A DNA stretch of 56,635 nucleotides from Saprospira grandis DSM 2844 (GTDB lineage Bacteria; Bacteroidota; Bacteroidia; Chitinophagales; Saprospiraceae). Shown here in pieces: positions 1 to 56,635 of the stretch. The stretch is from positions 1 through 56,635 of the forward strand of contig NZ_JH719941.1 in NCBI RefSeq assembly GCF_000275825.1, read 5' to 3'. Made by a program: the position numbers and the translations under genes. The notes below the pieces were generated by a model that made no database searches, was not told where the DNA came from, and saw nothing but the letters and a program-made list of their open reading frames with translations. The first letter of the stretch is position 1, and each line of letters starts with the position of its first letter.

Positions 1-2
1 CC

Positions 3-349
3 TTGGGGTTTGCTATTTGCGACCAGTTGGCCGTTTAAAGCCCCTAGCGGCCCGCCTAAGCGATTTAAATCCCTTTGTGGTGTATTGGGTCCAGACGGTT
101 GGTGAAAGTCGCTTAGAAGCGAACTGAGGGCCTTTTGGGTGGGTGGCTGCTTGGCCTTGGCGAAAACTGGGGGCGAATCTGAATTTTGAAAAAAAAATGG
201 CCCCTTCTCGTCATTGGGGTTTGCTATTTGCAACCAGTTGGCCGTTTAAGCCCCCTGGCGGCCCGCCTAAGCGATTTAAATCCCGTTGTGGTGTATTGGG
301 TCCAGACGGTTGGTGAAAGTCGCTCATAAGTGAACTGAGGGCCTTTTGC
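3..349. repeat. 211-bp tandem repeat, one full and one partial copy
   Basis: A unit beginning TTGGGGTTTGCTATTTGC at 3 starts again at 214, so the period is 211 bp. The second copy runs to about 349 and then diverges. A third copy closes the window at 56444-56635 and matches positions 40-231. Each copy carries a short inverted repeat (TCGCTTAGAAGCGA at 109-122) whose changes in the other copies are mostly G-T wobble. No coding sense is apparent. The position next to the origin and at both window ends suggests a replicon-closing array, perhaps collapsed in assembly. Function is unknown. Confidence 0.85.
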
Positions 350-392
350 GCTGCTGGCCTCATTTTGCGGACAGAGGCGAGCGCAGCGAGCC

Positions 393-534
393 GGCTTAGG
401 GATGGGCAGCAGTGGCCGGCAGGCCAGACCCAGCCCCAAAAAACGCTCGGCGTTTTTTGGGGCGCAGGGCCGAGCGAATAGCGAGCTGTGAGACAGCCCG
501 ACCCGCAGGCCCAGAGGGCCGAAGGGGAAGCCCC
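393..534 (-). repeat. GC-rich structured element, B-prime type
   Basis: On the minus strand this element has closing stem GGCTT/AAGCC. One internal hairpin is unusually long: 14 bp of GCCCCAAAAAACGC pairs around CGAG. The GTCTGGCC-TGCC-GGCCAC hairpin and the GCTCGGCCC core of the family are present. It lies between the tandem repeat and the AT-rich array. Confidence 0.75.
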
Positions 535-629
535 TAAATAGCGTTATTAAATTGATTTAAAACCTGCTACTTGAAAATATTAGGGCCTTGGTTTTTGGCT
601 TAACTTGCCCTAAGTTATTGATTTTCAGT

Positions 630-691
630 ATAAAGATTTCTTTATTTAACGGAATCTTTATTTCGTTAATTCTTTAATTAAAGAATTCGTT
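630..691. repeat. AT-rich palindromic repeat array
   Basis: Built from the modules TAACGGAATCTTTAT and AAAGAATT/TTCTTTAATTAAAGAA, shared with ten other arrays in this window. It lies just past the stop codon of the HPt gene and may act as a terminator-like structure. No protein is encoded. Confidence 0.75.
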
Positions 692-708
692 ATATATACG
701 AAAAATGT

Positions 709-1056
709 TTATTTGGGCCAGTTTTGGGCCTCTAGTTCTATGCATTTAAGCAGACTTAAAAAGTCTTGAAAGCTGTCTGTAAACAGGCTCATTTTTGGAG
801 ATTTCAGTTGAGTAAAAGCCTCTAAATCTTGGGCATTTTGATAAGCTTCTAGGCAGCCAAACAAATATAAATTGCTTTTTAGTTGATGTAGTAGTTGGCT
901 AATTTTGGACCAATTATTATTGATTTTGGCGCTTTTTAGGGCTGCTTGCATCTGTTGAAGTTCTTGAGCGAAATCAAGAAGAAAGGGGCGCCATTGTTCC
1001 TCTTCTTGGCCCACTAACTGTTTTAGGCGACCTAATTGGATGTGTAGAGCAGTCAT
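709..1056 (-). CDS. HPt (histidine phosphotransfer)-like protein
   Basis: This 115-residue all-helical protein resembles an HPt domain. The region LHQLKSNLYLFG (about residues 56-67) matches the H-x-LK-(G/S)-x3-x-(L/F)-G phosphorylation motif, with a candidate phospho-accepting His. HPt proteins relay phosphate between a hybrid histidine kinase and a response regulator in the cytoplasm. It starts 10 bp after the AAA+ regulator gene stops, so the two are probably co-transcribed and may work together. No kinase is encoded nearby, so the donor would be elsewhere. The assignment rests on the motif and size only. Confidence 0.55.
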   Translation of the reverse strand: MTALHIQLGRLKQLVGQEEEQWRPFLLDFAQELQQMQAALKSAKINNNWSKISQLLHQLKSNLYLFGCLEAYQNAQDLEAFTQLKSPKMSLFTDSFQDFLSLLKCIELEAQNWPK

Positions 1057-1066
1057 ATTTTGCTAT

Positions 1067-2344
1067 TTATTCTTCTTGTTCTAAGATGCGGTAAATGGTG
1101 GATTTTCCGATACCTAGGGCCTGAGCGGCTTTGACAACATGATTCTTTTGGACATAGAGTTGATGCCTAATAATTTGTCGTTGGTAGGCTTGCATGCTGC
1201 TTCCGTTTTTGATCCATTGTTGGACCTCTTGTTTAAAGTCATCTTCTAGCCAAAGGTCTTTACTCTTAATAAAACGGCCAGTGCTCAGTAGGGCCGAGCG
1301 TTCGATCAGTTGTTTGAGCTCGCGGAGGTTTTCGCTAAAGTACCAATTTTTCAGGCGGTTTTGTGCCGATTTTTGCAGGCTCTTTAGCTGCAGGCCCTGC
1401 TCTTCACAAAACTGTCTTAAAAACTGCTGGCTAAGCTGAATCAATTCGCCTTTTCCTCTTTCTGACAAAGAGGGAATGCGTAGTTTCCTTTCTTTTAGTT
1501 GCTGGAGTAGTTGGCTAGAAAACTTCTTTTGTTCTTGCAAATAATCGAGATCTTTGCTGCTACTCAGATACAATTTTTGGTTGAGAAAAACGGGACTATC
1601 GCCTTGGGGTAAAATGTATTTTTCTTCTTTTAATAATTTGGCCAATAGTTCTTGTAAGTCAAAGGGCAGTAGCTCTATATGTTGAATCAAGAGGGCCTGA
1701 AATCCTCGGCTAGAGAGCAGGCCAAAATGCCGTTCACGGCCTTTTTTTTTGCCTTGGCCAAAAAGCAAGCGCTCCAAATCTTCCAGTTTGTGGTCCATCA
1801 GGCTAACCCTCATAAAGGGCTCTTGCTCGAAGGGAGAAAGGCCATGCATGGCCCCCGCCAACCAGCTTTTTCCGCTACCTGCTGGCCCTTGCAAAAAGAC
1901 AAAGTCCTTGCTTTGGGCCAAAAGTTTGGCTCGTTTAAAGAGACGAATCATCAGTTTGCTTTGCCCCCAAAGCCCTAGCTCGGCAAATTCGGCCAAAATA
2001 GCCTCCTCTTCCTGATCCAAGGCCATTTGCTCCTTCCACCAAGCTTGCAGAAAGGGCAAAAGCTGCTGCACAAAAATGGCGAAAGGCGCCCGAAATACCA
2101 ACACCTGCCGAGCCAATAAATCTTGATAATCTTCCCAGCTGATTTCGGGCGCCCAGCAAAATATTTGCCCCAATTGACGCACTTGACTGGCACTCAAATC
2201 AGCCAAAGCCGAAAAAGGCAAAATAGAAGCTCCCAGTTTTTCCTCCCCCAATTCCCAATGCTTTATGCTTTGCAAACTGGCCAGTAGCACTTGCTTTTCT
2301 GCTTTGGGCCAAGCCCATAATCCCAGTCGTAAAGGCGCTTTCAT
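1067..2344 (-). CDS. Degenerate NtrC-like AAA+ regulator with Fis-type HTH
   Basis: 425 residues. Residues 1-110 look like a receiver-like fold without the usual phosphoacceptor Asp. Residues about 125-335 form an AAA+ domain with Walker A GPAGSGKS and the conserved NLRELKQL near the end. The C-terminus has a Fis-type helix-turn-helix (VVKAAQALGIGKSTIYRIL). The family normally activates sigma-54 RNA polymerase, but the GAFTGA loop is missing and the Walker B segment reads QALLIQHIELL, lacking the acidic DE pair. It may therefore bind DNA or nucleotide without activating sigma-54. It precedes the HPt gene. A GC-rich element begins 39 bp upstream of the start. Confidence 0.7.
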   Translation of the reverse strand: MKAPLRLGLWAWPKAEKQVLLASLQSIKHWELGEEKLGASILPFSALADLSASQVRQLGQIFCWAPEISWEDYQDLLARQVLVFRAPFAIFVQQLLPFLQAWWKEQMALDQEEEAILAEFAELGLWGQSKLMIRLFKRAKLLAQSKDFVFLQGPAGSGKSWLAGAMHGLSPFEQEPFMRVSLMDHKLEDLERLLFGQGKKKGRERHFGLLSSRGFQALLIQHIELLPFDLQELLAKLLKEEKYILPQGDSPVFLNQKLYLSSSKDLDYLQEQKKFSSQLLQQLKERKLRIPSLSERGKGELIQLSQQFLRQFCEEQGLQLKSLQKSAQNRLKNWYFSENLRELKQLIERSALLSTGRFIKSKDLWLEDDFKQEVQQWIKNGSSMQAYQRQIIRHQLYVQKNHVVKAAQALGIGKSTIYRILEQEE

Positions 2345-2383
2345 CAGATAAAAATTGAAGAAATAAGAGGATGTTTATTTTTT

Positions 2384-2496
2384 GGGGCCTCCTGCCTGCG
2401 GCAGGCGCTACGTTTCGCAGCTCGCAGGTCTGCTCGGCCCTTCGGCCTAACGGCCTCGGTCTGCGGCTTCGCCGCCCCCTTTCGCATCGCTAGGCC
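2384..2496 (+). repeat. GC-rich structured intergenic element, A type (family description)
   Basis: First A-type copy of the family. Read left to right: closing strand GGCCT; hairpin 1 (CTGCC-TGC-GGCAG); conserved CGCTACGTTTC; CTCGC; GTCTGCTCGGCCC; hairpin 2 (GGCC-TAAC-GGCC here); CGGTCTG; hairpin 3 (CGGC-TTC-GCCG); CATCGCTAGGCC ending in closing strand AGGCC. Across copies the stems change sequence but remain paired. It lies between the divergent AAA+ regulator and TetR genes, its CCCCAAAA end facing the regulator start 39 bp away. No protein is predicted. Confidence 0.85.
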
Positions 2497-2575
2497 GAGG
2501 GCCCTTTCCAAGCCTTAGGCAAAAGTTGGGGCTTTTTTGTAATTTTGGAAAACGCTCGATTTCCTTTGGGCCAAA

Positions 2576-3172
2576 ATGAAAATAAAACTTATGCCTAGTT
2601 TAGAAAAAGAAAGCAAAAAATCTCAAATTTATCGAGCCGCCGCTCAACTCTTTAAAGAAAAAGGCTATCAAGCAGCTTCCATGCGCGACCTAGCCGAGCG
2701 AGTAGAGCTTCGAGCCTCTAGCCTATATAACTACATCGGATCCAAAGAAGAGATTTTGCAGCAAATTTGTTTTGAACATGCCCAAGATTTTCTCAAAGCC
2801 ATGCAAGAGGTCGAGCAGCTGCCCATTAGCCAAGGCCAAAAAATTGAACGCCTGCTGCGCTTCCATATTCGCAAGGCCCTCAAAGAGGTCAGTAGCCTAA
2901 CGGTCTTCAATGATGAGTGGAAACACCTCAGTAGCCCCCAACTCGAAGAGTTTAGAGCCCTGCGCAAAGATTATGAAAATCGCTTTAGATCCATTATTCA
3001 GCAAGCCGTAGCTAAGGAAGAATTGCCAAATTTAGATACAGAGCTCTTGCTTTATGCCCTGCTCAATGCTATTCACTGGCTACCCAATTGGAATCATCGG
3101 AATAGCGAACTTACCGCCAGCGAATTAGAGGAACAAGTGCTGCGCATTTTGCTCAAAGGAATTCAAAAATAA
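2576..3172 (+). CDS. TetR-family regulator, likely controller of the paa region
   Basis: 198 residues. An N-terminal TetR helix-turn-helix (about 15-60: IYRAAAQLFKEKGYQAASM, then ASSLYNYIGSKEEIL) is followed by a helical ligand-binding domain. It is encoded directly before the E1/paa genes in the same direction. Two near-identical inverted repeats (3212-3227 and 6628-6643) of TetR-operator type precede the E1 gene and paaA, so it probably represses both units and is released by an acyl-CoA such as phenylacetyl-CoA. The effector is an inference from paa regulators generally. ATG at 2591 (MPSLEK) is an alternative start. Confidence 0.8.
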   Translation: MKIKLMPSLEKESKKSQIYRAAAQLFKEKGYQAASMRDLAERVELRASSLYNYIGSKEEILQQICFEHAQDFLKAMQEVEQLPISQGQKIERLLRFHIRKALKEVSSLTVFNDEWKHLSSPQLEEFRALRKDYENRFRSIIQQAVAKEELPNLDTELLLYALLNAIHWLPNWNHRNSELTASELEEQVLRILLKGIQK

Positions 3173-3211
3173 ATGCTTGAAGGCCTTTTTTTTGAAACCA
3201 AATTTATAGAA

Positions 3212-3227
3212 ACGAACATTTGTTCGT
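3212..3227. promoter_or_regulatory. Putative TetR operator before the E1 gene
   Basis: Perfect inverted repeat ACGAACA-TT-TGTTCGT, 44 bp before the chosen E1 start codon. The half-site spacing ACGAAC-N4-GTTCGT is repeated before paaA and was not seen elsewhere in the window by eye. Confidence 0.75.
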
Positions 3228-3270
3228 ATTATTTAGCTCGCCCAATTCAATCAAGAGAAATAAACTACTT

Positions 3271-5349
3271 ATGGAAAGCAATATGAGCACCCAAATCGAT
3301 AAGGCGACTTTGCGCCAATCTTTCTTTTTGGCCAGCCAAGCTAGAGCTATGGCCAGCCTTTATGAAGATAATTTCAAGTTGGTCTCTAAGTATGTGCATG
3401 CCACTTCTAGAGGGCATGAAGTTTTGCAAGTGGCCTTAGGTAGCCAATTGCTTCCTCAAGATTTTGTGGCCCCCTATTACCGCGATGATGCACTTTTGCT
3501 GGCTATTGGTATGCAGCCCTATGATTTGATGCTGCAATTGCTCGCCAAAGCAAATGATCCCTTTTCTGGAGGCCGAACGTATTATTCGCACCCCAGCCTA
3601 AAGGATGAGGATAAACCCAAAATTCCCCACCAATCTTCGGCCACAGGGATGCAAGCTATTCCCACCACCGGAGTAGCCATGGGAATCCAGTACAAAGAAA
3701 AAATGGGCCTTTATACCGAAGATTTTCAGGGCCAACTCCCTATTGCAGTTTGCTCTTTGGGCGATGCTTCAGTTACAGAGGGTGAGGTGGCAGAAGCTTT
3801 CCAAATGGCCGCCCTCAAACAGTTTCCCATTTTGTATGTGGTCCAAGATAATGGCTGGGATATTTCTGCCAATGCCGAAGAAACCCGCGCCCAAAATGCC
3901 TTTGAATATATTCAAGGTTTTCACGGCATCGAGGCCCGCCAAATCCAAGGCAATAACTTTTTAGAGAGCTATCTCGAGATTCAAGATATTCTGCGCATCA
4001 TGCGCAAAGAACGTCGCCCCTTTTTACTACACGCTTCGGTGCCCTTGCTCAATCACCACACTTCTGGAGTGCGTATGGAGTGGTATCGAGACGACCTCGA
4101 AGAACAGCGCAAATTAGATCCTACACCCATTTTTATCCGCCAAATGCTCACTGAAGGCTTTAGCCAAAGCGATATTGAAGAGATCGAACAAGCCGCCAAA
4201 GAAAAGGTACAAGCCGATTTTGAACGCGCCCTGGCCCAAGAAGACCCTCAAGCAGAAGATATTTTTAAACATGTTTATGCCCCCACGCCTGTTAGCAGCG
4301 AACAAGGCGAACGCCGCCCAGCCAATGGAGAGGAAAAAGTGATGGTGGATTCTGCTCTCTTTGCCGTTCAAGAACTCATGGAGGACCACCCCGAATGTTT
4401 GCTCTATGGCCAAGATGTGGGCGGCCGCTTAGGTGGGGTCTTCCGCGAAGCCGCCACCCTGGCCCAAAAGTTTGGCGATGACCGAGTGTTTAATACGCCC
4501 ATCCAAGAGGCCTTTATTATTGGAAGTACGGTGGGCATGGCCGCTACTGGCCTTCGCCCTATCGTAGAGGTCCAGTTTGCCGATTATATCTGGCCCGGCC
4601 TCAATCAGTTGTTTACAGAGGTTAGCCGGTCTTACTACCTCTCTAACGGAAAATGGCCCGCAAGCATGATTCTCCGTGTGCCTATCGGCGCTTATGGTAG
4701 TGGTGGACCCTATCACTCTTCTAGCGTAGAATCAGTCCTCACTAATATCAAAGGAATTAAGATTGCTTACCCTAGTAATGGCGCCGACCTAAAAGGCTTG
4801 ATGAAGTCGGCTTATTTAGACCCCAATCCCGTCGTCATTTTTGAACACAAAGGGCTGTATTGGTCTAAGGTGCCTGGCACCGCCGCCGCCCGAACGATTA
4901 TGCCCGATCGCAATTATGCTTTGCCTTTTGGCCAAGCCAATATGGTCCTAGAAGCCAGCGAAGATAAAAAGGCGGAAGGCCCCGTGGCTTTGGTCGTTTC
5001 TTATGGTATGGGCGTGCATTGGGCCCTTAATGCGGCCAAGGCTTTCCCCGGCCAAGTTTCCATTCTAGATCTCCGCACTTTGGCTCCTCTAGATACCGAA
5101 ATGATTTATACCCAGCTCAAAAAACATCACCGCTGCCTAGTCCTCACCGAGGAGCCTGTAAATTGCACTTTTGCCCAAAGTATCGCCGCCCGAATCCAAG
5201 AAAATTGCTTCGAGTCACTCGATGCCCCCGTCCAAACTTTAGGCGCAGAAGATTTACCCGCTATCCCTTTGCACGAAAATCTAGAAAAAGCCATGCTCCC
5301 CTCTAGCCAAAAGGTCCAAGCTGCTTTAGAAAAGTTACTGAAGTATTAG
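3271..5349 (+). CDS. Fused 2-oxoacid dehydrogenase E1 (alpha-beta)
   Basis: 692 residues from ATG 3271. An earlier in-frame start at 3220 would lie inside the operator and adds a non-conserved leader. The alpha half (1 to about 340) has the YYRDD segment near 69 and the thiamine diphosphate motif GDAS...N near 164-195. The beta half starts near 355 (VDSALFAVQELMEDHPE) and contains FNTPIQEAFIIGSTVGMA. Such enzymes decarboxylate 2-oxoacids and pass the acyl group to a lipoyl E2. No E2 or E3 gene is in the window. Operator sharing with paa genes suggests phenylpyruvate as a substrate, giving phenylacetyl-CoA, but branched-chain 2-oxoacids are equally possible. Confidence 0.88.
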   Translation: MESNMSTQIDKATLRQSFFLASQARAMASLYEDNFKLVSKYVHATSRGHEVLQVALGSQLLPQDFVAPYYRDDALLLAIGMQPYDLMLQLLAKANDPFSGGRTYYSHPSLKDEDKPKIPHQSSATGMQAIPTTGVAMGIQYKEKMGLYTEDFQGQLPIAVCSLGDASVTEGEVAEAFQMAALKQFPILYVVQDNGWDISANAEETRAQNAFEYIQGFHGIEARQIQGNNFLESYLEIQDILRIMRKERRPFLLHASVPLLNHHTSGVRMEWYRDDLEEQRKLDPTPIFIRQMLTEGFSQSDIEEIEQAAKEKVQADFERALAQEDPQAEDIFKHVYAPTPVSSEQGERRPANGEEKVMVDSALFAVQELMEDHPECLLYGQDVGGRLGGVFREAATLAQKFGDDRVFNTPIQEAFIIGSTVGMAATGLRPIVEVQFADYIWPGLNQLFTEVSRSYYLSNGKWPASMILRVPIGAYGSGGPYHSSSVESVLTNIKGIKIAYPSNGADLKGLMKSAYLDPNPVVIFEHKGLYWSKVPGTAAARTIMPDRNYALPFGQANMVLEASEDKKAEGPVALVVSYGMGVHWALNAAKAFPGQVSILDLRTLAPLDTEMIYTQLKKHHRCLVLTEEPVNCTFAQSIAARIQENCFESLDAPVQTLGAEDLPAIPLHENLEKAMLPSSQKVQAALEKLLKY

Positions 5350-5351
5350 TT

Positions 5352-5466
5352 GGGGCCTCCCGCCTTCGGCGGGCGCTACGTTTCAGGGCTCGCAGGTCTG
5401 CTCGGCCCTTCGCCAGCAAGCTGGCTTGGTCTGGCCCTGAGGGCCACCCTTGTACATCGCTAGGCC
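5352..5466 (+). repeat. GC-rich structured element, A type
   Basis: Closing stem GGCCT/AGGCC; hairpin 1 CCGCC-TTC-GGCGG; hairpin 2 CCAGC-AA-GCTGG; hairpin 3 GGCCCT-GA-GGGCC. It starts 2 bp after the E1 stop codon and ends 82 bp before paaE. Confidence 0.85.
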
Positions 5467-5548
5467 GCTCCACCAAATAGCTAAGGCTGGGCCTTTTTCT
5501 TTGGCCGCCTAACCACTGAAGATTGAATTTAAAAAACACTGACTATAT

Positions 5549-6619
5549 ATGACCGAATTATATCCACTCCAATTGTCTGATGTTCGCCAAGAAACAGAGG
5601 ATTGCCGCTCTTTGGCTTTTGCCATCCCCCAAAACCTCCAAGAGACGTTTAAGTTTGTTCAGGGCCAATACCTGACCCTGCAAACCAAAATCAATGGAGA
5701 AGATGTTCGCCGTAGTTACTCGATTTGCTCTAGCCCCCTAGACCAAGAGCTTCGGGTGGCCGTCAAATTATTGCCCGGCGGTAAGTTCTCTACTTTTGCC
5801 AATGAAACTCTAAAGGTAGGTGATGAGCTCTTGGCTATGCCCCCTATGGGAAATTTCTATACAGATTTAGACCCCCAACAAAGTAAACACTATTTCTGTG
5901 TGGCCGCAGGTAGTGGCATTACACCCATGATGTCGATTATCAAAACGACCCTAGAAACAGAACCCAATAGCCAGATTACTTTGCTTTATGGCAATAAAAA
6001 TACCCGAAATATTATTTTTCATGAGCAATTAGAAGGCCTGAAAAATAAGTACTTAGAGCGCTTTACGATCATTTATATCCTCAGCCGCGAAAAACTAGAT
6101 GAAGATATCCTTTTTGGCCGCATCGATGCCCAAAAGTTTGAGGCCATTAGCCAAACTTTGGTCGATCTCAATACAGTTGATGAATGTTTCCTTTGTGGAC
6201 CAGAAACCATGATTCTTGCCCTCAAAGAAGGCTTGGCCAATAAGGGCATTCCTCAAAAAAATATTCACTTTGAACTGTTTGGAACCAACCAAAAGGGCCA
6301 GAAAAAACCAGAAATTAAAAAAGAAAACCAAGGGAAAGTCGCCAAAGTAGAGGTCCGTGTAGATGGCCGCAGCTTTATGTTTGATTTGCCCTTTGGCCAA
6401 GATAATTTATTGGATGCCTCTATGAAGGAAGGTGCTGACCTGCCCTTTGCTTGCAAAGGGGGCGTTTGCTGCACCTGCAAGGCCCGACTCAAAAAAGGTG
6501 AAGTGGAGATGATGGTCAATTATGCCCTAGAACCAGAAGAGGTAGCCGATGGCCTCGTTCTCAGTTGCCAAGCTTACCCCAAATCAGAAGAAATCATGCT
6601 CGATTTTGATGATATTTAA
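5549..6619 (+). CDS. paaE: Phenylacetyl-CoA epoxidase reductase subunit PaaE
   Basis: 356 residues, the usual length. An N-terminal FAD domain carries RRSYSICSS (about 53-61) and an NAD(P) domain carries GSGITPMMSI (about 128-137). The C-terminus is a plant-type 2Fe-2S ferredoxin domain with C-x4-C-x2-C (CKGGVCCTC, about 307-315) and a fourth Cys in LSCQAYP. PaaE passes electrons from NADPH to the diiron oxygenase PaaABC, which makes the ring epoxide of phenylacetyl-CoA. It is placed ahead of the second operator, so it may be transcribed with E1 rather than with paaA. Confidence 0.95.
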   Translation: MTELYPLQLSDVRQETEDCRSLAFAIPQNLQETFKFVQGQYLTLQTKINGEDVRRSYSICSSPLDQELRVAVKLLPGGKFSTFANETLKVGDELLAMPPMGNFYTDLDPQQSKHYFCVAAGSGITPMMSIIKTTLETEPNSQITLLYGNKNTRNIIFHEQLEGLKNKYLERFTIIYILSREKLDEDILFGRIDAQKFEAISQTLVDLNTVDECFLCGPETMILALKEGLANKGIPQKNIHFELFGTNQKGQKKPEIKKENQGKVAKVEVRVDGRSFMFDLPFGQDNLLDASMKEGADLPFACKGGVCCTCKARLKKGEVEMMVNYALEPEEVADGLVLSCQAYPKSEEIMLDFDDI

Positions 6620-6627
6620 TTGAGCGT

Positions 6628-6643
6628 ACGAACAAGCGTTCGT
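6628..6643. promoter_or_regulatory. Putative TetR operator before paaA
   Basis: ACGAAC-AAGC-GTTCGT, the same half-sites and spacing as the site before the E1 gene. It lies 67 bp before the paaA start and just after the paaE stop, implying a second regulated promoter here. Confidence 0.75.
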
Positions 6644-6710
6644 ATTTTTCCTTATATTAAAGAATCGAGCCTTAAGTCTATCCTGACTAAGATGATAAAA
6701 TAGAATATTT

Positions 6711-7673
6711 ATGACCAAGTCAATCAATATTGCAAAATTAGAAGCGCGTTTTCAAGCTAAGGTAGATGCCGAACAAAAAATAGAGCCCAAAGATTGGATG
6801 CCAGAGGCGTACCGCAAAACCCTAATTCGCCAGATTTCTCAGCATGCACACTCTGAAGTAGTGGGTATGCTACCTGAAGGAAACTGGATTTTGAGAGCGC
6901 CCAGCCTCCGCCGTAAAGTGGCCCTTTTGGCCAAGGTGCAAGATGAAGCCGGCCACGGCCTTTACCTGTATAGCGCTGCCGAAACTTTGGGCATCAACCG
7001 AGATGAGCTATTTGAGCAATTGCTAACTGGCAAGGCCAAATATTCTAGCATCTTTAATTACCCCACCCAAACTTGGGCCGATATCGGAACGGTGGGCTGG
7101 TTGGTTGATGGTGCAGCCATTATGAACCAAGTAATGCTAACCCGCACCTCTTATGGTCCTTATGCCCGCGCTATGGTGCGCATTTGTAAGGAAGAAAGTT
7201 TTCATCAGCGCCAAGGCTACGAAATTCTTTTGGCCCTTAGCCAAGGCACCGAAGAGCAGCGAAAAATGCTACAAGATGCCGTAAATCGCTGGTGGTGGCC
7301 CTCTCTCATGATGTTTGGACCAAGTGATGCAGAATCTACGCATTCTGCCCAATCTATGGCCTGGAAAATCAAGCGAAAATCAAATGATCAACTCCGCCAA
7401 GAGTTTGTCGATGCAACGGTCCGCCAAGCCGAATACTTGGGCGTAACTTTGCCCGATCCAGACCTCAAATGGAATGAAGAAAGAGGCCATTACGATTTTG
7501 GCAAAATCAATTGGGATGAATTTTGGGCCGTGGTTAAAGGTCGAGGACCTTGCAATAAAAATCGCCTGAAAACAAGACGCAAAGCGCATGAAAATGGCGC
7601 CTGGGTCAGAGAAGCTGCTATGGCTCATGCCGAGAAGCGAGCCGCCCGCCAAAAGGAAGAGGGCATCGCCTAA
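6711..7673 (+). CDS. paaA: Phenylacetyl-CoA epoxidase oxygenase subunit PaaA
   Basis: 320 residues, the catalytic subunit of the bacterial multicomponent monooxygenase that epoxidises phenylacetyl-CoA. Carboxylate and histidine ligands of the diiron centre are visible in [10 protein letters not shown] (about 84-93) and [10 protein letters not shown] (about 161-170). The protein is a ferritin-like helical bundle and pairs with PaaC. paaB and paaC follow on the same strand, with a GC-rich element between paaA and paaB. Confidence 0.97.
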
Positions 7674-7682
7674 AACGGAATT

Positions 7683-7806
7683 GGCCTAGCGATGTGAAAG
7701 GGTGGCGCAAAGCGCCAGACCAAAGCCGCCAAAGGCGGCTGCAGGGCCGAGCAGACCTGCGAGCCCTGTAACGTAGCGCCGACGAGCGAAGCGAGGCGGA
7801 GGCCCC
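7683..7806 (-). repeat. GC-rich structured element, A type, leader orientation
   Basis: The reverse-oriented copy ends GGAGGCCCCAAAA 22 bp before the paaB ATG. Closing stem pairs GGCCT with AGGCC; inner hairpins include GGCGCAAAGCGCC and AGCCGCC-AAAG-GCGGCT. It interrupts the paaA-paaB spacing within what should be one operon. Confidence 0.85.
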
Positions 7807-7828
7807 AAAACATTAAAAATAACAAGCA

Positions 7829-8113
7829 ATGGATAAGAAATCATGGCCTCTATGGGAGGTGTTTATCAGAAGTAAATCGGGTTTGCAGCACAAACATGTG
7901 GGCAGCCTGCATGCCGTAGATGCACAAATGGCCTTAGAAAATGCCAGAGATGTATATACGCGAAGAAATGAAGGTTTGAGCATCTGGGTGATCCCCTCTA
8001 GCCAAATTGTGGCCTCTGAACCCGAAGACGAATATATCTTCGAGGCAGCAAAATCTAAGGTGTATCGCCACCCCACTTTCTATGATATTCCCGATGAAGT
8101 GGGCCATATGTAG
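7829..8113 (+). CDS. paaB: Phenylacetyl-CoA epoxidase subunit PaaB
   Basis: 94 residues, the usual size of this small structural subunit of the epoxidase. The sequence begins WPLWEVFIRSKSGLQHKHVGSLHA, typical of PaaB, and contains the block ALENARDVYTRRNEG. PaaB bridges PaaAC units in the complex; it has no catalytic residues of its own. It lies between paaA and paaC as in most paa operons. The start ATG is 22 bp after a GC-rich element. Confidence 0.95.
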   Translation: MDKKSWPLWEVFIRSKSGLQHKHVGSLHAVDAQMALENARDVYTRRNEGLSIWVIPSSQIVASEPEDEYIFEAAKSKVYRHPTFYDIPDEVGHM

Positions 8114-8146
8114 CCCTATTTGCTCAGACCAAAAAAACTGAATCTT

Positions 8147-8905
8147 ATGGATCAAGCTGCCGCCTTACTGGACTATGTCCTCCGATTGGCAGATAGCAAC
8201 CTCGTTTTGGGCCAACGCCTAGCAGAATGCTGTGGACACGCCCCAGAACTAGAGTTAGATATTGCACTCACCAATATTTCTTTGGACCTAATGGGCCAAG
8301 CGCGCTCACTTTATCAATATGCCGCCGAGCTGAAGGGCAATGGCTGCACAGAAGATGATTTGGCCTATTTTCGGACCGAAAGAGAGTTTCGCAATCCCCT
8401 CCTAGTAGAGTATCCCAATGAGGATTTTGCCTATACTATTTTGCGCCAATTCCTTTTCGATGCCTATAATCAACTCTTTTATCAGGCCCTAGAAAATAGC
8501 AGCGATGCCCGCCTAGCAGAAATCGCCCGCAAGTCGATTAAAGAAATTCGCTACCATCTTCGCTTTAGCGCCGAATGGTGCATCCGCCTAGGCGATGGCA
8601 CCGAATTGAGCCGCCAAAAAATGCAAACGGCCCTAGATGACCTTTGGGATTATACCGCCGAGCTTTGCACGCCCAATGCTACCGATCAGACGCTTTTGTC
8701 TACTGGCATTGCCGTGGATTTAGAACAGCTCAAAGCGCCTTATTTTGAGCGAGTAGAAGAAATTTTGACCAAAGCTACCCTCAGAAAACCCGATTATGAA
8801 CCCTTCCAACAAGGAGGAAAAGAGGGCAGTCATACCGAATTTTTAGGCCACCTTTTGGCCGAATTGCAGGTGCTTCAAAGAACCTATCCAGGAGCAGAAT
8901 GGTAA
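8147..8905 (+). CDS. paaC: Phenylacetyl-CoA epoxidase subunit PaaC
   Basis: 252 residues from ATG 8147. A TTG 27 bases earlier is open but the homologous N-terminus begins at this ATG. PaaC is the ferritin-like partner that supports PaaA; the block LGQRLAECCGHAPELELDIALTNISLDLMGQAR (residues 18-50) is characteristic of the family. It follows paaB by 33 bp. A diverged GC-rich repeat begins 6 bp after the stop. Confidence 0.95.
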   Translation: MDQAAALLDYVLRLADSNLVLGQRLAECCGHAPELELDIALTNISLDLMGQARSLYQYAAELKGNGCTEDDLAYFRTEREFRNPLLVEYPNEDFAYTILRQFLFDAYNQLFYQALENSSDARLAEIARKSIKEIRYHLRFSAEWCIRLGDGTELSRQKMQTALDDLWDYTAELCTPNATDQTLLSTGIAVDLEQLKAPYFERVEEILTKATLRKPDYEPFQQGGKEGSHTEFLGHLLAELQVLQRTYPGAEW

Positions 8906-8911
8906 TGTTTT

Positions 8912-9008
8912 GGGGCCTCCGCTGAATATAATGTTGCGGCGGTTACTCCCTTCGGTCGTCGAACTGCGCCCTAAAGGGCTTGTTGTGGCCAGGCCCGCAC
9001 TTGGCCCA
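8912..9008 (+). repeat. Diverged GC-rich element
   Basis: Starts with the family signature TTTTGGGGCCTCCGC but then departs from the consensus (no CTACGTTTC or CATCGC block). It retains GGCC-rich hairpins such as GGCCAGGCCCGCACTTGGCC. It is probably a decayed or rearranged copy, followed at once by an AT-rich array, the same order as elsewhere. Confidence 0.5.
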
Positions 9009-9072
9009 TTAAAGAAATAAAGATTCCGTTATTTCTTTAATCCGTTAATTCTTTATTTAAAGAAATCTTTAT
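9009..9072. repeat. AT-rich palindromic repeat array
   Basis: Modules AAAGAAATAAAGATTCCGTTA and TTAATTCTTTATTTAAAGAAATCTTTAT. It ends 6 bp before the paaD ATG, so it forms the immediate upstream region of that gene. Confidence 0.75.
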
Positions 9073-9078
9073 CCCATT

Positions 9079-9570
9079 ATGGCGGTACAAATTGCAGAAG
9101 TAGAAGGCTATTTGGCTCAGGTCAAAGATCCCGAAATTCCGGTCCTATCGGTTTTGGATATGGGCGTGGTCCGGGCCATTCGCCCCTTTGAAGAAGAGGG
9201 GGTAGAAATCGACTTGACGCCGACTTATTCGGGCTGTCCCGCTATGAGTACCATTTCCTTTGATATTGTAGCAGAACTAGAGGCCCAAGGCATTCATCCC
9301 GTAAAAATCAACATGGTGCTTAGTCCAGCCTGGACCACCGACTGGCTGACGGAAGAGGGCCGAAAAAAACTGCGGGCCTATGGCATTGCTCCTCCTGAGG
9401 GGCAGGCGGGCCGCATCGATGCACTTTTTGGGGAGGCGCCAAAACCCGCCTGCCCCCGTTGCGATTCTAGAAATACGAAGCAGTTGAGCCAGTTTGGCTC
9501 TACCGCTTGCAAGGCCTTGTATCAATGCCAAGATTGCAAAGAGCCTTTTGACTACTTTAAATGTCATTAA
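9079..9570 (+). CDS. paaD: PaaD, maturation factor for the phenylacetyl-CoA epoxidase
   Basis: 163 residues. The N-terminal MIP18/DUF59 domain (about 5-100, with VKDPEIPVLSVLDMGVV and SGCPAMS) is linked to a C-terminal four-cysteine zinc or Fe-S motif (CPRCDS...CQDCKEPFDYFKCH). PaaD is thought to help assemble metal centres of the epoxidase. It stands 9 bp before paaG, so the two are likely translated together. Confidence 0.93.
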   Translation: MAVQIAEVEGYLAQVKDPEIPVLSVLDMGVVRAIRPFEEEGVEIDLTPTYSGCPAMSTISFDIVAELEAQGIHPVKINMVLSPAWTTDWLTEEGRKKLRAYGIAPPEGQAGRIDALFGEAPKPACPRCDSRNTKQLSQFGSTACKALYQCQDCKEPFDYFKCH

Positions 9571-9579
9571 AAAGCAAAT

Positions 9580-10365
9580 ATGTCTGACTTACTACTGAAA
9601 AAACAAGAAGGGGCCATTTTAGAGCTGTCGCTCAATCGGCCCAAACAATATAATAGTTTCAATCGCCCGATGGCTTTGGCCCTTATTGCCGCTTTGGAAG
9701 AAGCCGCTGCGGACCAAAGCGTTCGGGTGATTGTGTTAACGGCCCAGGGCAAAGGCTTTTGCGCTGGCCAAGACCTCAATGAAGTGACCGACCCCAATAA
9801 TGGGATTAACTTTGAGGCCATTTTAGAAGAGCATTACAATCCCATTATTCGCCTAATTCGCCAGACCGAAAAACCCATTATTGCCGCTTTGCAAGGAGTG
9901 GCTGCTGGCGCAGGAGCCAATATCGCTTTGGCTTGTGATTTTGTAGTTTGTAGCGAAAAGGCCAGCTTTACTCAAGCTTTTAGCAAAATTGGTTTGGTAC
10001 CCGATAGCGGCGGAAGCTATATTTTGCCCCGCTTAGTAGGTTGGCAAAGAGCCAACGCTATGCTCATGCTCAGCGAGAAGTTTACTGCTCAAGAAGCCCT
10101 AGAGCTAGGGATGATTTATAAAGTAGTGGCCGCAGAGGAACTAAACTCCGCCACTCAACAATTGGCAGAGCGCTTGGCCAATATGCCTGGTCAAGCTTTG
10201 GGTTGGACCAAACGCCTGCTCAATGCTTCTATTACGAATACCTTAGAAGAACAGCTCGATTTAGAATCGGACTTGCAAATTAAAGCAGGCTATTCGCCTG
10301 ACTTTAAGGAAGGGGTGGCCGCCTTTTTAGAAAAACGTGCCCCCAAATTTAATCAAGACAAATAA
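9580..10365 (+). CDS. paaG: PaaG, ring-1,2-epoxyphenylacetyl-CoA isomerase
   Basis: 261 residues, crotonase fold. Motifs close to PaaG are [11 protein letters not shown] (about 60-70), [18 protein letters not shown] (oxyanion-hole region, about 107-124) and [19 protein letters not shown] with the active-site Asp. The enzyme converts the ring epoxide to the seven-membered oxepin-CoA. paaH starts 10 bp after its stop. Confidence 0.92.
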
Positions 10366-10375
10366 AGTGATTTAC

Positions 10376-11533
10376 ATGAAAGTTGCTGTTATTGGAGCTG
10401 GATCTATGGGCAGCGGCATTGCTCAAATTGCCGCCACTCAAGGCCATTCTGTATACTTATATGACAAGTTTCCACAGGCCCTAGAAAAGGCCCTAGGAAA
10501 GCTAAAGAAAATTCTCAATCGCTTAGTTGAAAAAGGGCGTTTGGACCAAGAAGAGGCCAAAGCCATTTATGGCCGAATTGAGCCCATCTCTGAACTCGAA
10601 AAATTGGCCGATTCGGGCCTAGTGATTGAGGCCATTGTGGAAAATCTGGAGATTAAGAAGGCCGTTTTTCAAGAGCTAGAAAGTCTAGTGGCCAAGGATT
10701 GTATTTTGGCTTCTAACACCTCTTCGCTTTCTATTGCTTCTATTGCAGCAGCTTGCCAGCATCCAAATCGAGTATTGGGGATTCACTTTTTTAATCCCGC
10801 TCCCTTGATGAAGCTGGTCGAAATTATTCCAGCGGTCCAAACGGCCAATGAGGCCACCCAAAAAGCCAAAGCAATTATTGATGGCTGGGGCAAACTGACC
10901 GTATTGGCCAAGGACACCCCAGGCTTTATTGTCAATCGGGTGGCTCGCCCATTTTATGGCGAAGCCCTTCGCATTTTAGAAGAGGGCATTGCTGATGTGG
11001 CCACTATTGATTGGGCCATGAAGGAGTTGGGAGGTTTTAGAATGGGCCCTTTTACCCTTATGGATTATATCGGGAATGATATCAATTATACCGTGACCGA
11101 AACCGTTTTTAAAGCTTTTTATTACGATCCTCGCTATAAGCCTGCTTTTACGCAAAAGCGCTTGGCTGAGGCGGGATTCTTGGGCCGAAAAACGGGCCGT
11201 GGCTATTATGATTATGCAGAAGGCGCAACCGCCCCCGCTCCACAAAAAGAGGAGCTGTTGGGCCAGCAGATTTTGCACCGCATTCTGGCCATGTTAATCA
11301 ATGAAGCTGCCGATGCCCTCTTTTGGCAGGTAGCTAGCGCCAAGGATATTGATTTGGCCATGACCAAAGGCGTCAATTATCCTAAAGGATTATTGGCTTG
11401 GGCCAATGAATTGGGCGCCGCTCATTGTGTAGAGCAACTCGATGCCCTTTATGATACTTATCGAGAAGATCGTTATCGCTGTTCGCCTTTGTTGAGAAGA
11501 ATGGCCCAAGAAAATACCTCTTTTGATGTCTAA
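10376..11533 (+). CDS. paaH: PaaH, 3-hydroxyadipyl-CoA dehydrogenase
   Basis: 385 residues from ATG 10376; the longer open frame from 10337 would overlap paaG. The NAD fold starts at once with [13 protein letters not shown]. The family signature [16 protein letters not shown] (about 138-153) is present, and TPGFIVNRV opens the C-terminal domain. A second, shorter 3HCDH-like C-terminal part (about 300-385, [21 protein letters not shown]) follows. It oxidises 3-hydroxyadipyl-CoA to 3-oxoadipyl-CoA with NAD+. The paaI start lies inside the end of paaH, so translation is coupled. Confidence 0.92.
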
Positions 11534-11960
11534 AGAAAAAGCAGAATGGATCGTGGGCGAACAGATGTTGGCCAAAGATGCCTTTAGCCAATGGCTAGGC
11601 ATTCAGGTAGATGAAATTCGCCCAGGTTTTGCCGAGCTAAGCATGCGGGTTCGTCCCGAGATGACCAATGGTTTTGGTATTGCGCATGGCGGCATTTGCT
11701 ATTCTTTGGCCGATACAGCCTTGGCTTTTGCGGCCAATGCACATGGTCCAAAAAGCCGCTCGATCAATACCTCTATTGTGCATACTTTGGCGGTGGCGGA
11801 TGGCGAAAAATTATTAGCGAGGGCCGAAGAAGAGTATTTGCACCCCAAATTGGCCCATTATAAGGTCCATATTTATAACGGAAAAGGCGAACAAGTAGCC
11901 ATTTTCCAAGGCTCGGTTTACCGCTCTTCTAAAAGCTGGACCCCAGAGGAGCTGGCCTAG
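11526..11960 (+). CDS. paaI: PaaI, hotdog-fold acyl-CoA thioesterase
   Basis: 144 residues from ATG 11526, which overlaps the last 8 bases of paaH; a TTG directly before it is a less likely start. The hotdog-fold signature [24 protein letters not shown] (about 49-72) carries the active-site Asp region. PaaI hydrolyses dead-end hydroxyphenylacetyl-CoA products and so frees trapped CoA. Its place inside the paa operon fits this housekeeping role. Confidence 0.93.
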
Positions 11961-11986
11961 CCGAGACAGGCGGCGAAGCCGCCGCA

Positions 11987-12186
11987 GGCTTAGGGATGGA
12001 TAGCAGTGGCCGTTAGGCCAGACCCAGCAGGCGAAGCCTGCGCAGGGCCGAGCGACCCGACCAACGGGAGCCGACGCAGCGAAGCAAGTAACAGCGAGCT
12101 GCGACAACCAGCCCCTAAAGGGGCGCCAGTTCGACGACCAACGGGAGTACCCAGCCCGACCCGCCCGCAGGGCGGGGAAGCCCCCC
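11987..12186 (-). repeat. Long GC-rich structured element, B-prime type, leader orientation
   Basis: Closing stem on the minus strand GGCTT/AAGCC. The copy is about 200 bp because of an insertion of roughly 80 bp that contains hairpin GCCCCTAAAGGGGC and two copies of GACGACCAACGGGAG-like sequence. It ends 41 bp before the paaJ ATG. Confidence 0.75.
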
Positions 12187-12227
12187 TATTTTAAATGCGT
12201 TCTAAGAGAACAACAAGCAACAACAAT

Positions 12228-13445
12228 ATGTCTAAAGCAAGTTTTTTGGTGGATGGTGTACGCACGGCCATCGGTAATTTTGGCGGGACTTTATCGCCCG
12301 TTCGGACCGATGATTTGGCGGCCCATGTGATTAAGGAATTGGTGGCCCGCCATCCCAATATTTCGCAAGATAGTTATGATGATGTGATTTTGGGCTGCGC
12401 CAATCAGGCCGGAGAAGACAACCGAAATGTGGCCCGTATGGCGCTTTTGTTGGCCGGTTTGCCTTATTCGGTACCCGGCGAAACGGTGAATCGACTTTGT
12501 GCTTCGGGTATGTCAGCGGCTATTCATGCGCATCGGGCCATTATGGCGGGCGATGGCGATCTGTTTTTGGCTGGCGGCGTGGAGAACATGACCCGCGGTC
12601 CTTGGGTCATTTCTAAGGTCTCAAAACCTTTTGGCCGAGATGCGCAGATGCATGATTCTAGCTTTGGTTGGCGCTTTGTGAACCCCAAAATGAAAGAAAT
12701 TTATGGGGTAGATGGTATGGGCGTAACGGCCGAGAATTTGGTCGACCTTCACCATATTTCAAGAGAAGATCAAGATCTTTTTGCCTATCGCTCTCAAATG
12801 AAGGCGGCCGCCGCTCAAGAAAAAGGCATTTTGGCCGAAGAAATTGTGCCGATTGCCATCAAAAGGCGCAAGCAAGAGGACCTTATTTTTGATCAAGATG
12901 AGTTCATCAAACCCAATTCTAGTCTAGAAGTTTTGGGCAAGTTGCGGGCGGCTTTTCGCAAGGAAGGCGGTAGCGTGACGGCGGGCAATTCTTCTGGTCT
13001 CAATGATGGCGCAGCGGTCAACCTTATTGCTTCGGCAGCAGCGGTAGAGCGCTACCAATTGCAGCCCTTAGCCCAAATTATTAGCTCGGCGGTGGTGGGC
13101 GTAGAGCCTCGAATTATGGGGATCGGTCCCGTAGAAGCTAGCCGAAAAGCCTTGGCCAAAGCTGGACTCAGCCTCGATCAAATGGATGTGATTGAGCTCA
13201 ATGAGGCCTTTGCTGCCCAAAGTTTGGCTTGCACTCGTAGCCTCGGTCTAGCCGATGATGATCCCAGAATTAACCCCAATGGCGGCGCGATTGCCATTGG
13301 CCATCCCTTGGGGGTAACGGGCGCCCGCATTCTGTTGGCTGCCGCTCGAGAGTTGCAGCGCAAAGGCGGAAAATACGCTTTGGTGACGATGTGTATTGGC
13401 GTGGGTCAAGGTTATGCAACTATCATCAAAAATGTAAATGTATAA
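12228..13445 (+). CDS. paaJ: PaaJ, 3-oxoadipyl-CoA thiolase
   Basis: 405 residues from ATG 12228 ([10 protein letters not shown]); an upstream in-frame ATG at 12195 gives an 11-residue leader that looks like untranslated DNA. Thiolase signatures are [12 protein letters not shown] with the nucleophilic Cys (about 90), [19 protein letters not shown] with the catalytic His (about 354) and TMCIGVGQG with the second Cys near the C-terminus. It cleaves 3-oxoadipyl-CoA, and the dehydrosuberyl analogue, giving acetyl-CoA and succinyl-CoA. It is preceded by the long GC-rich element. Confidence 0.92.
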
Positions 13446-13453
13446 GGTGTTTT

Positions 13454-13573
13454 GGGGCCTCCGCTGCGGCTTCGCCTTGCGGCGCTACGTTTCGCAGCTC
13501 GCTATTCGCTCGGCCCTTCGCCAGCTTCGCTGGCTCGGTCTGGCCTTCGGCCACTGCTGCACATCGCTAGGCC
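13454..13573 (+). repeat. GC-rich structured element, A type
   Basis: Closing stem GGCCT/AGGCC; first hairpin region CCGCTGCGGCTTCGCCTTGCGG; hairpin 2 CCAGC-TTC-GCTGG; hairpin 3 TGGCC-TTC-GGCCA. It starts 8 bp after the paaJ stop. Confidence 0.85.
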
Positions 13574-13636
13574 AAATAACAGTCTTGCGCTTTGGCCCTA
13601 AAATTTACAACTAGCTGATAAGTAGCTATTTGGGCC

Positions 13637-13701
13637 AATAAAGATTTCTTTAATTAAAGAAATAAAGAATTAACGGAATAAAGATTTAAAGAAATAAAGA
13701 A
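13637..13701. repeat. AT-rich palindromic repeat array
   Basis: AATAAAGATTTCTTTAATTAAAGAAATAAAG-type modules directly before the paaZ ATG at 13703. It therefore supplies the ribosome-contact region of paaZ. Confidence 0.75.
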
Positions 13702-13702
13702 G

Positions 13703-15769
13703 ATGTCAACAACTCCCAATATTCCCAACTTTGCGTTGGGGCAATGGCAGCCACATGAAGGCGAAGGCATTGCACAATACAATGCCATTACGGGCCAATT
13801 GATTAGCACCGTAGGCAGCCAAGGTTTAGATTATGCGGCCATGGCTCAATACGCCAGAGAAGTCGGTAACCGCAATTTGCGCAAAATGACTTTTCACCAA
13901 AGAGGTAGAATGCTCAAGAAATTGGCCTTGCACCTTTATGGAATGCGCAAGAAATATTATCCCCTGAGTTACCAAACTGGGGCCACCAAAGTCGATAGCT
14001 GGATTGATATTGATGGGGGAATTGGGACGCTCTTCGCTTATGCTTCTTTGCGTAAAAAATTTCAAGACCAACCCTATTTTGTAGATGGCGAAACGGCTCC
14101 TTTGTCTAAAGAAGGGACCTTTGTGGGCCAACATATTATGGTCCCTCGTCGTGGGGTGGCCATTCATATCAATGCCTTTAATTTTCCCATTTGGGGAATG
14201 CTAGAGAAATTGGCGGTCAATCTTTTGGCCGGTATGCCTGCTATTGTCAAACCTGCTGAGCAAACTTCTTATTTGACCCAAGCCATGGTGCAAGATATTG
14301 TGGCTTCTGGCATTTTGCCCGAGGGCGCTTTGCAGTTGGTTTGTGGTTCTGGGGTTGGCATTTTGGATCCGGTGACTTCTCAAGATGTGGTGACCTTTAC
14401 GGGCTCGGCTAGTACGGGCCGTATGCTCAAAAGCTTGCCCCAAATTCTCGAGCAGGCGGTTCCCTTTAATATGGAAGCGGACTCTTTGAACTGTTCTGTT
14501 TTGGGCCTCAATGCCTTGCCCGGCACGCCCGAATTTGATCTATTTATCAAAGAGGTGCGCAAAGAGATGACCGTAAAAGCAGGACAAAAATGTACGGCTA
14601 TTCGCCGCATTTTGGTCCCTCGCCAGCAAATGGATGCGGTCCAAGAGGCGTTGAGCCAACAATTGGCCAAAACAGTAGTGGGCGACCCTCAATTAGAGGG
14701 GGTGCGCATGGGCGCCTTGGCGAGCAAAGAGCAGGTTGCCGAAGTGCGCAAACAAGTTGGTCTTTTGTCAGAAGAAAACGAATTAGTTTTTGGCCAAATG
14801 ACCGACTTTGACGTGATGGGCGCTTCTGCAGAAACAGGGGCATTTTTGGCCCCTATGCTCATGCGTTGTGCAGATGGTTTCAAAGCCAGTCGAGTACATG
14901 AACTAGAAGCTTTTGGTCCAGCCAGTACCTTGATCCCTTACGATAATACAGAAGAAGCTGCGGCCTTGGCCCGAATGGGAAAAGGCTCTTTAGTAGCCTC
15001 TATTGTTACTGCAGACGACACAGAAGCTAGAGATTTTGTCATGGAGGCGGCTAGTCATCATGGGCGTATTTTGATTCTCAACCGCGATTCGGCTAAAGAA
15101 AGCACTGGACATGGTTCGCCCATGCCTTTATTGAGCCATGGCGGTCCTGGACGAGCAGGTGGTGGAGAAGAAATGGGCGGAATCCGTGGTGTTAAGCATT
15201 ATTTACAGCGAACCGCCTTGCAGGGAAGTCCAAGCAGCCTTTCTAATATCACGCAAACCTATCAGTATGGTGGCCGCTATATTGAGGACCAAGTTCATCC
15301 TTTCCGCAAGCATTTTGAAGAATTGCAGGTAGGCGAAACTTGGATCACGCACAAACATACCGTTAGCGAGACCGATATTACCAACTTTGCCAATGTGAGC
15401 GGCGACAACTTTTATGCGCATATGGATGCCACCTCTTTGGAGGGGACCATTTTTGAGCAGCGAGTGGCACATGGTTATTTTGTCTTGGCCAAGGCCGCCG
15501 GTTTATTTGTTGAGCCCAGAAAAGGGCCGGTTTTGCTCAATTATGGCTTAGAGGAATGCCGCTTTGTCAAGCCCGTTTATCCAGGAATGACGATTGGTGT
15601 GCGCTTGACGGTTAAGGAAAAAGTGGCCCAAGAAAAGCGAGAGCCAGAAGATATTGCTAAGGGCATTGTCAAGTTTTTGGTAGATGTCTATGATGAAACT
15701 GGCGAAAGTGTGGCCATTGCCACCATTTTGACTATGGTCAAGATGTTGGACCAAAATGGAATTGACTAA
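13703..15769 (+). CDS. paaZ: PaaZ, bifunctional oxepin-CoA hydrolase / dehydrosuberyl-CoA semialdehyde dehydrogenase
   Basis: 688 residues, the full length of the two-domain enzyme. Residues 1 to about 520 are an aldehyde dehydrogenase with the Glu region [10 protein letters not shown] and the nucleophile in [10 protein letters not shown]. Residues about 535-688 are a MaoC-type hotdog hydratase with [11 protein letters not shown] (Asp and His). The hydratase opens the oxepin ring; the dehydrogenase oxidises the resulting aldehyde. An AT-rich array precedes the start. No frameshift or loss of active-site residues is seen. Confidence 0.96.
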
Positions 15770-15802
15770 ATTTGGGCGTAGAGGCGGGCCGAAGGCCCGC
15801 CT

Positions 15803-15916
15803 GGCCTAGCGATGTGCAGCAGTGGCCGAAGGCCAGACCGAGCCAGCGAAGCTGGCGAAGGGCCGAGCAGACTTGCGAGCTGCGAAACGTAGCGCCTGCC
15901 GAAGGCAGGAGGCCCC
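15803..15916 (-). repeat. GC-rich structured element, A type, leader orientation
   Basis: Reverse copy ending GGAGGCCCCAAAA 34 bp before the next start codon. Closing stem AGGCC/GGCCT; hairpins CCTGCC-GAA-GGCAGG, CCAGC-GAA-GCTGG and TGGCC-GAA-GGCCA. Confidence 0.85.
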
Positions 15917-15950
15917 AAAACATTAAAATATAGTATAAAAACGAGATAGC

Positions 15951-16724
15951 ATGGAAGATAAGAGGCAGTTAGGAAAAGTAGAATTGGCGGTAGAGAAAGG
16001 CGTGGCAAAAATTAGTTTTTACCATCCTGCGCATAACTCTTTGCCTGGGAAATTGCTGGCCAAATTGGCCAATACGATCACGGAAGTATCGGCTATGGAG
16101 GCGGTAAAAGTGATTGTTTTGCAGAGCGAGGGTAATCGCACATTTTGTGCGGGAGCTAGCTTTGATGAATTGATTTCGATTAAGGATTTGGAGACCGGAA
16201 AGGCCTTTTTTATGGGTTTTGCCAATGTCATCAATGCTTGCCGCAAATCTTCAAAATTGATTATTGGCCGAGTACAGGGTAAGGCGGTAGGCGGCGGAGT
16301 TGGTTTGGCTTCTGCCTGCGACTATTGTTTTGCCACCAAATACGCCTCCGTAAAATTGAGCGAATTGGCCATTGGTATTGGTCCTTTTGTGGTGGGGCCA
16401 GCGGTAGAGCGCAAAGTGGGACTATCGGCTTTTTCGCAAATGGCCATCAATGCGACACAATGGTATTCGGCAGAATGGGCCAGAGAAAAAGGACTCTTTA
16501 CCGAAGTATTTGAGCGTGCGGAATTGATGGATGAGGCCATCTTGAAATTGAGCTTCAACTTGTCAAATTCTAGCCCTGAGGCCATGCAAGAGCTCAAAGG
16601 AATTTGCTGGAAAGGCAGTGAAAACTGGGATGAGCTTTTGGCCGAGCGAGCGGCCATTAGTGGGCGTTTGGTCCTTTCGGAGTTTACCGTAAATGCCATC
16701 AATGACTTTAAGGCCAAGGCCTAA
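15951..16724 (+). CDS. Enoyl-CoA hydratase/isomerase, candidate PaaF
   Basis: 257 residues with the crotonase fold: TFCAGASFDEL (about 64-74), GKAVGGGVGLASACDYCFA (oxyanion-hole region) and LSELAIGIGPFVVGP. The first crotonase catalytic Glu appears present (SELAIGI), but the second is replaced by Gln in SAFSQMAINA. By elimination it should hydrate 2,3-dehydroadipyl-CoA (PaaF), because every other step is assigned. The sequence is not close enough to be sure, and it could be another acyl-CoA hydratase. It is followed by paaY after 15 bp. Confidence 0.72.
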   Translation: MEDKRQLGKVELAVEKGVAKISFYHPAHNSLPGKLLAKLANTITEVSAMEAVKVIVLQSEGNRTFCAGASFDELISIKDLETGKAFFMGFANVINACRKSSKLIIGRVQGKAVGGGVGLASACDYCFATKYASVKLSELAIGIGPFVVGPAVERKVGLSAFSQMAINATQWYSAEWAREKGLFTEVFERAELMDEAILKLSFNLSNSSPEAMQELKGICWKGSENWDELLAERAAISGRLVLSEFTVNAINDFKAKA

Positions 16725-16739
16725 GCAAAAGCGAAAAAC

Positions 16740-17342
16740 ATGTTTTACGAGTTTAGAGGATACCGCCCAGTGGTGCATGAAACGGCTTTTGTGCACCCTC
16801 AGGCCAATGTAACGGGCAATGTGTTCATTGGAGCGCATTGTTATATTGGGCCGGGGGCTGTTTTGCGTGGAGATTGGGGAGAAATTCGCTTAGAAGAGGG
16901 CTGCAATATTCAGGAAAACTGCGTGGTCCATATGTTTCCGGGCCGCTCGGCTTATTTTGGAGCTGGGGCGCATGTGGGACATGGAGCCATTATTCATGGG
17001 GCGCATTTGGAAGAAAATACGATGGTCGGTATGAATGCGGTTTTGATGGATGATGTTCGCCTAGGGGCCCATAGTATTGTGGGCGCTTTGAGTTTCTTAA
17101 AAGGCGAAATGCAGATTCCGCCTCGTTCTTTGGTGGTTGGAAATCCCGCCAGAATTATCAAAGAGCTAAGCGATGAAATGATTGCTTGGAAGCGAAAAGG
17201 GACCGGACTTTACCAGCAATTACCCAAAGATTGCCAAGAGAGTTTAAACGTTTGCGCGCCACTACGGCAAGCAGAAGAAGGGCGGCCTGGCCGTCAAGCT
17301 TTTGCCGAATTTGAAAGCCTGAAGCGAACAAAGCGGAAATAA
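16740..17342 (+). CDS. paaY: PaaY, gamma-carbonic-anhydrase-like thioesterase
   Basis: 200 residues with a left-handed beta-helix of hexapeptide repeats. The pattern NIQENCVVHMFPGR, then HVGHGAIIHG with metal-ligand histidines, and VGMNAVLMDD matches PaaY. The enzyme removes CoA from the dead-end 2-hydroxycyclohepta-triene product of the pathway. It is the last gene of the paa region and is followed by an intrinsic terminator. Confidence 0.9.
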   Translation: MFYEFRGYRPVVHETAFVHPQANVTGNVFIGAHCYIGPGAVLRGDWGEIRLEEGCNIQENCVVHMFPGRSAYFGAGAHVGHGAIIHGAHLEENTMVGMNAVLMDDVRLGAHSIVGALSFLKGEMQIPPRSLVVGNPARIIKELSDEMIAWKRKGTGLYQQLPKDCQESLNVCAPLRQAEEGRPGRQAFAEFESLKRTKRK

Positions 17343-17345
17343 ATG

Positions 17346-17377
17346 AAAAAGCCCCTGCAAATTGTAGGGGCTTTTTT
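17346..17377 (+). terminator. Intrinsic terminator of the paa region
   Basis: Stem AAAAAGCCCCT (17346-17356) pairs with AGGGGCTTTTT (from 17366), with a T-run ending at 17377, just after paaY. Because of its symmetry it may also serve the convergent XRE gene. Confidence 0.85.
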
Positions 17378-17381
17378 ATGG

Positions 17382-17750
17382 CTAAGTTGTTTCTGTTTCT
17401 CTAAAAGAGAATTGAATATCAATGTTTAATCCAGCTAAAATCTTTAAAAGAGAGGAGAATTGAATATCTGCCTTTTTATTTTCTACTCTTGATATATAGC
17501 TTGCTTTTAGTCCTGTTTTTTCGGCTATATTTTCTTGCGTGAGTCCTGCTTGCTCCCTTATTTCTTTGATTAGCCCAAATATTTCCATGGCTTTGTCTTG
17601 ACGAGCACTAATGTTTTCGGCAGGAATTTCATTCATCTCCTCATTAAAATGCATAAGCAAACTAGCAGTGCTAAAATTTGCTCTTTCCTTTGTATTAGGA
17701 GCGCCATACTTTTGACTAATCAGTTCATTGACACTAGTTATTTTCTTCAT
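17382..17750 (-). CDS. XRE-family HTH protein, orphan antitoxin-like
   Basis: 122 residues. The C-terminal half holds an HTH_XRE domain (about 60-112: GLTQENIAEKTGLKASYISRVENKKADIQFSSLLKILAGLN). The N-terminal 50 residues are an extension seen in HigA-like antitoxins. No HigB-type toxin frame is visible on either side, so it could be a solitary regulator or a remnant antitoxin. It faces paaY. Codon use is A/T-rich compared with the paa genes, which suggests separate acquisition. Confidence 0.7.
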   Translation of the reverse strand: MKKITSVNELISQKYGAPNTKERANFSTASLLMHFNEEMNEIPAENISARQDKAMEIFGLIKEIREQAGLTQENIAEKTGLKASYISRVENKKADIQFSSLLKILAGLNIDIQFSFRETETT

Positions 17751-18024
17751 AGAATTTTATTTTTGCTTGTTTGCAATAGCTATGTGCCTGTTATAATCTT
17801 TAGTTCCTTTTTTTAGGGAAAAGTTTGTAAGGATAAAAGGAGTAAAAGCTTTTTTTCTTCCATTGTGTCGATTTGCTTAATAACAGGAGCTTAAAATCTG
17901 AACTTACCATCTAATAAATGTATTATTGCCCTTGTTAAGCTATGCTTCCTCCTCTCTAGCAGATCCATCTGCTATGATGAAAGTTAGTAAAAGATTTCAG
18001 TTTTTAACTGAATAGACTCACTGC
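17751..18024. other. AT-rich stretch without a recognised gene
   Basis: No open frame longer than about 40 codons has credible coding features. The stretch runs into a strong terminator at 18025-18051, so a short transcript could be made here; no promoter can be assigned with confidence. Confidence 0.4.
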
Positions 18025-18051
18025 AGCCAGCGCATATGCGCTGGCTTTTTT
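18025..18051 (+). terminator. Orphan intrinsic terminator
   Basis: A perfect 20-bp palindrome GCCAGCGCATATGCGCTGGC (18026-18045) followed by TTTTTTT. There is no coding sequence upstream on the plus strand within 600 bp. Confidence 0.75.
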
Positions 18052-18154
18052 ATGGCCAAAATTTACTGGTCCCTCAACTTTTTCCTTTTAATAAGAAAAA
18101 AGTGAAAAAGTCATTAAAGCTGCTTTTATAGGAGGGGAGCTAGCTGTATAATTT

Positions 18155-18278
18155 GGGGCCCGCGGCCAGCAAAGCTGGCCGCCGCTATGCTGCGCGGCTC
18201 GCAGGTCTGCTCGGCCCTGCAGCCGCCTCTGGCGGCTTTGGTCTGGCCCTTTGGGCCACCGCTGCGCAGCGCTGGGCC
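18155..18278 (+). repeat. GC-rich structured element, C type
   Basis: The closing stem is GGCCC/GGGCC instead of GGCCT/AGGCC, a compensatory change. Hairpin 1 is 9 bp (GCGGCCAGC-AAA-GCTGGCCGC); hairpin 2 GCCGCC-TCT-GGCGGC; hairpin 3 GGCCC-TTT-GGGCC. It is the left part of a three-piece composite with the AT array and the B element to its right. Confidence 0.85.
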
Positions 18279-18447
18279 GCTCATCCATTTTTTTCAGCCT
18301 ATCTTTTTTCTTTGGCCATTTTTTGATAAAAAATTTAAGCTAGTCAAGGCATTTTTAAAGGCATATAGCCGCTTGTTTTTTGTGCAAAATTTTGCTTCAA
18401 TGGTTTTGGATTTAAAGCTAAATGCCTGATTTACAGCGAATAGTAGC

Positions 18448-18537
18448 AATAAAGAAATCTTTAATTAAAGAATTAACGAAATAAAGATTCCGTTAAATAA
18501 AGAATTAAAGATTTAAAGAAATAACGGAATCTTTATT
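18448..18537. repeat. AT-rich palindromic repeat array
   Basis: About 90 bp of AATAAAGAAATCTTTAATTAAAG and ATAAAGATTCCGTTA/TAACGGAATCTTTAT modules, between a C-type and a B-type GC element. Confidence 0.8.
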
Positions 18538-18581
18538 GCTGCCGTGGACCAATTTTGCAGTTAGAGGCGGCGAAGCCGCCT

Positions 18582-18705
18582 GGCTGAGGGATGGTAAGGG
18601 GGGGCGGCGCAGCCGCAGACCCAAGGCAGGCATCGCCTGCCTGCAGGGCCGAGCGAAGAGCGAGCCCCGACACAGCCCGACCCGCCCGCAGGGCGGGGCA
18701 GCCCC
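18582..18705 (-). repeat. GC-rich structured element, B type
   Basis: Read on the minus strand: closing stem GGCTG/CAGCC and a first hairpin CCCGCCC-TGC-GGGCGGG. Further hairpins are GGCAGGC-GAT-GCCTGCC and GGCTGC-GCC-GC. It ends next to the marC terminator. Confidence 0.8.
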
Positions 18706-18711
18706 AAAACA

Positions 18712-18742
18712 AAAAAGCCCTTCCCAAAAAAGGAAGAGCTTT
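18712..18742 (-). terminator. Intrinsic terminator of marC
   Basis: Stem AAAGC-CTTCC (18714-18724) with GGAAG-GCTTT (18732-18742). On the minus strand it is followed by CTTTTTTGTTTT. Confidence 0.7.
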
Positions 18743-18766
18743 ATAAAGTGAGTATTTTGTCTTTAA

Positions 18767-19420
18767 TTAGGGGCTGACCACCGCCAAAGAGGGAAAAATG
18801 CTGGCCAAAATGGGGCGCAAACCGCTGAGGAAAAACTCTACGGCGATCACCATCACGATCAGGCCCATCAGGCGGAGCATAATTTTGTTGCCCGTTTCGC
18901 CCAGCCATTTCGAGATGGTTGAAGAGGCATATAAAATGGCATAAGTGAGGGCTAGAATAAGGGCCATACTGCCAATGAGAATAAATTTTTGAGCAATATT
19001 ATCGGCATCCTGCATCAGGATAATCGAGTTGGTGATTGCGCCGGGGCCACAAATAAGCGGAATGGCCAAGGGCGTAATGGAAATATCGGTAACATAAGAT
19101 TTTACTTCTTCCTCACGGACCTTAATGCGGCCCAAGCGGGCTTGCAACATATCGGAGCCCATTTGGAAAAAGATGATTCCGCCCACAATGCGAAAAGCAT
19201 TGGCCGAAATACCAAAAAAGGAAAACAAAAGCTGCCCAGAAAGGGCAAAGGCCAACATAGTTAGGAAGGCGGCAATGACGGCTTTTTTTGCTGTGGCCCG
19301 CTGCTGTTGTTTTGTCAATTCGCTGGTCATGGTCATAAAGACAGGCATAGTGCTCAATGGATTGACAATAGAAAAGTAGGAGGTGAAGGCCAAAAGGCCA
19401 AAAGCCAAGTTTTCGCTCAT
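18767..19420 (-). CDS. MarC-family inner membrane protein
   Basis: 217 residues with six hydrophobic segments. It contains the family features FSIVNPLSTMPVF near the N-terminus (about 15-27) and TPLAIPLICGPGAI (about 115-128), the two related half-repeats of MarC proteins. The biochemical role of the family is not established; older links to multidrug resistance have not held generally. It stands alone, ends at an intrinsic terminator, and is divergent from the Lrp-type gene with 214 bp between. Confidence 0.88.
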   Translation of the reverse strand: MSENLAFGLLAFTSYFSIVNPLSTMPVFMTMTSELTKQQQRATAKKAVIAAFLTMLAFALSGQLLFSFFGISANAFRIVGGIIFFQMGSDMLQARLGRIKVREEEVKSYVTDISITPLAIPLICGPGAITNSIILMQDADNIAQKFILIGSMALILALTYAILYASSTISKWLGETGNKIMLRLMGLIVMVIAVEFFLSGLRPILASIFPSLAVVSP

Positions 19421-19634
19421 TGTAGTTGTTTTTTTATTGCGAATGAGTTGGATTTGTTTTGCGGGGCAAATCTAGAGCAGCAGACTAAATTTTTAGCGTT
19501 TTTTCCTTAAAAAAATCTATTTTTAGAAAATTGAACTGCTAAACTGTTTTTTAGCAGGAAATATTTTTTTTTGCCTACTCAAAAAGGCCCTGCCAAAGTA
19601 ATTTTCTCCTTATTTAAAGAAAACATTAAGCCGC

Positions 19635-20096
19635 ATGAAACTGGACCCCACTGATTTGAAGATCTTGCAACTTTTGCAAGCCGATGCCAAGTTAAGCATC
19701 AAAGAAATCTCGGCTGATTTGGGCCTGAGCAGCACGCCCGTATATGAGCGCATCAAGCGCTTGGAAAAGCGAGGATATATTAAAGGCTATGTGGCCTTGG
19801 TCAATCGAAAAAAAGTAGAAATGGGCCTAATGGCCTTTCTCTCGGTTTCCCTAAAAGAGCATTCGCAAACGGCCCTCTTAAAATTTGAGCAGGAGATCAG
19901 CAAATTCCCTAAAGTAATGGAGTGCTATCATATTGCGGGGCAATACGACTTCATCCTCAAGATTGTGGTCCGCGATATGCAAGATTATCACGACTTCACT
20001 TTTAATCGCTTAGCGGCCATGGATAATATTGGGCATGTGCAGACCGATTTTGTGATGAATGACATTAAGTACTCGACTGAAATCCCTTTAATTTAA
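19635..20096 (+). CDS. Lrp/AsnC-family transcriptional regulator
   Basis: 153 residues. N-terminal HTH (about 4-60: LKILQLLQADAKLSIKEISADLGLSSTPVYERIKRLEKRGYI) is followed by the RAM effector domain (about 70-150: FPKVMECYHIAGQYDFILKI). Such proteins form octamers and respond to amino acids. With amino-acid-derived substrates (phenylpyruvate, tryptophan) handled on this replicon, an amino acid sensor would fit, but the targets are unknown. Confidence 0.9.
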   Translation: MKLDPTDLKILQLLQADAKLSIKEISADLGLSSTPVYERIKRLEKRGYIKGYVALVNRKKVEMGLMAFLSVSLKEHSQTALLKFEQEISKFPKVMECYHIAGQYDFILKIVVRDMQDYHDFTFNRLAAMDNIGHVQTDFVMNDIKYSTEIPLI

Positions 20097-20309
20097 AACA
20101 ATATGTTTTAAAAAGGGCCGGTAAATTTTTTTAAGCAGCAATAACTTGCTATAAACTAGCCTGTAAAGCGCTTTTAGCTTGCTTTTGGGCCAGCAAACAG
20201 CAGAGCGGCAGCGGCAAAAAGTTGGAATTTCTTGCAGAATTGAAACAAATTGTTTTAAATTTGTGTAGGAAATGGCAACTCATCTTGCTCACCAATCAAA
20301 ACAATCGCT

Positions 20310-21224
20310 ATGCTTGAAAAAAATCTCAGCCTTTTGCGCCACAATATTGCTGTGGTCTGGAAAAACCCCAAAAGCTTGCTCATTTATCCACGACAAATGA
20401 GCAGAAAAGCCAAATTTCAATGGGTCGTTTTAGGTAGTTTGGCCTTTTTGCTCTCTCAAAGAGAATTGTCTTTTCAATTATCTTTATCTGTACCCGAAGT
20501 TTTAGAAACTGGCCAAGCTGAATTGCCCCCAACTACAGCTCGCCCACAACTTGCTGCAATACAAACTGTTGCAGCTCCTTGGTGGAAACAGATTAAGGAA
20601 AAATCTAAAGACATTAGAGATAAACTCAATTTGGCCAATGCCGCAACTGCCGTAGGTGCCGCTTTGAGTACAGAACAACAAGCCGAGGCGGCCAAATATT
20701 CTAATTTGGGCTTTGTGCTCAACCCAACTTTACCCAAACGCTTGGGTGTATCTGCTGAAGTTGTTGCTTTTAAGGTAAAAAAGTGTACTGATTATGTAGA
20801 TAAATACGCCAAAATTGCTGTGGAAGAAATGGAGCTTTACGGTATACCCGCAAGTATTACTTTGGCTCAGGGGTTATTGGAAAGCAATGCCGGTGATAGC
20901 CGCTTGGCCAAAAATGAAAACAATCATTTTGGCATCAAATGCAAGAAAAAATGTTTGGGCTGCCGATGTGCCAACTATACCGACGACGATAAATATGATA
21001 TGTTCCGAATTTTTGAATCGCCCTGGTACAGCTTTAGAGAACATAGCAAATTGCTACAAAGCAAACGTTATAAGCACTTATTAAAATTAGAAATTACAGA
21101 TTACAAAAACTGGTCTCGTGGCTTGCAATCTGCTGGCTATGCGACCAATCCAAAATATGGCGTTACGCTTATCGAAATTATAGAAAAACTGAACCTACAA
21201 CGTTTTGATAAGGCTACAAATTAG
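20310..21224 (+). CDS. FlgJ/GH73-like N-acetylglucosaminidase, membrane-anchored
   Basis: 304 residues. A hydrophobic segment at about 37-50 (WVVLGSLAFLLS) suggests membrane anchoring. A Pro/Ala-rich linker precedes a C-terminal glucosaminidase domain (about 160-300) with YGIPASITLAQGLLES (candidate catalytic Glu near 191), GDSRLAKNENNHFGIKC and the GYATNPKYG motif of GH73-type enzymes. It probably cuts cell-wall glycan in growth or division. The usual LysM repeats are missing. Cys pairs in KCKKKCLGCRC are unusual. Confidence 0.85.
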   Translation: MLEKNLSLLRHNIAVVWKNPKSLLIYPRQMSRKAKFQWVVLGSLAFLLSQRELSFQLSLSVPEVLETGQAELPPTTARPQLAAIQTVAAPWWKQIKEKSKDIRDKLNLANAATAVGAALSTEQQAEAAKYSNLGFVLNPTLPKRLGVSAEVVAFKVKKCTDYVDKYAKIAVEEMELYGIPASITLAQGLLESNAGDSRLAKNENNHFGIKCKKKCLGCRCANYTDDDKYDMFRIFESPWYSFREHSKLLQSKRYKHLLKLEITDYKNWSRGLQSAGYATNPKYGVTLIEIIEKLNLQRFDKATN

Positions 21225-21252
21225 AGCTGCTGATTGTTAATTTTTCAAGCCG

Positions 21253-21288
21253 AAGGGCCCTAGATTTTTTCTAGGGCCCTTTTTTTTC
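21253..21288 (+). terminator. Intrinsic terminator after the glucosaminidase gene
   Basis: AAGGGCCCTAG (21253-21263), loop ATTTTTT, CTAGGGCCCTT (21271-21281), then a T-run. Confidence 0.9.
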
Positions 21289-21310
21289 TTGATTTTCAGC
21301 TGCTTAGCTC

Positions 21311-21393
21311 AATAAAGAAATCTTTATTTAAAGATTTAACGAAATAAAGATTCCGTTAAATAAAGAATTAAAGAAATAACGGAATCTTTATTT
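21311..21393. repeat. AT-rich palindromic repeat array
   Basis: Same modules as the other arrays (AAATCTTTATTTAAAGATTT; ATAAAGATTCCGTTA...TAACGGAATCTTTAT). Its right end contains the stop codon of the recombinase gene (21388-21390). Confidence 0.8.
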
Positions 21394-22053
21394 TTTGGGT
21401 CCATCTTTTTTGCGCCAGCCCTTTTGTTTGAGCCATCGATTGAGGTTGGAGGGGGTTGTTTTATAGCGGTCGGCAATATAACGTTGGCTGCTGCCCTGGG
21501 CCAAAAGCGCTTGAATTTCGGGCCAAAAAGGATCGAGTTTAGAGCGGCCGGGTCCTTTGGGTCGGCCCAAAGGCAGGCCCTTAGCTTTGCGAGCGGCTAG
21601 GGCTTCTTTGGTTCGTTGGGCAATTAGGTCACGCTCAATTTCGGCGGCCATAGAAAAGACCAGGGCCATAATTTTACTCTGCAAACTTTCGTCGAGTTGC
21701 CAGCCGCCCTTAACCGCATAAATCCGAATTCCTTTTTTGAGGGCCAATTGCAAGACCTCCATAATTTCCAACATCGAGCGGCCAATCCGAGAGAGCTCAT
21801 TAACGATGATCGTATCGCCTTGCTCCAATTCTTCAATAATTTGGCCCAGCCAGCGCTCCCGCCAATTTTTTCGGCCCGATACTTTTTCGGCAATAAAAAA
21901 GACCTTGCCCAAATTTTTATCATTGGCCAAAAATAGAATCTCGGCCTTATTTTTCTCTAAATTTTGTTCTTTTGTAGACACCCGCAGGTAGGCCAGAGCC
22001 TTTGCGCCTTTTTGCCGCTTAAATTTTTGCCAAACGGCCTGATTTTCTGCCAT
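21388..22053 (-). CDS. Serine recombinase (resolvase/invertase family)
   Basis: 221 residues. The catalytic domain (about 18-150) has AYLRVST with nucleophile Ser26, ELSRIGRSMLEI with the conserved Arg residues, and the AEIERDLIAQRT helix. A Hin-like HTH follows (about 185-215: QRYIADRYKTTPSNLNRWLKQKG). On a replicon such as this it could resolve dimers or invert a segment. The upstream 22054-22195 spacer has short inverted repeats that could be its site. Its stop codon lies within an AT-rich array. Confidence 0.9.
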   Translation of the reverse strand: MAENQAVWQKFKRQKGAKALAYLRVSTKEQNLEKNKAEILFLANDKNLGKVFFIAEKVSGRKNWRERWLGQIIEELEQGDTIIVNELSRIGRSMLEIMEVLQLALKKGIRIYAVKGGWQLDESLQSKIMALVFSMAAEIERDLIAQRTKEALAARKAKGLPLGRPKGPGRSKLDPFWPEIQALLAQGSSQRYIADRYKTTPSNLNRWLKQKGWRKKDGPKK

Positions 22054-22195
22054 AATGCTGCTTTTTTAGCAAAATTCGCTAAAAACCATTAAAGACCTAG
22101 TTTTTAGACAATTTTTATTGTTAATTTATCCGTGAATTATTTTACAATTTTTATTATAAAATAATGGAGGGTTTTTAATAAATTTTTTAGGATTT
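22054..22195. other. Spacer upstream of the recombinase, candidate res site
   Basis: Contains inverted repeat TTTTTAGC (22063-22070) / GCTAAAAA (22078-22085), and AT-rich sequence with ACAATTTTTATTGTTAATTT followed by a similar ACAATTTTTATTATAAAA. Such short degenerate repeats before a serine recombinase gene are typical of res or auto-regulatory sites; this is an inference. Confidence 0.4.
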
Positions 22196-22319
22196 GGGGC
22201 CCGCGGCCAGCAAAGCTGGCCGCCGCTATGCTGCGCGGCTCGCAGGTCTGCTCGGCCCTGCAGCCGCCTGTGGCGGCTTTGGTCTGGCCCTTCGGGCCAC
22301 CGCTGCGCAGCGCTGGGCC
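22196..22319 (+). repeat. GC-rich structured element, C type
   Basis: Almost identical to the C element at 18155-18278; closing stem GGCCC/GGGCC, 9-bp hairpin 1. The two copies differ at only a few bases (for example TCTGGCGG versus TGTGGCGG in the loop of hairpin 2), so the duplication is recent. Confidence 0.85.
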
Positions 22320-22372
22320 AAACAAACGCCTTGCGCTTTGGCCTAAATACTTGATCTAGAGTGTCTAGCAGC

Positions 22373-22446
22373 AATAAAGAAATCTTTAATTAAAGATTTA
22401 ACGAAATAAAGATTCCGTTAAATAAAGAATTAACGGAATCTTTATT
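22373..22446. repeat. AT-rich palindromic repeat array
   Basis: Modules as in 18448-18537, between C-type and B-type GC elements. Confidence 0.8.
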
Positions 22447-22558
22447 GCCGCCATGGACCAATTCTGCATCTAGAGGCGAGTTCATGAGGGGTTTAGCCCT
22501 CATTTATAAATCATCGCGAAGCGATACCATTTTGCTGTGGGTTTCCACCCACAGTATC

Positions 22559-22683
22559 GGCTGAGGGATGGTAGGGGGTGGCCGAAGGCCAGACCAAGCT
22601 TTTGAGCGTAGCGAAAAAGCGCAGGGCCGAGCGAACAGCGAGCCCCCGCACAGCCCGACCCGCCCGCAGGGCGGGGCAGCCCC
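22559..22683 (-). repeat. GC-rich structured element, B type, leader orientation
   Basis: Closing stem GGCTG/CAGCC; hairpin CCCGCC-CGCA-GGGCGGG. It is preceded at 22520-22559 by an extra hairpin (CTGTGGGT-TTCC-ACCCACAG inside CGATAC/GTATCG) that accompanies other B elements. It ends 16 bp before the lipoprotein ATG. Confidence 0.8.
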
Positions 22684-22699
22684 AAAACATCAAAAAACT

Positions 22700-23752
22700 A
22701 TGAAAACAAATTTGTTTGTCCTCAGTATATTGCTTCTTTTTGCTGCCTGTAGAGGGCCAAAACCTCAAAACCAAAAGGAAGTTGCAGCTTTTGCCCTAGC
22801 GCAATTGGATTCGGGCCGCATAGATTGCTTTGCCCCTCATTTTGACTCGATCGAGCAGCGCTGGACCTTCTGTGAGGGCTCGGCTTTGGCCTATTGGGCC
22901 GATCATTTTTATTTGGTTTCGGATAAGTCTTTGCCGCCAAATTTGGGGAGTCCTTTGCTCAAAATGGAGGCTCCTTTAGCTGGAAAAGCCCAGTATTTTC
23001 CGGCCAATTATTTGGCTGAAGTAGAAAAACTGGAAGCCCTGGCTGCTGGGCCAAAAGGACTTTGGGCCATGACGGCATTTGATCGTTTGAAAGCTGATGA
23101 TTGGGCGGGATACAACCAACTTTGGTTTTGGAAAAATGGCGAAAAACAGCCCTTTTTAGTGGGGGCAGAAACGCAAGAAAGCTCTGGGCAAAAGGGGAGT
23201 TTGGCCCTGCAAAAGGCCATTAAAGAGCATTTGGGCCAGCCTTATTTTAAGCTAGAAGGCTTGGCAGAGGGGCCCAATCAACAGCTGTTTTTGGGCCTGC
23301 GTGCCTTGGGCAAAAGCTATAAAGAATTTGACTATCAGCGGCGCATTTTATGCTTAAAATACGACTATAATGCAGCGGGAATACCCGTTTTGGACCTCAA
23401 TATCGAGGAGCTAGCGCTTGATTTGCCCAGCTGGGCCAAAGACTTGCCTTTGGGGCTTTCTTCCTTAGAATATCGAGCAGAAGAGCAGGCTTTTTATCTA
23501 GCGACGAGCATGGAAATCGAGGGCCAAGCTTTGAGCAGTTATGTTTGGCGTTTTCCCTATCAAAAAGGGTCAAAAAAGGCGGATTTAGCGGTTTTGCAAG
23601 GGGCCAAAAAACAGCCCTTTAAGGTTCCGCATAAGGCAGAAGGCCTTTGTTTTGGGCCAAAAGGCGAGCTTTACTTGCTTTTTGATGATGATCGGGAGTT
23701 GCTCTGGGGGCGGCAGCCGCATCAGTTGGATTATTATCGTTTGCGCTATTGA
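22700..23752 (+). CDS. Lipoprotein of unknown function, propeller-like C-terminus
   Basis: 350 residues from ATG 22700; the open frame extends upstream only by reading through the GC-rich element. The lipobox LLLFAAC places the lipidated Cys at residue 17, so it is an outer or inner membrane lipoprotein. The later part includes KAEGLCFGPKGELYLLFDDDR, resembling a blade of DUF3616 or phytase-like beta-propellers. No catalytic motif is recognised. Its last bases overlap the end of the convergent abiEii gene. Confidence 0.75.
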   Translation: MKTNLFVLSILLLFAACRGPKPQNQKEVAAFALAQLDSGRIDCFAPHFDSIEQRWTFCEGSALAYWADHFYLVSDKSLPPNLGSPLLKMEAPLAGKAQYFPANYLAEVEKLEALAAGPKGLWAMTAFDRLKADDWAGYNQLWFWKNGEKQPFLVGAETQESSGQKGSLALQKAIKEHLGQPYFKLEGLAEGPNQQLFLGLRALGKSYKEFDYQRRILCLKYDYNAAGIPVLDLNIEELALDLPSWAKDLPLGLSSLEYRAEEQAFYLATSMEIEGQALSSYVWRFPYQKGSKKADLAVLQGAKKQPFKVPHKAEGLCFGPKGELYLLFDDDRELLWGRQPHQLDYYRLRY

Positions 23753-24660
23753 TTTAAAGCTTTGAAAATAGATCTAGTGAGCCCTTTAATATAGGTTTTC
23801 AACTCCTTGTAGTTAATAGCTCTTTCTTCTTCAGGGAGTGTTAATTTGAGTTGCTCAAAATTACCATAATGGTAATCAAAATCTATAGTTATTAAAAAGG
23901 CGAGAGGAACCTGTTTTTTACTGAAAATAGTCTTTAGTAACCTAAGATTATCTTCAGCGCACAAATCGTTATCTGTAATTCCTTTCTTAGTCATTAAGAT
24001 CATGATATCATAAAAGTCTTTTGGTCGAGGGGTTCTATATTTAGGATTGCGCCCAATAAGCTCAGGATAATGGATATCTTGTTGACAAATAGCCCTTAAT
24101 TTTTCAAAAATGACCATTGCTGGACTGTATATATAAATGTATACAGATTCAAAATCAGTTTCTAGAGCTTGTTCGCAATACTCAAAAAGACTGAGGTCTA
24201 TTTTAAAAACGGTAGAACCTTTTTTACCTACAGCCAATGCTCTTCTTCTGCAATCCTCTAGGTTACTTTCTTTATCTATAGCTGTTGAGCTCAATTTGAA
24301 TTCAACTTCGTAGCCACCCCAAAATGAAGCATATTTTTGATCTTGAACCTTAGGTTTTTCCTTAAATTTATAATCAAACAAATAGTAACGTTCTGATTCA
24401 AGCCCTTGCTCAAAGCCCTTTTTAAGTACATCTTCTATACGTTGAGCAATATTTTGCTCAGAAATGACCGATCGATTATCAACAGTCAAGGAAAAGTCAA
24501 TATCTATTGAGGGGCGTTTTGTTACTCCCCAGATTAGTTCGAGTAATGTACCTCCTTTTAATACAAGAAAATCCGCAAGTTGATCATCTTCATATAAAGA
24601 GTTAATAATTATGGTCTTTATTTGGTTAATGAACTTTTGAGAAGGTGTTGGATTAGCCAT
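23746..24660 (-). CDS. abiEii: AbiEii/AbiGii-type nucleotidyltransferase toxin
   Basis: 304 residues. The N-terminal part has the family motif LVLKGGTLLELIWGVTKRPSIDIDFSL (about 33-58) with the conserved Lys and paired Asp (53, 55) of a polymerase-beta-like nucleotidyltransferase. AbiEii toxins block growth, some by modifying tRNA, and form type IV toxin-antitoxin systems with anti-phage activity. It overlaps the antitoxin gene by 8 bp and is convergent with the lipoprotein gene (7-bp overlap). Base composition is more A/T-rich than the neighbouring genes, consistent with transfer. Confidence 0.9.
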   Translation of the reverse strand: MANPTPSQKFINQIKTIIINSLYEDDQLADFLVLKGGTLLELIWGVTKRPSIDIDFSLTVDNRSVISEQNIAQRIEDVLKKGFEQGLESERYYLFDYKFKEKPKVQDQKYASFWGGYEVEFKLSSTAIDKESNLEDCRRRALAVGKKGSTVFKIDLSLFEYCEQALETDFESVYIYIYSPAMVIFEKLRAICQQDIHYPELIGRNPKYRTPRPKDFYDIMILMTKKGITDNDLCAEDNLRLLKTIFSKKQVPLAFLITIDFDYHYGNFEQLKLTLPEEERAINYKELKTYIKGLTRSIFKALNQ

Positions 24661-25543
24661 TTATGATTAAGTGTTTAGGGTAAAAAAGCTGCCATTTTTC
24701 AGAAAATGAAGTTTCTTTCATTTGATAATGTAAGTAGAACCTTTTTTCGATATTAAATCGCTGCAATATTTTTTCATAGTCCTTCTGAGGATAACCACTG
24801 ATTTCAAGATAAAAACCAATAGCTTGATGATAAGGATAGTTAAGCTTCATCCTTTTTAAATAAGAAGTTAGCCTATTGATTGATAGCTGCTCCTTTGCCA
24901 ACTCAAAGGCTTTTATAATTTCTAAGACCCCTCCACTATAAGCAGGGCGTATACTACAATCAATGAGTGTGCGCTCTAAATTAGATACCCTTAATTGTTC
25001 TTGATCATTTAATAAAAGCTGCTCAACCCCTAATTGTCCTTGATTTGCAGATTTTAATAAAAAAACCTGCTCTGTTTTGTATTGACAAAAATTTGTAGAA
25101 ATGCGTTGCGCTTTTTTAAAGGCTAAATCAATAGCAGTCTGATGGATGTCTTCAGCTTTTATTGTAGGTTGTTTTCTCTCAATACTTAGGTAATGGCTTG
25201 TAGCAAGCTGCTCTGTTAAGTTATGTATTTGAAGGGCCGAATAATGACTAAAATACGCTTGAGGTCCTAAAGCTAAAAGTAACTCTCTAAAAGAGTTTGG
25301 CCCCCAACTAAATAGACGTTTTTTTTGTCTTGGAAAATTAAATATCTGCTCCTCTAAACCTATTTCTCTTTTTGCCTCTGCTATAAATTGTTCAAAGTTC
25401 ATACTTTGAGCTAAGTCCCAACTATATCGGTAACGATCAAAAAAAAGCTGTAGCTCTTTTAATCCATAAATGCTTTTTTCTGCAAGCTGAAAACTTTTAA
25501 CAATTTTAGGCTTTGCAATACTAAACTTTGTTTTTCTAGGCAT
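24653..25543 (-). CDS. abiEi: AbiEi-family antitoxin and autoregulator
   Basis: 296 residues from ATG 25543 (MPRKTKF); the next ATG upstream at 25567 lies inside a 24-bp palindrome likely to be the operator, so it is less probable. The block LRVSNLERTLIDCSIRPAYSGGVLEIIKAFELA (about 190-220) is the characteristic AbiEi signature, and an N-terminal helical DNA-binding region precedes it. The antitoxin neutralises AbiEii indirectly and represses its own operon. The stop overlaps the toxin start, implying coupled translation. Confidence 0.88.
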   Translation of the reverse strand: MPRKTKFSIAKPKIVKSFQLAEKSIYGLKELQLFFDRYRYSWDLAQSMNFEQFIAEAKREIGLEEQIFNFPRQKKRLFSWGPNSFRELLLALGPQAYFSHYSALQIHNLTEQLATSHYLSIERKQPTIKAEDIHQTAIDLAFKKAQRISTNFCQYKTEQVFLLKSANQGQLGVEQLLLNDQEQLRVSNLERTLIDCSIRPAYSGGVLEIIKAFELAKEQLSINRLTSYLKRMKLNYPYHQAIGFYLEISGYPQKDYEKILQRFNIEKRFYLHYQMKETSFSEKWQLFYPKHLIING

Positions 25544-25556
25544 TGTTATAACTTTT

Positions 25557-25580
25557 ATAAGTTGCATATATGCAACTTAT
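25557..25580. promoter_or_regulatory. AbiE operator, palindrome 1
   Basis: Perfect 24-bp palindrome centred on GCATATATGC, arms ATAAGTTGCATA and TATGCAACTTAT. It lies 14 bp upstream of the AbiEi start codon. Confidence 0.75.
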
Positions 25581-25650
25581 ATTTCATTAAAGCTAAGGTT
25601 TTTTATTGATAAAACGGCTATTTGGAGCAACTTTTTACAAAAAATCTACG

Positions 25651-25676
25651 TTTAAAATACATATATGTATTTTAAA
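25651..25676. promoter_or_regulatory. AbiE operator, palindrome 2
   Basis: Perfect 26-bp palindrome with arms TTTAAAATACATA and TATGTATTTTAAA. Its centre is 95 bp (about nine helical turns) from that of palindrome 1. Known AbiEi proteins bind paired inverted repeats, so a two-site repression loop is plausible. Confidence 0.65.
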
Positions 25677-25705
25677 CTACTAGATGTTCACCATCTCTAT
25701 AAAAC

Positions 25706-25738
25706 TAAAAAGCAGTATGGGCAACTCCCATACTGCTT
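25706..25738 (-). terminator. Intrinsic terminator of the pyrE-pyrF gene
   Basis: AAGCAGTATGGG (25710-25721) pairs with CCCATACTGCTT (25727-25738). On the minus strand it runs on into TTTTTAGTTTT. Confidence 0.8.
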
Positions 25739-25772
25739 GAATCTAAGTATTTTCTTCCACTTTTTGCTTGTT

Positions 25773-27176
25773 TTACAATCGCTTCAAATAGGCTTCCCAA
25801 CCTACTTTTCGGTATTCGGCGGCCTTTTGGGCGGGCTGCTCATCTTGGTAAATTCCTCGGCCCACAATCATCAAATCAATGCCTCTTTTTTCAAAGGCTT
25901 CTTGCGGACTATTGTATTGCTGGCCCAAATTATCAGAGCCACCGCCTAGCTTAATGCCTGGGGTAAACATCAAAAGTCCCGCATCTCTTGGTCGTTTGTT
26001 TTGGCTAACCACGCCCACAACCACTTCTTGCTGCTCTTGAGCAATGGCCAAGGCTTTTTTCATGTACTCTCTGCTGGTTAAGGTATCTACAGTCGACATT
26101 TGGGCCACTACTATCAAACCCACATTTTTTTCTAGCGCAATTTGCTTTAAGGCTTCTACACTAGAGGCACCCGCCACCACATGCACGGTAATCAGATCGG
26201 CCCAATCGGCAATGCAGTAAGGGGCGGCCTTAAATTGTTGTTGAACGATATGCCCAATATCGGCAAATTTGCGGTCCTCAAATAAGAGGAAATTATGGCG
26301 TTTGGCCAAAGCTTGCAGCTCAACAACCAGCTCTTGATCAAAGTCTTCAATGCTGTCCATATGCGTTTTCAAAACGGCAATATATGGTCCTACTTCTTGG
26401 GCCAATTGCAGCAACTTGGCTTTGGTCCCCACATCCGCAGAGCAACAAAGATTGGTTTGCTTTTGCTCCATGATGTCAATGAGGCGCTTGGTGACCCCAT
26501 TTTCTGCATTCACTTTGATGGTCGAGTAGTTGAGGCGGGGAACGGCCTTGCGCTGCAAACGCAATTGCTCATAACCAATCTGGTTGTTCTGCACAAAGGC
26601 CAAGGTCAAATTATACATCTGCTCATCAATGCGATCATGCCGATACAAAATGTCCAAAATCTCAGCAATGGTATAGACCGACAAGGCCTGATAACCTTGT
26701 TTTTCCAAGGTCGATACGCCCCCCTGCATACGATCCACAATCGAAATGACATAGTCCACTTCCAAGCCTTCGGCCTCAATAACTTCCAAGGTCTCAATCA
26801 TCGAGATGCCACTACTGATGACGTCATCAATAACAACGGCTTTTTGGCCCTCTTCAAAGACACCTTCTACCATTTTTTTGGTCCCATGCTTTTTCACTTC
26901 CTTGCGCTTGACGATCATCGGCTTGTTGTGCATCATCGATAAGGCCGAGCTGAGCGAAAGGGCCGCATAAGGTACCCCACACAAATGGTCAAATTCCAAA
27001 TCTTTGATCAATTCCCAAAGTTGCTCGCTAATTTCTTGCAGCAGTTTGGGGTAGGCCACCACTCGTCTAAAATCTAAGTAAAAAGGCGAGGACAAGCCGC
27101 TCTTTAGCGTAAACTGCCCAAATTGTAATACGCCCAATTCTTCCAATTTCAGTAAAAGCGCTTCTTTCTTTTGCAT
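25773..27176 (-). CDS. Bifunctional UMP synthase (PyrE-PyrF fusion)
   Basis: 467 residues. Residues 1 to about 205 are orotate phosphoribosyltransferase with the PRPP motif AVVIDDVISSGIS (about 113-125). Residues about 215-467 are orotidine-5-phosphate decarboxylase with the catalytic FLLFEDRKFADIG (about 298-310) and a C-terminal phosphate loop (VGRGIYQ). The domain order and the FEDRKFADIG form resemble eukaryotic UMP synthase rather than the separate enzymes of most bacteria. It catalyses the last two steps of UMP synthesis. A GC-rich element lies 40 bp upstream. Confidence 0.93.
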   Translation of the reverse strand: MQKKEALLLKLEELGVLQFGQFTLKSGLSSPFYLDFRRVVAYPKLLQEISEQLWELIKDLEFDHLCGVPYAALSLSSALSMMHNKPMIVKRKEVKKHGTKKMVEGVFEEGQKAVVIDDVISSGISMIETLEVIEAEGLEVDYVISIVDRMQGGVSTLEKQGYQALSVYTIAEILDILYRHDRIDEQMYNLTLAFVQNNQIGYEQLRLQRKAVPRLNYSTIKVNAENGVTKRLIDIMEQKQTNLCCSADVGTKAKLLQLAQEVGPYIAVLKTHMDSIEDFDQELVVELQALAKRHNFLLFEDRKFADIGHIVQQQFKAAPYCIADWADLITVHVVAGASSVEALKQIALEKNVGLIVVAQMSTVDTLTSREYMKKALAIAQEQQEVVVGVVSQNKRPRDAGLLMFTPGIKLGGGSDNLGQQYNSPQEAFEKRGIDLMIVGRGIYQDEQPAQKAAEYRKVGWEAYLKRL

Positions 27177-27216
27177 AGTTTTATTAGTTGTGATGATGTT
27201 GTTTTAATGTTTTTTT

Positions 27217-27329
27217 GGGGCCTCCTGCCTGCGGCAGGCGCTACGTTTCAGGGCTCGCTATTCGCTCGGCCCTTCGCCAGCAAGCTGGCTCGGTCTGGCC
27301 TGACGGCCACCCTTGCACATCGCTAGGCC
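27217..27329 (+). repeat. GC-rich structured element, A type, leader orientation
   Basis: Closing stem GGCCT/AGGCC; hairpins CTGCC-TGC-GGCAG, CCAGC-AA-GCTGG and GGCC-TGAC-GGCC. On the minus strand the CCCCAAAA end faces the UMP synthase start, 40 bp away. Confidence 0.87.
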
Positions 27330-27407
27330 GCTCATCTTTTGTACAAATTCTAAGTCTTATATCGCTGGCCTCAAACCCTAAACCGCTGATTTACAGCTAT
27401 TAGCCGC

Positions 27408-27490
27408 AATAAAGAAATCTTTAATTAAAGATTTAACGAAATAAAGATTCCGTTAAATAAAGAATTAAAGAAATAACGGAATCTTTATTT
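27408..27490. repeat. AT-rich palindromic repeat array
   Basis: AAATCTTTAATTAAAGATTT and ATAAAGATTCCGTTA...TAACGGAATCTTTAT modules. The purF stop codon (27485-27487) is inside the array, which may double as its terminator. Confidence 0.8.
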
Positions 27491-28918
27491 CTTTATCGCC
27501 AAACGCTCGGCCTCAATTTGGGCCAAAGCCTCTTTTGCAGCCGGGGTCGGATAAGCCCCATCCAAGCAAGCCATGCAAAAATCAGCATGCTCAAAAATAG
27601 CTTTTAGGTCCTCTAATTTTTGATAAATTAAGGCATCAGCTCCAATGTAATCGCAAATCTCTTGATCGCTGCGACCCACCGCCAATAACTCCGTACTCAC
27701 TGACATGTCAATCCCATAAATACAGGGATGCTTGATGGCCGGCGCTGCCGAAACAAAATAGACTTTTTCGGCCCCAGCTTCTCGCAAAATTTGGACGATC
27801 CGCTTGGAGGTCGTGCCCCGAACAATAGAATCATCAACTACCAATAATTTTTTGCCCTTGATGGTCCTTGCTATGGGATTGAGCTTGCGCTTGACCAAAG
27901 CCTCCCGCTCTACCTGTGAGGGCGAAATAAAACTGCGGCCAATATAATTGCTTTTGACTAAGCCCCTTTTGTAGGGAATGTCTAAGGCCTCCGCCAAACC
28001 CGAAGCCGCAAAATAACCCGAACTTGGCACATCTATAACCATATCGGCTTCTAGGCCCATTTCCCGAACTTTTTGGGCCAGCATTCTACCCATTTTTACT
28101 CTTTGACCCGCTACTAATTTGCCCTGCAACTCACTGTCTTCTCGCGCAAAGTAGATAAACTCAAACACACAGAATTTCTCCGCCGTTTTATGGCCCAAAC
28201 TACTATGCAATTGACGATTTTCATCAATAAATACAATCTCTCCCGCCTTCAATTCCCGAATGGGCGTATACCCCAAATGATCAAAACAAACACTTTCTGA
28301 AGCAAAACCATAAACGGGCTGCCCATCAGGCCCTTCTTTTTGGCCCAAAACTAAGGGCCGAATCCCATTGGGGTCGCAAAAGGCCAAAAGGCCATGATTG
28401 GCAATGGCCGCAATGACCGAATAAGCCCCATGTACCTTTTTTTGGGTCTCGCTAACGGCATCAAATATATCGGCTGGACCAATCTGGGCCAGGTCTTTTT
28501 TATTCAATTCCGAGCTAAAAGTATAGAGCAAAAGCTCTAAATCATTACTGGTCGCTGGCAAAATATGATACTCCTTATACAAGCGATTATGCACTTCTTC
28601 AAAGTTGCTCACATTGCCGTTGTGCACCATCGCAATCCCAAAAGGATAATTGGCCGCAATCGGCTGGGCGTTAATGAGTTCATTGCTGCCATGGGTGGTA
28701 TAACGCACATGCCCCAAACCAATGTTTCCCTGCAAACGATCAGCATGCCGCTGCGCAAAAACATCATTGACTAAGCCCAATCCCTTTTTGATATGAAAGC
28801 TTTTTTCAAAGGTAATAATGCCCGCCGCATCTTGCCCCCTGTGCTGCAAAGCACTCAAACCCAACATCAAGTCATAGACAATATTGGGCTTTCCATAAAA
28901 ACCGACAATTCCACACAT
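27485..28918 (-). CDS. purF: PurF, amidophosphoribosyltransferase
   Basis: 477 residues. The N-terminal glutaminase begins MCGIVGFYG with the nucleophilic Cys directly after the start Met, so no propeptide is present. The phosphoribosyltransferase half has LLVVDDSIVRGTTSKRIV (about 355-372) for PRPP binding. It carries out the first committed step, PRPP plus glutamine to phosphoribosylamine. It starts 2 bp after purN, so the two are co-transcribed. Confidence 0.96.
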   Translation of the reverse strand: MCGIVGFYGKPNIVYDLMLGLSALQHRGQDAAGIITFEKSFHIKKGLGLVNDVFAQRHADRLQGNIGLGHVRYTTHGSNELINAQPIAANYPFGIAMVHNGNVSNFEEVHNRLYKEYHILPATSNDLELLLYTFSSELNKKDLAQIGPADIFDAVSETQKKVHGAYSVIAAIANHGLLAFCDPNGIRPLVLGQKEGPDGQPVYGFASESVCFDHLGYTPIRELKAGEIVFIDENRQLHSSLGHKTAEKFCVFEFIYFAREDSELQGKLVAGQRVKMGRMLAQKVREMGLEADMVIDVPSSGYFAASGLAEALDIPYKRGLVKSNYIGRSFISPSQVEREALVKRKLNPIARTIKGKKLLVVDDSIVRGTTSKRIVQILREAGAEKVYFVSAAPAIKHPCIYGIDMSVSTELLAVGRSDQEICDYIGADALIYQKLEDLKAIFEHADFCMACLDGAYPTPAAKEALAQIEAERLAIKK

Positions 28919-28920
28919 AT

Positions 28921-29502
28921 TTATTGCTTGTTTTTGCTGCTAAAAAGTTGATACAAGGCCTGAGGATAAAGCTGATGCTCTACCGCCAAACCTCTCCGCT
29001 CTACCTCTTCTATCGTTTTAACCCCCTTTAAATCAACTGGAGCCTGAGCGATTATTGGACCTGTATCTAAGCCCTGATCGACCAAATGCACGGTGATTTT
29101 TGTTTCTTCCAATCCCCCATCAAAGGCCCATTTATAGGCCCCCAATCCCTGATGAACTCGGGTGTCCGCAGGATGAATATTGACAATTCTTCCCGCATAA
29201 GCGGCTACAAAAGGAGCCGATAGTACCCGCATATAGCCCGCTAAAACAATGTAATCAGGCCGATATTTTTCTAATAAAGCCAATACTTCAGCATCAAAAT
29301 CAAGGCGCTTTTTGCCCCAACTCGGAATGCAATCTACCGCCAAACCCAAGGCCTCTACTTTGGCCAAAACAGGCGCCTTAGGCTGGTTGGAAAAGACCAA
29401 AACGGCCTCGGCCAGATTCGCTAAACATCCATTTTGCATGCTCGCCAAAATGTTCATCAAATTGGACCCCCGTCCAGAGGCAAATAGGGCTATTTTTTTC
29501 AT
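28921..29502 (-). CDS. purN: PurN, glycinamide ribonucleotide formyltransferase
   Basis: 193 residues. FASGRGSNLMNIL at the N-terminus binds phosphate; VNIHPAD (about 110) holds the catalytic Asn and His; TVHLVDQGLDTGPI follows with the catalytic Asp. It formylates GAR using 10-formyl-tetrahydrofolate, the third purine step. Gene order purN-purF is tight. A GC-rich element starts 15 bp before the start codon. Confidence 0.95.
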   Translation of the reverse strand: MKKIALFASGRGSNLMNILASMQNGCLANLAEAVLVFSNQPKAPVLAKVEALGLAVDCIPSWGKKRLDFDAEVLALLEKYRPDYIVLAGYMRVLSAPFVAAYAGRIVNIHPADTRVHQGLGAYKWAFDGGLEETKITVHLVDQGLDTGPIIAQAPVDLKGVKTIEEVERRGLAVEHQLYPQALYQLFSSKNKQ

Positions 29503-29517
29503 TTTTTTTGATCTTTT

Positions 29518-29637
29518 GGGGCCTCCGCAGCAATGCTGCGGCGCTATGTTCCAGGGCTCGCAGGTCTGCTCGGCCCTGCAGCCGCCTGCGGCGGCTTGGG
29601 TCTGGCCCTTTGGGCCACCCTTGCACAGCGCTAGGCC
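29518..29637 (+). repeat. GC-rich structured element, A type, leader orientation
   Basis: Closing stem GGCCT/AGGCC; hairpins CCGCAGC-AAT-GCTGCGG, GCCGCC-TGC-GGCGGC and TGGCCC-TTT-GGGCCA. Its CCCCAAAA end on the minus strand lies 15 bp before purN, one of the closest cases. Confidence 0.87.
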
Positions 29638-29656
29638 ATTAGGGCCTGGCTGTGTT

Positions 29657-30922
29657 TTAGGCTTTTAATACTTTATAGGTTCTCTGGCCAATATCTTTAC
29701 GGTAAAAAGCCCCCTCAAAACTCAGTTGCTGACAAGCCTCATAGGCTTTTTCTTGGGCTGCTTTTAAGGTAGGCGCTTGGGCCATCATGTTTAATACTCT
29801 TCCCCCACTGCTGCAAAGTTGCCCATCTATTCGACTGACGCCAGCATAAAAAACAAGGACATCTTCAGGCATTTGGCCCCGACAAAGTAGGGGCATCCCT
29901 TTGGGATAAACACCAGGGTAACCTGGCGCAACTTGGACCAAATCCACAAAGTAGCCCGGCCAAAATTCCATTTCCGCCCGATCCAATTGACCCGATAAAC
30001 AGGCTTGAACTAAGGGCAAAAGCGGCGTTTTGAGCTGTGGCAAAAGCACCTCTGTTTCCGGGTCCCCAAAACGAACATTGTATTCTAAGAGCTTTGGCCC
30101 CTCTTCCGAAAGCATGACACCAAAATAAATAACACCTTTGTAGTCTAGGTTTTCAGCAGAAAGACCAGCCATAGTAGGGGCAATAATTTCTTCTTGAATT
30201 TGGGCCAAAATGTCTTCATGGCAAGCAGGAACAGGAGAAATTACCCCCATTCCGCCCGTATTGGGCCCCAAATCGCCATCCAATAGCTGTTTGTGGTCCT
30301 GTGCTGGGGGAAACAATTTACAGTTTTGGCCATCGGTAAAGCCCAAAATGGAAATCTCGTCGCCAATGATTTTTTCTTCTAATAAAAAGCGAGCGCTGGG
30401 ACCATATTTTTTAATCAGCTCGTCCAAAGCGGCTGTTAATTGGTCCATATTGCTGCAGACAAAAACGCCTTTGCCGCCCGCTAGACCATCAAATTTTAGG
30501 ACCAAATTTCCCGAATACTGGGCCGCAAATGCTTTGGCCTCAGCCAATTCTTGGCCCGAAAAAGCCTTAAACTTGGTGGTGCTGACGCCATGCTTTTGCA
30601 TAAAGTTTTTGGCAAAAATCTTTGAGGCTTCTAACTGGGCCGCCGCCTGAGTTGGCCCAACAATTTGAATATTAGTATGTGCCCGAAAATAATCGACAAT
30701 GCCATCGGTTAGGGGCTGTTCTGGCCCCACAAAAATATAATCGATTTGCTGGGCTTGGCTATATTGGGCCAAAGACTCAAAATCCTGAATATCAATAGCT
30801 GCTGAATTGGGAATACCCGCATTTCCAGGCCAGCAAAAAACATTTTCTTGGCCCAATTCCTGGGCAAATTTCCAGCTTAGGGCATGTTCTCTGCCCCCAC
30901 TTCCTAAAATGGCAATACGCAT
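29657..30922 (-). CDS. purD: PurD, phosphoribosylamine-glycine ligase
   Basis: 421 residues, usual length. GSGGREHALSWK at the N-terminus and the ATP-grasp core (about 100-330, with DGLAGGKGVFVC and LEYNVRFGDPETEVLLP) are intact. It makes GAR, the second purine step. It is followed at 19 bp by a GC-rich element and preceded by 380 bp without a gene. Confidence 0.96.
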   Translation of the reverse strand: MRIAILGSGGREHALSWKFAQELGQENVFCWPGNAGIPNSAAIDIQDFESLAQYSQAQQIDYIFVGPEQPLTDGIVDYFRAHTNIQIVGPTQAAAQLEASKIFAKNFMQKHGVSTTKFKAFSGQELAEAKAFAAQYSGNLVLKFDGLAGGKGVFVCSNMDQLTAALDELIKKYGPSARFLLEEKIIGDEISILGFTDGQNCKLFPPAQDHKQLLDGDLGPNTGGMGVISPVPACHEDILAQIQEEIIAPTMAGLSAENLDYKGVIYFGVMLSEEGPKLLEYNVRFGDPETEVLLPQLKTPLLPLVQACLSGQLDRAEMEFWPGYFVDLVQVAPGYPGVYPKGMPLLCRGQMPEDVLVFYAGVSRIDGQLCSSGGRVLNMMAQAPTLKAAQEKAYEACQQLSFEGAFYRKDIGQRTYKVLKA

Positions 30923-31163
30923 AATTCAAGAGTATTTATAAATGTCTTTTGGAGAATAAAATCAGCTGATTTTGGGTGCTACAGGGCGCAAAGCGCCCGC
31001 AGGCAATAGCCAAATTTAAACGCACTCACTTTTATAGTTTGCAGCAATTTCCCGCTAGTCGGCCCTATTTTTCTCGGCCATAGCGAAGGCTATGCCCTTA
31101 AAAAATAGCTAGCCTAGCAGAAAATTCATAGCCAACTATGGCCAAAGCAGCGCGATTAAATCT
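30923..31163. other. Spacer upstream of purD
   Basis: No credible coding frame. It includes hairpin GGGCGCAAAGCGCCC (30984-30998), GGGCATAGCCTTCGCTATGGCC-like inverted repeats (31075-31095), and GCTAGCCTAGC. These resemble decayed GC-rich element pieces. It must contain the purD promoter if one exists. Confidence 0.4.
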
Positions 31164-31296
31164 GGCTGAGGGGCTGTAGCAGGGCCGCCGAAGGCGGCAG
31201 ACCAAAGGCTTTTGTAGCGAAGCGAAAAAGCCTGCAGGGCCGAGCGAACAGCGAGCTGCGAAATGGCCCGACCCGCCCAAAGGGCGGGGCAGCCCC
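31164..31296 (-). repeat. GC-rich structured element, B type
   Basis: Closing stem GGCTG/CAGCC; hairpin CCCGCCC-AAA-GGGCGGG differs from other B copies in its loop; hairpin GCCGCC-GAA-GGCGGC. It abuts the purB stop codon (31302). Confidence 0.8.
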
Positions 31297-31301
31297 AAAT
31301 C

Positions 31302-32666
31302 CTACTGCTTCAAAAGCAGCTGCGTTTGTTCCAAAACGAGCTCACAAATGCGAACCGCATCGCCCAGATAAGTATGCGGACGCAGGACCTTGCAGCGGTT
31401 TTTGATCTCCTCGGAAATATCGAGTCCATCCACCAAGGCAAAAAGGCTGTCTAAAGTGGGTTTTTTGCCTCGAGAAGCCACTTTGAGGAGATTATAAGGA
31501 TCTTCTACACCAGCAATTTTGAGAATAGTTTGGATGGGCTCGGCCAAAAGCTCCGGACTTTGGTCCAAAACGGCCGCGCATTGGGCCTCATTTACGGCCA
31601 ATTTATTCAGTCCTCTCAAGGTCTCGCCGATGGCCATATAGGCATGGGCCAGGGCCACCCCCATGTTGCGCTCCACCGTAGAATCGGAAAGATCGCGCTG
31701 CATTCTGGAGCGGCAAAGTTTATCGGAAAGCACCGTCAATAGGCCATTAGAGAGCATCATATTGCCCTCGCTGTTTTCAAAATTGATGGGGTTGACCTTA
31801 TGCGGCATAGTCGAAGAACCAACCTCGCCAGCCTTGCTGCGCTCATAAAAAAGCTCATAAGAAATATAGAGCCAGCAATCGACATCTAGGTCCATGACGA
31901 TATTATTGAGGCGGCGACTGAGATCGAAGTAGTCGGCCCAGCTATCATGGTCCTCAATTTGAGTGGTGGCCAAGTTCAATGCAAAGCCTTCTTGGGCCAA
32001 GAAATTTTGGGCAAAATCTAGCCAATCTACCTCTGGAAAAGCGGCCAACATGGCCGAATAATTACCCACCGCCCCGCTCAATTTGGCATAAAAGCGATGA
32101 TTTTTCAGCTTTTCATATACCCGAGCGATGCGATTGATATAAACCGCCAACTCTTTGCCCACCGTAGAAGGCGACGCTTTTTGTCCATGGGTTTTTGTGG
32201 GAAAAGGGATGCTTTTCCAGTCTTCGGCCAATTGCATGAGCTTTTGCAAAAGTTGCTCAATTTGAGGCAATTGGACCTCTTCCAAATAGCCTTTGAGCAT
32301 ATAATTGTAGGCCATATTATTGGCATCCTCAGAGGTCAGGGCAAAATGAAAAAGTTGGTCCTGACTGATCTGAGTTTTCTCTCGCAAGAAGATTTCGCAA
32401 GCCTTGACATCATGCATTGTTTTTTGCTCAATGGCTTTGATGGCCTGATAATCTTCTTCTGAAAAATGCTCAATGAGGTCTTCTAGTCGCTGCCGTTCTT
32501 CGGCAGAAAGGGCCGGAAAAACACCCAGTTTATCTAGGGCCAAAGCATAGCGCAATTCTAGTTTGCAGCGATTGTACATCAGGGCAAATTCAGAAAAATA
32601 GTCGCCATGTTGGGGCAGTTTTCGGGCATAGCGCCCATCTAAAGGAGAAATCGCTTTATGGTTCAT
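31302..32666 (-). CDS. purB: PurB, adenylosuccinate lyase
   Basis: 454 residues. The signature GSSTMPHKVNPINFENSEG (about 288-306) with the flexible Ser loop is intact, and the N-terminus ISPLDGRYARK matches the E. coli-type enzyme. It removes fumarate from SAICAR and from adenylosuccinate. It starts 3 bp after the purC stop, so the pair forms one unit. Confidence 0.96.
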   Translation of the reverse strand: MNHKAISPLDGRYARKLPQHGDYFSEFALMYNRCKLELRYALALDKLGVFPALSAEERQRLEDLIEHFSEEDYQAIKAIEQKTMHDVKACEIFLREKTQISQDQLFHFALTSEDANNMAYNYMLKGYLEEVQLPQIEQLLQKLMQLAEDWKSIPFPTKTHGQKASPSTVGKELAVYINRIARVYEKLKNHRFYAKLSGAVGNYSAMLAAFPEVDWLDFAQNFLAQEGFALNLATTQIEDHDSWADYFDLSRRLNNIVMDLDVDCWLYISYELFYERSKAGEVGSSTMPHKVNPINFENSEGNMMLSNGLLTVLSDKLCRSRMQRDLSDSTVERNMGVALAHAYMAIGETLRGLNKLAVNEAQCAAVLDQSPELLAEPIQTILKIAGVEDPYNLLKVASRGKKPTLDSLFALVDGLDISEEIKNRCKVLRPHTYLGDAVRICELVLEQTQLLLKQ

Positions 32667-32669
32667 AGT

Positions 32670-33605
32670 TTATTTTAATTCTACGGTGGGAAGCTGCTCC
32701 ACTAAGCCAGCTTTTAATAGATTTTTGGCCATTCTTTGGGCCGGTTCTTCGCTTGAGGGCGACCATTTTTCGCCTAGAATACATTCGTAAATTTCACGAT
32801 AGCGGCGACTGGTTTCTTGGGCGACCGGTTCGGGCAGTTCTTGAGGCAATTGGCCCTCTATTTTATTGGCCAGCATCCATTGCCGCAAAAATTCCTTATC
32901 GAGTTGCTCGACGATCAAGGGGTCTTTTTCATAATCAGCCTGTCGCCAAAATCGAGAAGAATCTGGAGTATGGATTTCATCAATCAAAATGATTTGATCG
33001 CCAATTTTGCCAAATTCATATTTGGTATCGACTAGCAAAATGCCTTTGGGGGCCAAATATTGCTGCCCAAAAGCAAAAAGCGCCAAGGCTTTTTTGGCCA
33101 AATAATCCCATTCTTCAGCGCTGGCCAAGCCCGCGGCAATAATTTCAGCTGGACTCATTTCCTCATCATCTTCCGTTTTGGCGGTGGGCGTTAAAATGGG
33201 CTGCTCAAAAGCCTGATTTTTGCGCAAACCATCGGGCAATTCTAGGCCCGAAAATAGGCGTTTGCCCTTTGTATAAGCCCGCCAAATGGAGCCCGTCAAA
33301 TAGGCACGGACGACCAACTCAATTTTGAAGCTTTTGGCCTCTTTGACCAAGGTCAAATTGGGGTCAATTTGGGCCAAAAAATGATTGGGAATAATCTGCT
33401 GCGTTTGCTGCATCCAAAAGTTGGCAAGGCTATTTAGTATGGCCCCTTTTTCTGGAATTGGGGTCTTAATTTTCAGATTAAAAGCAGAAATTCGATCACT
33501 CAAAGCAATCAAACGCCGCTGCTCATCCACCCCAAAACTATCCCGAACTTTTCCCGAATGTAAAAGCGGCAATCCGCTGATGCTCAGTTTTTTTATTTGC
33601 TGCAT
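32670..33605 (-). CDS. purC: PurC, SAICAR synthase (long type)
   Basis: 311 residues, longer than the common bacterial 235-residue form and close to the yeast Ade1 type. Motifs: HSGKVRDSF (about 16-24), ALSDRISAFN, VVRAYLTGSIW and LVDTKYEFG with LIDEIHTPDSSRFW. It joins aspartate to CAIR. The preceding AIR carboxylation (purE/purK) is not in the window. A GC-rich element begins 22 bp upstream. Confidence 0.95.
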   Translation of the reverse strand: MQQIKKLSISGLPLLHSGKVRDSFGVDEQRRLIALSDRISAFNLKIKTPIPEKGAILNSLANFWMQQTQQIIPNHFLAQIDPNLTLVKEAKSFKIELVVRAYLTGSIWRAYTKGKRLFSGLELPDGLRKNQAFEQPILTPTAKTEDDEEMSPAEIIAAGLASAEEWDYLAKKALALFAFGQQYLAPKGILLVDTKYEFGKIGDQIILIDEIHTPDSSRFWRQADYEKDPLIVEQLDKEFLRQWMLANKIEGQLPQELPEPVAQETSRRYREIYECILGEKWSPSSEEPAQRMAKNLLKAGLVEQLPTVELK

Positions 33606-33627
33606 ATTGATGACTGTTTTGTTTTTT

Positions 33628-33744
33628 GGGGCCTCCGCAGCTTTGCTGCGGCGCTACGTTGCGGGGCTCGCTATTCGCTCGGCCCTTCGGCGGCAAAGCC
33701 GCCTCGGTCTGGCCCTAGGGGCCACCCCTTCACATCGCTAGGCC
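33628..33744 (+). repeat. GC-rich structured element, A type, leader orientation
   Basis: Closing stem GGCCT/AGGCC; hairpins CCGCAGC-TTT-GCTGCGG, CGGCGGC-AAA-GCCGCC and TGGCCC-TA-GGGGCCA. Located between the purH stop and the purC start, 22 bp from the latter. Confidence 0.87.
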
Positions 33745-33781
33745 AGCGGGCTGCGCCCGCTTCCAAACGAAAATGGACCAT

Positions 33782-35383
33782 TTAATGCTTAAAGTGACGC
33801 AATCCAGTAAATAACATGGCCATATCGGCCTGATCGCAGGCGGCAATTACCGATTTATCTCGAATAGAGCCGCCGGGCTGCAAAATATAGCGGATGCCTG
33901 CTTGGGCGGCTAGTTCTACATTATCGGCAAAAGGGAAAAAGGCATCAGAAACTAGGTAGCATTGGCCCAAAATGCCAGCTACATCTTCTGCGCCTTCTCT
34001 TTGCAAGTTTTCTTTGGCCTTCTCAATGGCTAATTTAGTGGCAACTAGGCGGTTGGGCTGGCCTGCCCCCATGCCCAAAATGCGGTATTGCTGTTGATTT
34101 ACCGCTTGGACCAGCGCAATCGCATTAGATTTTATGCTCTTAATGGCCTGCAAACCAAATTCAACTAAGCCTTTGGCGGCTTCATCTTTGGGGAATGGGC
34201 GTGCTGTGACCGATTCTTGTTGCTTGTATAGGGCCAGGTCCGCTTCTTGGACCAACAAACTGCCGGAGAGATAGCGATAATCGACGGCCTTTTCAAGGCG
34301 AGCGATATCGAGCTCTAAAACCCGCAAGTTTTTGTGTTGCTGCAAGTATTCTAGGGCTGCAGCAGTAATTTTTGGGGCAATAACGACCTCCACAAACTTG
34401 CGTTGGCTGCGGTCCTCGGCATCTAACTGAAAAAACTCGGCAGTTTTGAGTTCTAAAGGTTGATTGAAGGCGATGATAGAGCCAAAAGCAGAAATGGGGT
34501 CGCCAGACCAAGCAGCTTCTAGGGCTGCTCTTTGGTCCATACTTTTGGCCAGGCCGCAAGGATTGCTATGTTTGACCACCGCAACAGCCTGTCCGCCTAA
34601 TCCCCGAACAGCATCTACAGCGCCTTGTACATCCAAAAGATTATTATAAGAAAGGGCCTTACCATGCAAAATGCGAATATCGGCCAAGCTGAGGGCCGAG
34701 CTATTTTCTCGGTAAAAGTCGGCGGCTTGATGGCTATTTTCGCCATAGCGCAAAGAGCGGCCTTGTTTAAAGCTGAGGCGGAGGCTCTTTTTGCCCAATT
34801 CTTCATCCATACGCATAGCAATGCGGGCATCATAATCGGCGGTATGGTTAAAGGCCTTGGCCATCAATTGTTGGCGGAGGGCCAGGCTAGTTTGGCCATT
34901 TTGGCTTTGGAGTTCGGCCAAAAAGCCTTCATAATCGCTAGATTGGACCAAAACGGCCACATCCTTAAAGTTTTTGGCGGCGGCTCTAATCATGGTAGGT
35001 CCACCAATGTCAATATTTTCGATTAGGGTGGGGAAATCGGCGCCAGCTTCTTGGACCTTTTGGAAGGGATAGAGATTGCAAACCACCAAATCAATGCCCT
35101 CAATATTTAGGTTTTGGGCCTCTTGGGCATCGCGTTCTCGGTCGAATAAAAGGGCCGAGCCAATTTGGAAAGAAATCGTTTTCATTCGGCCACCAAAGGC
35201 TTCTGGATTTCCCGTAACGGCTTGAATATCGGTATAGGGAATTTTGGCCTCTTTTAGCCTTCGGCCTGTGCCGCCCGTAGAAATCAGTTCAACGCCTAAA
35301 TTTTGAAGGCCTTGGGCCAAGGGAATCAAATTCGACTTATCGGAAACAGAGAGAAGAGCTCTTTTAATTTTGCGAAGCTGCAT
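33782..35383 (-). CDS. purH: PurH, AICAR formyltransferase / IMP cyclohydrolase
   Basis: 533 residues from ATG 35383 (MQLRKIKRALLSVSDK); a longer frame to 35446 reads into spacer. The MGS-like cyclohydrolase domain (1 to about 150, with STGGTGRRLKEA and FGGRMKT) is followed by the formyltransferase domain, with HGKALSYNNLLD and VKHSNPCG (Lys-His) and a C-terminal RDKSVIAACDQADMAML. It completes the last two steps to IMP. Confidence 0.96.
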   Translation of the reverse strand: MQLRKIKRALLSVSDKSNLIPLAQGLQNLGVELISTGGTGRRLKEAKIPYTDIQAVTGNPEAFGGRMKTISFQIGSALLFDRERDAQEAQNLNIEGIDLVVCNLYPFQKVQEAGADFPTLIENIDIGGPTMIRAAAKNFKDVAVLVQSSDYEGFLAELQSQNGQTSLALRQQLMAKAFNHTADYDARIAMRMDEELGKKSLRLSFKQGRSLRYGENSHQAADFYRENSSALSLADIRILHGKALSYNNLLDVQGAVDAVRGLGGQAVAVVKHSNPCGLAKSMDQRAALEAAWSGDPISAFGSIIAFNQPLELKTAEFFQLDAEDRSQRKFVEVVIAPKITAAALEYLQQHKNLRVLELDIARLEKAVDYRYLSGSLLVQEADLALYKQQESVTARPFPKDEAAKGLVEFGLQAIKSIKSNAIALVQAVNQQQYRILGMGAGQPNRLVATKLAIEKAKENLQREGAEDVAGILGQCYLVSDAFFPFADNVELAAQAGIRYILQPGGSIRDKSVIAACDQADMAMLFTGLRHFKH

Positions 35384-35429
35384 AAGAAGCAATTGAGAGA
35401 GAAGTGAGAGAAAAATTAGTGGTGCATTT

Positions 35430-35551
35430 GGCCTAGCGATGTGCAAGGGTGGCCGTCAGGCCAGACCGAGCCAGCGAAGCTGGCGAAGGGCCGAGCAGAC
35501 CTGCGAGCCCTGAAACGTAGCGCCGCAAGGCGAAGCCGCAGCGGAGGCCCC
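35430..35551 (-). repeat. GC-rich structured element, A type, opposite orientation
   Basis: Closing stem AGGCC/GGCCT; hairpins CCAGC-GAA-GCTGG, GGCC-GTCA-GGCC and a CGCCGCAAGGCGAAGCCGCAGCGG complex at hairpin 1. Here the AGGCC end, not the CCCC end, faces the downstream gene (purH). Confidence 0.85.
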
Positions 35552-35556
35552 AAACC

Positions 35557-36372
35557 TTAATTCGCTTGAATATGTTGCACAATATTTTTGAAAAACTTCA
35601 GGCCCCAGCCTTCATCGGAAAGTTGAGGATTTTGGCGTTTCATTTTGGGCCAATTGGGGTGATTATAGAAGCTTAAAAAAGCTTCTGGATGGGGCATTAG
35701 GCCGAACACCTGGCCTGTGGGGTCGCAAAGTCCGGCGCAAGAGAGTTCTGAGCCATTTGGATTGGCGGGATATTCTGTGGCTGAGTCGCCATTTTCTAGG
35801 CAATAGCTCAGGCAATTGAGCGCTTTTGTGCGGACAATCTGCTTGAGGGTTTCATCGCCAAAGAGGAGGCGGCCTTCTCCGTGGCGGACTGGCAGCGGGA
35901 TAATATTGATCCCCTTGAGGAATGGGCTTTCGGAATTGGGATTGACCTTACAGTAGACCCAGCGGTCCTCGTATTGGCTAGAGAGATTGGGCAAAAGGCT
36001 AGATTGTTGGGCAAAACTGAGGCGGGTATTGGGCAAAAGGCCTAGGCGCACCAACATTTGGAAGCCATTGCAAATGCCCATAATAAAATGGCCATTATTG
36101 AGGAAAATTTTGAGTTCATCGAGCAGGCTATTGCCGTTGGGGAGCTGCTTATATCGGATTTTATTGGCCATCACTTTGCCCGAGGCCAGATCATCTCCGA
36201 AAGAGAAGCCGCCGGGGAAGTGAATCAATTGATATTGGTGAATATTGTGGCCCTCTAGAAGGACCTCATTAAAGTGGTGGATATGAGCTTGGGCGCCTGC
36301 CAATTGGTAGGCGGCGGCGGTTTCTTCTTCGCAGTTAATCCCAAAGCCAGTTAGCACAAGGACTTGTACCAT
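35557..36372 (-). CDS. purQ: PurQ, glutaminase subunit of FGAM synthase
   Basis: 271 residues, a class I glutaminase. GICNGFQML holds the nucleophile (Cys101), HFPGGFSFGDDLASGK is the oxyanion region, and MPHPEA holds the catalytic His and Glu. It supplies ammonia to PurL. It is 32 bp after purL and shares its operon. It aligns with the C-terminal domain of large one-chain PurL, so here that domain is a separate protein. Confidence 0.92.
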   Translation of the reverse strand: MVQVLVLTGFGINCEEETAAAYQLAGAQAHIHHFNEVLLEGHNIHQYQLIHFPGGFSFGDDLASGKVMANKIRYKQLPNGNSLLDELKIFLNNGHFIMGICNGFQMLVRLGLLPNTRLSFAQQSSLLPNLSSQYEDRWVYCKVNPNSESPFLKGINIIPLPVRHGEGRLLFGDETLKQIVRTKALNCLSYCLENGDSATEYPANPNGSELSCAGLCDPTGQVFGLMPHPEAFLSFYNHPNWPKMKRQNPQLSDEGWGLKFFKNIVQHIQAN

Positions 36373-36404
36373 AATAAGTTATTTAGTAAAGGGAGGTCCA
36401 GAAA

Positions 36405-39400
36405 TTAGAGAGAAAGCGTTTGCGACCAGGCCATTTCCAACTGCTCATTGGAGAGTTGGACCAGCTCCTCTTGGCCGAGTTGGATAGTCAGCTGTTGGTC
36501 TTCGCTCACTTGGCCCAAGAAAAAGGCAGCATCGCCCATAATTTCTTCAAAAGCAGCTTGATTTTGGGGAGCGATAGAGACCAAAAAGCGAGAATTTGAC
36601 TCGGAAAACAGCAGTTGCCAGGCCGTCAAATCGCCCAATTGATCCAATTGAATATTGGCGCCCAAATCGCCACCGAAACAAGACTCGGCCAAGGCAACGG
36701 CCAGGCCGCCATCGGATAAATCGTGGCTAGAGGTGATCAATTTAGCTTCATTAGCCTGCATGACCTTGAGATAAAGAGCTTTGGCGGCTTCTTTTCGGAC
36801 CTTAGGAACATTGGCGCCCAACTCGCCAAATAGCTGATAAAACTCAGAGGCGCCCAATTCATTGTAAGTGGTACCGACTTGATAAATAAGATCGCCAGCA
36901 ACTTTAAAATCAGAGCTAATCGCTTGGCGAACATCCTTCATTTTGGCGGTAAAAGAATAGAGAATAGTGGGCGGGACCGAAATCTTTTGGCCCTCTGCCT
37001 TAAAGTCGTTTTTCATGCTATCCTTGCCTGAAGTGAGGGGGATATCGAAAAAGCTGGCCATATCATAAAGCGCTTGGCACATCTGCACCAATTTGGCGAG
37101 TTTGAGTTTGCCGTCTGGATTATGTTCGGGATGAAACTCCGAATCGGGCACACAAAAGTTATCGTTAATGGACCAGAAAACATCATCGTTTTCGGTCATA
37201 TTGGGTAGGCGACCGCCCACCGAAATAATTTGGCGGAGCGCCTCATCAAAGGCGCTGGCTGACATCTGATAGGCATCAATATCGCCATAGCGGGGAATAA
37301 TGCCATTAGAAACGGCCACCCCTTGATAATCAGAGAAATCAAAGCGAAGAACAGCCGCATCTTGAGGGGCTTTTCCCTTGGCGCCCATTAGCGGTTTGAG
37401 AATCGTTTTGCCTTTGACCTCATGGTCATATTGGCGGATAATACTTTCTCTAGAGCAGATATTTAGGCTACTCATAAGAGCTAAGAGTAGTTGATTATAA
37501 TCTAAGCTTTCGGGAAGCGCTGGCTCTTGGAGTTTTGGTTTTTCCCATTCGGCCCACATTTCTTTTTGGGGAACGCCTTCATGCAAAAACTGCATACTCA
37601 ATAAGGCAATTTGTTCCTCTTCGTAGCGAATATCTAGGTAGCCATCATTGGTGAAATAGCCAATATCAGAGAGCTCCACTTCATATTGTTGCGCAAGTTT
37701 TTCTAAAGCGGGCCATTTTTCTGTTTCCACGACCAAAGTCATGCGTTCTTGCGACTCCGAGACAAATATTTCCCAGGGGCGAAGTCCTGCATATTTTAGC
37801 GGTACTTTTTCCAATTGGACCAAAGCCCCGCCGCTAATTTCGGCCAATTCGCCTACCGAAGAAGAGAGTCCCCCTGCGCCATTATCCGTGCTACATTTGA
37901 TGAGTCCTTGAGCGGTAGCTACCCGCATAAAATCGTAAAGCATTTTTTGGGTGATAGGGCTACCAATTTGGACCGCAGACATAGGGGAATGCTCATCAAT
38001 CTCGATAGAAGAGAAGGTAGCGCCATGAATGCCATCTTTGCCCACTCTACCGCCGGCCATAATGATGCGATCATTCGCATCAATTGGTTTTTCCCAGCTA
38101 TTTTTGCCTAAATAATCATAGGGCATAATGCCTCCTGTACCACAATAGACCAAAGGTTTGCCGCTATAGCGTTCATCAAAGACGATTGAGCCGTTGACCG
38201 TGGGCACACCCGACTTATTTCCACCATCTTCGATCCCCGAAACCACCCCTTCCATGATTTGGCGGGGGTGCAATTGGCCCTTGAGTAGGGCTTTGCTGTA
38301 GTTGGGGGGGCCAAAACAAAGGACATTTGTATTAAAGAGCAGTTGAGCACCTCCCACTCCTGTTCCGAGTGGATCGCGATTGTTTCCCAAAATGCCTGTA
38401 ATTGCCCCACCATAAGGATCGAGGGCCGAAGGCGAGTTATGCGTTTCTACTTTCCAGACAAACAGATGTTTATCCGTAGCTTTAACCACTCCAGCATTAT
38501 CAGAAAACACCTTAACCAGCCAATCATTTCCTTTTTCGGCCAAAGAAGCGGCCACATTATCGGTAGCCCCTTTGATGAAGGTCTTAAAGAGCGAATGAAT
38601 CTCTTGTTCTTCGCCAGTTGCTAGGTTTTTATAGTGAATCAAGGCATTAAATTCCTTGTGTTTGCAGTGCTCGGACCAAGTTTGGGCCAGCACTTCTAGC
38701 TCGCAGTCAGTTGGTTGGGCGGGCAAGCCTTTGGTCGCTCTAAAGGTTTGGACCGCCTCACTGCCATAATAATCTCGAATGGCTTGCATTTCGGCTAAAT
38801 TGAGGGCCAAGACCATTTCCTTAGACAGTCGCAGCAGCTCTTCATCGCTCAAAGGGGCCAAATCAATCAGTTGACGCTCTTTATTGGCTTGTATCTGTAC
38901 TTTAGGAACATAAAAAGGGCGATCAAAACCACCTTCTAGGGCCTTGAAATAGCTAAAATGATGAATTAGTGGGTTGCCCAAAAGGCGCTGGGCCAAGGCC
39001 TTGAGCTCTTTGGCCGTCAACTCTTTTTCTATGAGGTAGATGGTTTGGCTAAAGATGCGCTGTTCTTCTGGCTCGAAGGGCAGATTGAAAAAATCGGCCC
39101 AGGCCATTTGGGCCGAGCGGCCCTCATCATCTGTAACGCCAGGCAATTGGGCAATGGCGACAGCCGAGGAAAAACCTGCGGGCCAGTTTAATTGATTGAT
39201 TTCAATTTGGTCCGTCAAAGGATCTTGAATACAAGCCTCGGCAAAGGCCAATAGCTGCTCCTCTTGGGCCTCTTCGGCCAAAGAAAAGAGCTGAACCAAA
39301 CGGATTTCGCCCGTTTTGAGGCCTAGCTGTCGATTGGCAGCTTGCACAATCTTCTGGCCCTGCCAATCGGCTAAATCGGGGCGCAGATAACGGAATATAT

Positions 39401-39416
39401 GTGGGTAGTTGCTCAT
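36405..39416 (-). CDS. purL: PurL, FGAM synthase (large form without glutaminase domain)
   Basis: 1003 residues from ATG 39416 (MSNYPHIF); the longer frame to 39455 overlaps the purM terminator. An N-terminal PurS-like part (1 to about 150), a linker, and two AIR-synthase-like ATP domains follow: KVETHNSPSALDPYGGAITG (about 330-350) and TSGKDSMKNDF (about 800-810). It makes FGAM from FGAR, ATP and ammonia from PurQ. Length falls between small PurL (about 740) and large PurL (about 1290), as expected for a large type that has lost its glutaminase domain. Confidence 0.94.
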   Translation of the reverse strand: MSNYPHIFRYLRPDLADWQGQKIVQAANRQLGLKTGEIRLVQLFSLAEEAQEEQLLAFAEACIQDPLTDQIEINQLNWPAGFSSAVAIAQLPGVTDDEGRSAQMAWADFFNLPFEPEEQRIFSQTIYLIEKELTAKELKALAQRLLGNPLIHHFSYFKALEGGFDRPFYVPKVQIQANKERQLIDLAPLSDEELLRLSKEMVLALNLAEMQAIRDYYGSEAVQTFRATKGLPAQPTDCELEVLAQTWSEHCKHKEFNALIHYKNLATGEEQEIHSLFKTFIKGATDNVAASLAEKGNDWLVKVFSDNAGVVKATDKHLFVWKVETHNSPSALDPYGGAITGILGNNRDPLGTGVGGAQLLFNTNVLCFGPPNYSKALLKGQLHPRQIMEGVVSGIEDGGNKSGVPTVNGSIVFDERYSGKPLVYCGTGGIMPYDYLGKNSWEKPIDANDRIIMAGGRVGKDGIHGATFSSIEIDEHSPMSAVQIGSPITQKMLYDFMRVATAQGLIKCSTDNGAGGLSSSVGELAEISGGALVQLEKVPLKYAGLRPWEIFVSESQERMTLVVETEKWPALEKLAQQYEVELSDIGYFTNDGYLDIRYEEEQIALLSMQFLHEGVPQKEMWAEWEKPKLQEPALPESLDYNQLLLALMSSLNICSRESIIRQYDHEVKGKTILKPLMGAKGKAPQDAAVLRFDFSDYQGVAVSNGIIPRYGDIDAYQMSASAFDEALRQIISVGGRLPNMTENDDVFWSINDNFCVPDSEFHPEHNPDGKLKLAKLVQMCQALYDMASFFDIPLTSGKDSMKNDFKAEGQKISVPPTILYSFTAKMKDVRQAISSDFKVAGDLIYQVGTTYNELGASEFYQLFGELGANVPKVRKEAAKALYLKVMQANEAKLITSSHDLSDGGLAVALAESCFGGDLGANIQLDQLGDLTAWQLLFSESNSRFLVSIAPQNQAAFEEIMGDAAFFLGQVSEDQQLTIQLGQEELVQLSNEQLEMAWSQTLSL

Positions 39417-39435
39417 TAAATTAGGTATCTGGTCC

Positions 39436-39470
39436 AAGAAAAAAAGACTGCCCAATTTGGGCAGTCTTTT
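39436..39470 (-). terminator. Intrinsic terminator after purM
   Basis: AAAAGACTGCCCA (39442-39454) and TGGGCAGTCTTTT (39458-39470), loop ATT, flanked by A- and T-runs in both directions. It separates purM from purL-purQ. Confidence 0.85.
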
Positions 39471-39476
39471 CTATGC

Positions 39477-40556
39477 TTAGAAATTGTAGTTCAATGTTTT
39501 TTCCTCCAAGACAAGCTGAATATTAGGAGTAGCCGTAATTTCTCCCGCTCGAACTAGCTGATAAGGAGTATCTTGGGCCAAGGCTAAAGCAGCATCTAAC
39601 TGCTCGGCTGGCAAAACAGCTAAAAAGGCATTTCCCATGTTCCAGTATAAGTAGGCGTCTTCTAAGGTAATTTCCCCTAAGCTCATGACTTTTTTCATCA
39701 TTGGCAAGGGCGCAAAGAGATTTTCTAGACGAGCCCCCTTATTTTTTCGCTTAAGCAAGCGCCTGAAGTTGTCGGCTATGCCGCCACCCGTAATATGGAC
39801 CAAACCGCTGGGCAAAATATCATGGCTTAACCATTTATTGATGAGCGGAGCACAAATTAAGGAGGGCGTCAAGAGTTTTTCGCCCCAACTGCAAGTTTCA
39901 TCATAGGGCGCATGCTGCCAATCTGGACCAAAGTTTTTTTCCATGATTCGCCTAATTAGCGAAAAGCCATTGCTTCTAAAGCCTTGGCTTTTCACCGCCA
40001 CAACAACTTGTCCCTCTTCTATTTGGCTGCCATCTATGGGCTGGGCCAATTGCGAGGGCAAATGCCCAATGGCCGTAGAACACCAGTTGAAGTGCATCCC
40101 CTCGCCATAACCCGAAATGCGATTGCCCAATTCGGCAATTTCGCCTCCCGTGATGCTCACTCCCGTAAATGCACAGGCCTCCGACAAGCCTTTCATTAGC
40201 TCGTTGATGACCTCCTGGTCCAAATGATCTACATCAATAATGTTGGATAAATTAGTGGGTTCAAAACCAGCTGTGGCCAAGTCATCGGCCACCATAGCCA
40301 ACAAATCAAAACCCAAAGTATCATATTTTTTGCTTCTTTCGGCCAACTCAATTTTGGTCCCAATTCCATCCGAAGCAATGCCAATTCGCTCTTGGCCAAA
40401 GAGTAGTAAGTTCGAAAATCCGCCTTCTAAATTGGGCGCCAAAGCCCCAGCCTTTCCTGCTCTTTGCACAAAGGTCTTTTTGGCCCAAGCATAGGCATCC
40501 TGAGAACAGGAATTGCCCAAATTGATATCCATTCCGCTAGCCGCTTTCTTTTCCAT
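39477..40556 (-). CDS. purM: PurM, AIR synthase
   Basis: 359 residues. ASDGIGTKIELA (about 61-72), DDLATAGFEP, TGGEIAELGNRISGYGEGMHF and HITGGGIADNFRR match PurM. It closes the imidazole ring of AIR with ATP. First gene of the minus-strand purine series and separately terminated, so it may have its own promoter downstream of the GC-rich element 57 bp upstream. Confidence 0.94.
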   Translation of the reverse strand: MEKKAASGMDINLGNSCSQDAYAWAKKTFVQRAGKAGALAPNLEGGFSNLLLFGQERIGIASDGIGTKIELAERSKKYDTLGFDLLAMVADDLATAGFEPTNLSNIIDVDHLDQEVINELMKGLSEACAFTGVSITGGEIAELGNRISGYGEGMHFNWCSTAIGHLPSQLAQPIDGSQIEEGQVVVAVKSQGFRSNGFSLIRRIMEKNFGPDWQHAPYDETCSWGEKLLTPSLICAPLINKWLSHDILPSGLVHITGGGIADNFRRLLKRKNKGARLENLFAPLPMMKKVMSLGEITLEDAYLYWNMGNAFLAVLPAEQLDAALALAQDTPYQLVRAGEITATPNIQLVLEEKTLNYNF

Positions 40557-40613
40557 ATTGCTTTTTCTTAAAGATTCAAAAATCTGGCTTTGGAAGAACT
40601 TTTTGTTTTTTTT

Positions 40614-40729
40614 GGGGCCTCCTGCCTGCGGCAGGCGCTACGTTTCAGGGCTCGCAAGTCTGCTCGGCCCTTCGCCGCTTTCAGCGGCTCGGTCTGGCCC
40701 TGCGGGCCACCCTTCCACATCGCTAGGCC
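40614..40729 (+). repeat. GC-rich structured element, A type, leader orientation
   Basis: Closing stem GGCCT/AGGCC; hairpins CTGCC-TGC-GGCAG, CCGCT-TTC-AGCGG and TGGCCC-TGC-GGGCCA. The CCCC end faces purM. Left part of a composite with the AT array and an inverted B element. Confidence 0.87.
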
Positions 40730-40777
40730 GCTCCTCTTTTAGACAAAGGTTTAGCAGTTTGCTTTGGCCCCCAAGCA

Positions 40778-40834
40778 TTAAAGATTCCGTTATTTCTTTA
40801 CATCTTTAATTCTTTATTTAACGGAATCTTTATT
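40778..40834. repeat. AT-rich palindromic repeat array
   Basis: AAAGATTCCGTTATTTCTTTA and TTCTTTATTTAACGGAATCTTTATT; outer halves AAAGATTCCGTTA/TAACGGAATCTTT form a long inverted repeat. Confidence 0.8.
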
Positions 40835-40939
40835 CCGTCAATTGGTCTAATTGTCCTCATCTCTATCCGCCCAAAGGGATCAATTTATAAGGCATCGCGA
40901 AGCGATACCATATTGCTGTGGGTTTTAACCCACAGTATC

Positions 40940-41068
40940 GGCTGAGGGATGGACAAGGGTGGCCCGCAGGGCCAGACCGAGCAAAAATGCGCAGCATTTT
41001 TTGCGAAGGGCCGAGCAGACCTGCGAGCCCTGAAACAGCCCGACCCGCCCGCAGGGCGGGGCAGCCCC
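40940..41068 (-). repeat. GC-rich structured element, B type
   Basis: Closing stem GGCTG/CAGCC; hairpin CCCGCCC-GCA-GGGCGGG; a core hairpin AAAAATGCGCAGCATTTTT unlike other copies. Preceded at 40902-40940 by the CGATAC/GTATCG hairpin with CTGTGGGT...ACCCACAG. The CCCC end points to guaB, 224 bp away. Confidence 0.8.
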
Positions 41069-42758
<1,690 letters not shown>

Positions 42759-42768
42759 AGATAAAACT

Positions 42769-44301
42769 ATGCAAAAAGAAGTCGTTCTGGTCCTTGATTT
42801 TGGGGCCCAATACAATCAACTCATTGCTCGAAGATTAAGAGAGGCCTCGGTGTATTCCGAAGTCGTTTCGGGCCAAATTACCGCCGAAGAGGTCAAGGCC
42901 AAAGGCGCCAAAGCTATTGTGCTTTCTGGTGGTCCTGCAGTTGTTTATGCAGAGGGCGCGCCCTCTATGGACCCCGCTATTTTAGATTTGGGCTTACCCA
43001 TTTTAGGCATTTGTTATGGAGCGCAGCTCTTGGTGCATTTGTCGGGAGGCAAAGTAGCGCCAGCCTTGGCTAGAGAGTATGGCAAAAAAGAGCTGCAAGT
43101 GCAGCCAACGGCTATTTTTAAGTCGGTTCCCGCTCAATCTGATTGCTGGATGAGCCATACTTATCAAGTGAGTGAATTGCCTGCGGGCTTTGAAGCCATT
43201 GCGAGCACTGATCATTGTTCCGTGGCGGCTTTTGCCCAAAAAGAAAAGCAAATTTATGGCTTCCAGTATCATCCAGAGGTCATGCATACGGCTTTTGGCC
43301 AGCAAATGCTCCACAACTTCCTCTATGAAGTGGTGGGCCTAAAAGGCGATTGGCAAACGGATAACTTTATTGAGGCCAGTTTGGCCGAAATCCGAGCAAA
43401 GATTGGCGATAAGAAAGTACTTTGTGCCTTATCGGGTGGTGTAGATTCTTCGGTAGCGGCCATGTTGGTCCATAAAGCAGTAGGCAAACAACTGACCTGC
43501 ATTTTTGTAGACAATGGTTTGCTTCGCAAAGATGAGGCAACAGAAGTCGAGCAGCTCTTTACGAAAGAGTTAGACCTACAACTCATCTGTGTAGATGCCA
43601 AAGAACGCTTTTTGAGTCAATTAGCGGGCATTAGCGACCCAGAAGAAAAGCGCAAGCGCATTGGCGAGACCTTTATCCGAGTGTTTGAAGATGAGGCCAA
43701 GAAAATCGGCGAAGTCGACTTTTTGGTCCAAGGAACGATTTATCCCGATGTGATTGAAAGCGGGGCGGGACATGCTGCCGTGATTAAATCTCACCATAAT
43801 GTGGGCGGCTTACCCGATGTTGTTGATTTTAAAGAGTTGATTGAGCCACTTCGCCTACTTTTTAAGGATGAGGTGCGGACCGTTGGAGCGGCTTTGGGCT
43901 TGCCCAGCTATTTGGTCAATAGACAACCTTTTCCTGGACCAGGTTTGGCCATTCGAGTAATTGGAGATATCACCGAGCCCAAATTGGCCATTTTGAGAGA
44001 GGCCGATTATATCTTCCGAAGCGAAATTGAAGCCGCCGATTTAGAGGAAGAGGTTTGGCAATACTTTGCCGTACTCACAGGCATCCGAACCGTAGGTGTT
44101 ATGGGCGATGAAAGAACCTATCATTATACTTTGGGCCTAAGAGCGGTCTCTAGTGTAGATGGCATGACAGCGGATTGGTCCAGATTGCCACTTCCCCTTT
44201 TGGCCAAAATCTCTAACCGCATTGTCAATGAGGTCGAGCAGGTCAATCGCATTGTTTATGATATTACTTCTAAACCACCTGCAACAATTGAGTGGGAATA
44301 A
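42769..44301 (+). CDS. guaA: GuaA, GMP synthase (glutamine-hydrolysing)
   Basis: 510 residues. The glutaminase domain has GICYGAQLL (Cys82) and [10 protein letters not shown]. The ATP pyrophosphatase P-loop is [14 protein letters not shown] (about 220-233), and the C-terminal dimerisation domain ends [14 protein letters not shown] and KPPATIEWE, as in the family. It converts XMP to GMP. It closes the guaBA operon at a strong terminator. Confidence 0.97.
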
Positions 44302-44306
44302 ATAGA

Positions 44307-44336
44307 AAAGGGCTGTGTATACAGCCCTTTATTTTA
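44307..44336 (+). terminator. Intrinsic terminator of guaBA
   Basis: AAAGGGCTGT (44307-44316), loop GTAT, ACAGCCCTTT (44321-44330), then ATTTTA. It is symmetric and may also stop the convergent gene. Confidence 0.85.
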
Positions 44337-44339
44337 TAT

Positions 44340-44843
44340 CTAGAACAACTTTCTAATGCAGCATAATTGGAGAACACCATTGTTTCCTCTACAAACAATG
44401 GCATATTGCTTAGGATCACTTTTGCGGCGTACAACAGAGCAATCTCCATTACATTCTATTGAACCTGCTTGTCCATCTGCCCAAGAACAAGTTTTGGTAG
44501 ATTGATTATCATCCCAGTAGCCAGCTTCCACCAATTTAGTTATAGTGGCTTCATCCGCAAATTCCCAGTCATCGGGTAGTCCTTCATCTGTAGTAGTAAC
44601 GACTTGAAATCCTTTGCTGGCTAAAGCTTCTCGCTCCTCGATAGATACTTCAACCCAATCGTCTGGTAATCCTTCATCTGTGGTGGTGACAACATGCAAG
44701 CCTTTCTGGGCCAAAGCTTCTCGCTCTTCTTCAGTTACAATTCTGTATTTAGCTGCATCTAGATCATTCGATTCAGAAGGTTGAATTTGTGCAAAAGCAG
44801 TATTTGCTAGCAAAACAACCATAAATAAAAATAAAGTTTTCAT
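44340..44843 (-). CDS. Secreted protein with two tandem repeats and Cys-rich tail
   Basis: 167 residues from ATG 44843. A signal peptide (MKTLFLFMVVLLANTAFA) with cleavage near residue 18 predicts export. Two adjacent repeats of about 31 residues follow, each with EEREALA-KG and VVTTTDEGLPDDW. The last 50 residues contain six cysteines (TCSW, ECNGDC, VCRG, LCC), suggesting a disulfide-rich domain. I do not recognise the family. It sits between guaA and pyrD on the opposite strand. Confidence 0.75.
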   Translation of the reverse strand: MKTLFLFMVVLLANTAFAQIQPSESNDLDAAKYRIVTEEEREALAQKGLHVVTTTDEGLPDDWVEVSIEEREALASKGFQVVTTTDEGLPDDWEFADEATITKLVEAGYWDDNQSTKTCSWADGQAGSIECNGDCSVVRRKSDPKQYAIVCRGNNGVLQLCCIRKLF

Positions 44844-44890
44844 AATTAAATATTGATTTGAGTTATTCAATTATCTAATTTAAAAAAAAA

Positions 44891-45835
44891 ATGCTACAAA
44901 CAAAAATAGCGAACATTAAATTAGCCAACTGTATATACAATGCTTCTGGTCCAGCCTGCAGCAGCTTAGAAGAGTTGCAAGCCCTTGGACAGTCTGCGGC
45001 GGGAGCTATTTTATCCAAAAGCGCCACCCTAGCGCCCAGAGCGGGAAATCCCGCTCCCCGCTATGTAGATACGCCCTGGGGCAGCATCAACTCTATGGGT
45101 TTGCCCAATAAGGGCCATGCCTATTATTTGGCGGCGGCCAAGGAATTGGCCAGTTTTCAAAAGCCTTATATCGTTTCGGTTTCGGGCATGAGTTTGGCCG
45201 ATAACCTCAAGATGATTGCGGCCATGCAAGAGGAGGAAAACATTGCGGCTATAGAGCTGAATTTGTCTTGTCCCAATTTGCCAGGCAAACCCCAAACGGC
45301 CTACGATTTTGAGCAAACCGAAAAAGTATTAGCGGCTGTTTTTGCCCAAAACAACAAGCCTTTGGGGGTCAAATTACCGCCCTATTTCGACCTGCTGCAT
45401 TTTGAGCAAATGGCCCAAATTCTCAATCAGTTTCCCTTGTCTTTTGTGAGCTGCATCAACAGCATTGGCAATGGCTTGCTCATTGATTGGGAAAAAGAAG
45501 AGACCTTAATTCGCCCCAAAGATGGCTTTGGCGGTTTGGGCGGCGATTATATCAAAGCCACCGCCTTGGCCAATGTCCGACAGTTTTATTTGCTCTTGCG
45601 GCCAGAGATTTCGGTGGTGGCCGTGGGCGGCATCAAATCGGGCCAAGATGCCTTTGAGCATATTTTATGTGGGGCCAAGGCCGTACAAATTGGCACGCAT
45701 CTGATGAAAACTGGTCCAAGTTGTTTTGCGCAAATTAGTGCCGAACTAACGGCCATTATGCAAGCCAAGGGCTATCAATCGATAGAAGATTTTCGAGGAA
45801 AATTGAAGACCGCTTGTCCCGTCCTGAAAAACTGA
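44891..45835 (+). CDS. pyrD: PyrD, dihydroorotate dehydrogenase (class 1A type)
   Basis: 314 residues, soluble FMN enzyme. The catalytic segment IELNLSCPNLPGKPQTAYDF carries Cys127, the active base of class 1A (fumarate-using) enzymes. LSKSAT binds FMN, and AVGGIKSGQDAFEHILCGAKAVQIGT closes the barrel. It catalyses the fourth step of UMP synthesis. The stop codon TGA (45833-45835) lies inside the left inverted repeat of the adjoining IS, so the C-terminus may have been set by insertion. Confidence 0.93.
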   Translation: MLQTKIANIKLANCIYNASGPACSSLEELQALGQSAAGAILSKSATLAPRAGNPAPRYVDTPWGSINSMGLPNKGHAYYLAAAKELASFQKPYIVSVSGMSLADNLKMIAAMQEEENIAAIELNLSCPNLPGKPQTAYDFEQTEKVLAAVFAQNNKPLGVKLPPYFDLLHFEQMAQILNQFPLSFVSCINSIGNGLLIDWEKEETLIRPKDGFGGLGGDYIKATALANVRQFYLLLRPEISVVAVGGIKSGQDAFEHILCGAKAVQIGTHLMKTGPSCFAQISAELTAIMQAKGYQSIEDFRGKLKTACPVLKN

Positions 45836-45944
45836 TACAGAATTTAAAGCAATAAAATTCTGATTAAATACGGGTAAAAAGTTATTCTGGAAGATTTTGA
45901 CCTCCTTCAAAAAGGTCAAAAAATCTTACGGAAATAACTTGTTG

Positions 45945-46808
45945 TCAATTTAACAACTCTGGCTTAAGATGATCTTGGGCTAGAGTTGTTTTCTTTTTAT
46001 AGCTCTTATATTCGAGCTCTTGTTGTTGGTGCATTTCAGCAGGCGGCATAAATTGACAAGACCAATGTGGTCGCGCTTGGTTGTAAATATCAATACTTTG
46101 AGCCACTATTTTCTTCATCGCATCTAGCCCTAAATGGAAAAAATCTGCAATAAACTCTTGCTTTAATATTCCATTTATTCGCTCTGCTACGGCATTTGCA
46201 TAAGGATCGTAAGACTCTGTCATAGAACAACTTATGCCTAGTTTTTTGAGCAGTTGCTGATAATCATTTGAGCAGTATTGAATGCCCCGGTCAGAATGAT
46301 GAATCAGCTCTTCATTAGGATATTGACGACGCTTTGCAGCCTGTTTCAAGGCTCGAATAGAGCCAATGCTGCTTAAGCTGTTAGAGACATCATAACCCAT
46401 TATTTGCTTAGAATAAGCGTCTGTGACCAAGGCTAAATACATCGGATTTTCTCTCGTTCCAATGTAAGTAATATCTGAAACCCAGACTTGCTCTGGTCGA
46501 TAAATTTTCAAATCAGCTATTTTGTTCTTATGTTTTCTGTAGTGGTGGAAGGAATTTGTCGTTGTATGATAGTTCTTTCGAGGTCGAACCAGCAGATTAT
46601 TGGCCCGCAAAATAGTAAAAAATTTATCTCGGCCTACTCCTAGAGCCTTCAACTCAGCTTGAAGTAAATGATACAATTTGCGGCCGCCTAAGCGAGGCAT
46701 TTTGTTCCGTACTTCTTGAACTAAGGCAACTACTTTTTCTGCCAAACCCTGATTAGATCTAACTTTTGCCTTCGATCTATAATACTTTTGACGATTTATC
46801 CCGACCAA
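45945..46808 (-). CDS. IS3-family transposase OrfB (DDE catalytic part)
   Basis: 287 residues when read from a TTG at 46808, but in-frame sequence continues upstream (ISLSSLCRL), so the protein is made as an OrfAB fusion by a -1 frameshift. The integrase core shows WVSDITYIG, HHSDRGIQYC and NAVAERINGILKQEF, giving the Asp, Asp and Glu triad. No interruption is seen, so the element may be active. Confidence 0.9.
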   Translation of the reverse strand: MVGINRQKYYRSKAKVRSNQGLAEKVVALVQEVRNKMPRLGGRKLYHLLQAELKALGVGRDKFFTILRANNLLVRPRKNYHTTTNSFHHYRKHKNKIADLKIYRPEQVWVSDITYIGTRENPMYLALVTDAYSKQIMGYDVSNSLSSIGSIRALKQAAKRRQYPNEELIHHSDRGIQYCSNDYQQLLKKLGISCSMTESYDPYANAVAERINGILKQEFIADFFHLGLDAMKKIVAQSIDIYNQARPHWSCQFMPPAEMHQQQELEYKSYKKKTTLAQDHLKPELLN

Positions 46809-46828
46809 TCGACATAAGCTACTTAAGC

Positions 46829-47251
46829 TTATTTTTTCTTCTTTTTGGAATTTATCAACTGTTCGGGTAAAGACTTTTTTCTGATTGGAATTTCAAATTC
46901 TTCTTCCGCTATATCTATCATCATATCAAAAAACAAGGCCTTCTTATCTGCCTGATTTAGCTCCTTTTCCAAGCGACGATTTTTCTTCTCTAAAAGCTTC
47001 AATTGCTGACGCAACGCCATCAATTCTTGTTCTGGACTCTTCTTCATACTTCTTAATTTATAGCTTTTATCATATTGGCCATGTTTCTCGATCCATGTCC
47101 GAATTGTTCTGTCTCCTTGTATCCCATACTTGCGTTGAGCGGCCTTTAAGCCAATCTCTCCATTTTCTACTTCCGACACAACTTGGAGCTTAAAAGCTAA
47201 GGTATAATCTTTTTGTGTCCGCTTAACATACTGACCTTCTTTATTTTCCAT
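46829..47251 (-). CDS. IS3-family transposase OrfA (HTH and leucine zipper)
   Basis: 140 residues. N-terminal HTH (about 12-55: YTLAFKLQVVSEVENGEIGLKAAQRKYGI) binds the ends; residues 72-105 form a heptad coiled coil (LMALRQQLKLLEKKNRRLEKEL). It ends in SKKKKK, encoded by an A-rich stretch (near 46829-46845) where AAAAAA can shift the ribosome by -1 into orfB. Confidence 0.88.
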   Translation of the reverse strand: MENKEGQYVKRTQKDYTLAFKLQVVSEVENGEIGLKAAQRKYGIQGDRTIRTWIEKHGQYDKSYKLRSMKKSPEQELMALRQQLKLLEKKNRRLEKELNQADKKALFFDMMIDIAEEEFEIPIRKKSLPEQLINSKKKKK

Positions 47252-47352
47252 CTATCTTCTGATTTTGTTGTATCAGTATATCAGGACAAGACAGCTGCTC
47301 CTATTTAAAGACGTTCTGCCTGTTGGCTGGAAGGTCTTTTTTTTTAGGGTTT

Positions 47353-47482
47353 GGGGCTGCCCCGCCCTGCGGGCGGGTCGGGCTGTGCGGGGGCTCGCAA
47401 GTCTGCTCGGCCCATCGCTTTTTTTCGCTTTGCTCAAAAAAACTCGGTCTGGCCTTCGGCCCCCCCCTACCATCCCTCAGCC
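47353..47482 (+). repeat. GC-rich structured element, B type
   Basis: Closing stem GGCTG/CAGCC; hairpin CCCGCCC-TGC-GGGCGGG. The hairpin 2 region is altered (CGCTTTTTTTCGCTTTGCTCAAAAAAACTCGG). It is followed at 47482-47525 by the CGATAC/GTATCG hairpin. It lies 76 bp from the IS end. Confidence 0.8.
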
Positions 47483-47594
47483 GATACTGTGGGTTAAAAC
47501 CCACAGCAAAAAGGTATCGCTTCGCGATGATTTAGAAATGAGGGCTAAACCCCTCATGAACTCGCCTCTAGATGCAAAATTGGTCCATGGCGGC

Positions 47595-47684
47595 AATAAA
47601 GATTCCGTTATTTCTTTAAATCTTTAATTCTTTATTTAACGGAATCTTTATTTCGTTAATTCTTTAATTAAAGATTTCTTTATT
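47595..47684. repeat. AT-rich palindromic repeat array
   Basis: AATAAAGATTCCGTTA...TAACGGAATCTTTATT plus TTCTTTAATTAAAGATTTCTTTATT. It is joined to the B element by the CGCCTCTAGATG...CCATGG segment also found at 22446-22480. Confidence 0.8.
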
Positions 47685-47776
47685 GCCGCAAGTTACTGTA
47701 AATCAACTATTTGTATTTTGGTGGTTGCCGCTAGCTATGCTTTATTGGGCCAAATGGGCTAGGCTAAAGACAAAAG

Positions 47777-47811
47777 AAAAGGGAGTGCCTAAAGACTAGG
47801 CCTCCCCTTTT
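47777..47811 (-). terminator. Candidate terminator
   Basis: AAAAGGGAG-GCCTA (47777-47791) and TAGGC-CTCCCCTTTT (47797-47811). On the minus strand it could end the transcript of the periplasmic gene 130 bp upstream; nothing on the plus strand would use it. Confidence 0.55.
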
Positions 47812-47938
47812 ACCCTGTTTTTGTTCTTCTTTCGCTCTATTTTGTTCCTGTTTTTCCTAGGTCAAAAGAGCGGATCTAGAGCACATTTTTTAATGTTAAA
47901 ACTTAAAGCGAAAAAGTTGAGGGACTAATAAAATCCTC

Positions 47939-48931
47939 TTACCAATTTAATTTAAAATTTTGGGCTGTTGGATAATTTTGCAGGAACTCCTCTTTGGCTT
48001 CTGGGCCTTTGGCGGCCTTATAGACCTGCCAGAAAATTTGCCAGAAGCTTTCTTTTTGGGCCACATAATTTTTGTGTGTTCGGGCAAAGGCATCTAGGCT
48101 AAAGATATCGGCTTTTTGCATACTGAGGCGATAAATATAGAGGTAGGCCAAATCGGACCAATAGCCTTTTGGGTAGCCGAGGCGATAGGTTTCAAAATTG
48201 CGAATATTGGTACTATTGGCAATTTTGATAAAATCTTCGGCGGCCTGTTCATTTTGGATGGCCTTATTTTTAGGAAATCGTTCTTCAAAGTTGCTGTAGC
48301 TGCTCCAGCCATAGAGTTGGGTATAGCTATCGAGCAGGGCCATTTGGAAGAGGCTATCTTCTTTTGGGGAAACAGAATCTAGGCTAGCTTGATGTTTTCT
48401 AAAAAAGCGTTCATAGGTTCTAAAGTCGTTAGTCATTTGGGCTAGAATCCAGGCTCGTTCATTTCGGGCATTTTCAATATGTTCTCGATGAGATTGAGAG
48501 GGAAACTTAAAATTTTCGATAAGTTCTTGATAGGCGGCATAGCTATTTTCTTTTTTGGCTTGGGCTTGGGCTTTTTGCAAAAGTTGGAGTTGCAGGCCCT
48601 CAATTTCTAGATGGCTCAACTTATTTTTTTGCAACTTGCGGATGCCTTTAGTATCTAGGGTAGCATATCGTCTTTGGGCCGATTTGGCATATTGAAAAGC
48701 TTGTTTGAGGTTAAAAAAATCTTTGTATTTGGGGTTGGCAAAAATGCGGGCCAGTTGGTATTCGGCTTCTACGCCAATATATACTTTGGGGTCTAGGATA
48801 CGGGCTTCAAAAAGCGTGATGGCCTCTTCGACCTTTCCTTTTTTGAGGGCCTTATAGGCGGACTTAAACTGGGCAAAAAGCGGAGTTGCGCCTAAAAAAA
48901 GGAGGGTAAAAAGCAGGTATTTGATTTTCAT
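47939..48931 (-). CDS. Exported helical-repeat protein of unknown function
   Basis: 330 residues. A signal peptide (MKIKYLLFTLLFLGATPLFA) is followed by a mostly helical, TPR-like chain (AYKALKKGKVEEAITLFEARI; VEAEYQLARIF). No catalytic motif is seen. It probably acts in the periplasm or cell envelope. Similar small TPR proteins are common in Bacteroidota, with no assigned function. An AT-rich array and a GC-rich element lie upstream. Confidence 0.7.
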   Translation of the reverse strand: MKIKYLLFTLLFLGATPLFAQFKSAYKALKKGKVEEAITLFEARILDPKVYIGVEAEYQLARIFANPKYKDFFNLKQAFQYAKSAQRRYATLDTKGIRKLQKNKLSHLEIEGLQLQLLQKAQAQAKKENSYAAYQELIENFKFPSQSHREHIENARNERAWILAQMTNDFRTYERFFRKHQASLDSVSPKEDSLFQMALLDSYTQLYGWSSYSNFEERFPKNKAIQNEQAAEDFIKIANSTNIRNFETYRLGYPKGYWSDLAYLYIYRLSMQKADIFSLDAFARTHKNYVAQKESFWQIFWQVYKAAKGPEAKEEFLQNYPTAQNFKLNW

Positions 48932-48975
48932 AAAGTACTATTTATCAGCAATTAAAATTTGTATACTTAATAGTG

Positions 48976-49047
48976 TTAAAGATTCCGTTATTTCGTTAAT
49001 TAACGGAATCTTTATTTCTTTATTTAACGGAATCTTTATTTCGTTAA
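48976..49047. repeat. AT-rich palindromic repeat array
   Basis: TTAAAGATTCCGTTATTTCGTTAATTAACGGAATCTTTA followed by TTTAACGGAATCTTTATTTCG. The first half is a near-perfect palindrome centred on TTAATTAA. Confidence 0.78.
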
Positions 49048-49093
49048 GTGATTGGACAGGCGGCTTTGCCGCCTTGGCCCGCAGGGCCAAAAC

Positions 49094-49211
49094 GGCCTAG
49101 CGATGTGGAAGGGTGGCCCGCAGGGCCAGACCGAGCCAGCGAAGCTGGCGAAGGGCCGAGCAGGCCTGCGAGCCCTGCAACGTAGCGCCGCAGCGAAGCT
49201 GCGGAGGCCCC
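49094..49211 (-). repeat. GC-rich structured element, A type
   Basis: Closing stem GGCCT/AGGCC; hairpins CCAGC-GAA-GCTGG, GGCCC-GCA-GGGCC and CGCAGC-GAA-GCTGCG. An additional GGCGGCTTTGCCGCC hairpin lies just outside at 49060-49074. Confidence 0.85.
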
Positions 49212-49230
49212 AAAAAAAGGGATAGATAAA

Positions 49231-49268
49231 AGAAATGCCCTAGTCCGGCAAAGGGATTAGGGCATTTC
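49231..49268 (-). terminator. Intrinsic terminator of the small membrane protein gene
   Basis: AGAAATGCCCTA (49231-49242) pairs with TAGGGCATTTC (49258-49268); T-rich sequence follows on the minus strand. Confidence 0.75.
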
Positions 49269-49286
49269 AAGAAAGGGGCCTAAACA

Positions 49287-49418
49287 TTAGTTAGGCATAG
49301 GGAGAGAGTCGCCATTCATGCTATAGACATAGGCCCAAAGGACGACAAAAAGGATAACAGAAAGGGCGAGTCCGAGGAGAAACTTTTCGGTTCCCCATAC
49401 TTTTTGATGATTGCTCAT
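49287..49418 (-). CDS. Small single-span membrane protein (43 residues)
   Basis: Starts ATG at 49416-49418 and reads MSNHQKVWGTEKFLLGLAL..., with a hydrophobic span (about 14-32, LLGLALSVILFVVLWAYVY) and a short polar tail SMNGDSLPMPN. A terminator lies 19 bp after the stop. Such an open frame with one clean membrane span and its own terminator is likely real. No family is recognised. It is too short to be judged by length alone. Confidence 0.65.
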   Translation of the reverse strand: MSNHQKVWGTEKFLLGLALSVILFVVLWAYVYSMNGDSLPMPN

Positions 49419-49519
49419 TGTGGTTGTATTTTCAATAGTCAGAAATCTATAGATTCAAGTGAAGGGCAAATTAAAGAAATAAGTCTAAAGAAGGCTTATA
49501 GAGGGGGGCAAAATTTGGC

Positions 49520-50476
49520 TTATTGCATAGCTTTTATTTTTTGAAAAATGCTTTTGAGGGCTCCTTTTCGGAGAAGTTGGCTGAGTTCTTTCCATCGGAG
49601 GCGTTTAAAGTAAGTTTTCATTTTTTCGGCTACGGCATAATGTTGTTTTGGGGCATTTTGGAGGGGCAGTATTTTTAGCTCTAGGGGCTGTTCGAGCATA
49701 TTTTGGCCTAGGCGGATAGCATCGCAATGGGCGCCACTGCCATCGAGGCCAATATTTTTGACCAAAGAGCGGTAGGGGTGTAGGGCGAGGCCATTTTGGA
49801 GAAAGATGCTAGCGTGCCAATGGCAGGCCCAGGTATTGAGTTGGCCAGATAGATTTTGATTTAGCTGTTTATAGAAGTCTTCTTTTTGGCCTCCATTAAA
49901 GACAAAGGGGTCATAATTCTTATTGATTTGGTTTAAGATATTGGTTGTATCATCTTGGTAATATTTCCAGGCTCTTTGCCAGCTTGCCCAGCCCCAGCAG
50001 CTATTGACATTATAAAAAAAGCTACTTCCCAGCTCCTCTTCTTCTAGTTTGAGTGGATAAATAAAGCCGCTAATGTGCATTACTTTCTCCACATCTTGAT
50101 AGAGATTTAGGGCCTGATTCATATAGCGCAGAAAATATGGGCTAGTGACAATATCGTTTTCTAGGATAATGGCTCGTCCGTATTTTTCCATCACTTCGGT
50201 TACTCCAGATACAATATTTTTGCGCAGGCCCCAATTTTCTTTCCGCTCAATAATCTGTAGTTTTTTTGCCCAAGTTTGTGCTCGGATCAATTGGCGGACG
50301 GCAGCAATATCTTCCAAATCTTTAGGGCTAGCATTGGGTTTGGGTCCATCCGAATAGATATAAATTGGGCTTTGGCTGGCCTCTTCATTTTGGGCCAAGG
50401 CGGCTAAAGTTTGGGCCAGATGATCGGGTCGTTGGTAGACAAACAGTATAACTGGGGCAAAAGTCAATAAAGACAT
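49520..50476 (-). CDS. Glycosyltransferase, GT-A fold
   Basis: 318 residues. The N-terminus PVILFVYQRPDHLAQTLAALAQ and the segment IYSDGPK (about 40-46) are of nucleotide-sugar-binding type; ILENDIVTSPYFL (about 99-111) provides an acidic metal-binding motif. Similar proteins act in polysaccharide or glycan synthesis. The substrate cannot be told. No glycan gene cluster surrounds it. It diverges from the OmpA-family gene with 91 bp between. Confidence 0.78.
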   Translation of the reverse strand: MSLLTFAPVILFVYQRPDHLAQTLAALAQNEEASQSPIYIYSDGPKPNASPKDLEDIAAVRQLIRAQTWAKKLQIIERKENWGLRKNIVSGVTEVMEKYGRAIILENDIVTSPYFLRYMNQALNLYQDVEKVMHISGFIYPLKLEEEELGSSFFYNVNSCWGWASWQRAWKYYQDDTTNILNQINKNYDPFVFNGGQKEDFYKQLNQNLSGQLNTWACHWHASIFLQNGLALHPYRSLVKNIGLDGSGAHCDAIRLGQNMLEQPLELKILPLQNAPKQHYAVAEKMKTYFKRLRWKELSQLLRKGALKSIFQKIKAMQ

Positions 50477-50567
50477 AAGTTTATGGTTGTTTATAAGGGC
50501 AAATATATATAGAAGCGCTGTATCTTAAAGGCCCCGATATCAGAACACCTATAATTTATTATTACGA

Positions 50568-51467
50568 ATGAGAAGAATAAGCTTTTGGCTCTTTTTGCTA
50601 TTGCTATTATATAGTACAAAAAGTTCGGGCCAAAAAACAGCATTTGCCGTAGAACTGGCCGCCTTTGAAAAACAAGTAGAGCTCAATTATTTTGGGCCAA
50701 TCAAAGGAGTATATGAGCTTTATGATGTCAATGATTTTTATCGCTATCAAATTCCGGCCAAAACAAAAGCCGAGGCCGAAATCCTACTGGCCGAAGTAAA
50801 AGCGGGTAAATTTCCCTATGCTCGCATCATTGATTTTAAGGCCAGAGAAGAGGCCTGCAAAAATGCTTGTGGTTTTTGGGCCCCAAAATATACGGGTCGA
50901 AACAATGATAATGACCAACAAGAAGAGGCTTGGGCCAATACCCCAAACGCCAATCCACCCAATCAACTTTTGGCCCCCAAACCAAAAAAAACAGCCCTAG
51001 CGGCCCCCAAAGAAAAACGAAGTTTGGGCAGTTTGGCCGCCCCAGAAAGAGGACTGAGCTCGGCTATATTTTTTAACTTTAATAGCAGCGATATTCCCGC
51101 AGAAGAAGGCTATAAAATCAATTATATCAGCGATCTGATGATCAAAAACCCAGAATATACTTTGGTACTTGATGGCCATTCGGATGCCATTGGCGAGGAA
51201 GACAAAAACCTCAACCTCTCTAAAGAACGACTCGAAAAAGTGATGCTCAGCCTCTTTATGAAAGGGGTGGAAGGCGAACGCATGCGAATTCGCCCCCAAG
51301 GCGAATTGGCTCCCATTGCCATCAATGAGTATCCCAATGGCAGCGATAGCCCAGAAGGCCGACGATATAATCGCCGAGTCCAACTTCAATTATTAGATGG
51401 AAATGGAGAAGAATTGCCCGTTTTGGCCCCCATCGAAATTCCCGCACAACTTAAAATTGAAGACTAA
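50568..51467 (+). CDS. OmpA-family outer membrane protein
   Basis: 299 residues. A signal peptide (MRRISFWLFLLLLLYSTKSSG) precedes a unique region and a Pro/Lys-rich linker. The C-terminal OmpA/MotB peptidoglycan-binding domain (about 165-280) shows IFFNFNSSDIPAEEGY, VLDGHSDAIGEEDKNLNLSKERLEKV and NRRVQL. It likely tethers the outer membrane to the wall. Residues 30-110 carry no recognised domain. Confidence 0.88.
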   Translation: MRRISFWLFLLLLLYSTKSSGQKTAFAVELAAFEKQVELNYFGPIKGVYELYDVNDFYRYQIPAKTKAEAEILLAEVKAGKFPYARIIDFKAREEACKNACGFWAPKYTGRNNDNDQQEEAWANTPNANPPNQLLAPKPKKTALAAPKEKRSLGSLAAPERGLSSAIFFNFNSSDIPAEEGYKINYISDLMIKNPEYTLVLDGHSDAIGEEDKNLNLSKERLEKVMLSLFMKGVEGERMRIRPQGELAPIAINEYPNGSDSPEGRRYNRRVQLQLLDGNGEELPVLAPIEIPAQLKIED

Positions 51468-51481
51468 AACAACAGTTTTAA

Positions 51482-51520
51482 GCAAAAAAAAAGGGCCTTT
51501 CGACAAGTCGAAAGGCCCTT
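51482..51520 (-). terminator. Terminator between the OmpA-family and dioxygenase genes
   Basis: A 14-bp perfect stem AAGGGCCTTTCGAC (51491-51504), loop AA, GTCGAAAGGCCCTT (51507-51520). The minus strand continues into a long T-run, so the dioxygenase gene is the main user. Confidence 0.85.
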
Positions 51521-51534
51521 GCTATTTCCCCAAA

Positions 51535-52593
51535 TTAAAGCCTAAATGATAGGTCTTTAACCAGTTTTTGATCCAATTCAGGCAGCAAATTTCTTGGAAT
51601 TAAGTAGGTGGCCAAACCCGCCAAATCGCCAAAAATGTGGTGTTTGTTCATGGCCCCTTCTAAGTATCCTGCCCCAGAAGACCCCCCAGTTCCAGCACGC
51701 ATACCAATCATTCTACGCACCATAATCATGTGCCGATAACGGAAAGTAGACATCAATTCATCCAACTCTAAGAGCTTATTTAAGAGCTGAAATGGCTGCT
51801 GCAATAAAGGATATTCTCGGTATAAATAGATAAATAATGCCGAGCGACAAGCCTTTTCACTCAATCGAACTGGGCGATTTTCTTGGGCAAAAAAGAGCTC
51901 ATCAAAGGCTTTCATACTAATTTCTGAACGCTCAGATCCCTTCAATCCCGCCAAATAAATGCCTCTATAATGAGCCCAAAATGGATGCATTTCTGAGTTT
52001 TCTTCCGCCTTTTGCTCAAAGTTTTGCCAATAATCCAATTGCCAAAAAGGCATCCGAGCCAACCAATTATCCAGTAATTCAAACAAAGAAAGACTGTTTT
52101 CTGCCGCTTTTATAGCCTCAATATGCTCCACCCTAAGCTGCTTTTCATAGTATTTTTTAGCATGGCGATGATCCATTTTTAAGCCCAAACGAGTCTCAAT
52201 TAAACGAAATTGAAAGCTCTGAAAACCCGAAGCAGGAGTCAGTAAATCTCTAAAATCTAAGAAATCCATAGGCGTCATGGTCTCCATAACCCGCACCTGA
52301 GCTACCAATAATTTCCAAATTTCTACCACCCGATTCAAACGATGTGTAGCCACCTGCAAGCCCTTAGAATTGTCATTGATATACTGCTCATCAAAGATAT
52401 TTAAGATAGAACTCAACTCATGCTGAACCTGCTTAAACCAAAGCTCATATGCCTGATGCACAATGATAAACAACATCTCATCATGCGCATCTACCCCCTG
52501 GGCCTCACTTTCCAATTGCTGGGCAGACAAAATTTTATCTAAACCCAAATAGTCATTGTAATACTGCTCTTTACCAGTATAAGAGTTTTTCAT
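51535..52593 (-). CDS. kynA: Tryptophan 2,3-dioxygenase
   Basis: 352 residues from ATG 52593 (MKNSYTGKEQYYN); a TTG farther up adds an unrelated 17-residue leader. The family features HQAYELWFKQVQHEL (distal-pocket His and hydrophobic residues, about 45-60) and FRYRHMIMVRRMIG with the heme-ligand His (about 290) are intact. It opens the indole ring of tryptophan to N-formylkynurenine. No other kynurenine gene is nearby. It forms its own unit ending at the 51482-51520 terminator. Confidence 0.94.
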   Translation of the reverse strand: MKNSYTGKEQYYNDYLGLDKILSAQQLESEAQGVDAHDEMLFIIVHQAYELWFKQVQHELSSILNIFDEQYINDNSKGLQVATHRLNRVVEIWKLLVAQVRVMETMTPMDFLDFRDLLTPASGFQSFQFRLIETRLGLKMDHRHAKKYYEKQLRVEHIEAIKAAENSLSLFELLDNWLARMPFWQLDYWQNFEQKAEENSEMHPFWAHYRGIYLAGLKGSERSEISMKAFDELFFAQENRPVRLSEKACRSALFIYLYREYPLLQQPFQLLNKLLELDELMSTFRYRHMIMVRRMIGMRAGTGGSSGAGYLEGAMNKHHIFGDLAGLATYLIPRNLLPELDQKLVKDLSFRL

Positions 52594-52702
52594 AGTAGCT
52601 GTTTTAGTGCGACTCTCCGCCGCGTTTCCTGCAACTTTAGGCAATTTTTAGCAGCTCTCCAATTCCAAATCAAAATTCTAAGTCAAGTATAATATTTTGG
52701 CT

Positions 52703-52748
52703 TTTAAGCATACGTTTCTCTAATTTTTTCCCCTTTAAGCATACGTTT
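52703..52748. repeat. Direct repeat TTTAAGCATACGTTT, two copies
   Basis: Exact 15-bp copies at 52703-52717 and 52734-52748 (31 bp apart) upstream of the dioxygenase gene. It could be a binding site for a regulator of that gene. Confidence 0.6.
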
Positions 52749-52753
52749 TTTTA

Positions 52754-52871
52754 GGGGCCTCCGCAGACAAGCTGCGGCGCTACGTTACGGGGCTCGCAAG
52801 CCTGCTCGGCCCTTCGGCGGACAAGCCGCCTCGGTCTGCCGCTTCGCGGCCCCCCTCCACATCGCTAGGCC
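52754..52871 (+). repeat. GC-rich structured element, A type
   Basis: Closing stem GGCCT/AGGCC; hairpins CCGCAG-ACAAG-CTGCGG, CGGCGGA-CAA-GCCGCC and CCGC-TTC-GCGG. The last is a different sequence from the common GGCC hairpin yet still pairs. Confidence 0.87.
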
Positions 52872-52925
52872 AAGGCCCAAGCCTAGTCAAAAAAACAAAA
52901 CCCCGATTCTATGGGCCTTTGAGCC

Positions 52926-52973
52926 ATAAAGAATTAAAGAAATAAAGAATTCTTTATTTCTTTAATTCTTTAT
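52926..52973. repeat. Perfect 48-bp AT palindrome (AT-rich array)
   Basis: Two 24-base arms beginning ATAAAGAATTAAAG meet at 52949/52950 with no loop and no mismatch; a further TTCTTTA repeat continues to 52982. It lies upstream of parA. It belongs to the AT-rich family but is the most symmetric copy. Confidence 0.9.
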
Positions 52974-53064
52974 TTCTTTATTGGATTTACCAAGCCAAAT
53001 CCTTAGCTTTAAGCTAGACAATTAGCCCTTTTTGGGCCATTTTTTTGCCTCAAAATATTATCGT

Positions 53065-53703
53065 ATGCCCATCAAAATAGGGGTCGTTTCCCAAAAAGGA
53101 GGCGTCGGAAAAAGTACGCTTTGCCGCCTACTCGCCAGAGAATATGCCGCCAATGACTGGGAGGTCAAAATTGCCGATATGGACGTATCCCAATCCACTT
53201 CCTTCAACTGGAATAGCCGCCGATTACAACAAAATATCCAACCCTCTATCTCTGTAGAACAGTTTGCAGAGGTCAAAAGAGCTCTCAAACTTAGCCAAAA
53301 TCATGACCTCATTATCTTTGATGGCGCCCCCAGCTCTAACCGCCTTACCCTAGAAATTGCCCAAACTGCCGACCTCATTTTACTCCCCACTGGCACCGCT
53401 CTAGACGACCTAGAACCCACCATTAAATTGGCCCACGAACTCAAAAAACGAAAGATTCCACGCCAAAAAATTGCTCTGGTCCTCTCCAGAATTGGTACCT
53501 CCAAAGCCGAAATCGAAGAGGCCAAAGACTATATTTCTATCACCGGATATACCCTAATTGATGGCCTGCTAGAAGAAAAAACAGCCTACCGTAGAGCTAG
53601 CGATTTGGGCCAAGCCCTTACCGAAACCCCCTACCCTAGCCTCAATCAAAAAGCCGATTTTTTGGTCCAAAATATTATCCATTATCTCAATAAATTAGAC
53701 TGA
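53065..53703 (+). CDS. parA: ParA-type partition ATPase
   Basis: 212 residues from ATG 53065 (MPIKIGVVSQKGG); a TTG upstream is less likely. The deviant Walker A KGGVGKST (about 11-18), DMDVSQS (Walker A-prime) and IIFDGAPS are intact, the pattern of small type Ib ParA lacking an N-terminal HTH. It segregates the replicon by forming ATP-dependent patterns on DNA with a small DNA-binding partner. A small ribbon-helix-helix gene follows after phased repeats that could be the centromere. Confidence 0.93.
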   Translation: MPIKIGVVSQKGGVGKSTLCRLLAREYAANDWEVKIADMDVSQSTSFNWNSRRLQQNIQPSISVEQFAEVKRALKLSQNHDLIIFDGAPSSNRLTLEIAQTADLILLPTGTALDDLEPTIKLAHELKKRKIPRQKIALVLSRIGTSKAEIEEAKDYISITGYTLIDGLLEEKTAYRRASDLGQALTETPYPSLNQKADFLVQNIIHYLNKLD

Positions 53704-53727
53704 TTTTTAGCCTAAATTTAAGCCCAA

Positions 53728-53823
53728 AAACGACCAAAACATCCTCCTAAAACGACCCTTTTTTACCCCCTAAAACGACCAAAATATTATCCCCAAACAA
53801 CTCAAAAACGACTTCTCTCTAAA
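53728..53823. promoter_or_regulatory. Candidate parS-like site, phased AAACGAC repeats
   Basis: AAACGACC at 53728, 53750 and 53773 and AAACGACT at 53816 are spaced 22, 23 and 43 bp, close to multiples of two helical turns. They lie between parA and the ribbon-helix-helix gene. The AACGAC core also occurs in the iterons. Confidence 0.6.
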
Positions 53824-54004
53824 AAATAAAACGCTTACCATCCCCATTTATTTTCGACGTTTTTAACAAGTCGCCTAAACTTTTATCTGTTTTTTTTAGC
53901 TCCCATAATGTTAGTAACTGTTGTTTTTGCATTAAAAACCCATAGCGTTAATCACTTTTCGTAAATAATTTTACATCCATTTTTTTAGATATAAATATGT
54001 AATT

Positions 54005-54235
54005 ATGGCCAAAATACCCGCTCCAAAAAAGCTAAAAAGTAGCAAAGGACAGCCCCCAAAAGAAGAAAATAGCAGCAATAATTTGGAAAAAAAACCAAAA
54101 AAAGAACGTGTCGCACTCAATTTTTCAGTCGATGCAGACTTCAGAAAAGCGCTAAAATCTGCTGCCCTAGAAGAAGAGATTTCTATGGTAGAGTTACTAA
54201 AAAAAATGTTCGATTTTTATCAAAATAAACCCTAA
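54005..54235 (+). CDS. Small ribbon-helix-helix protein, likely ParA partner
   Basis: 76 residues. A charged, disordered N-terminal tail (1 to about 35, Lys/Pro/Asn-rich) precedes VALNFSVDADFRKALKSAALEEEISMVELLKKMFDFYQ, which fits a strand followed by two helices (ribbon-helix-helix). Small ParA proteins often pair with such proteins (ParG, Omega type), whose tails stimulate the ATPase. The place after parA and the AAACGAC repeats supports this role. A plasmid copy regulator of CopG type is the alternative. Confidence 0.7.
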   Translation: MAKIPAPKKLKSSKGQPPKEENSSNNLEKKPKKERVALNFSVDADFRKALKSAALEEEISMVELLKKMFDFYQNKP

Positions 54236-54264
54236 AAAATTTAGCCGCTTTTTGGCCCATTTTT

Positions 54265-54298
54265 AAGCCGTCGTTTACTAAAAACGACGGCTTTTTTT
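54265..54298 (+). terminator. Intrinsic terminator of the par region
   Basis: AAGCCGTCGTTT (54265-54276), loop ACTAA, AAACGACGGCTT (54282-54293), then a T-run. The stem contains the AACGACGG sequence of the iterons. Confidence 0.85.
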
Positions 54299-54315
54299 AG
54301 CCGTTTTTTTCAAAA

Positions 54316-54353
54316 TTTTGTCGTTTTTAACATTTAACCTAAAAACGACAAAA
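54316..54353. repeat. Inverted repeat in origin region
   Basis: TTTTGTCGTTTTT (54316-54328) / AAAAACGACAAAA (54341-54353), again carrying AACGAC. Followed by CGTATAC at 54361 and an inverted pair GTATACGAAAAA (54456-54467) / TTTTTCGTATAC (54550-54561). Possibly regulatory for replication. Confidence 0.65.
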
Positions 54354-54616
54354 CTAAATGCGTATACAAAAAAAGAGCCTCAAATAAAGTAAATATGGCG
54401 AATTTTAAAGGATTTACAATTTATAAAAATTTCAATATCTAAGCAAAACTTAAAGGTATACGAAAAAAACGCTTTTTAAATTTAAGCTTTAGCACTTTTT
54501 TCGTTTTTAAACAGTAGAAATGGCTTTTTTTTAGCGGTGGAAAACTCCATTTTTCGTATACAGTTTTAAACGGATAGAAACTGCCGTAGCTTGGCAAAAA
54601 AAATTTTAATTTTTAA

Positions 54617-54754
54617 AAAACAACAACAACAAAAAATAAAACAACAAAAAGATAAACGAAAATCTCAAGGGCAAGCCCGCACACACATGCGCGCGCTCGC
54701 GTGCGCGTATGCACGAAGGCCAAGCTCTTGGTAATACTCTTTTGTTGTTGTTTT
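54617..54754. other. Alternating purine-pyrimidine tract flanked by CAA/TTG repeats
   Basis: 54679-54696 and 54698-54715 are each 18 bases of strict purine-pyrimidine alternation (GCACACACATGCGCGCGC and CGCGTGCGCGTATGCACG), which favours Z-DNA, and together form a quasi-palindrome. AAAACAACAACAACAAAA (54617-54634) and TTTTGTTGTTGTTTT (54740-54754) flank them as an inverted repeat, so a long cruciform is possible. Confidence 0.7.
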
Positions 54755-54827
54755 CTTTAACAACAATACTTTTCTATATTTTCCGACCCCGCAACTAGTT
54801 GATTGTCAGCGAGTTACAAAGGCTAAC

Positions 54828-54944
54828 AACGACGGATTTGGGGTGTTCGAACGACGGATTTGGGGTGTTTTTGGTTTTTAACGACGACGGATTAGGGGTA
54901 AAAAACGACAAATTTGGGGTGAAAAACGACGGATTTGGGGTGTT
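54828..54944 (+). promoter_or_regulatory. Replication origin iterons (five)
   Basis: Repeats of AACGACGGATTTGGGGTGTT: exact at 54828-54847, 54850-54869 and 54925-54944, with variants at 54883-54902 (GACGACGGATTAGGGGTA) and 54904-54923 (AACGACAAATTTGGGGTG). Starts are 22, 33, 21 and 21 bp apart, so most lie on one helix face. They are the likely binding sites of the Rep protein encoded 126 bp downstream. Confidence 0.93.
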
Positions 54945-54999
54945 TTTAGCCATTTAAATTGCAGTTTTTTTTTGTCGCTGCGTTGATAATGCCATTTTT

Positions 55000-55030
55000 T
55001 GTGGATAACTTAGCCCAAAATTGTGGATAA
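55000..55030 (+). promoter_or_regulatory. Two perfect DnaA boxes
   Basis: TGTGGATAA (the reverse complement of TTATCCACA) at 55000-55008 and 55022-55030, starting 22 bp apart, between the iterons and rep. They suggest that host DnaA takes part in initiation. Confidence 0.9.
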
Positions 55031-55069
55031 CTGCCCCAAAGCCCCATTTTATCTTAATAACTCAAGAAT

Positions 55070-56440
55070 ATGGAACAAAAAAATGAAAGACGGGTCTCTT
55101 CAACAGTTAGAGAAGCTAATGAGCTCATTGAAGCCAGCTACAGATTTTCGGTCTGGGAGGATCGGATTTTTTTGCTCACCCTCTCACAGATTCAAGCCGA
55201 GGATGATGACTTCAAAATTTACAAAATCTACGTCAAGGATTTGGCCCGAGAATATGGACTGGCTACTAAAAGTGTATACGAAAATGTCCGAGAGGCAGTC
55301 TCCTCCCTACAGCGCAAAACCATCAGCATCCCTTTTCGCTTTGACGAAGGGCAAGGAAAACTGACCACCAGCTTTTTCACTTCCTTTGGCGAATTGGACC
55401 AATCGGATTTTAGCCACGTCCTCGTCGAACTGCACCCCAAACTCAAACCCTACCTGCTCCAGCTCAAGGAGCGCTTCACCCAGTACAACATCTCCTTCCT
55501 GGTCCGCATGCAGAGCCACTACTCCAAGCGGATCTACAAACTTCTCAAGCAGTACCACCCTTTGAGTAAACGCAGGATTAGCATCCAGCAACTCAAGCAG
55601 ATTCTGCAAATCGAGCCCGAGGAGTACAAGCGCTACTTCGACTTCAAGCGCCGGGTGATCCTCAAGGCCCAAGAAGACCTGGCCGAGTACACAGACCTGA
55701 AGTTTGAGTTTGAGGAGGAGCGAAAGGGCCGAAAGGTGCAAGCCATTTTGTTCACTATTGACACCAACGAAAAAAACGAAATTAAAATCGGCCCAGCCCC
55801 AAAAAGCAAAAAATCCAAAAAATTGCAGGCAGCCCCCAGCCAAGGCAAGCTCTCAGCCGAGGCCCAAAAACTTTTTGAGCAAGTGGAACACTGGGGACTC
55901 TCGCAACAGGATTTTGAAAAATACCTCAAGCAAAAAACCCAAGAAGAATTTCAAACCTGCATCGACCTGACCCTGCAAAACGAAAAAGTTAAAAATCGAG
56001 TGGCTTACTTGGTGAGTTTACTGAAAAAAGAAAATTTAAAGGCTGTCAAAAAGTTAGATGATCCAAGCAAGCCACCTGTGCTCAAAAATTCCTTCCACGA
56101 GGAATTCAAAAAATTGGAGAAGGATCACCAGGCTCAGGTGAGCCAATGCCGAGCGCATTTCTACCAGCTGGCCCAAGCCGAGATTCAACGCCAACTCCAA
56201 GATGGCCCAAGCATCGAGCGCTTCATCAGCCAGTTTAGAGCCCAGAACTCCTGGATGCCCCTCAACCTGCAGGCCTTCCGCCAAGAATTTGCCGAGAGCC
56301 GAATGTTTCAGGGCCGAGTCTACAACCTCTTCCGGCTGGTGCTGCCCAAATTGCCCGCACTGGAGCAAAAGCGAGAATTGAAAATCAAAACGATGGAAAA
56401 AGAATTCTGGGCTTTGGTTCGGAAGATCAGGAATGCCTAG
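55070..56440 (+). CDS. Rep_3-family replication initiator
   Basis: 456 residues. Two winged-helix domains (about 10-130 and 135-245) show the Rep_3 pattern: STVREANELIEASYRFSVWEDRIFLLTLSQI, then SFLVRMQSHYSKRIYKLLKQY. A Lys-rich linker (about 245-265) leads to a long helical C-terminal region of unknown role. Such proteins bind iterons and open the origin. Codons in about 55380-55740 prefer C-ending triplets (CTC, TAC, AAG) more than the rest of the window, suggesting a different history. It stops 4 bp before the third tandem repeat copy. Confidence 0.92.
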   Translation: MEQKNERRVSSTVREANELIEASYRFSVWEDRIFLLTLSQIQAEDDDFKIYKIYVKDLAREYGLATKSVYENVREAVSSLQRKTISIPFRFDEGQGKLTTSFFTSFGELDQSDFSHVLVELHPKLKPYLLQLKERFTQYNISFLVRMQSHYSKRIYKLLKQYHPLSKRRISIQQLKQILQIEPEEYKRYFDFKRRVILKAQEDLAEYTDLKFEFEEERKGRKVQAILFTIDTNEKNEIKIGPAPKSKKSKKLQAAPSQGKLSAEAQKLFEQVEHWGLSQQDFEKYLKQKTQEEFQTCIDLTLQNEKVKNRVAYLVSLLKKENLKAVKKLDDPSKPPVLKNSFHEEFKKLEKDHQAQVSQCRAHFYQLAQAEIQRQLQDGPSIERFISQFRAQNSWMPLNLQAFRQEFAESRMFQGRVYNLFRLVLPKLPALEQKRELKIKTMEKEFWALVRKIRNA

Positions 56441-56443
56441 GAG

Positions 56444-56635
56444 GCCCCTAGCGGCCCGTCTAAGCGATTTAAATCCCTTTGCGGTGTATTGGGTCCAGAC
56501 GGTTGGCGAAAGTCGCTTAGGAGCGAACTGAGGGCCTTTTGGGTGGGTGGCTGCTTGGCCTTGGCGAAAACTGGGGGCGAATCTGAATTTTGAAAAAAAA
56601 ATGGCCCCTTCTCGTCATTGGGGTTTGCTATTTGC
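56444..56635. repeat. Third copy of the 211-bp repeat, at the window end
   Basis: Aligns base by base, with few changes, to positions 40-231. Its last 18 bases equal positions 3-20 at the window start. This supports circular closure, with at least two full units in tandem at the junction. Confidence 0.85.

Follow-up and report, generated by a model that had tools for sequence, protein, structure and literature searches.

The window, meaning the whole 56,635-nt stretch of DNA analysed, is a complete Saprospira plasmid that carries 21 copies of a GC-rich repeat on both strands (Table 1); the covariance model R1 likewise gives 21 matches. Its host, Saprospira grandis, is a predatory marine bacterium. 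The earlier note had described about 22 copies of 115-200 bp; copies with both ends plain measure 113-142 bp. Of the four closing-stem forms it listed, GGCCT/AGGCC, GGCCC/GGGCC and GGCTG/CAGCC occur as stated, and GGCTT/AAGCC is clear at 393-534; the copy at 11987 shows a plain 3' arm only, its 5' part having been remodelled. As the note stated, the inner hairpins vary in sequence and retain pairing. The segments between the stems are less constant than had been claimed: CGCTACGTTTC is exact in 7 copies and is replaced by GGGCTGT in copies with the GGCTG/CAGCC stem, and TCTGCTCGGCCC interchanges with linkers of the TATTCGCTCGGCCC type. ARAGORN found no tRNA genes in the window, and Rfam searches returned no matches there at gathering score and none at E≤0.1 in four loci (29,276 bases).

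Table 1. Copies of the repeat in the plasmid window.
Position	Strand	Closing stem	Remarks
393..534	-	GGCTT/AAGCC	long third hairpin
2384..2496	+	GGCCT/AGGCC	
5352..5466	+	GGCCT/AGGCC	begins 2 nt past stop of preceding ORF
7683..7806	-	GGCCT/AGGCC	
11987..12150	-	3' arm AAGCC	remodelled 5' part, extra hairpin; 5' limit uncertain
13454..13573	+	GGCCT/AGGCC	
15803..15916	-	GGCCT/AGGCC	shorter, different module at this site in QB6 plasmid
18155..18278	+	GGCCC/GGGCC	left half of convergent pair with 18582..18705
18582..18705	-	GGCTG/CAGCC	right half of convergent pair with 18155..18278
22196..22319	+	GGCCC/GGGCC	left half of convergent pair with 22559..22683
22559..22683	-	GGCTG/CAGCC	right half of convergent pair with 22196..22319
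27217..27329	+	GGCCT/AGGCC	
29518..29637	+	GGCCT/AGGCC	
31164..31296	-	GGCTG/CAGCC	
33628..33744	+	GGCCT/AGGCC	one side of purH
35430..35551	-	GGCCT/AGGCC	other side of purH; 17-nt overlap with mechanical ORF start
40614..40729	+	GGCCT/AGGCC	left half of convergent pair with 40940..41068
40940..41068	-	GGCTG/CAGCC	right half of convergent pair with 40614..40729
47353..47482	+	GGCTG/CAGCC	
49094..49211	-	GGCCT/AGGCC	
52754..52871	+	GGCCT/AGGCC	

A T-tract precedes a multi-branch fold that is made up of a closing helix (GGxxx/xxxCC), two inner helices (a short one and a long-range one of 4 bp) and the hairpins A, C and D. The long-range helix, in which the 4 nt preceding CTCGC pair with 4 nt about 70 nt downstream, occurs in ten fully paired forms. 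The earlier note mentions neither this helix nor the short one outside it, nor the T-tract that precedes GGGGC, nor the way in which copies alternate in orientation. Two more parts, a small GC-closed loop and a GGCC/GGTC stem at the base of hairpin C, are predicted and do not vary in sequence, the latter having a constant G-T pair in 60 copies. The folding energy of single copies is unexceptional for their composition (z from -0.13 to -4.42 in six copies), and the minimum-energy fold often lacks the long-range helix. Single-copy folds also pair the 5' long-range arm with a nearer CCCT/CTGC after GCTCGG, a partner that we rejected given a linkage of 0.06 bits, against 1.77 bits for the distant arm.

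Covariation was set against shuffled columns and slid partners and was examined through the linkage between modules. Across 60 copies, in 17 pairs that include neither the closing stem nor hairpin A, 94.0% of cells pair versus 70.1% after shuffling, and changes in paired positions were two-sided in 235 cases versus one-sided in 2. The covariation score was 0.566, versus 0.164 after shuffling and at most 0.159 for slid partners. These counts and controls repeated in 24 matches outside the genus (seven genera, one genome each), in an alignment fitted to the model. Linkage was measured in 248 parsed copies, with 6 of 254 core hits dropped as unparsed, two of which run into withheld sequence. The most strongly linked modules were the pairing arms (mutual information of 1.77, 1.30, 0.98 and 0.70 bits), those of the long-range helix sharing 1.77 bits with each other versus 0.05-0.11 bits with the enclosed linker and hairpin-C base. 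The full long-range helix is present in 202/248 copies, compared with a mean of 72.7 and a maximum of 94 in 1,000 shuffles. For this helix we discarded shared ancestry as the chief cause of covariation, since the arms show almost no linkage to what they enclose. The case for the closing stem is weaker because the modules around it are themselves linked; the outer modules share 0.13-0.78 bits among themselves, a sign that their common ancestry has not been broken up completely. The earlier proposal that pairing kept through changed bases points to selection on structure is thus upheld as regards the maintenance of pairing, which linkage, shuffles and slid partners support well beyond shared ancestry.

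Watson-Crick pairs occupy 1,173/1,190 positions of the closing stem and 952/992 of the long-range stem. Mismatches number 1 A-C and 5 G-T in P1a, 15 A-C and 2 G-T in P2, 40 A-C and 13 G-T in hairpin C, and 5 A-C and 105 G-T in hairpin A (1,234 positions, many of the G-T from one recurrent form). These signatures indicate different strands in different helices and no single consistent strand.

Over its 4,495,250 bases the host genome has 1,315 exact matches to the core (one per 3.4 kb) and none to the reversed pattern, so the repeat is not a product of chance. The search of chromosome and relatives suggested by the earlier note yielded more than 1,000 host copies, and copies were also found in nine other Saprospiraceae genera. 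Because R1 was trained on one genome only and the best candidates alone were scored (150 per genome, or 14 in a scan of the phylum), copy numbers outside the host genus are minimum values, and the scan of the phylum, which found the repeat in at least 3 of 296 genomes, is insensitive. Eight genomes scored by the model were picked for a pattern match and two for its absence; two genomes filed under the same genus gave no copy by pattern or model with 150 candidates scored in each. Decayed copies are few: 9 of 277 model hits fall below 43 bits, two of which are halves of one border-cut copy. None of the entries listed by searches of an open-licence library names the element. AT-rich 8-bp arrays are nearly confined to plasmids and separate from the element, and we rejected a composite of the two. 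The repeat is confirmed as real and its fold as constrained.

In sampled regions of four Saprospira genomes, copies keep the same sites and orientation, yet their hairpins have been replaced wholesale. The core pattern is present in 137/140 mapped orthologous comparisons with three genomes (43/183 unmapped), so that presence/absence differences of the MITE kind are almost lacking among these related genomes. The rare differences comprise one plasmid site replaced in QB6 and an additional copy found in relatives at two sites. Flanks of parsed orthologous copies are 91.7% identical. In 45 orthologous comparisons both long-range arms had changed, with the linker kept in 5 and hairpin C in 1; since the enclosed modules nearly always differ too, most stem changes are block replacements and not step-by-step compensation. 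Ancestry or recent duplication alone, which the earlier note had named as the explanation that would undo its reading, does not account for the covariation, with the qualification that many double changes are such replacements.

Neighbouring copies are opposite in 211/253 cases on 800 kb of chromosome, in 103/123 on another 400 kb and in 77/83 on four related plasmids (17/19, 21/22, 21/22 and 18/20). The count of 211/253 leaves out the weakest of the 277 model hits (E 0.014), whose inclusion would, by its position, turn one exception into two alternations. Binomial p-values for alternation assume independent neighbouring pairs; nor do the four plasmids or the relatives' 200-kb stretches count as independent, being orthologous to the host genome. 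The bias shrinks yet persists without close pairs: alternation falls to 141/179 (800 kb) and 73/93 (400 kb) after removing convergent pairs below 600 bp, to 63/85 and 31/47 below 2 kb, and to 41/59 (p=0.004) and 19/31 (p=0.28) below 3 kb, both p-values again assuming independent pairs. The plasmid gives 11/14 after removal of pairs below 600 bp and 5/8 below 2 kb. Alternation is moderate in a second genus, G102 (30/44, p=0.02, independent pairs assumed), where no gap is shorter than 2 kb and copies alternate in 22/26 cases between 2 and 8 kb (limits set once the data had been seen) and in 8/18 beyond 8 kb. A third genus has none (4/11, or 6/12 with one weak hit).

Close neighbours have a fixed polarity. 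All 37 pairs below 600 bp on the 800 kb are opposite and convergent, all 51 opposite-strand neighbours below 500 bp are convergent, 3' to 3', and no divergent interval below 1 kb was found. At 3-4 kb, immediate neighbours are opposite in 34/43 cases and second neighbours are the same in 20/25, from which it follows that order matters and not distance alone; below 3 kb, second neighbours are few (5/11 same-oriented). Same-strand copies less than 3 kb apart make up 2.5% and 9%, versus 30.5% under random intergenic placement; the corresponding shares on a further 400 kb are 3.3% and 1.6%. The regular same-strand spacing is not separate evidence, because alternating short and long gaps would yield much of it. 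An avoidance of direct repeats based on distance only fails at 3-4 kb and on the asymmetry of convergent and divergent pairs, and is possible below 3 kb. A link to replication direction was rejected on the strand counts, which are near equal in all eight bins of 100 kb.

Several known families resemble the repeat. ERIC, BOX, Correia and MITE-type repeats are intergenic, about 100-200 bp long and modular or palindromic; they differ between strains in presence and absence and are not known to have an orientation order, and on these general descriptions they are set apart from it. The multi-branch outline recalls tRNAs and structured RNAs of Rfam, of which no match was found here. REP/BIME elements, as excerpts of PMC2817692 describe them, are abundant, extragenic, hairpin-forming and mosaic, preserve palindromic features despite changes, and have proposed roles in chromosome organisation and termination. 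Their close copies are opposite (PMC2817692, in part), as are those below 600 bp here. REPs differ in that each is a single palindrome, that most occur as clusters or doublets and that they are linked to RAYT genes (same excerpts), whereas this repeat of 113-142 bp has several helices including a long-range one, shows no RAYT link and still alternates between copies kilobases apart. By general description it is also like the stem-loop sequence families of bacterial genomes, which are intergenic with shared secondary structure (PMC2267715, in part). Template switching perfects stems and flips loops (PMC8794818, in part), and some loop flips occur here too; as we understand this mechanism, it acts on neighbouring arms and alone would not explain a helix with arms about 70 nt apart.

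A structured RNA family, with copies transcribed and acting either in cis, through 3' end protection or termination, or as numerous small RNAs, would fit the strong covariation, the multi-branch layout, the invariant G-T at the base of hairpin C and the G-T pairs of hairpin A. Gene placement was counted on ORFs called with copies masked. (Unmasked calls produced stop-free ORFs through the GC-rich copies, placing 84/247 'inside' ORFs.) Sense copies between co-directional genes start a median of 14 nt past the stop codon, as such a family might; against it, among 246 copies, sense and antisense positions are equal (84 each), which led us to reject a link to neighbouring gene direction, and 44 lie between divergent genes (34 between convergent ones). 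TAnnTTTG, which we take to be a promoter motif, precedes 2/238 copies, so a promoter in the T-tract was rejected, and the absence of Rfam matches likewise speaks against an RNA family, which we consider unlikely. The earlier note had spoken of a structured RNA or DNA; the structure stands, and the evidence leans towards folded DNA over RNA without deciding the matter, because changes are two-sided without G-U steps, gene bias is absent and mismatches have no consistent strand signature. Mobilisation of a REP/BIME system by a RAYT (Y1 transposase) is very improbable. The repeat is palindromic, intergenic, abundant and alternating, and the genome does have one Y1_Tnp gene (C2:124969-125307, the only one found in the host genome), but the nearest copy (126417) is more than 1 kb away and the gene is flanked by another, directly repeated sequence. 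Moreover, all 6 genomes of the genus have Y1_Tnp (1-3 genes) and 4 have the repeat core; the element is far longer, hardly ever differs in presence or absence between genomes where sampled, and lacks a universal GTAG, with CTAC (the reverse complement of GTAG would be the same motif on the opposite strand) in one copy class and GGCTG, GGCCC or CTATG in others. The alternation could also be a mere by-product of a spreading palindromic composite of two convergent copies, as the close convergent pairs and the weakening of alternation on their removal would suggest. We regard this as quite improbable, since copies outside convergent pairs (2.5 kb limit) still alternate in 46/57 cases on the chromosome (29/35 and 17/22), convergent intervals enclose one gene in 28 and two in 22 of 106 cases, a pair in the window encloses purH, and G102 alternates at its post hoc range of 2-8 kb with no shorter gaps.

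The main rival is an ancient, immobile and functionless repeat, in which ectopic gene conversion and template switching would keep copies alike and stems perfect, and alternation would come from deletion between direct neighbours. This is possible, if somewhat doubtful. The replacement of inner domains as blocks in orthologous copies agrees with it, as do loop inversions with stems kept (16/317 changed hairpins, 8 of these inversions involving a single base), the mark of template switching, the rarity of same-strand copies below 3 kb, the few and not mostly same-oriented second neighbours at that range, and the absence of the element from two genomes of the same genus. In 2 of 17 same-orientation exceptions an opposite copy lies in between in all three relatives; copies therefore do get lost. 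However, deletion and inversion are expected to act equally on convergent and divergent inverted pairs, and close pairs here are convergent only; at 3-4 kb, second neighbours often share an orientation; mismatched arms should abound if conversion tracts end between the two sides of the long-range helix, and few were found; and few copies are decayed. The reading that we tentatively prefer is a BIME-like, host-maintained intergenic DNA element that would act by its folded shape and organise the chromosome. Supercoiling or replication would open the DNA and one strand would fold; a putative host protein might then read the constant pieces CTCGC, GCTCGGCC and GGTCTG, positioned by the stems. By analogy with BIMEs, oppositely oriented neighbours may serve as paired anchors that partition the chromosome and the plasmid into stretches a few kilobases long, and stem sequences would be free to change through gene conversion among copies if both arms change together.

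The strongest form of this idea, which we place on the unlikely side, is an orientation code: more than 1,000 folded DNA marks, mostly ordered + - + -, at fixed sites with exchanged stems, delimiting oppositely bounded segments of a few kilobases. If true, it would be a counterpart, in logic and not in parts, of the oriented boundary sites of eukaryotes. The shuffled inner modules offer an unusually clean natural test of pairing maintenance once recombination has broken up ancestry. In a very dense family, shape is kept and sequence is not, separating two properties that are usually mixed, and an orientation order over hundreds of copies turns what sets the domains of a bacterial chromosome into a testable question.

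Copies of the element share an ordered set of parts. A T-tract, with T at positions -4 to -1 in 80-96% of 238 copies, is followed by GGGGC, the first closing-stem arm, hairpin A and a short arm; the middle holds a strand such as CTACGTTTC and a 4-nt arm ahead of CTCGC, then a linker of either the AGGTCT or the TATTC type, GCTCGGCC and hairpin C; in the 3' part GGTCTG and hairpin D precede the second 4-nt arm, after which come a 7-nt strand, CGC or CCC, and the closing arm. RNAalifold predicted an extra GGCC/GGTC base of hairpin C and a GC/GC linker closure, which never vary and are therefore beyond test by covariation. A module GTTACTCCCTTTGGTCGTCGAACTGC-hairpin-TTGTTGTCG takes the place of part of some copies, at sites orthologous to 2384, 15803 and 49094 (loci L035/L036 or L039/L040 in related DNA) and in some copies on the chromosome contig C2; at the QB6 site orthologous to 15803 it replaces nearly the whole copy.

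The shape of the element is maintained and its placement is non-random. We sampled 254 matches to the core pattern CTCGC-N5/6-GCTCGGCCCT in the window together with 800 kb of chromosomal sequence, of which 248 were parsed. The two 4-nt arms of the long-range helix occurred in ten fully paired forms, mostly AGGG/CCCT (58), GCAG/CTGC (57) and GGGG/CCCC (54), less often GTGG/CCAC (15), GCCG/CGGC (8), GCGG/CCGC (5) and rarer ones, and were fully paired in 202 of 248 copies, whereas 1,000 shuffles averaged 72.7 and never exceeded 94; another class of 15 pairs at a one-base shift. Mutual information above shuffles was 1.77 bits for the long-range arms, 1.30 for the closing arms, 0.98 for the short arms and 0.70 for the hairpin C base. 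The long-range arms shared 0.05-0.11 bits with the linker and hairpin C base and 0.13-0.44 with the outer modules, which are more widely linked among themselves (0.41-0.78 bits). Across 17 pairs in 60 aligned copies, 94.0% of cells were paired (70.1% shuffled), covariation was 0.566 (0.164 shuffled, at most 0.159 with slid partners), and changes were two-sided in 235 cases and one-sided in 2; of the five measures, two did not rise above shuffles (how many pairs have a two-sided change, and how many pair types occur). An alignment of 24 matches drawn from seven other genera, one genome each, which was fitted to the covariance model R1 and so leans towards it, and which includes one weak match, gave 94.1% paired, covariation of 0.379 against 0.128, and 79 two-sided changes to 1 one-sided.

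The core matched at 1,315 places in the genome, 657 on the forward strand and 658 on the reverse, and its reversed control pattern at none; within the genus, four of six genomes have 1,263-1,315 core matches and two have none. The strict pattern matched 10 of 120 family genomes, including 512 matches in G102, a Saprospiraceae genome of another genus. R1, built from 60 inner domains, was run on ten chosen genomes and detected the element in eight (150/150 scored candidates in G041 and 147/150 in G018, both of other genera, and only 3-4 in three others) and no copy among 150 scored candidates in each of two same-genus genomes. Nine other genera, that of G102 included, carry the element. It was found in 3 of 296 genomes across the phylum (best 14 candidates scored per genome), and a looser pattern matched 46 of 298 genomes in the order, many by single matches no better than the reversed control. 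The element matched nothing in Rfam, and the open-licence literature searched held no prior description. We also observed one to three Y1 transposase genes in each of the six genus genomes; one, IS200-like (C2:124969-125307), has similar sequences on both sides in the same orientation.

The follow-up analysis added an orientation order that was absent from the earlier note. By model-based detection, 211 of 253 neighbouring pairs in 800 kb were opposite (binomial p=2.8e-28, treating pairs as independent): 37/37 below 600 bp, 55/59 at 0.6-2 kb, 65/80 at 2-4 kb, 47/68 at 4-8 kb and 7/9 beyond. Another 400 kb gave 103/123. Counts were 17/19, 21/22, 21/22 and 18/20 on four related plasmids and 50/60, 51/59 and 51/60 in orthologous 200-kb stretches; being orthologous to the source genome, the relatives' sequences are not independent samples. 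Close opposite neighbours (<500 bp) were 3'-to-3' in 51 of 51 cases, and median intervals were 1.2 kb convergent and 3.9 kb divergent. With convergent pairs below 600 bp removed, alternation was 141/179 (800 kb) and 73/93 (400 kb); below 2 kb, 63/85 and 31/47; below 3 kb, 41/59 and a non-significant 19/31. Among neighbouring singles, 29/35 and 17/22 were opposite. Seventeen same-orientation exceptions were compared with three relatives each (51 comparisons), and two had an intervening opposite copy in all three; the exception itself was shared in 11 comparisons, while 24 were unmapped, 3 had fewer copies and 7 another pattern. A 26-kb stretch without a detected copy (C2:79038-104918) is flanked by two same-orientation copies. 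Opposite neighbours numbered 30/44 in G102 (22/26 at 2-8 kb, a range picked post hoc, and 8/18 beyond) and 4/11 in G041 (6/12 counting one weak match); by these counts Saprospira shows a strong order, a second genus a moderate one and a third, in a small sample, none.

At orthologous sites of 61 chromosomal copies (11, 12 and 20 unmapped in the related Saprospira genomes G001, G002 and G004), the core was present at 49/50, 48/49 and 40/41 mapped sites, the remaining G002 site holding a degenerate yet plain copy. We made 157 comparisons between orthologs, 111 on the chromosome (flank identity 91.7%) and 46 on plasmids. Differences were seen in 121 of them for hairpin C, 100 for hairpin A, 98 for the linker, 96 for hairpin D, 56 for the 5' arm of the long-range helix and 15 for the 5' arm of the closing stem. 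In 45 comparisons both arms of the long-range helix were altered (38 fully paired in both copies), and in 17 one alone. The linker stayed unchanged in only 5 of the 45, and hairpin C in 1; a change of the long-range helix thus usually brings replacement of the inner domain, presumably by gene conversion among copies. Over longer time, inner-domain parts are reshuffled while the long-range arms are kept together. Loops of hairpins A and C also show inversions with unchanged stems, such as AAA to TTT, the pattern expected of template switching; these occur in 16 of 317 altered hairpins, and half of the 16 involve a single base.

The window is the entire contig C1 of a 4,495,250-base genome in five contigs. 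It is a plasmid that encodes a Rep3 initiator and purine genes and has 21 element copies; over a 12-kb piece it shows 92-93% identity to the plasmids of S. grandis Lewin, S. grandis WH and Saprospira sp. CCB-QB6. The related plasmids are typed non-mobilizable, and their annotation includes genes of the purine, pyrimidine and phenylacetate pathways; given these features and the purine genes here, the plasmid resembles a second chromosome-like replicon. Three copies of a 145-bp repeat lie close to the Rep3 gene (3-147, 214-358, 56407-56551), where 40-231 and 56444-56635 are 98% alike, and probably mark a circular plasmid's replication region. Arrays of 8-bp words with cores TAAAG/CTTTA/TAACG/CGTTA number 11-12 on each of the four Saprospira plasmids; on the chromosome there were none in 800 kb, one weak array in 400 kb and none in two 200-kb stretches. 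They are candidate dispersed plasmid partition sites. A ParA gene is annotated on the relatives' plasmids.

Arrays of 8-bp words on the plasmid
Feature	Position
8-bp word array	631-692
8-bp word array	9010-9071
8-bp word array	13639-13699
8-bp word array	18450-18535
8-bp word array	21313-21390
8-bp word array	22375-22444
8-bp word array	27410-27495
8-bp word array	40779-40832
8-bp word array	47597-47682
8-bp word array	48977-49046
8-bp word array	52927-52980

The evidence leans, short of proof, towards DNA over RNA as the folded molecule, because of stem purity, mixed mismatch bias and equal sense and antisense placement. Watson-Crick pairs filled 1,173 of 1,190 positions in the closing stem and 952 of 992 in the long-range stem. 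A-C mismatches outnumbered G-T in the long-range helix (15 vs 2) and hairpin C (40 vs 13), and G-T outnumbered A-C in the closing stem (5 vs 1) and hairpin A (105 vs 5, many of them one recurrent form); with the bias opposite between helices, neither strand is singled out as a folded RNA. By a simple gene call, 84 copies were sense and 84 antisense to neighbouring genes, and 34 copies lay between convergent genes and 44 between divergent ones. Folded as DNA, six single copies scored z values from -0.13 to -4.42.

The leading alternative is a repeat with no function that conversion keeps uniform and whose direct neighbours are lost by deletion. This would account for the block changes and for the rarity of close same-strand copies, but leaves unexplained why close pairs are exclusively convergent and why same-orientation second neighbours are frequent at 3-4 kb, where first neighbours were opposite in 34/43 cases and second neighbours the same in 20/25 (5/11 the same below 3 kb, where second neighbours are scarce). 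We favour the reading of the element as DNA that a host factor would recognise in its folded form, with oppositely oriented neighbouring copies that may organise both chromosome and plasmid.
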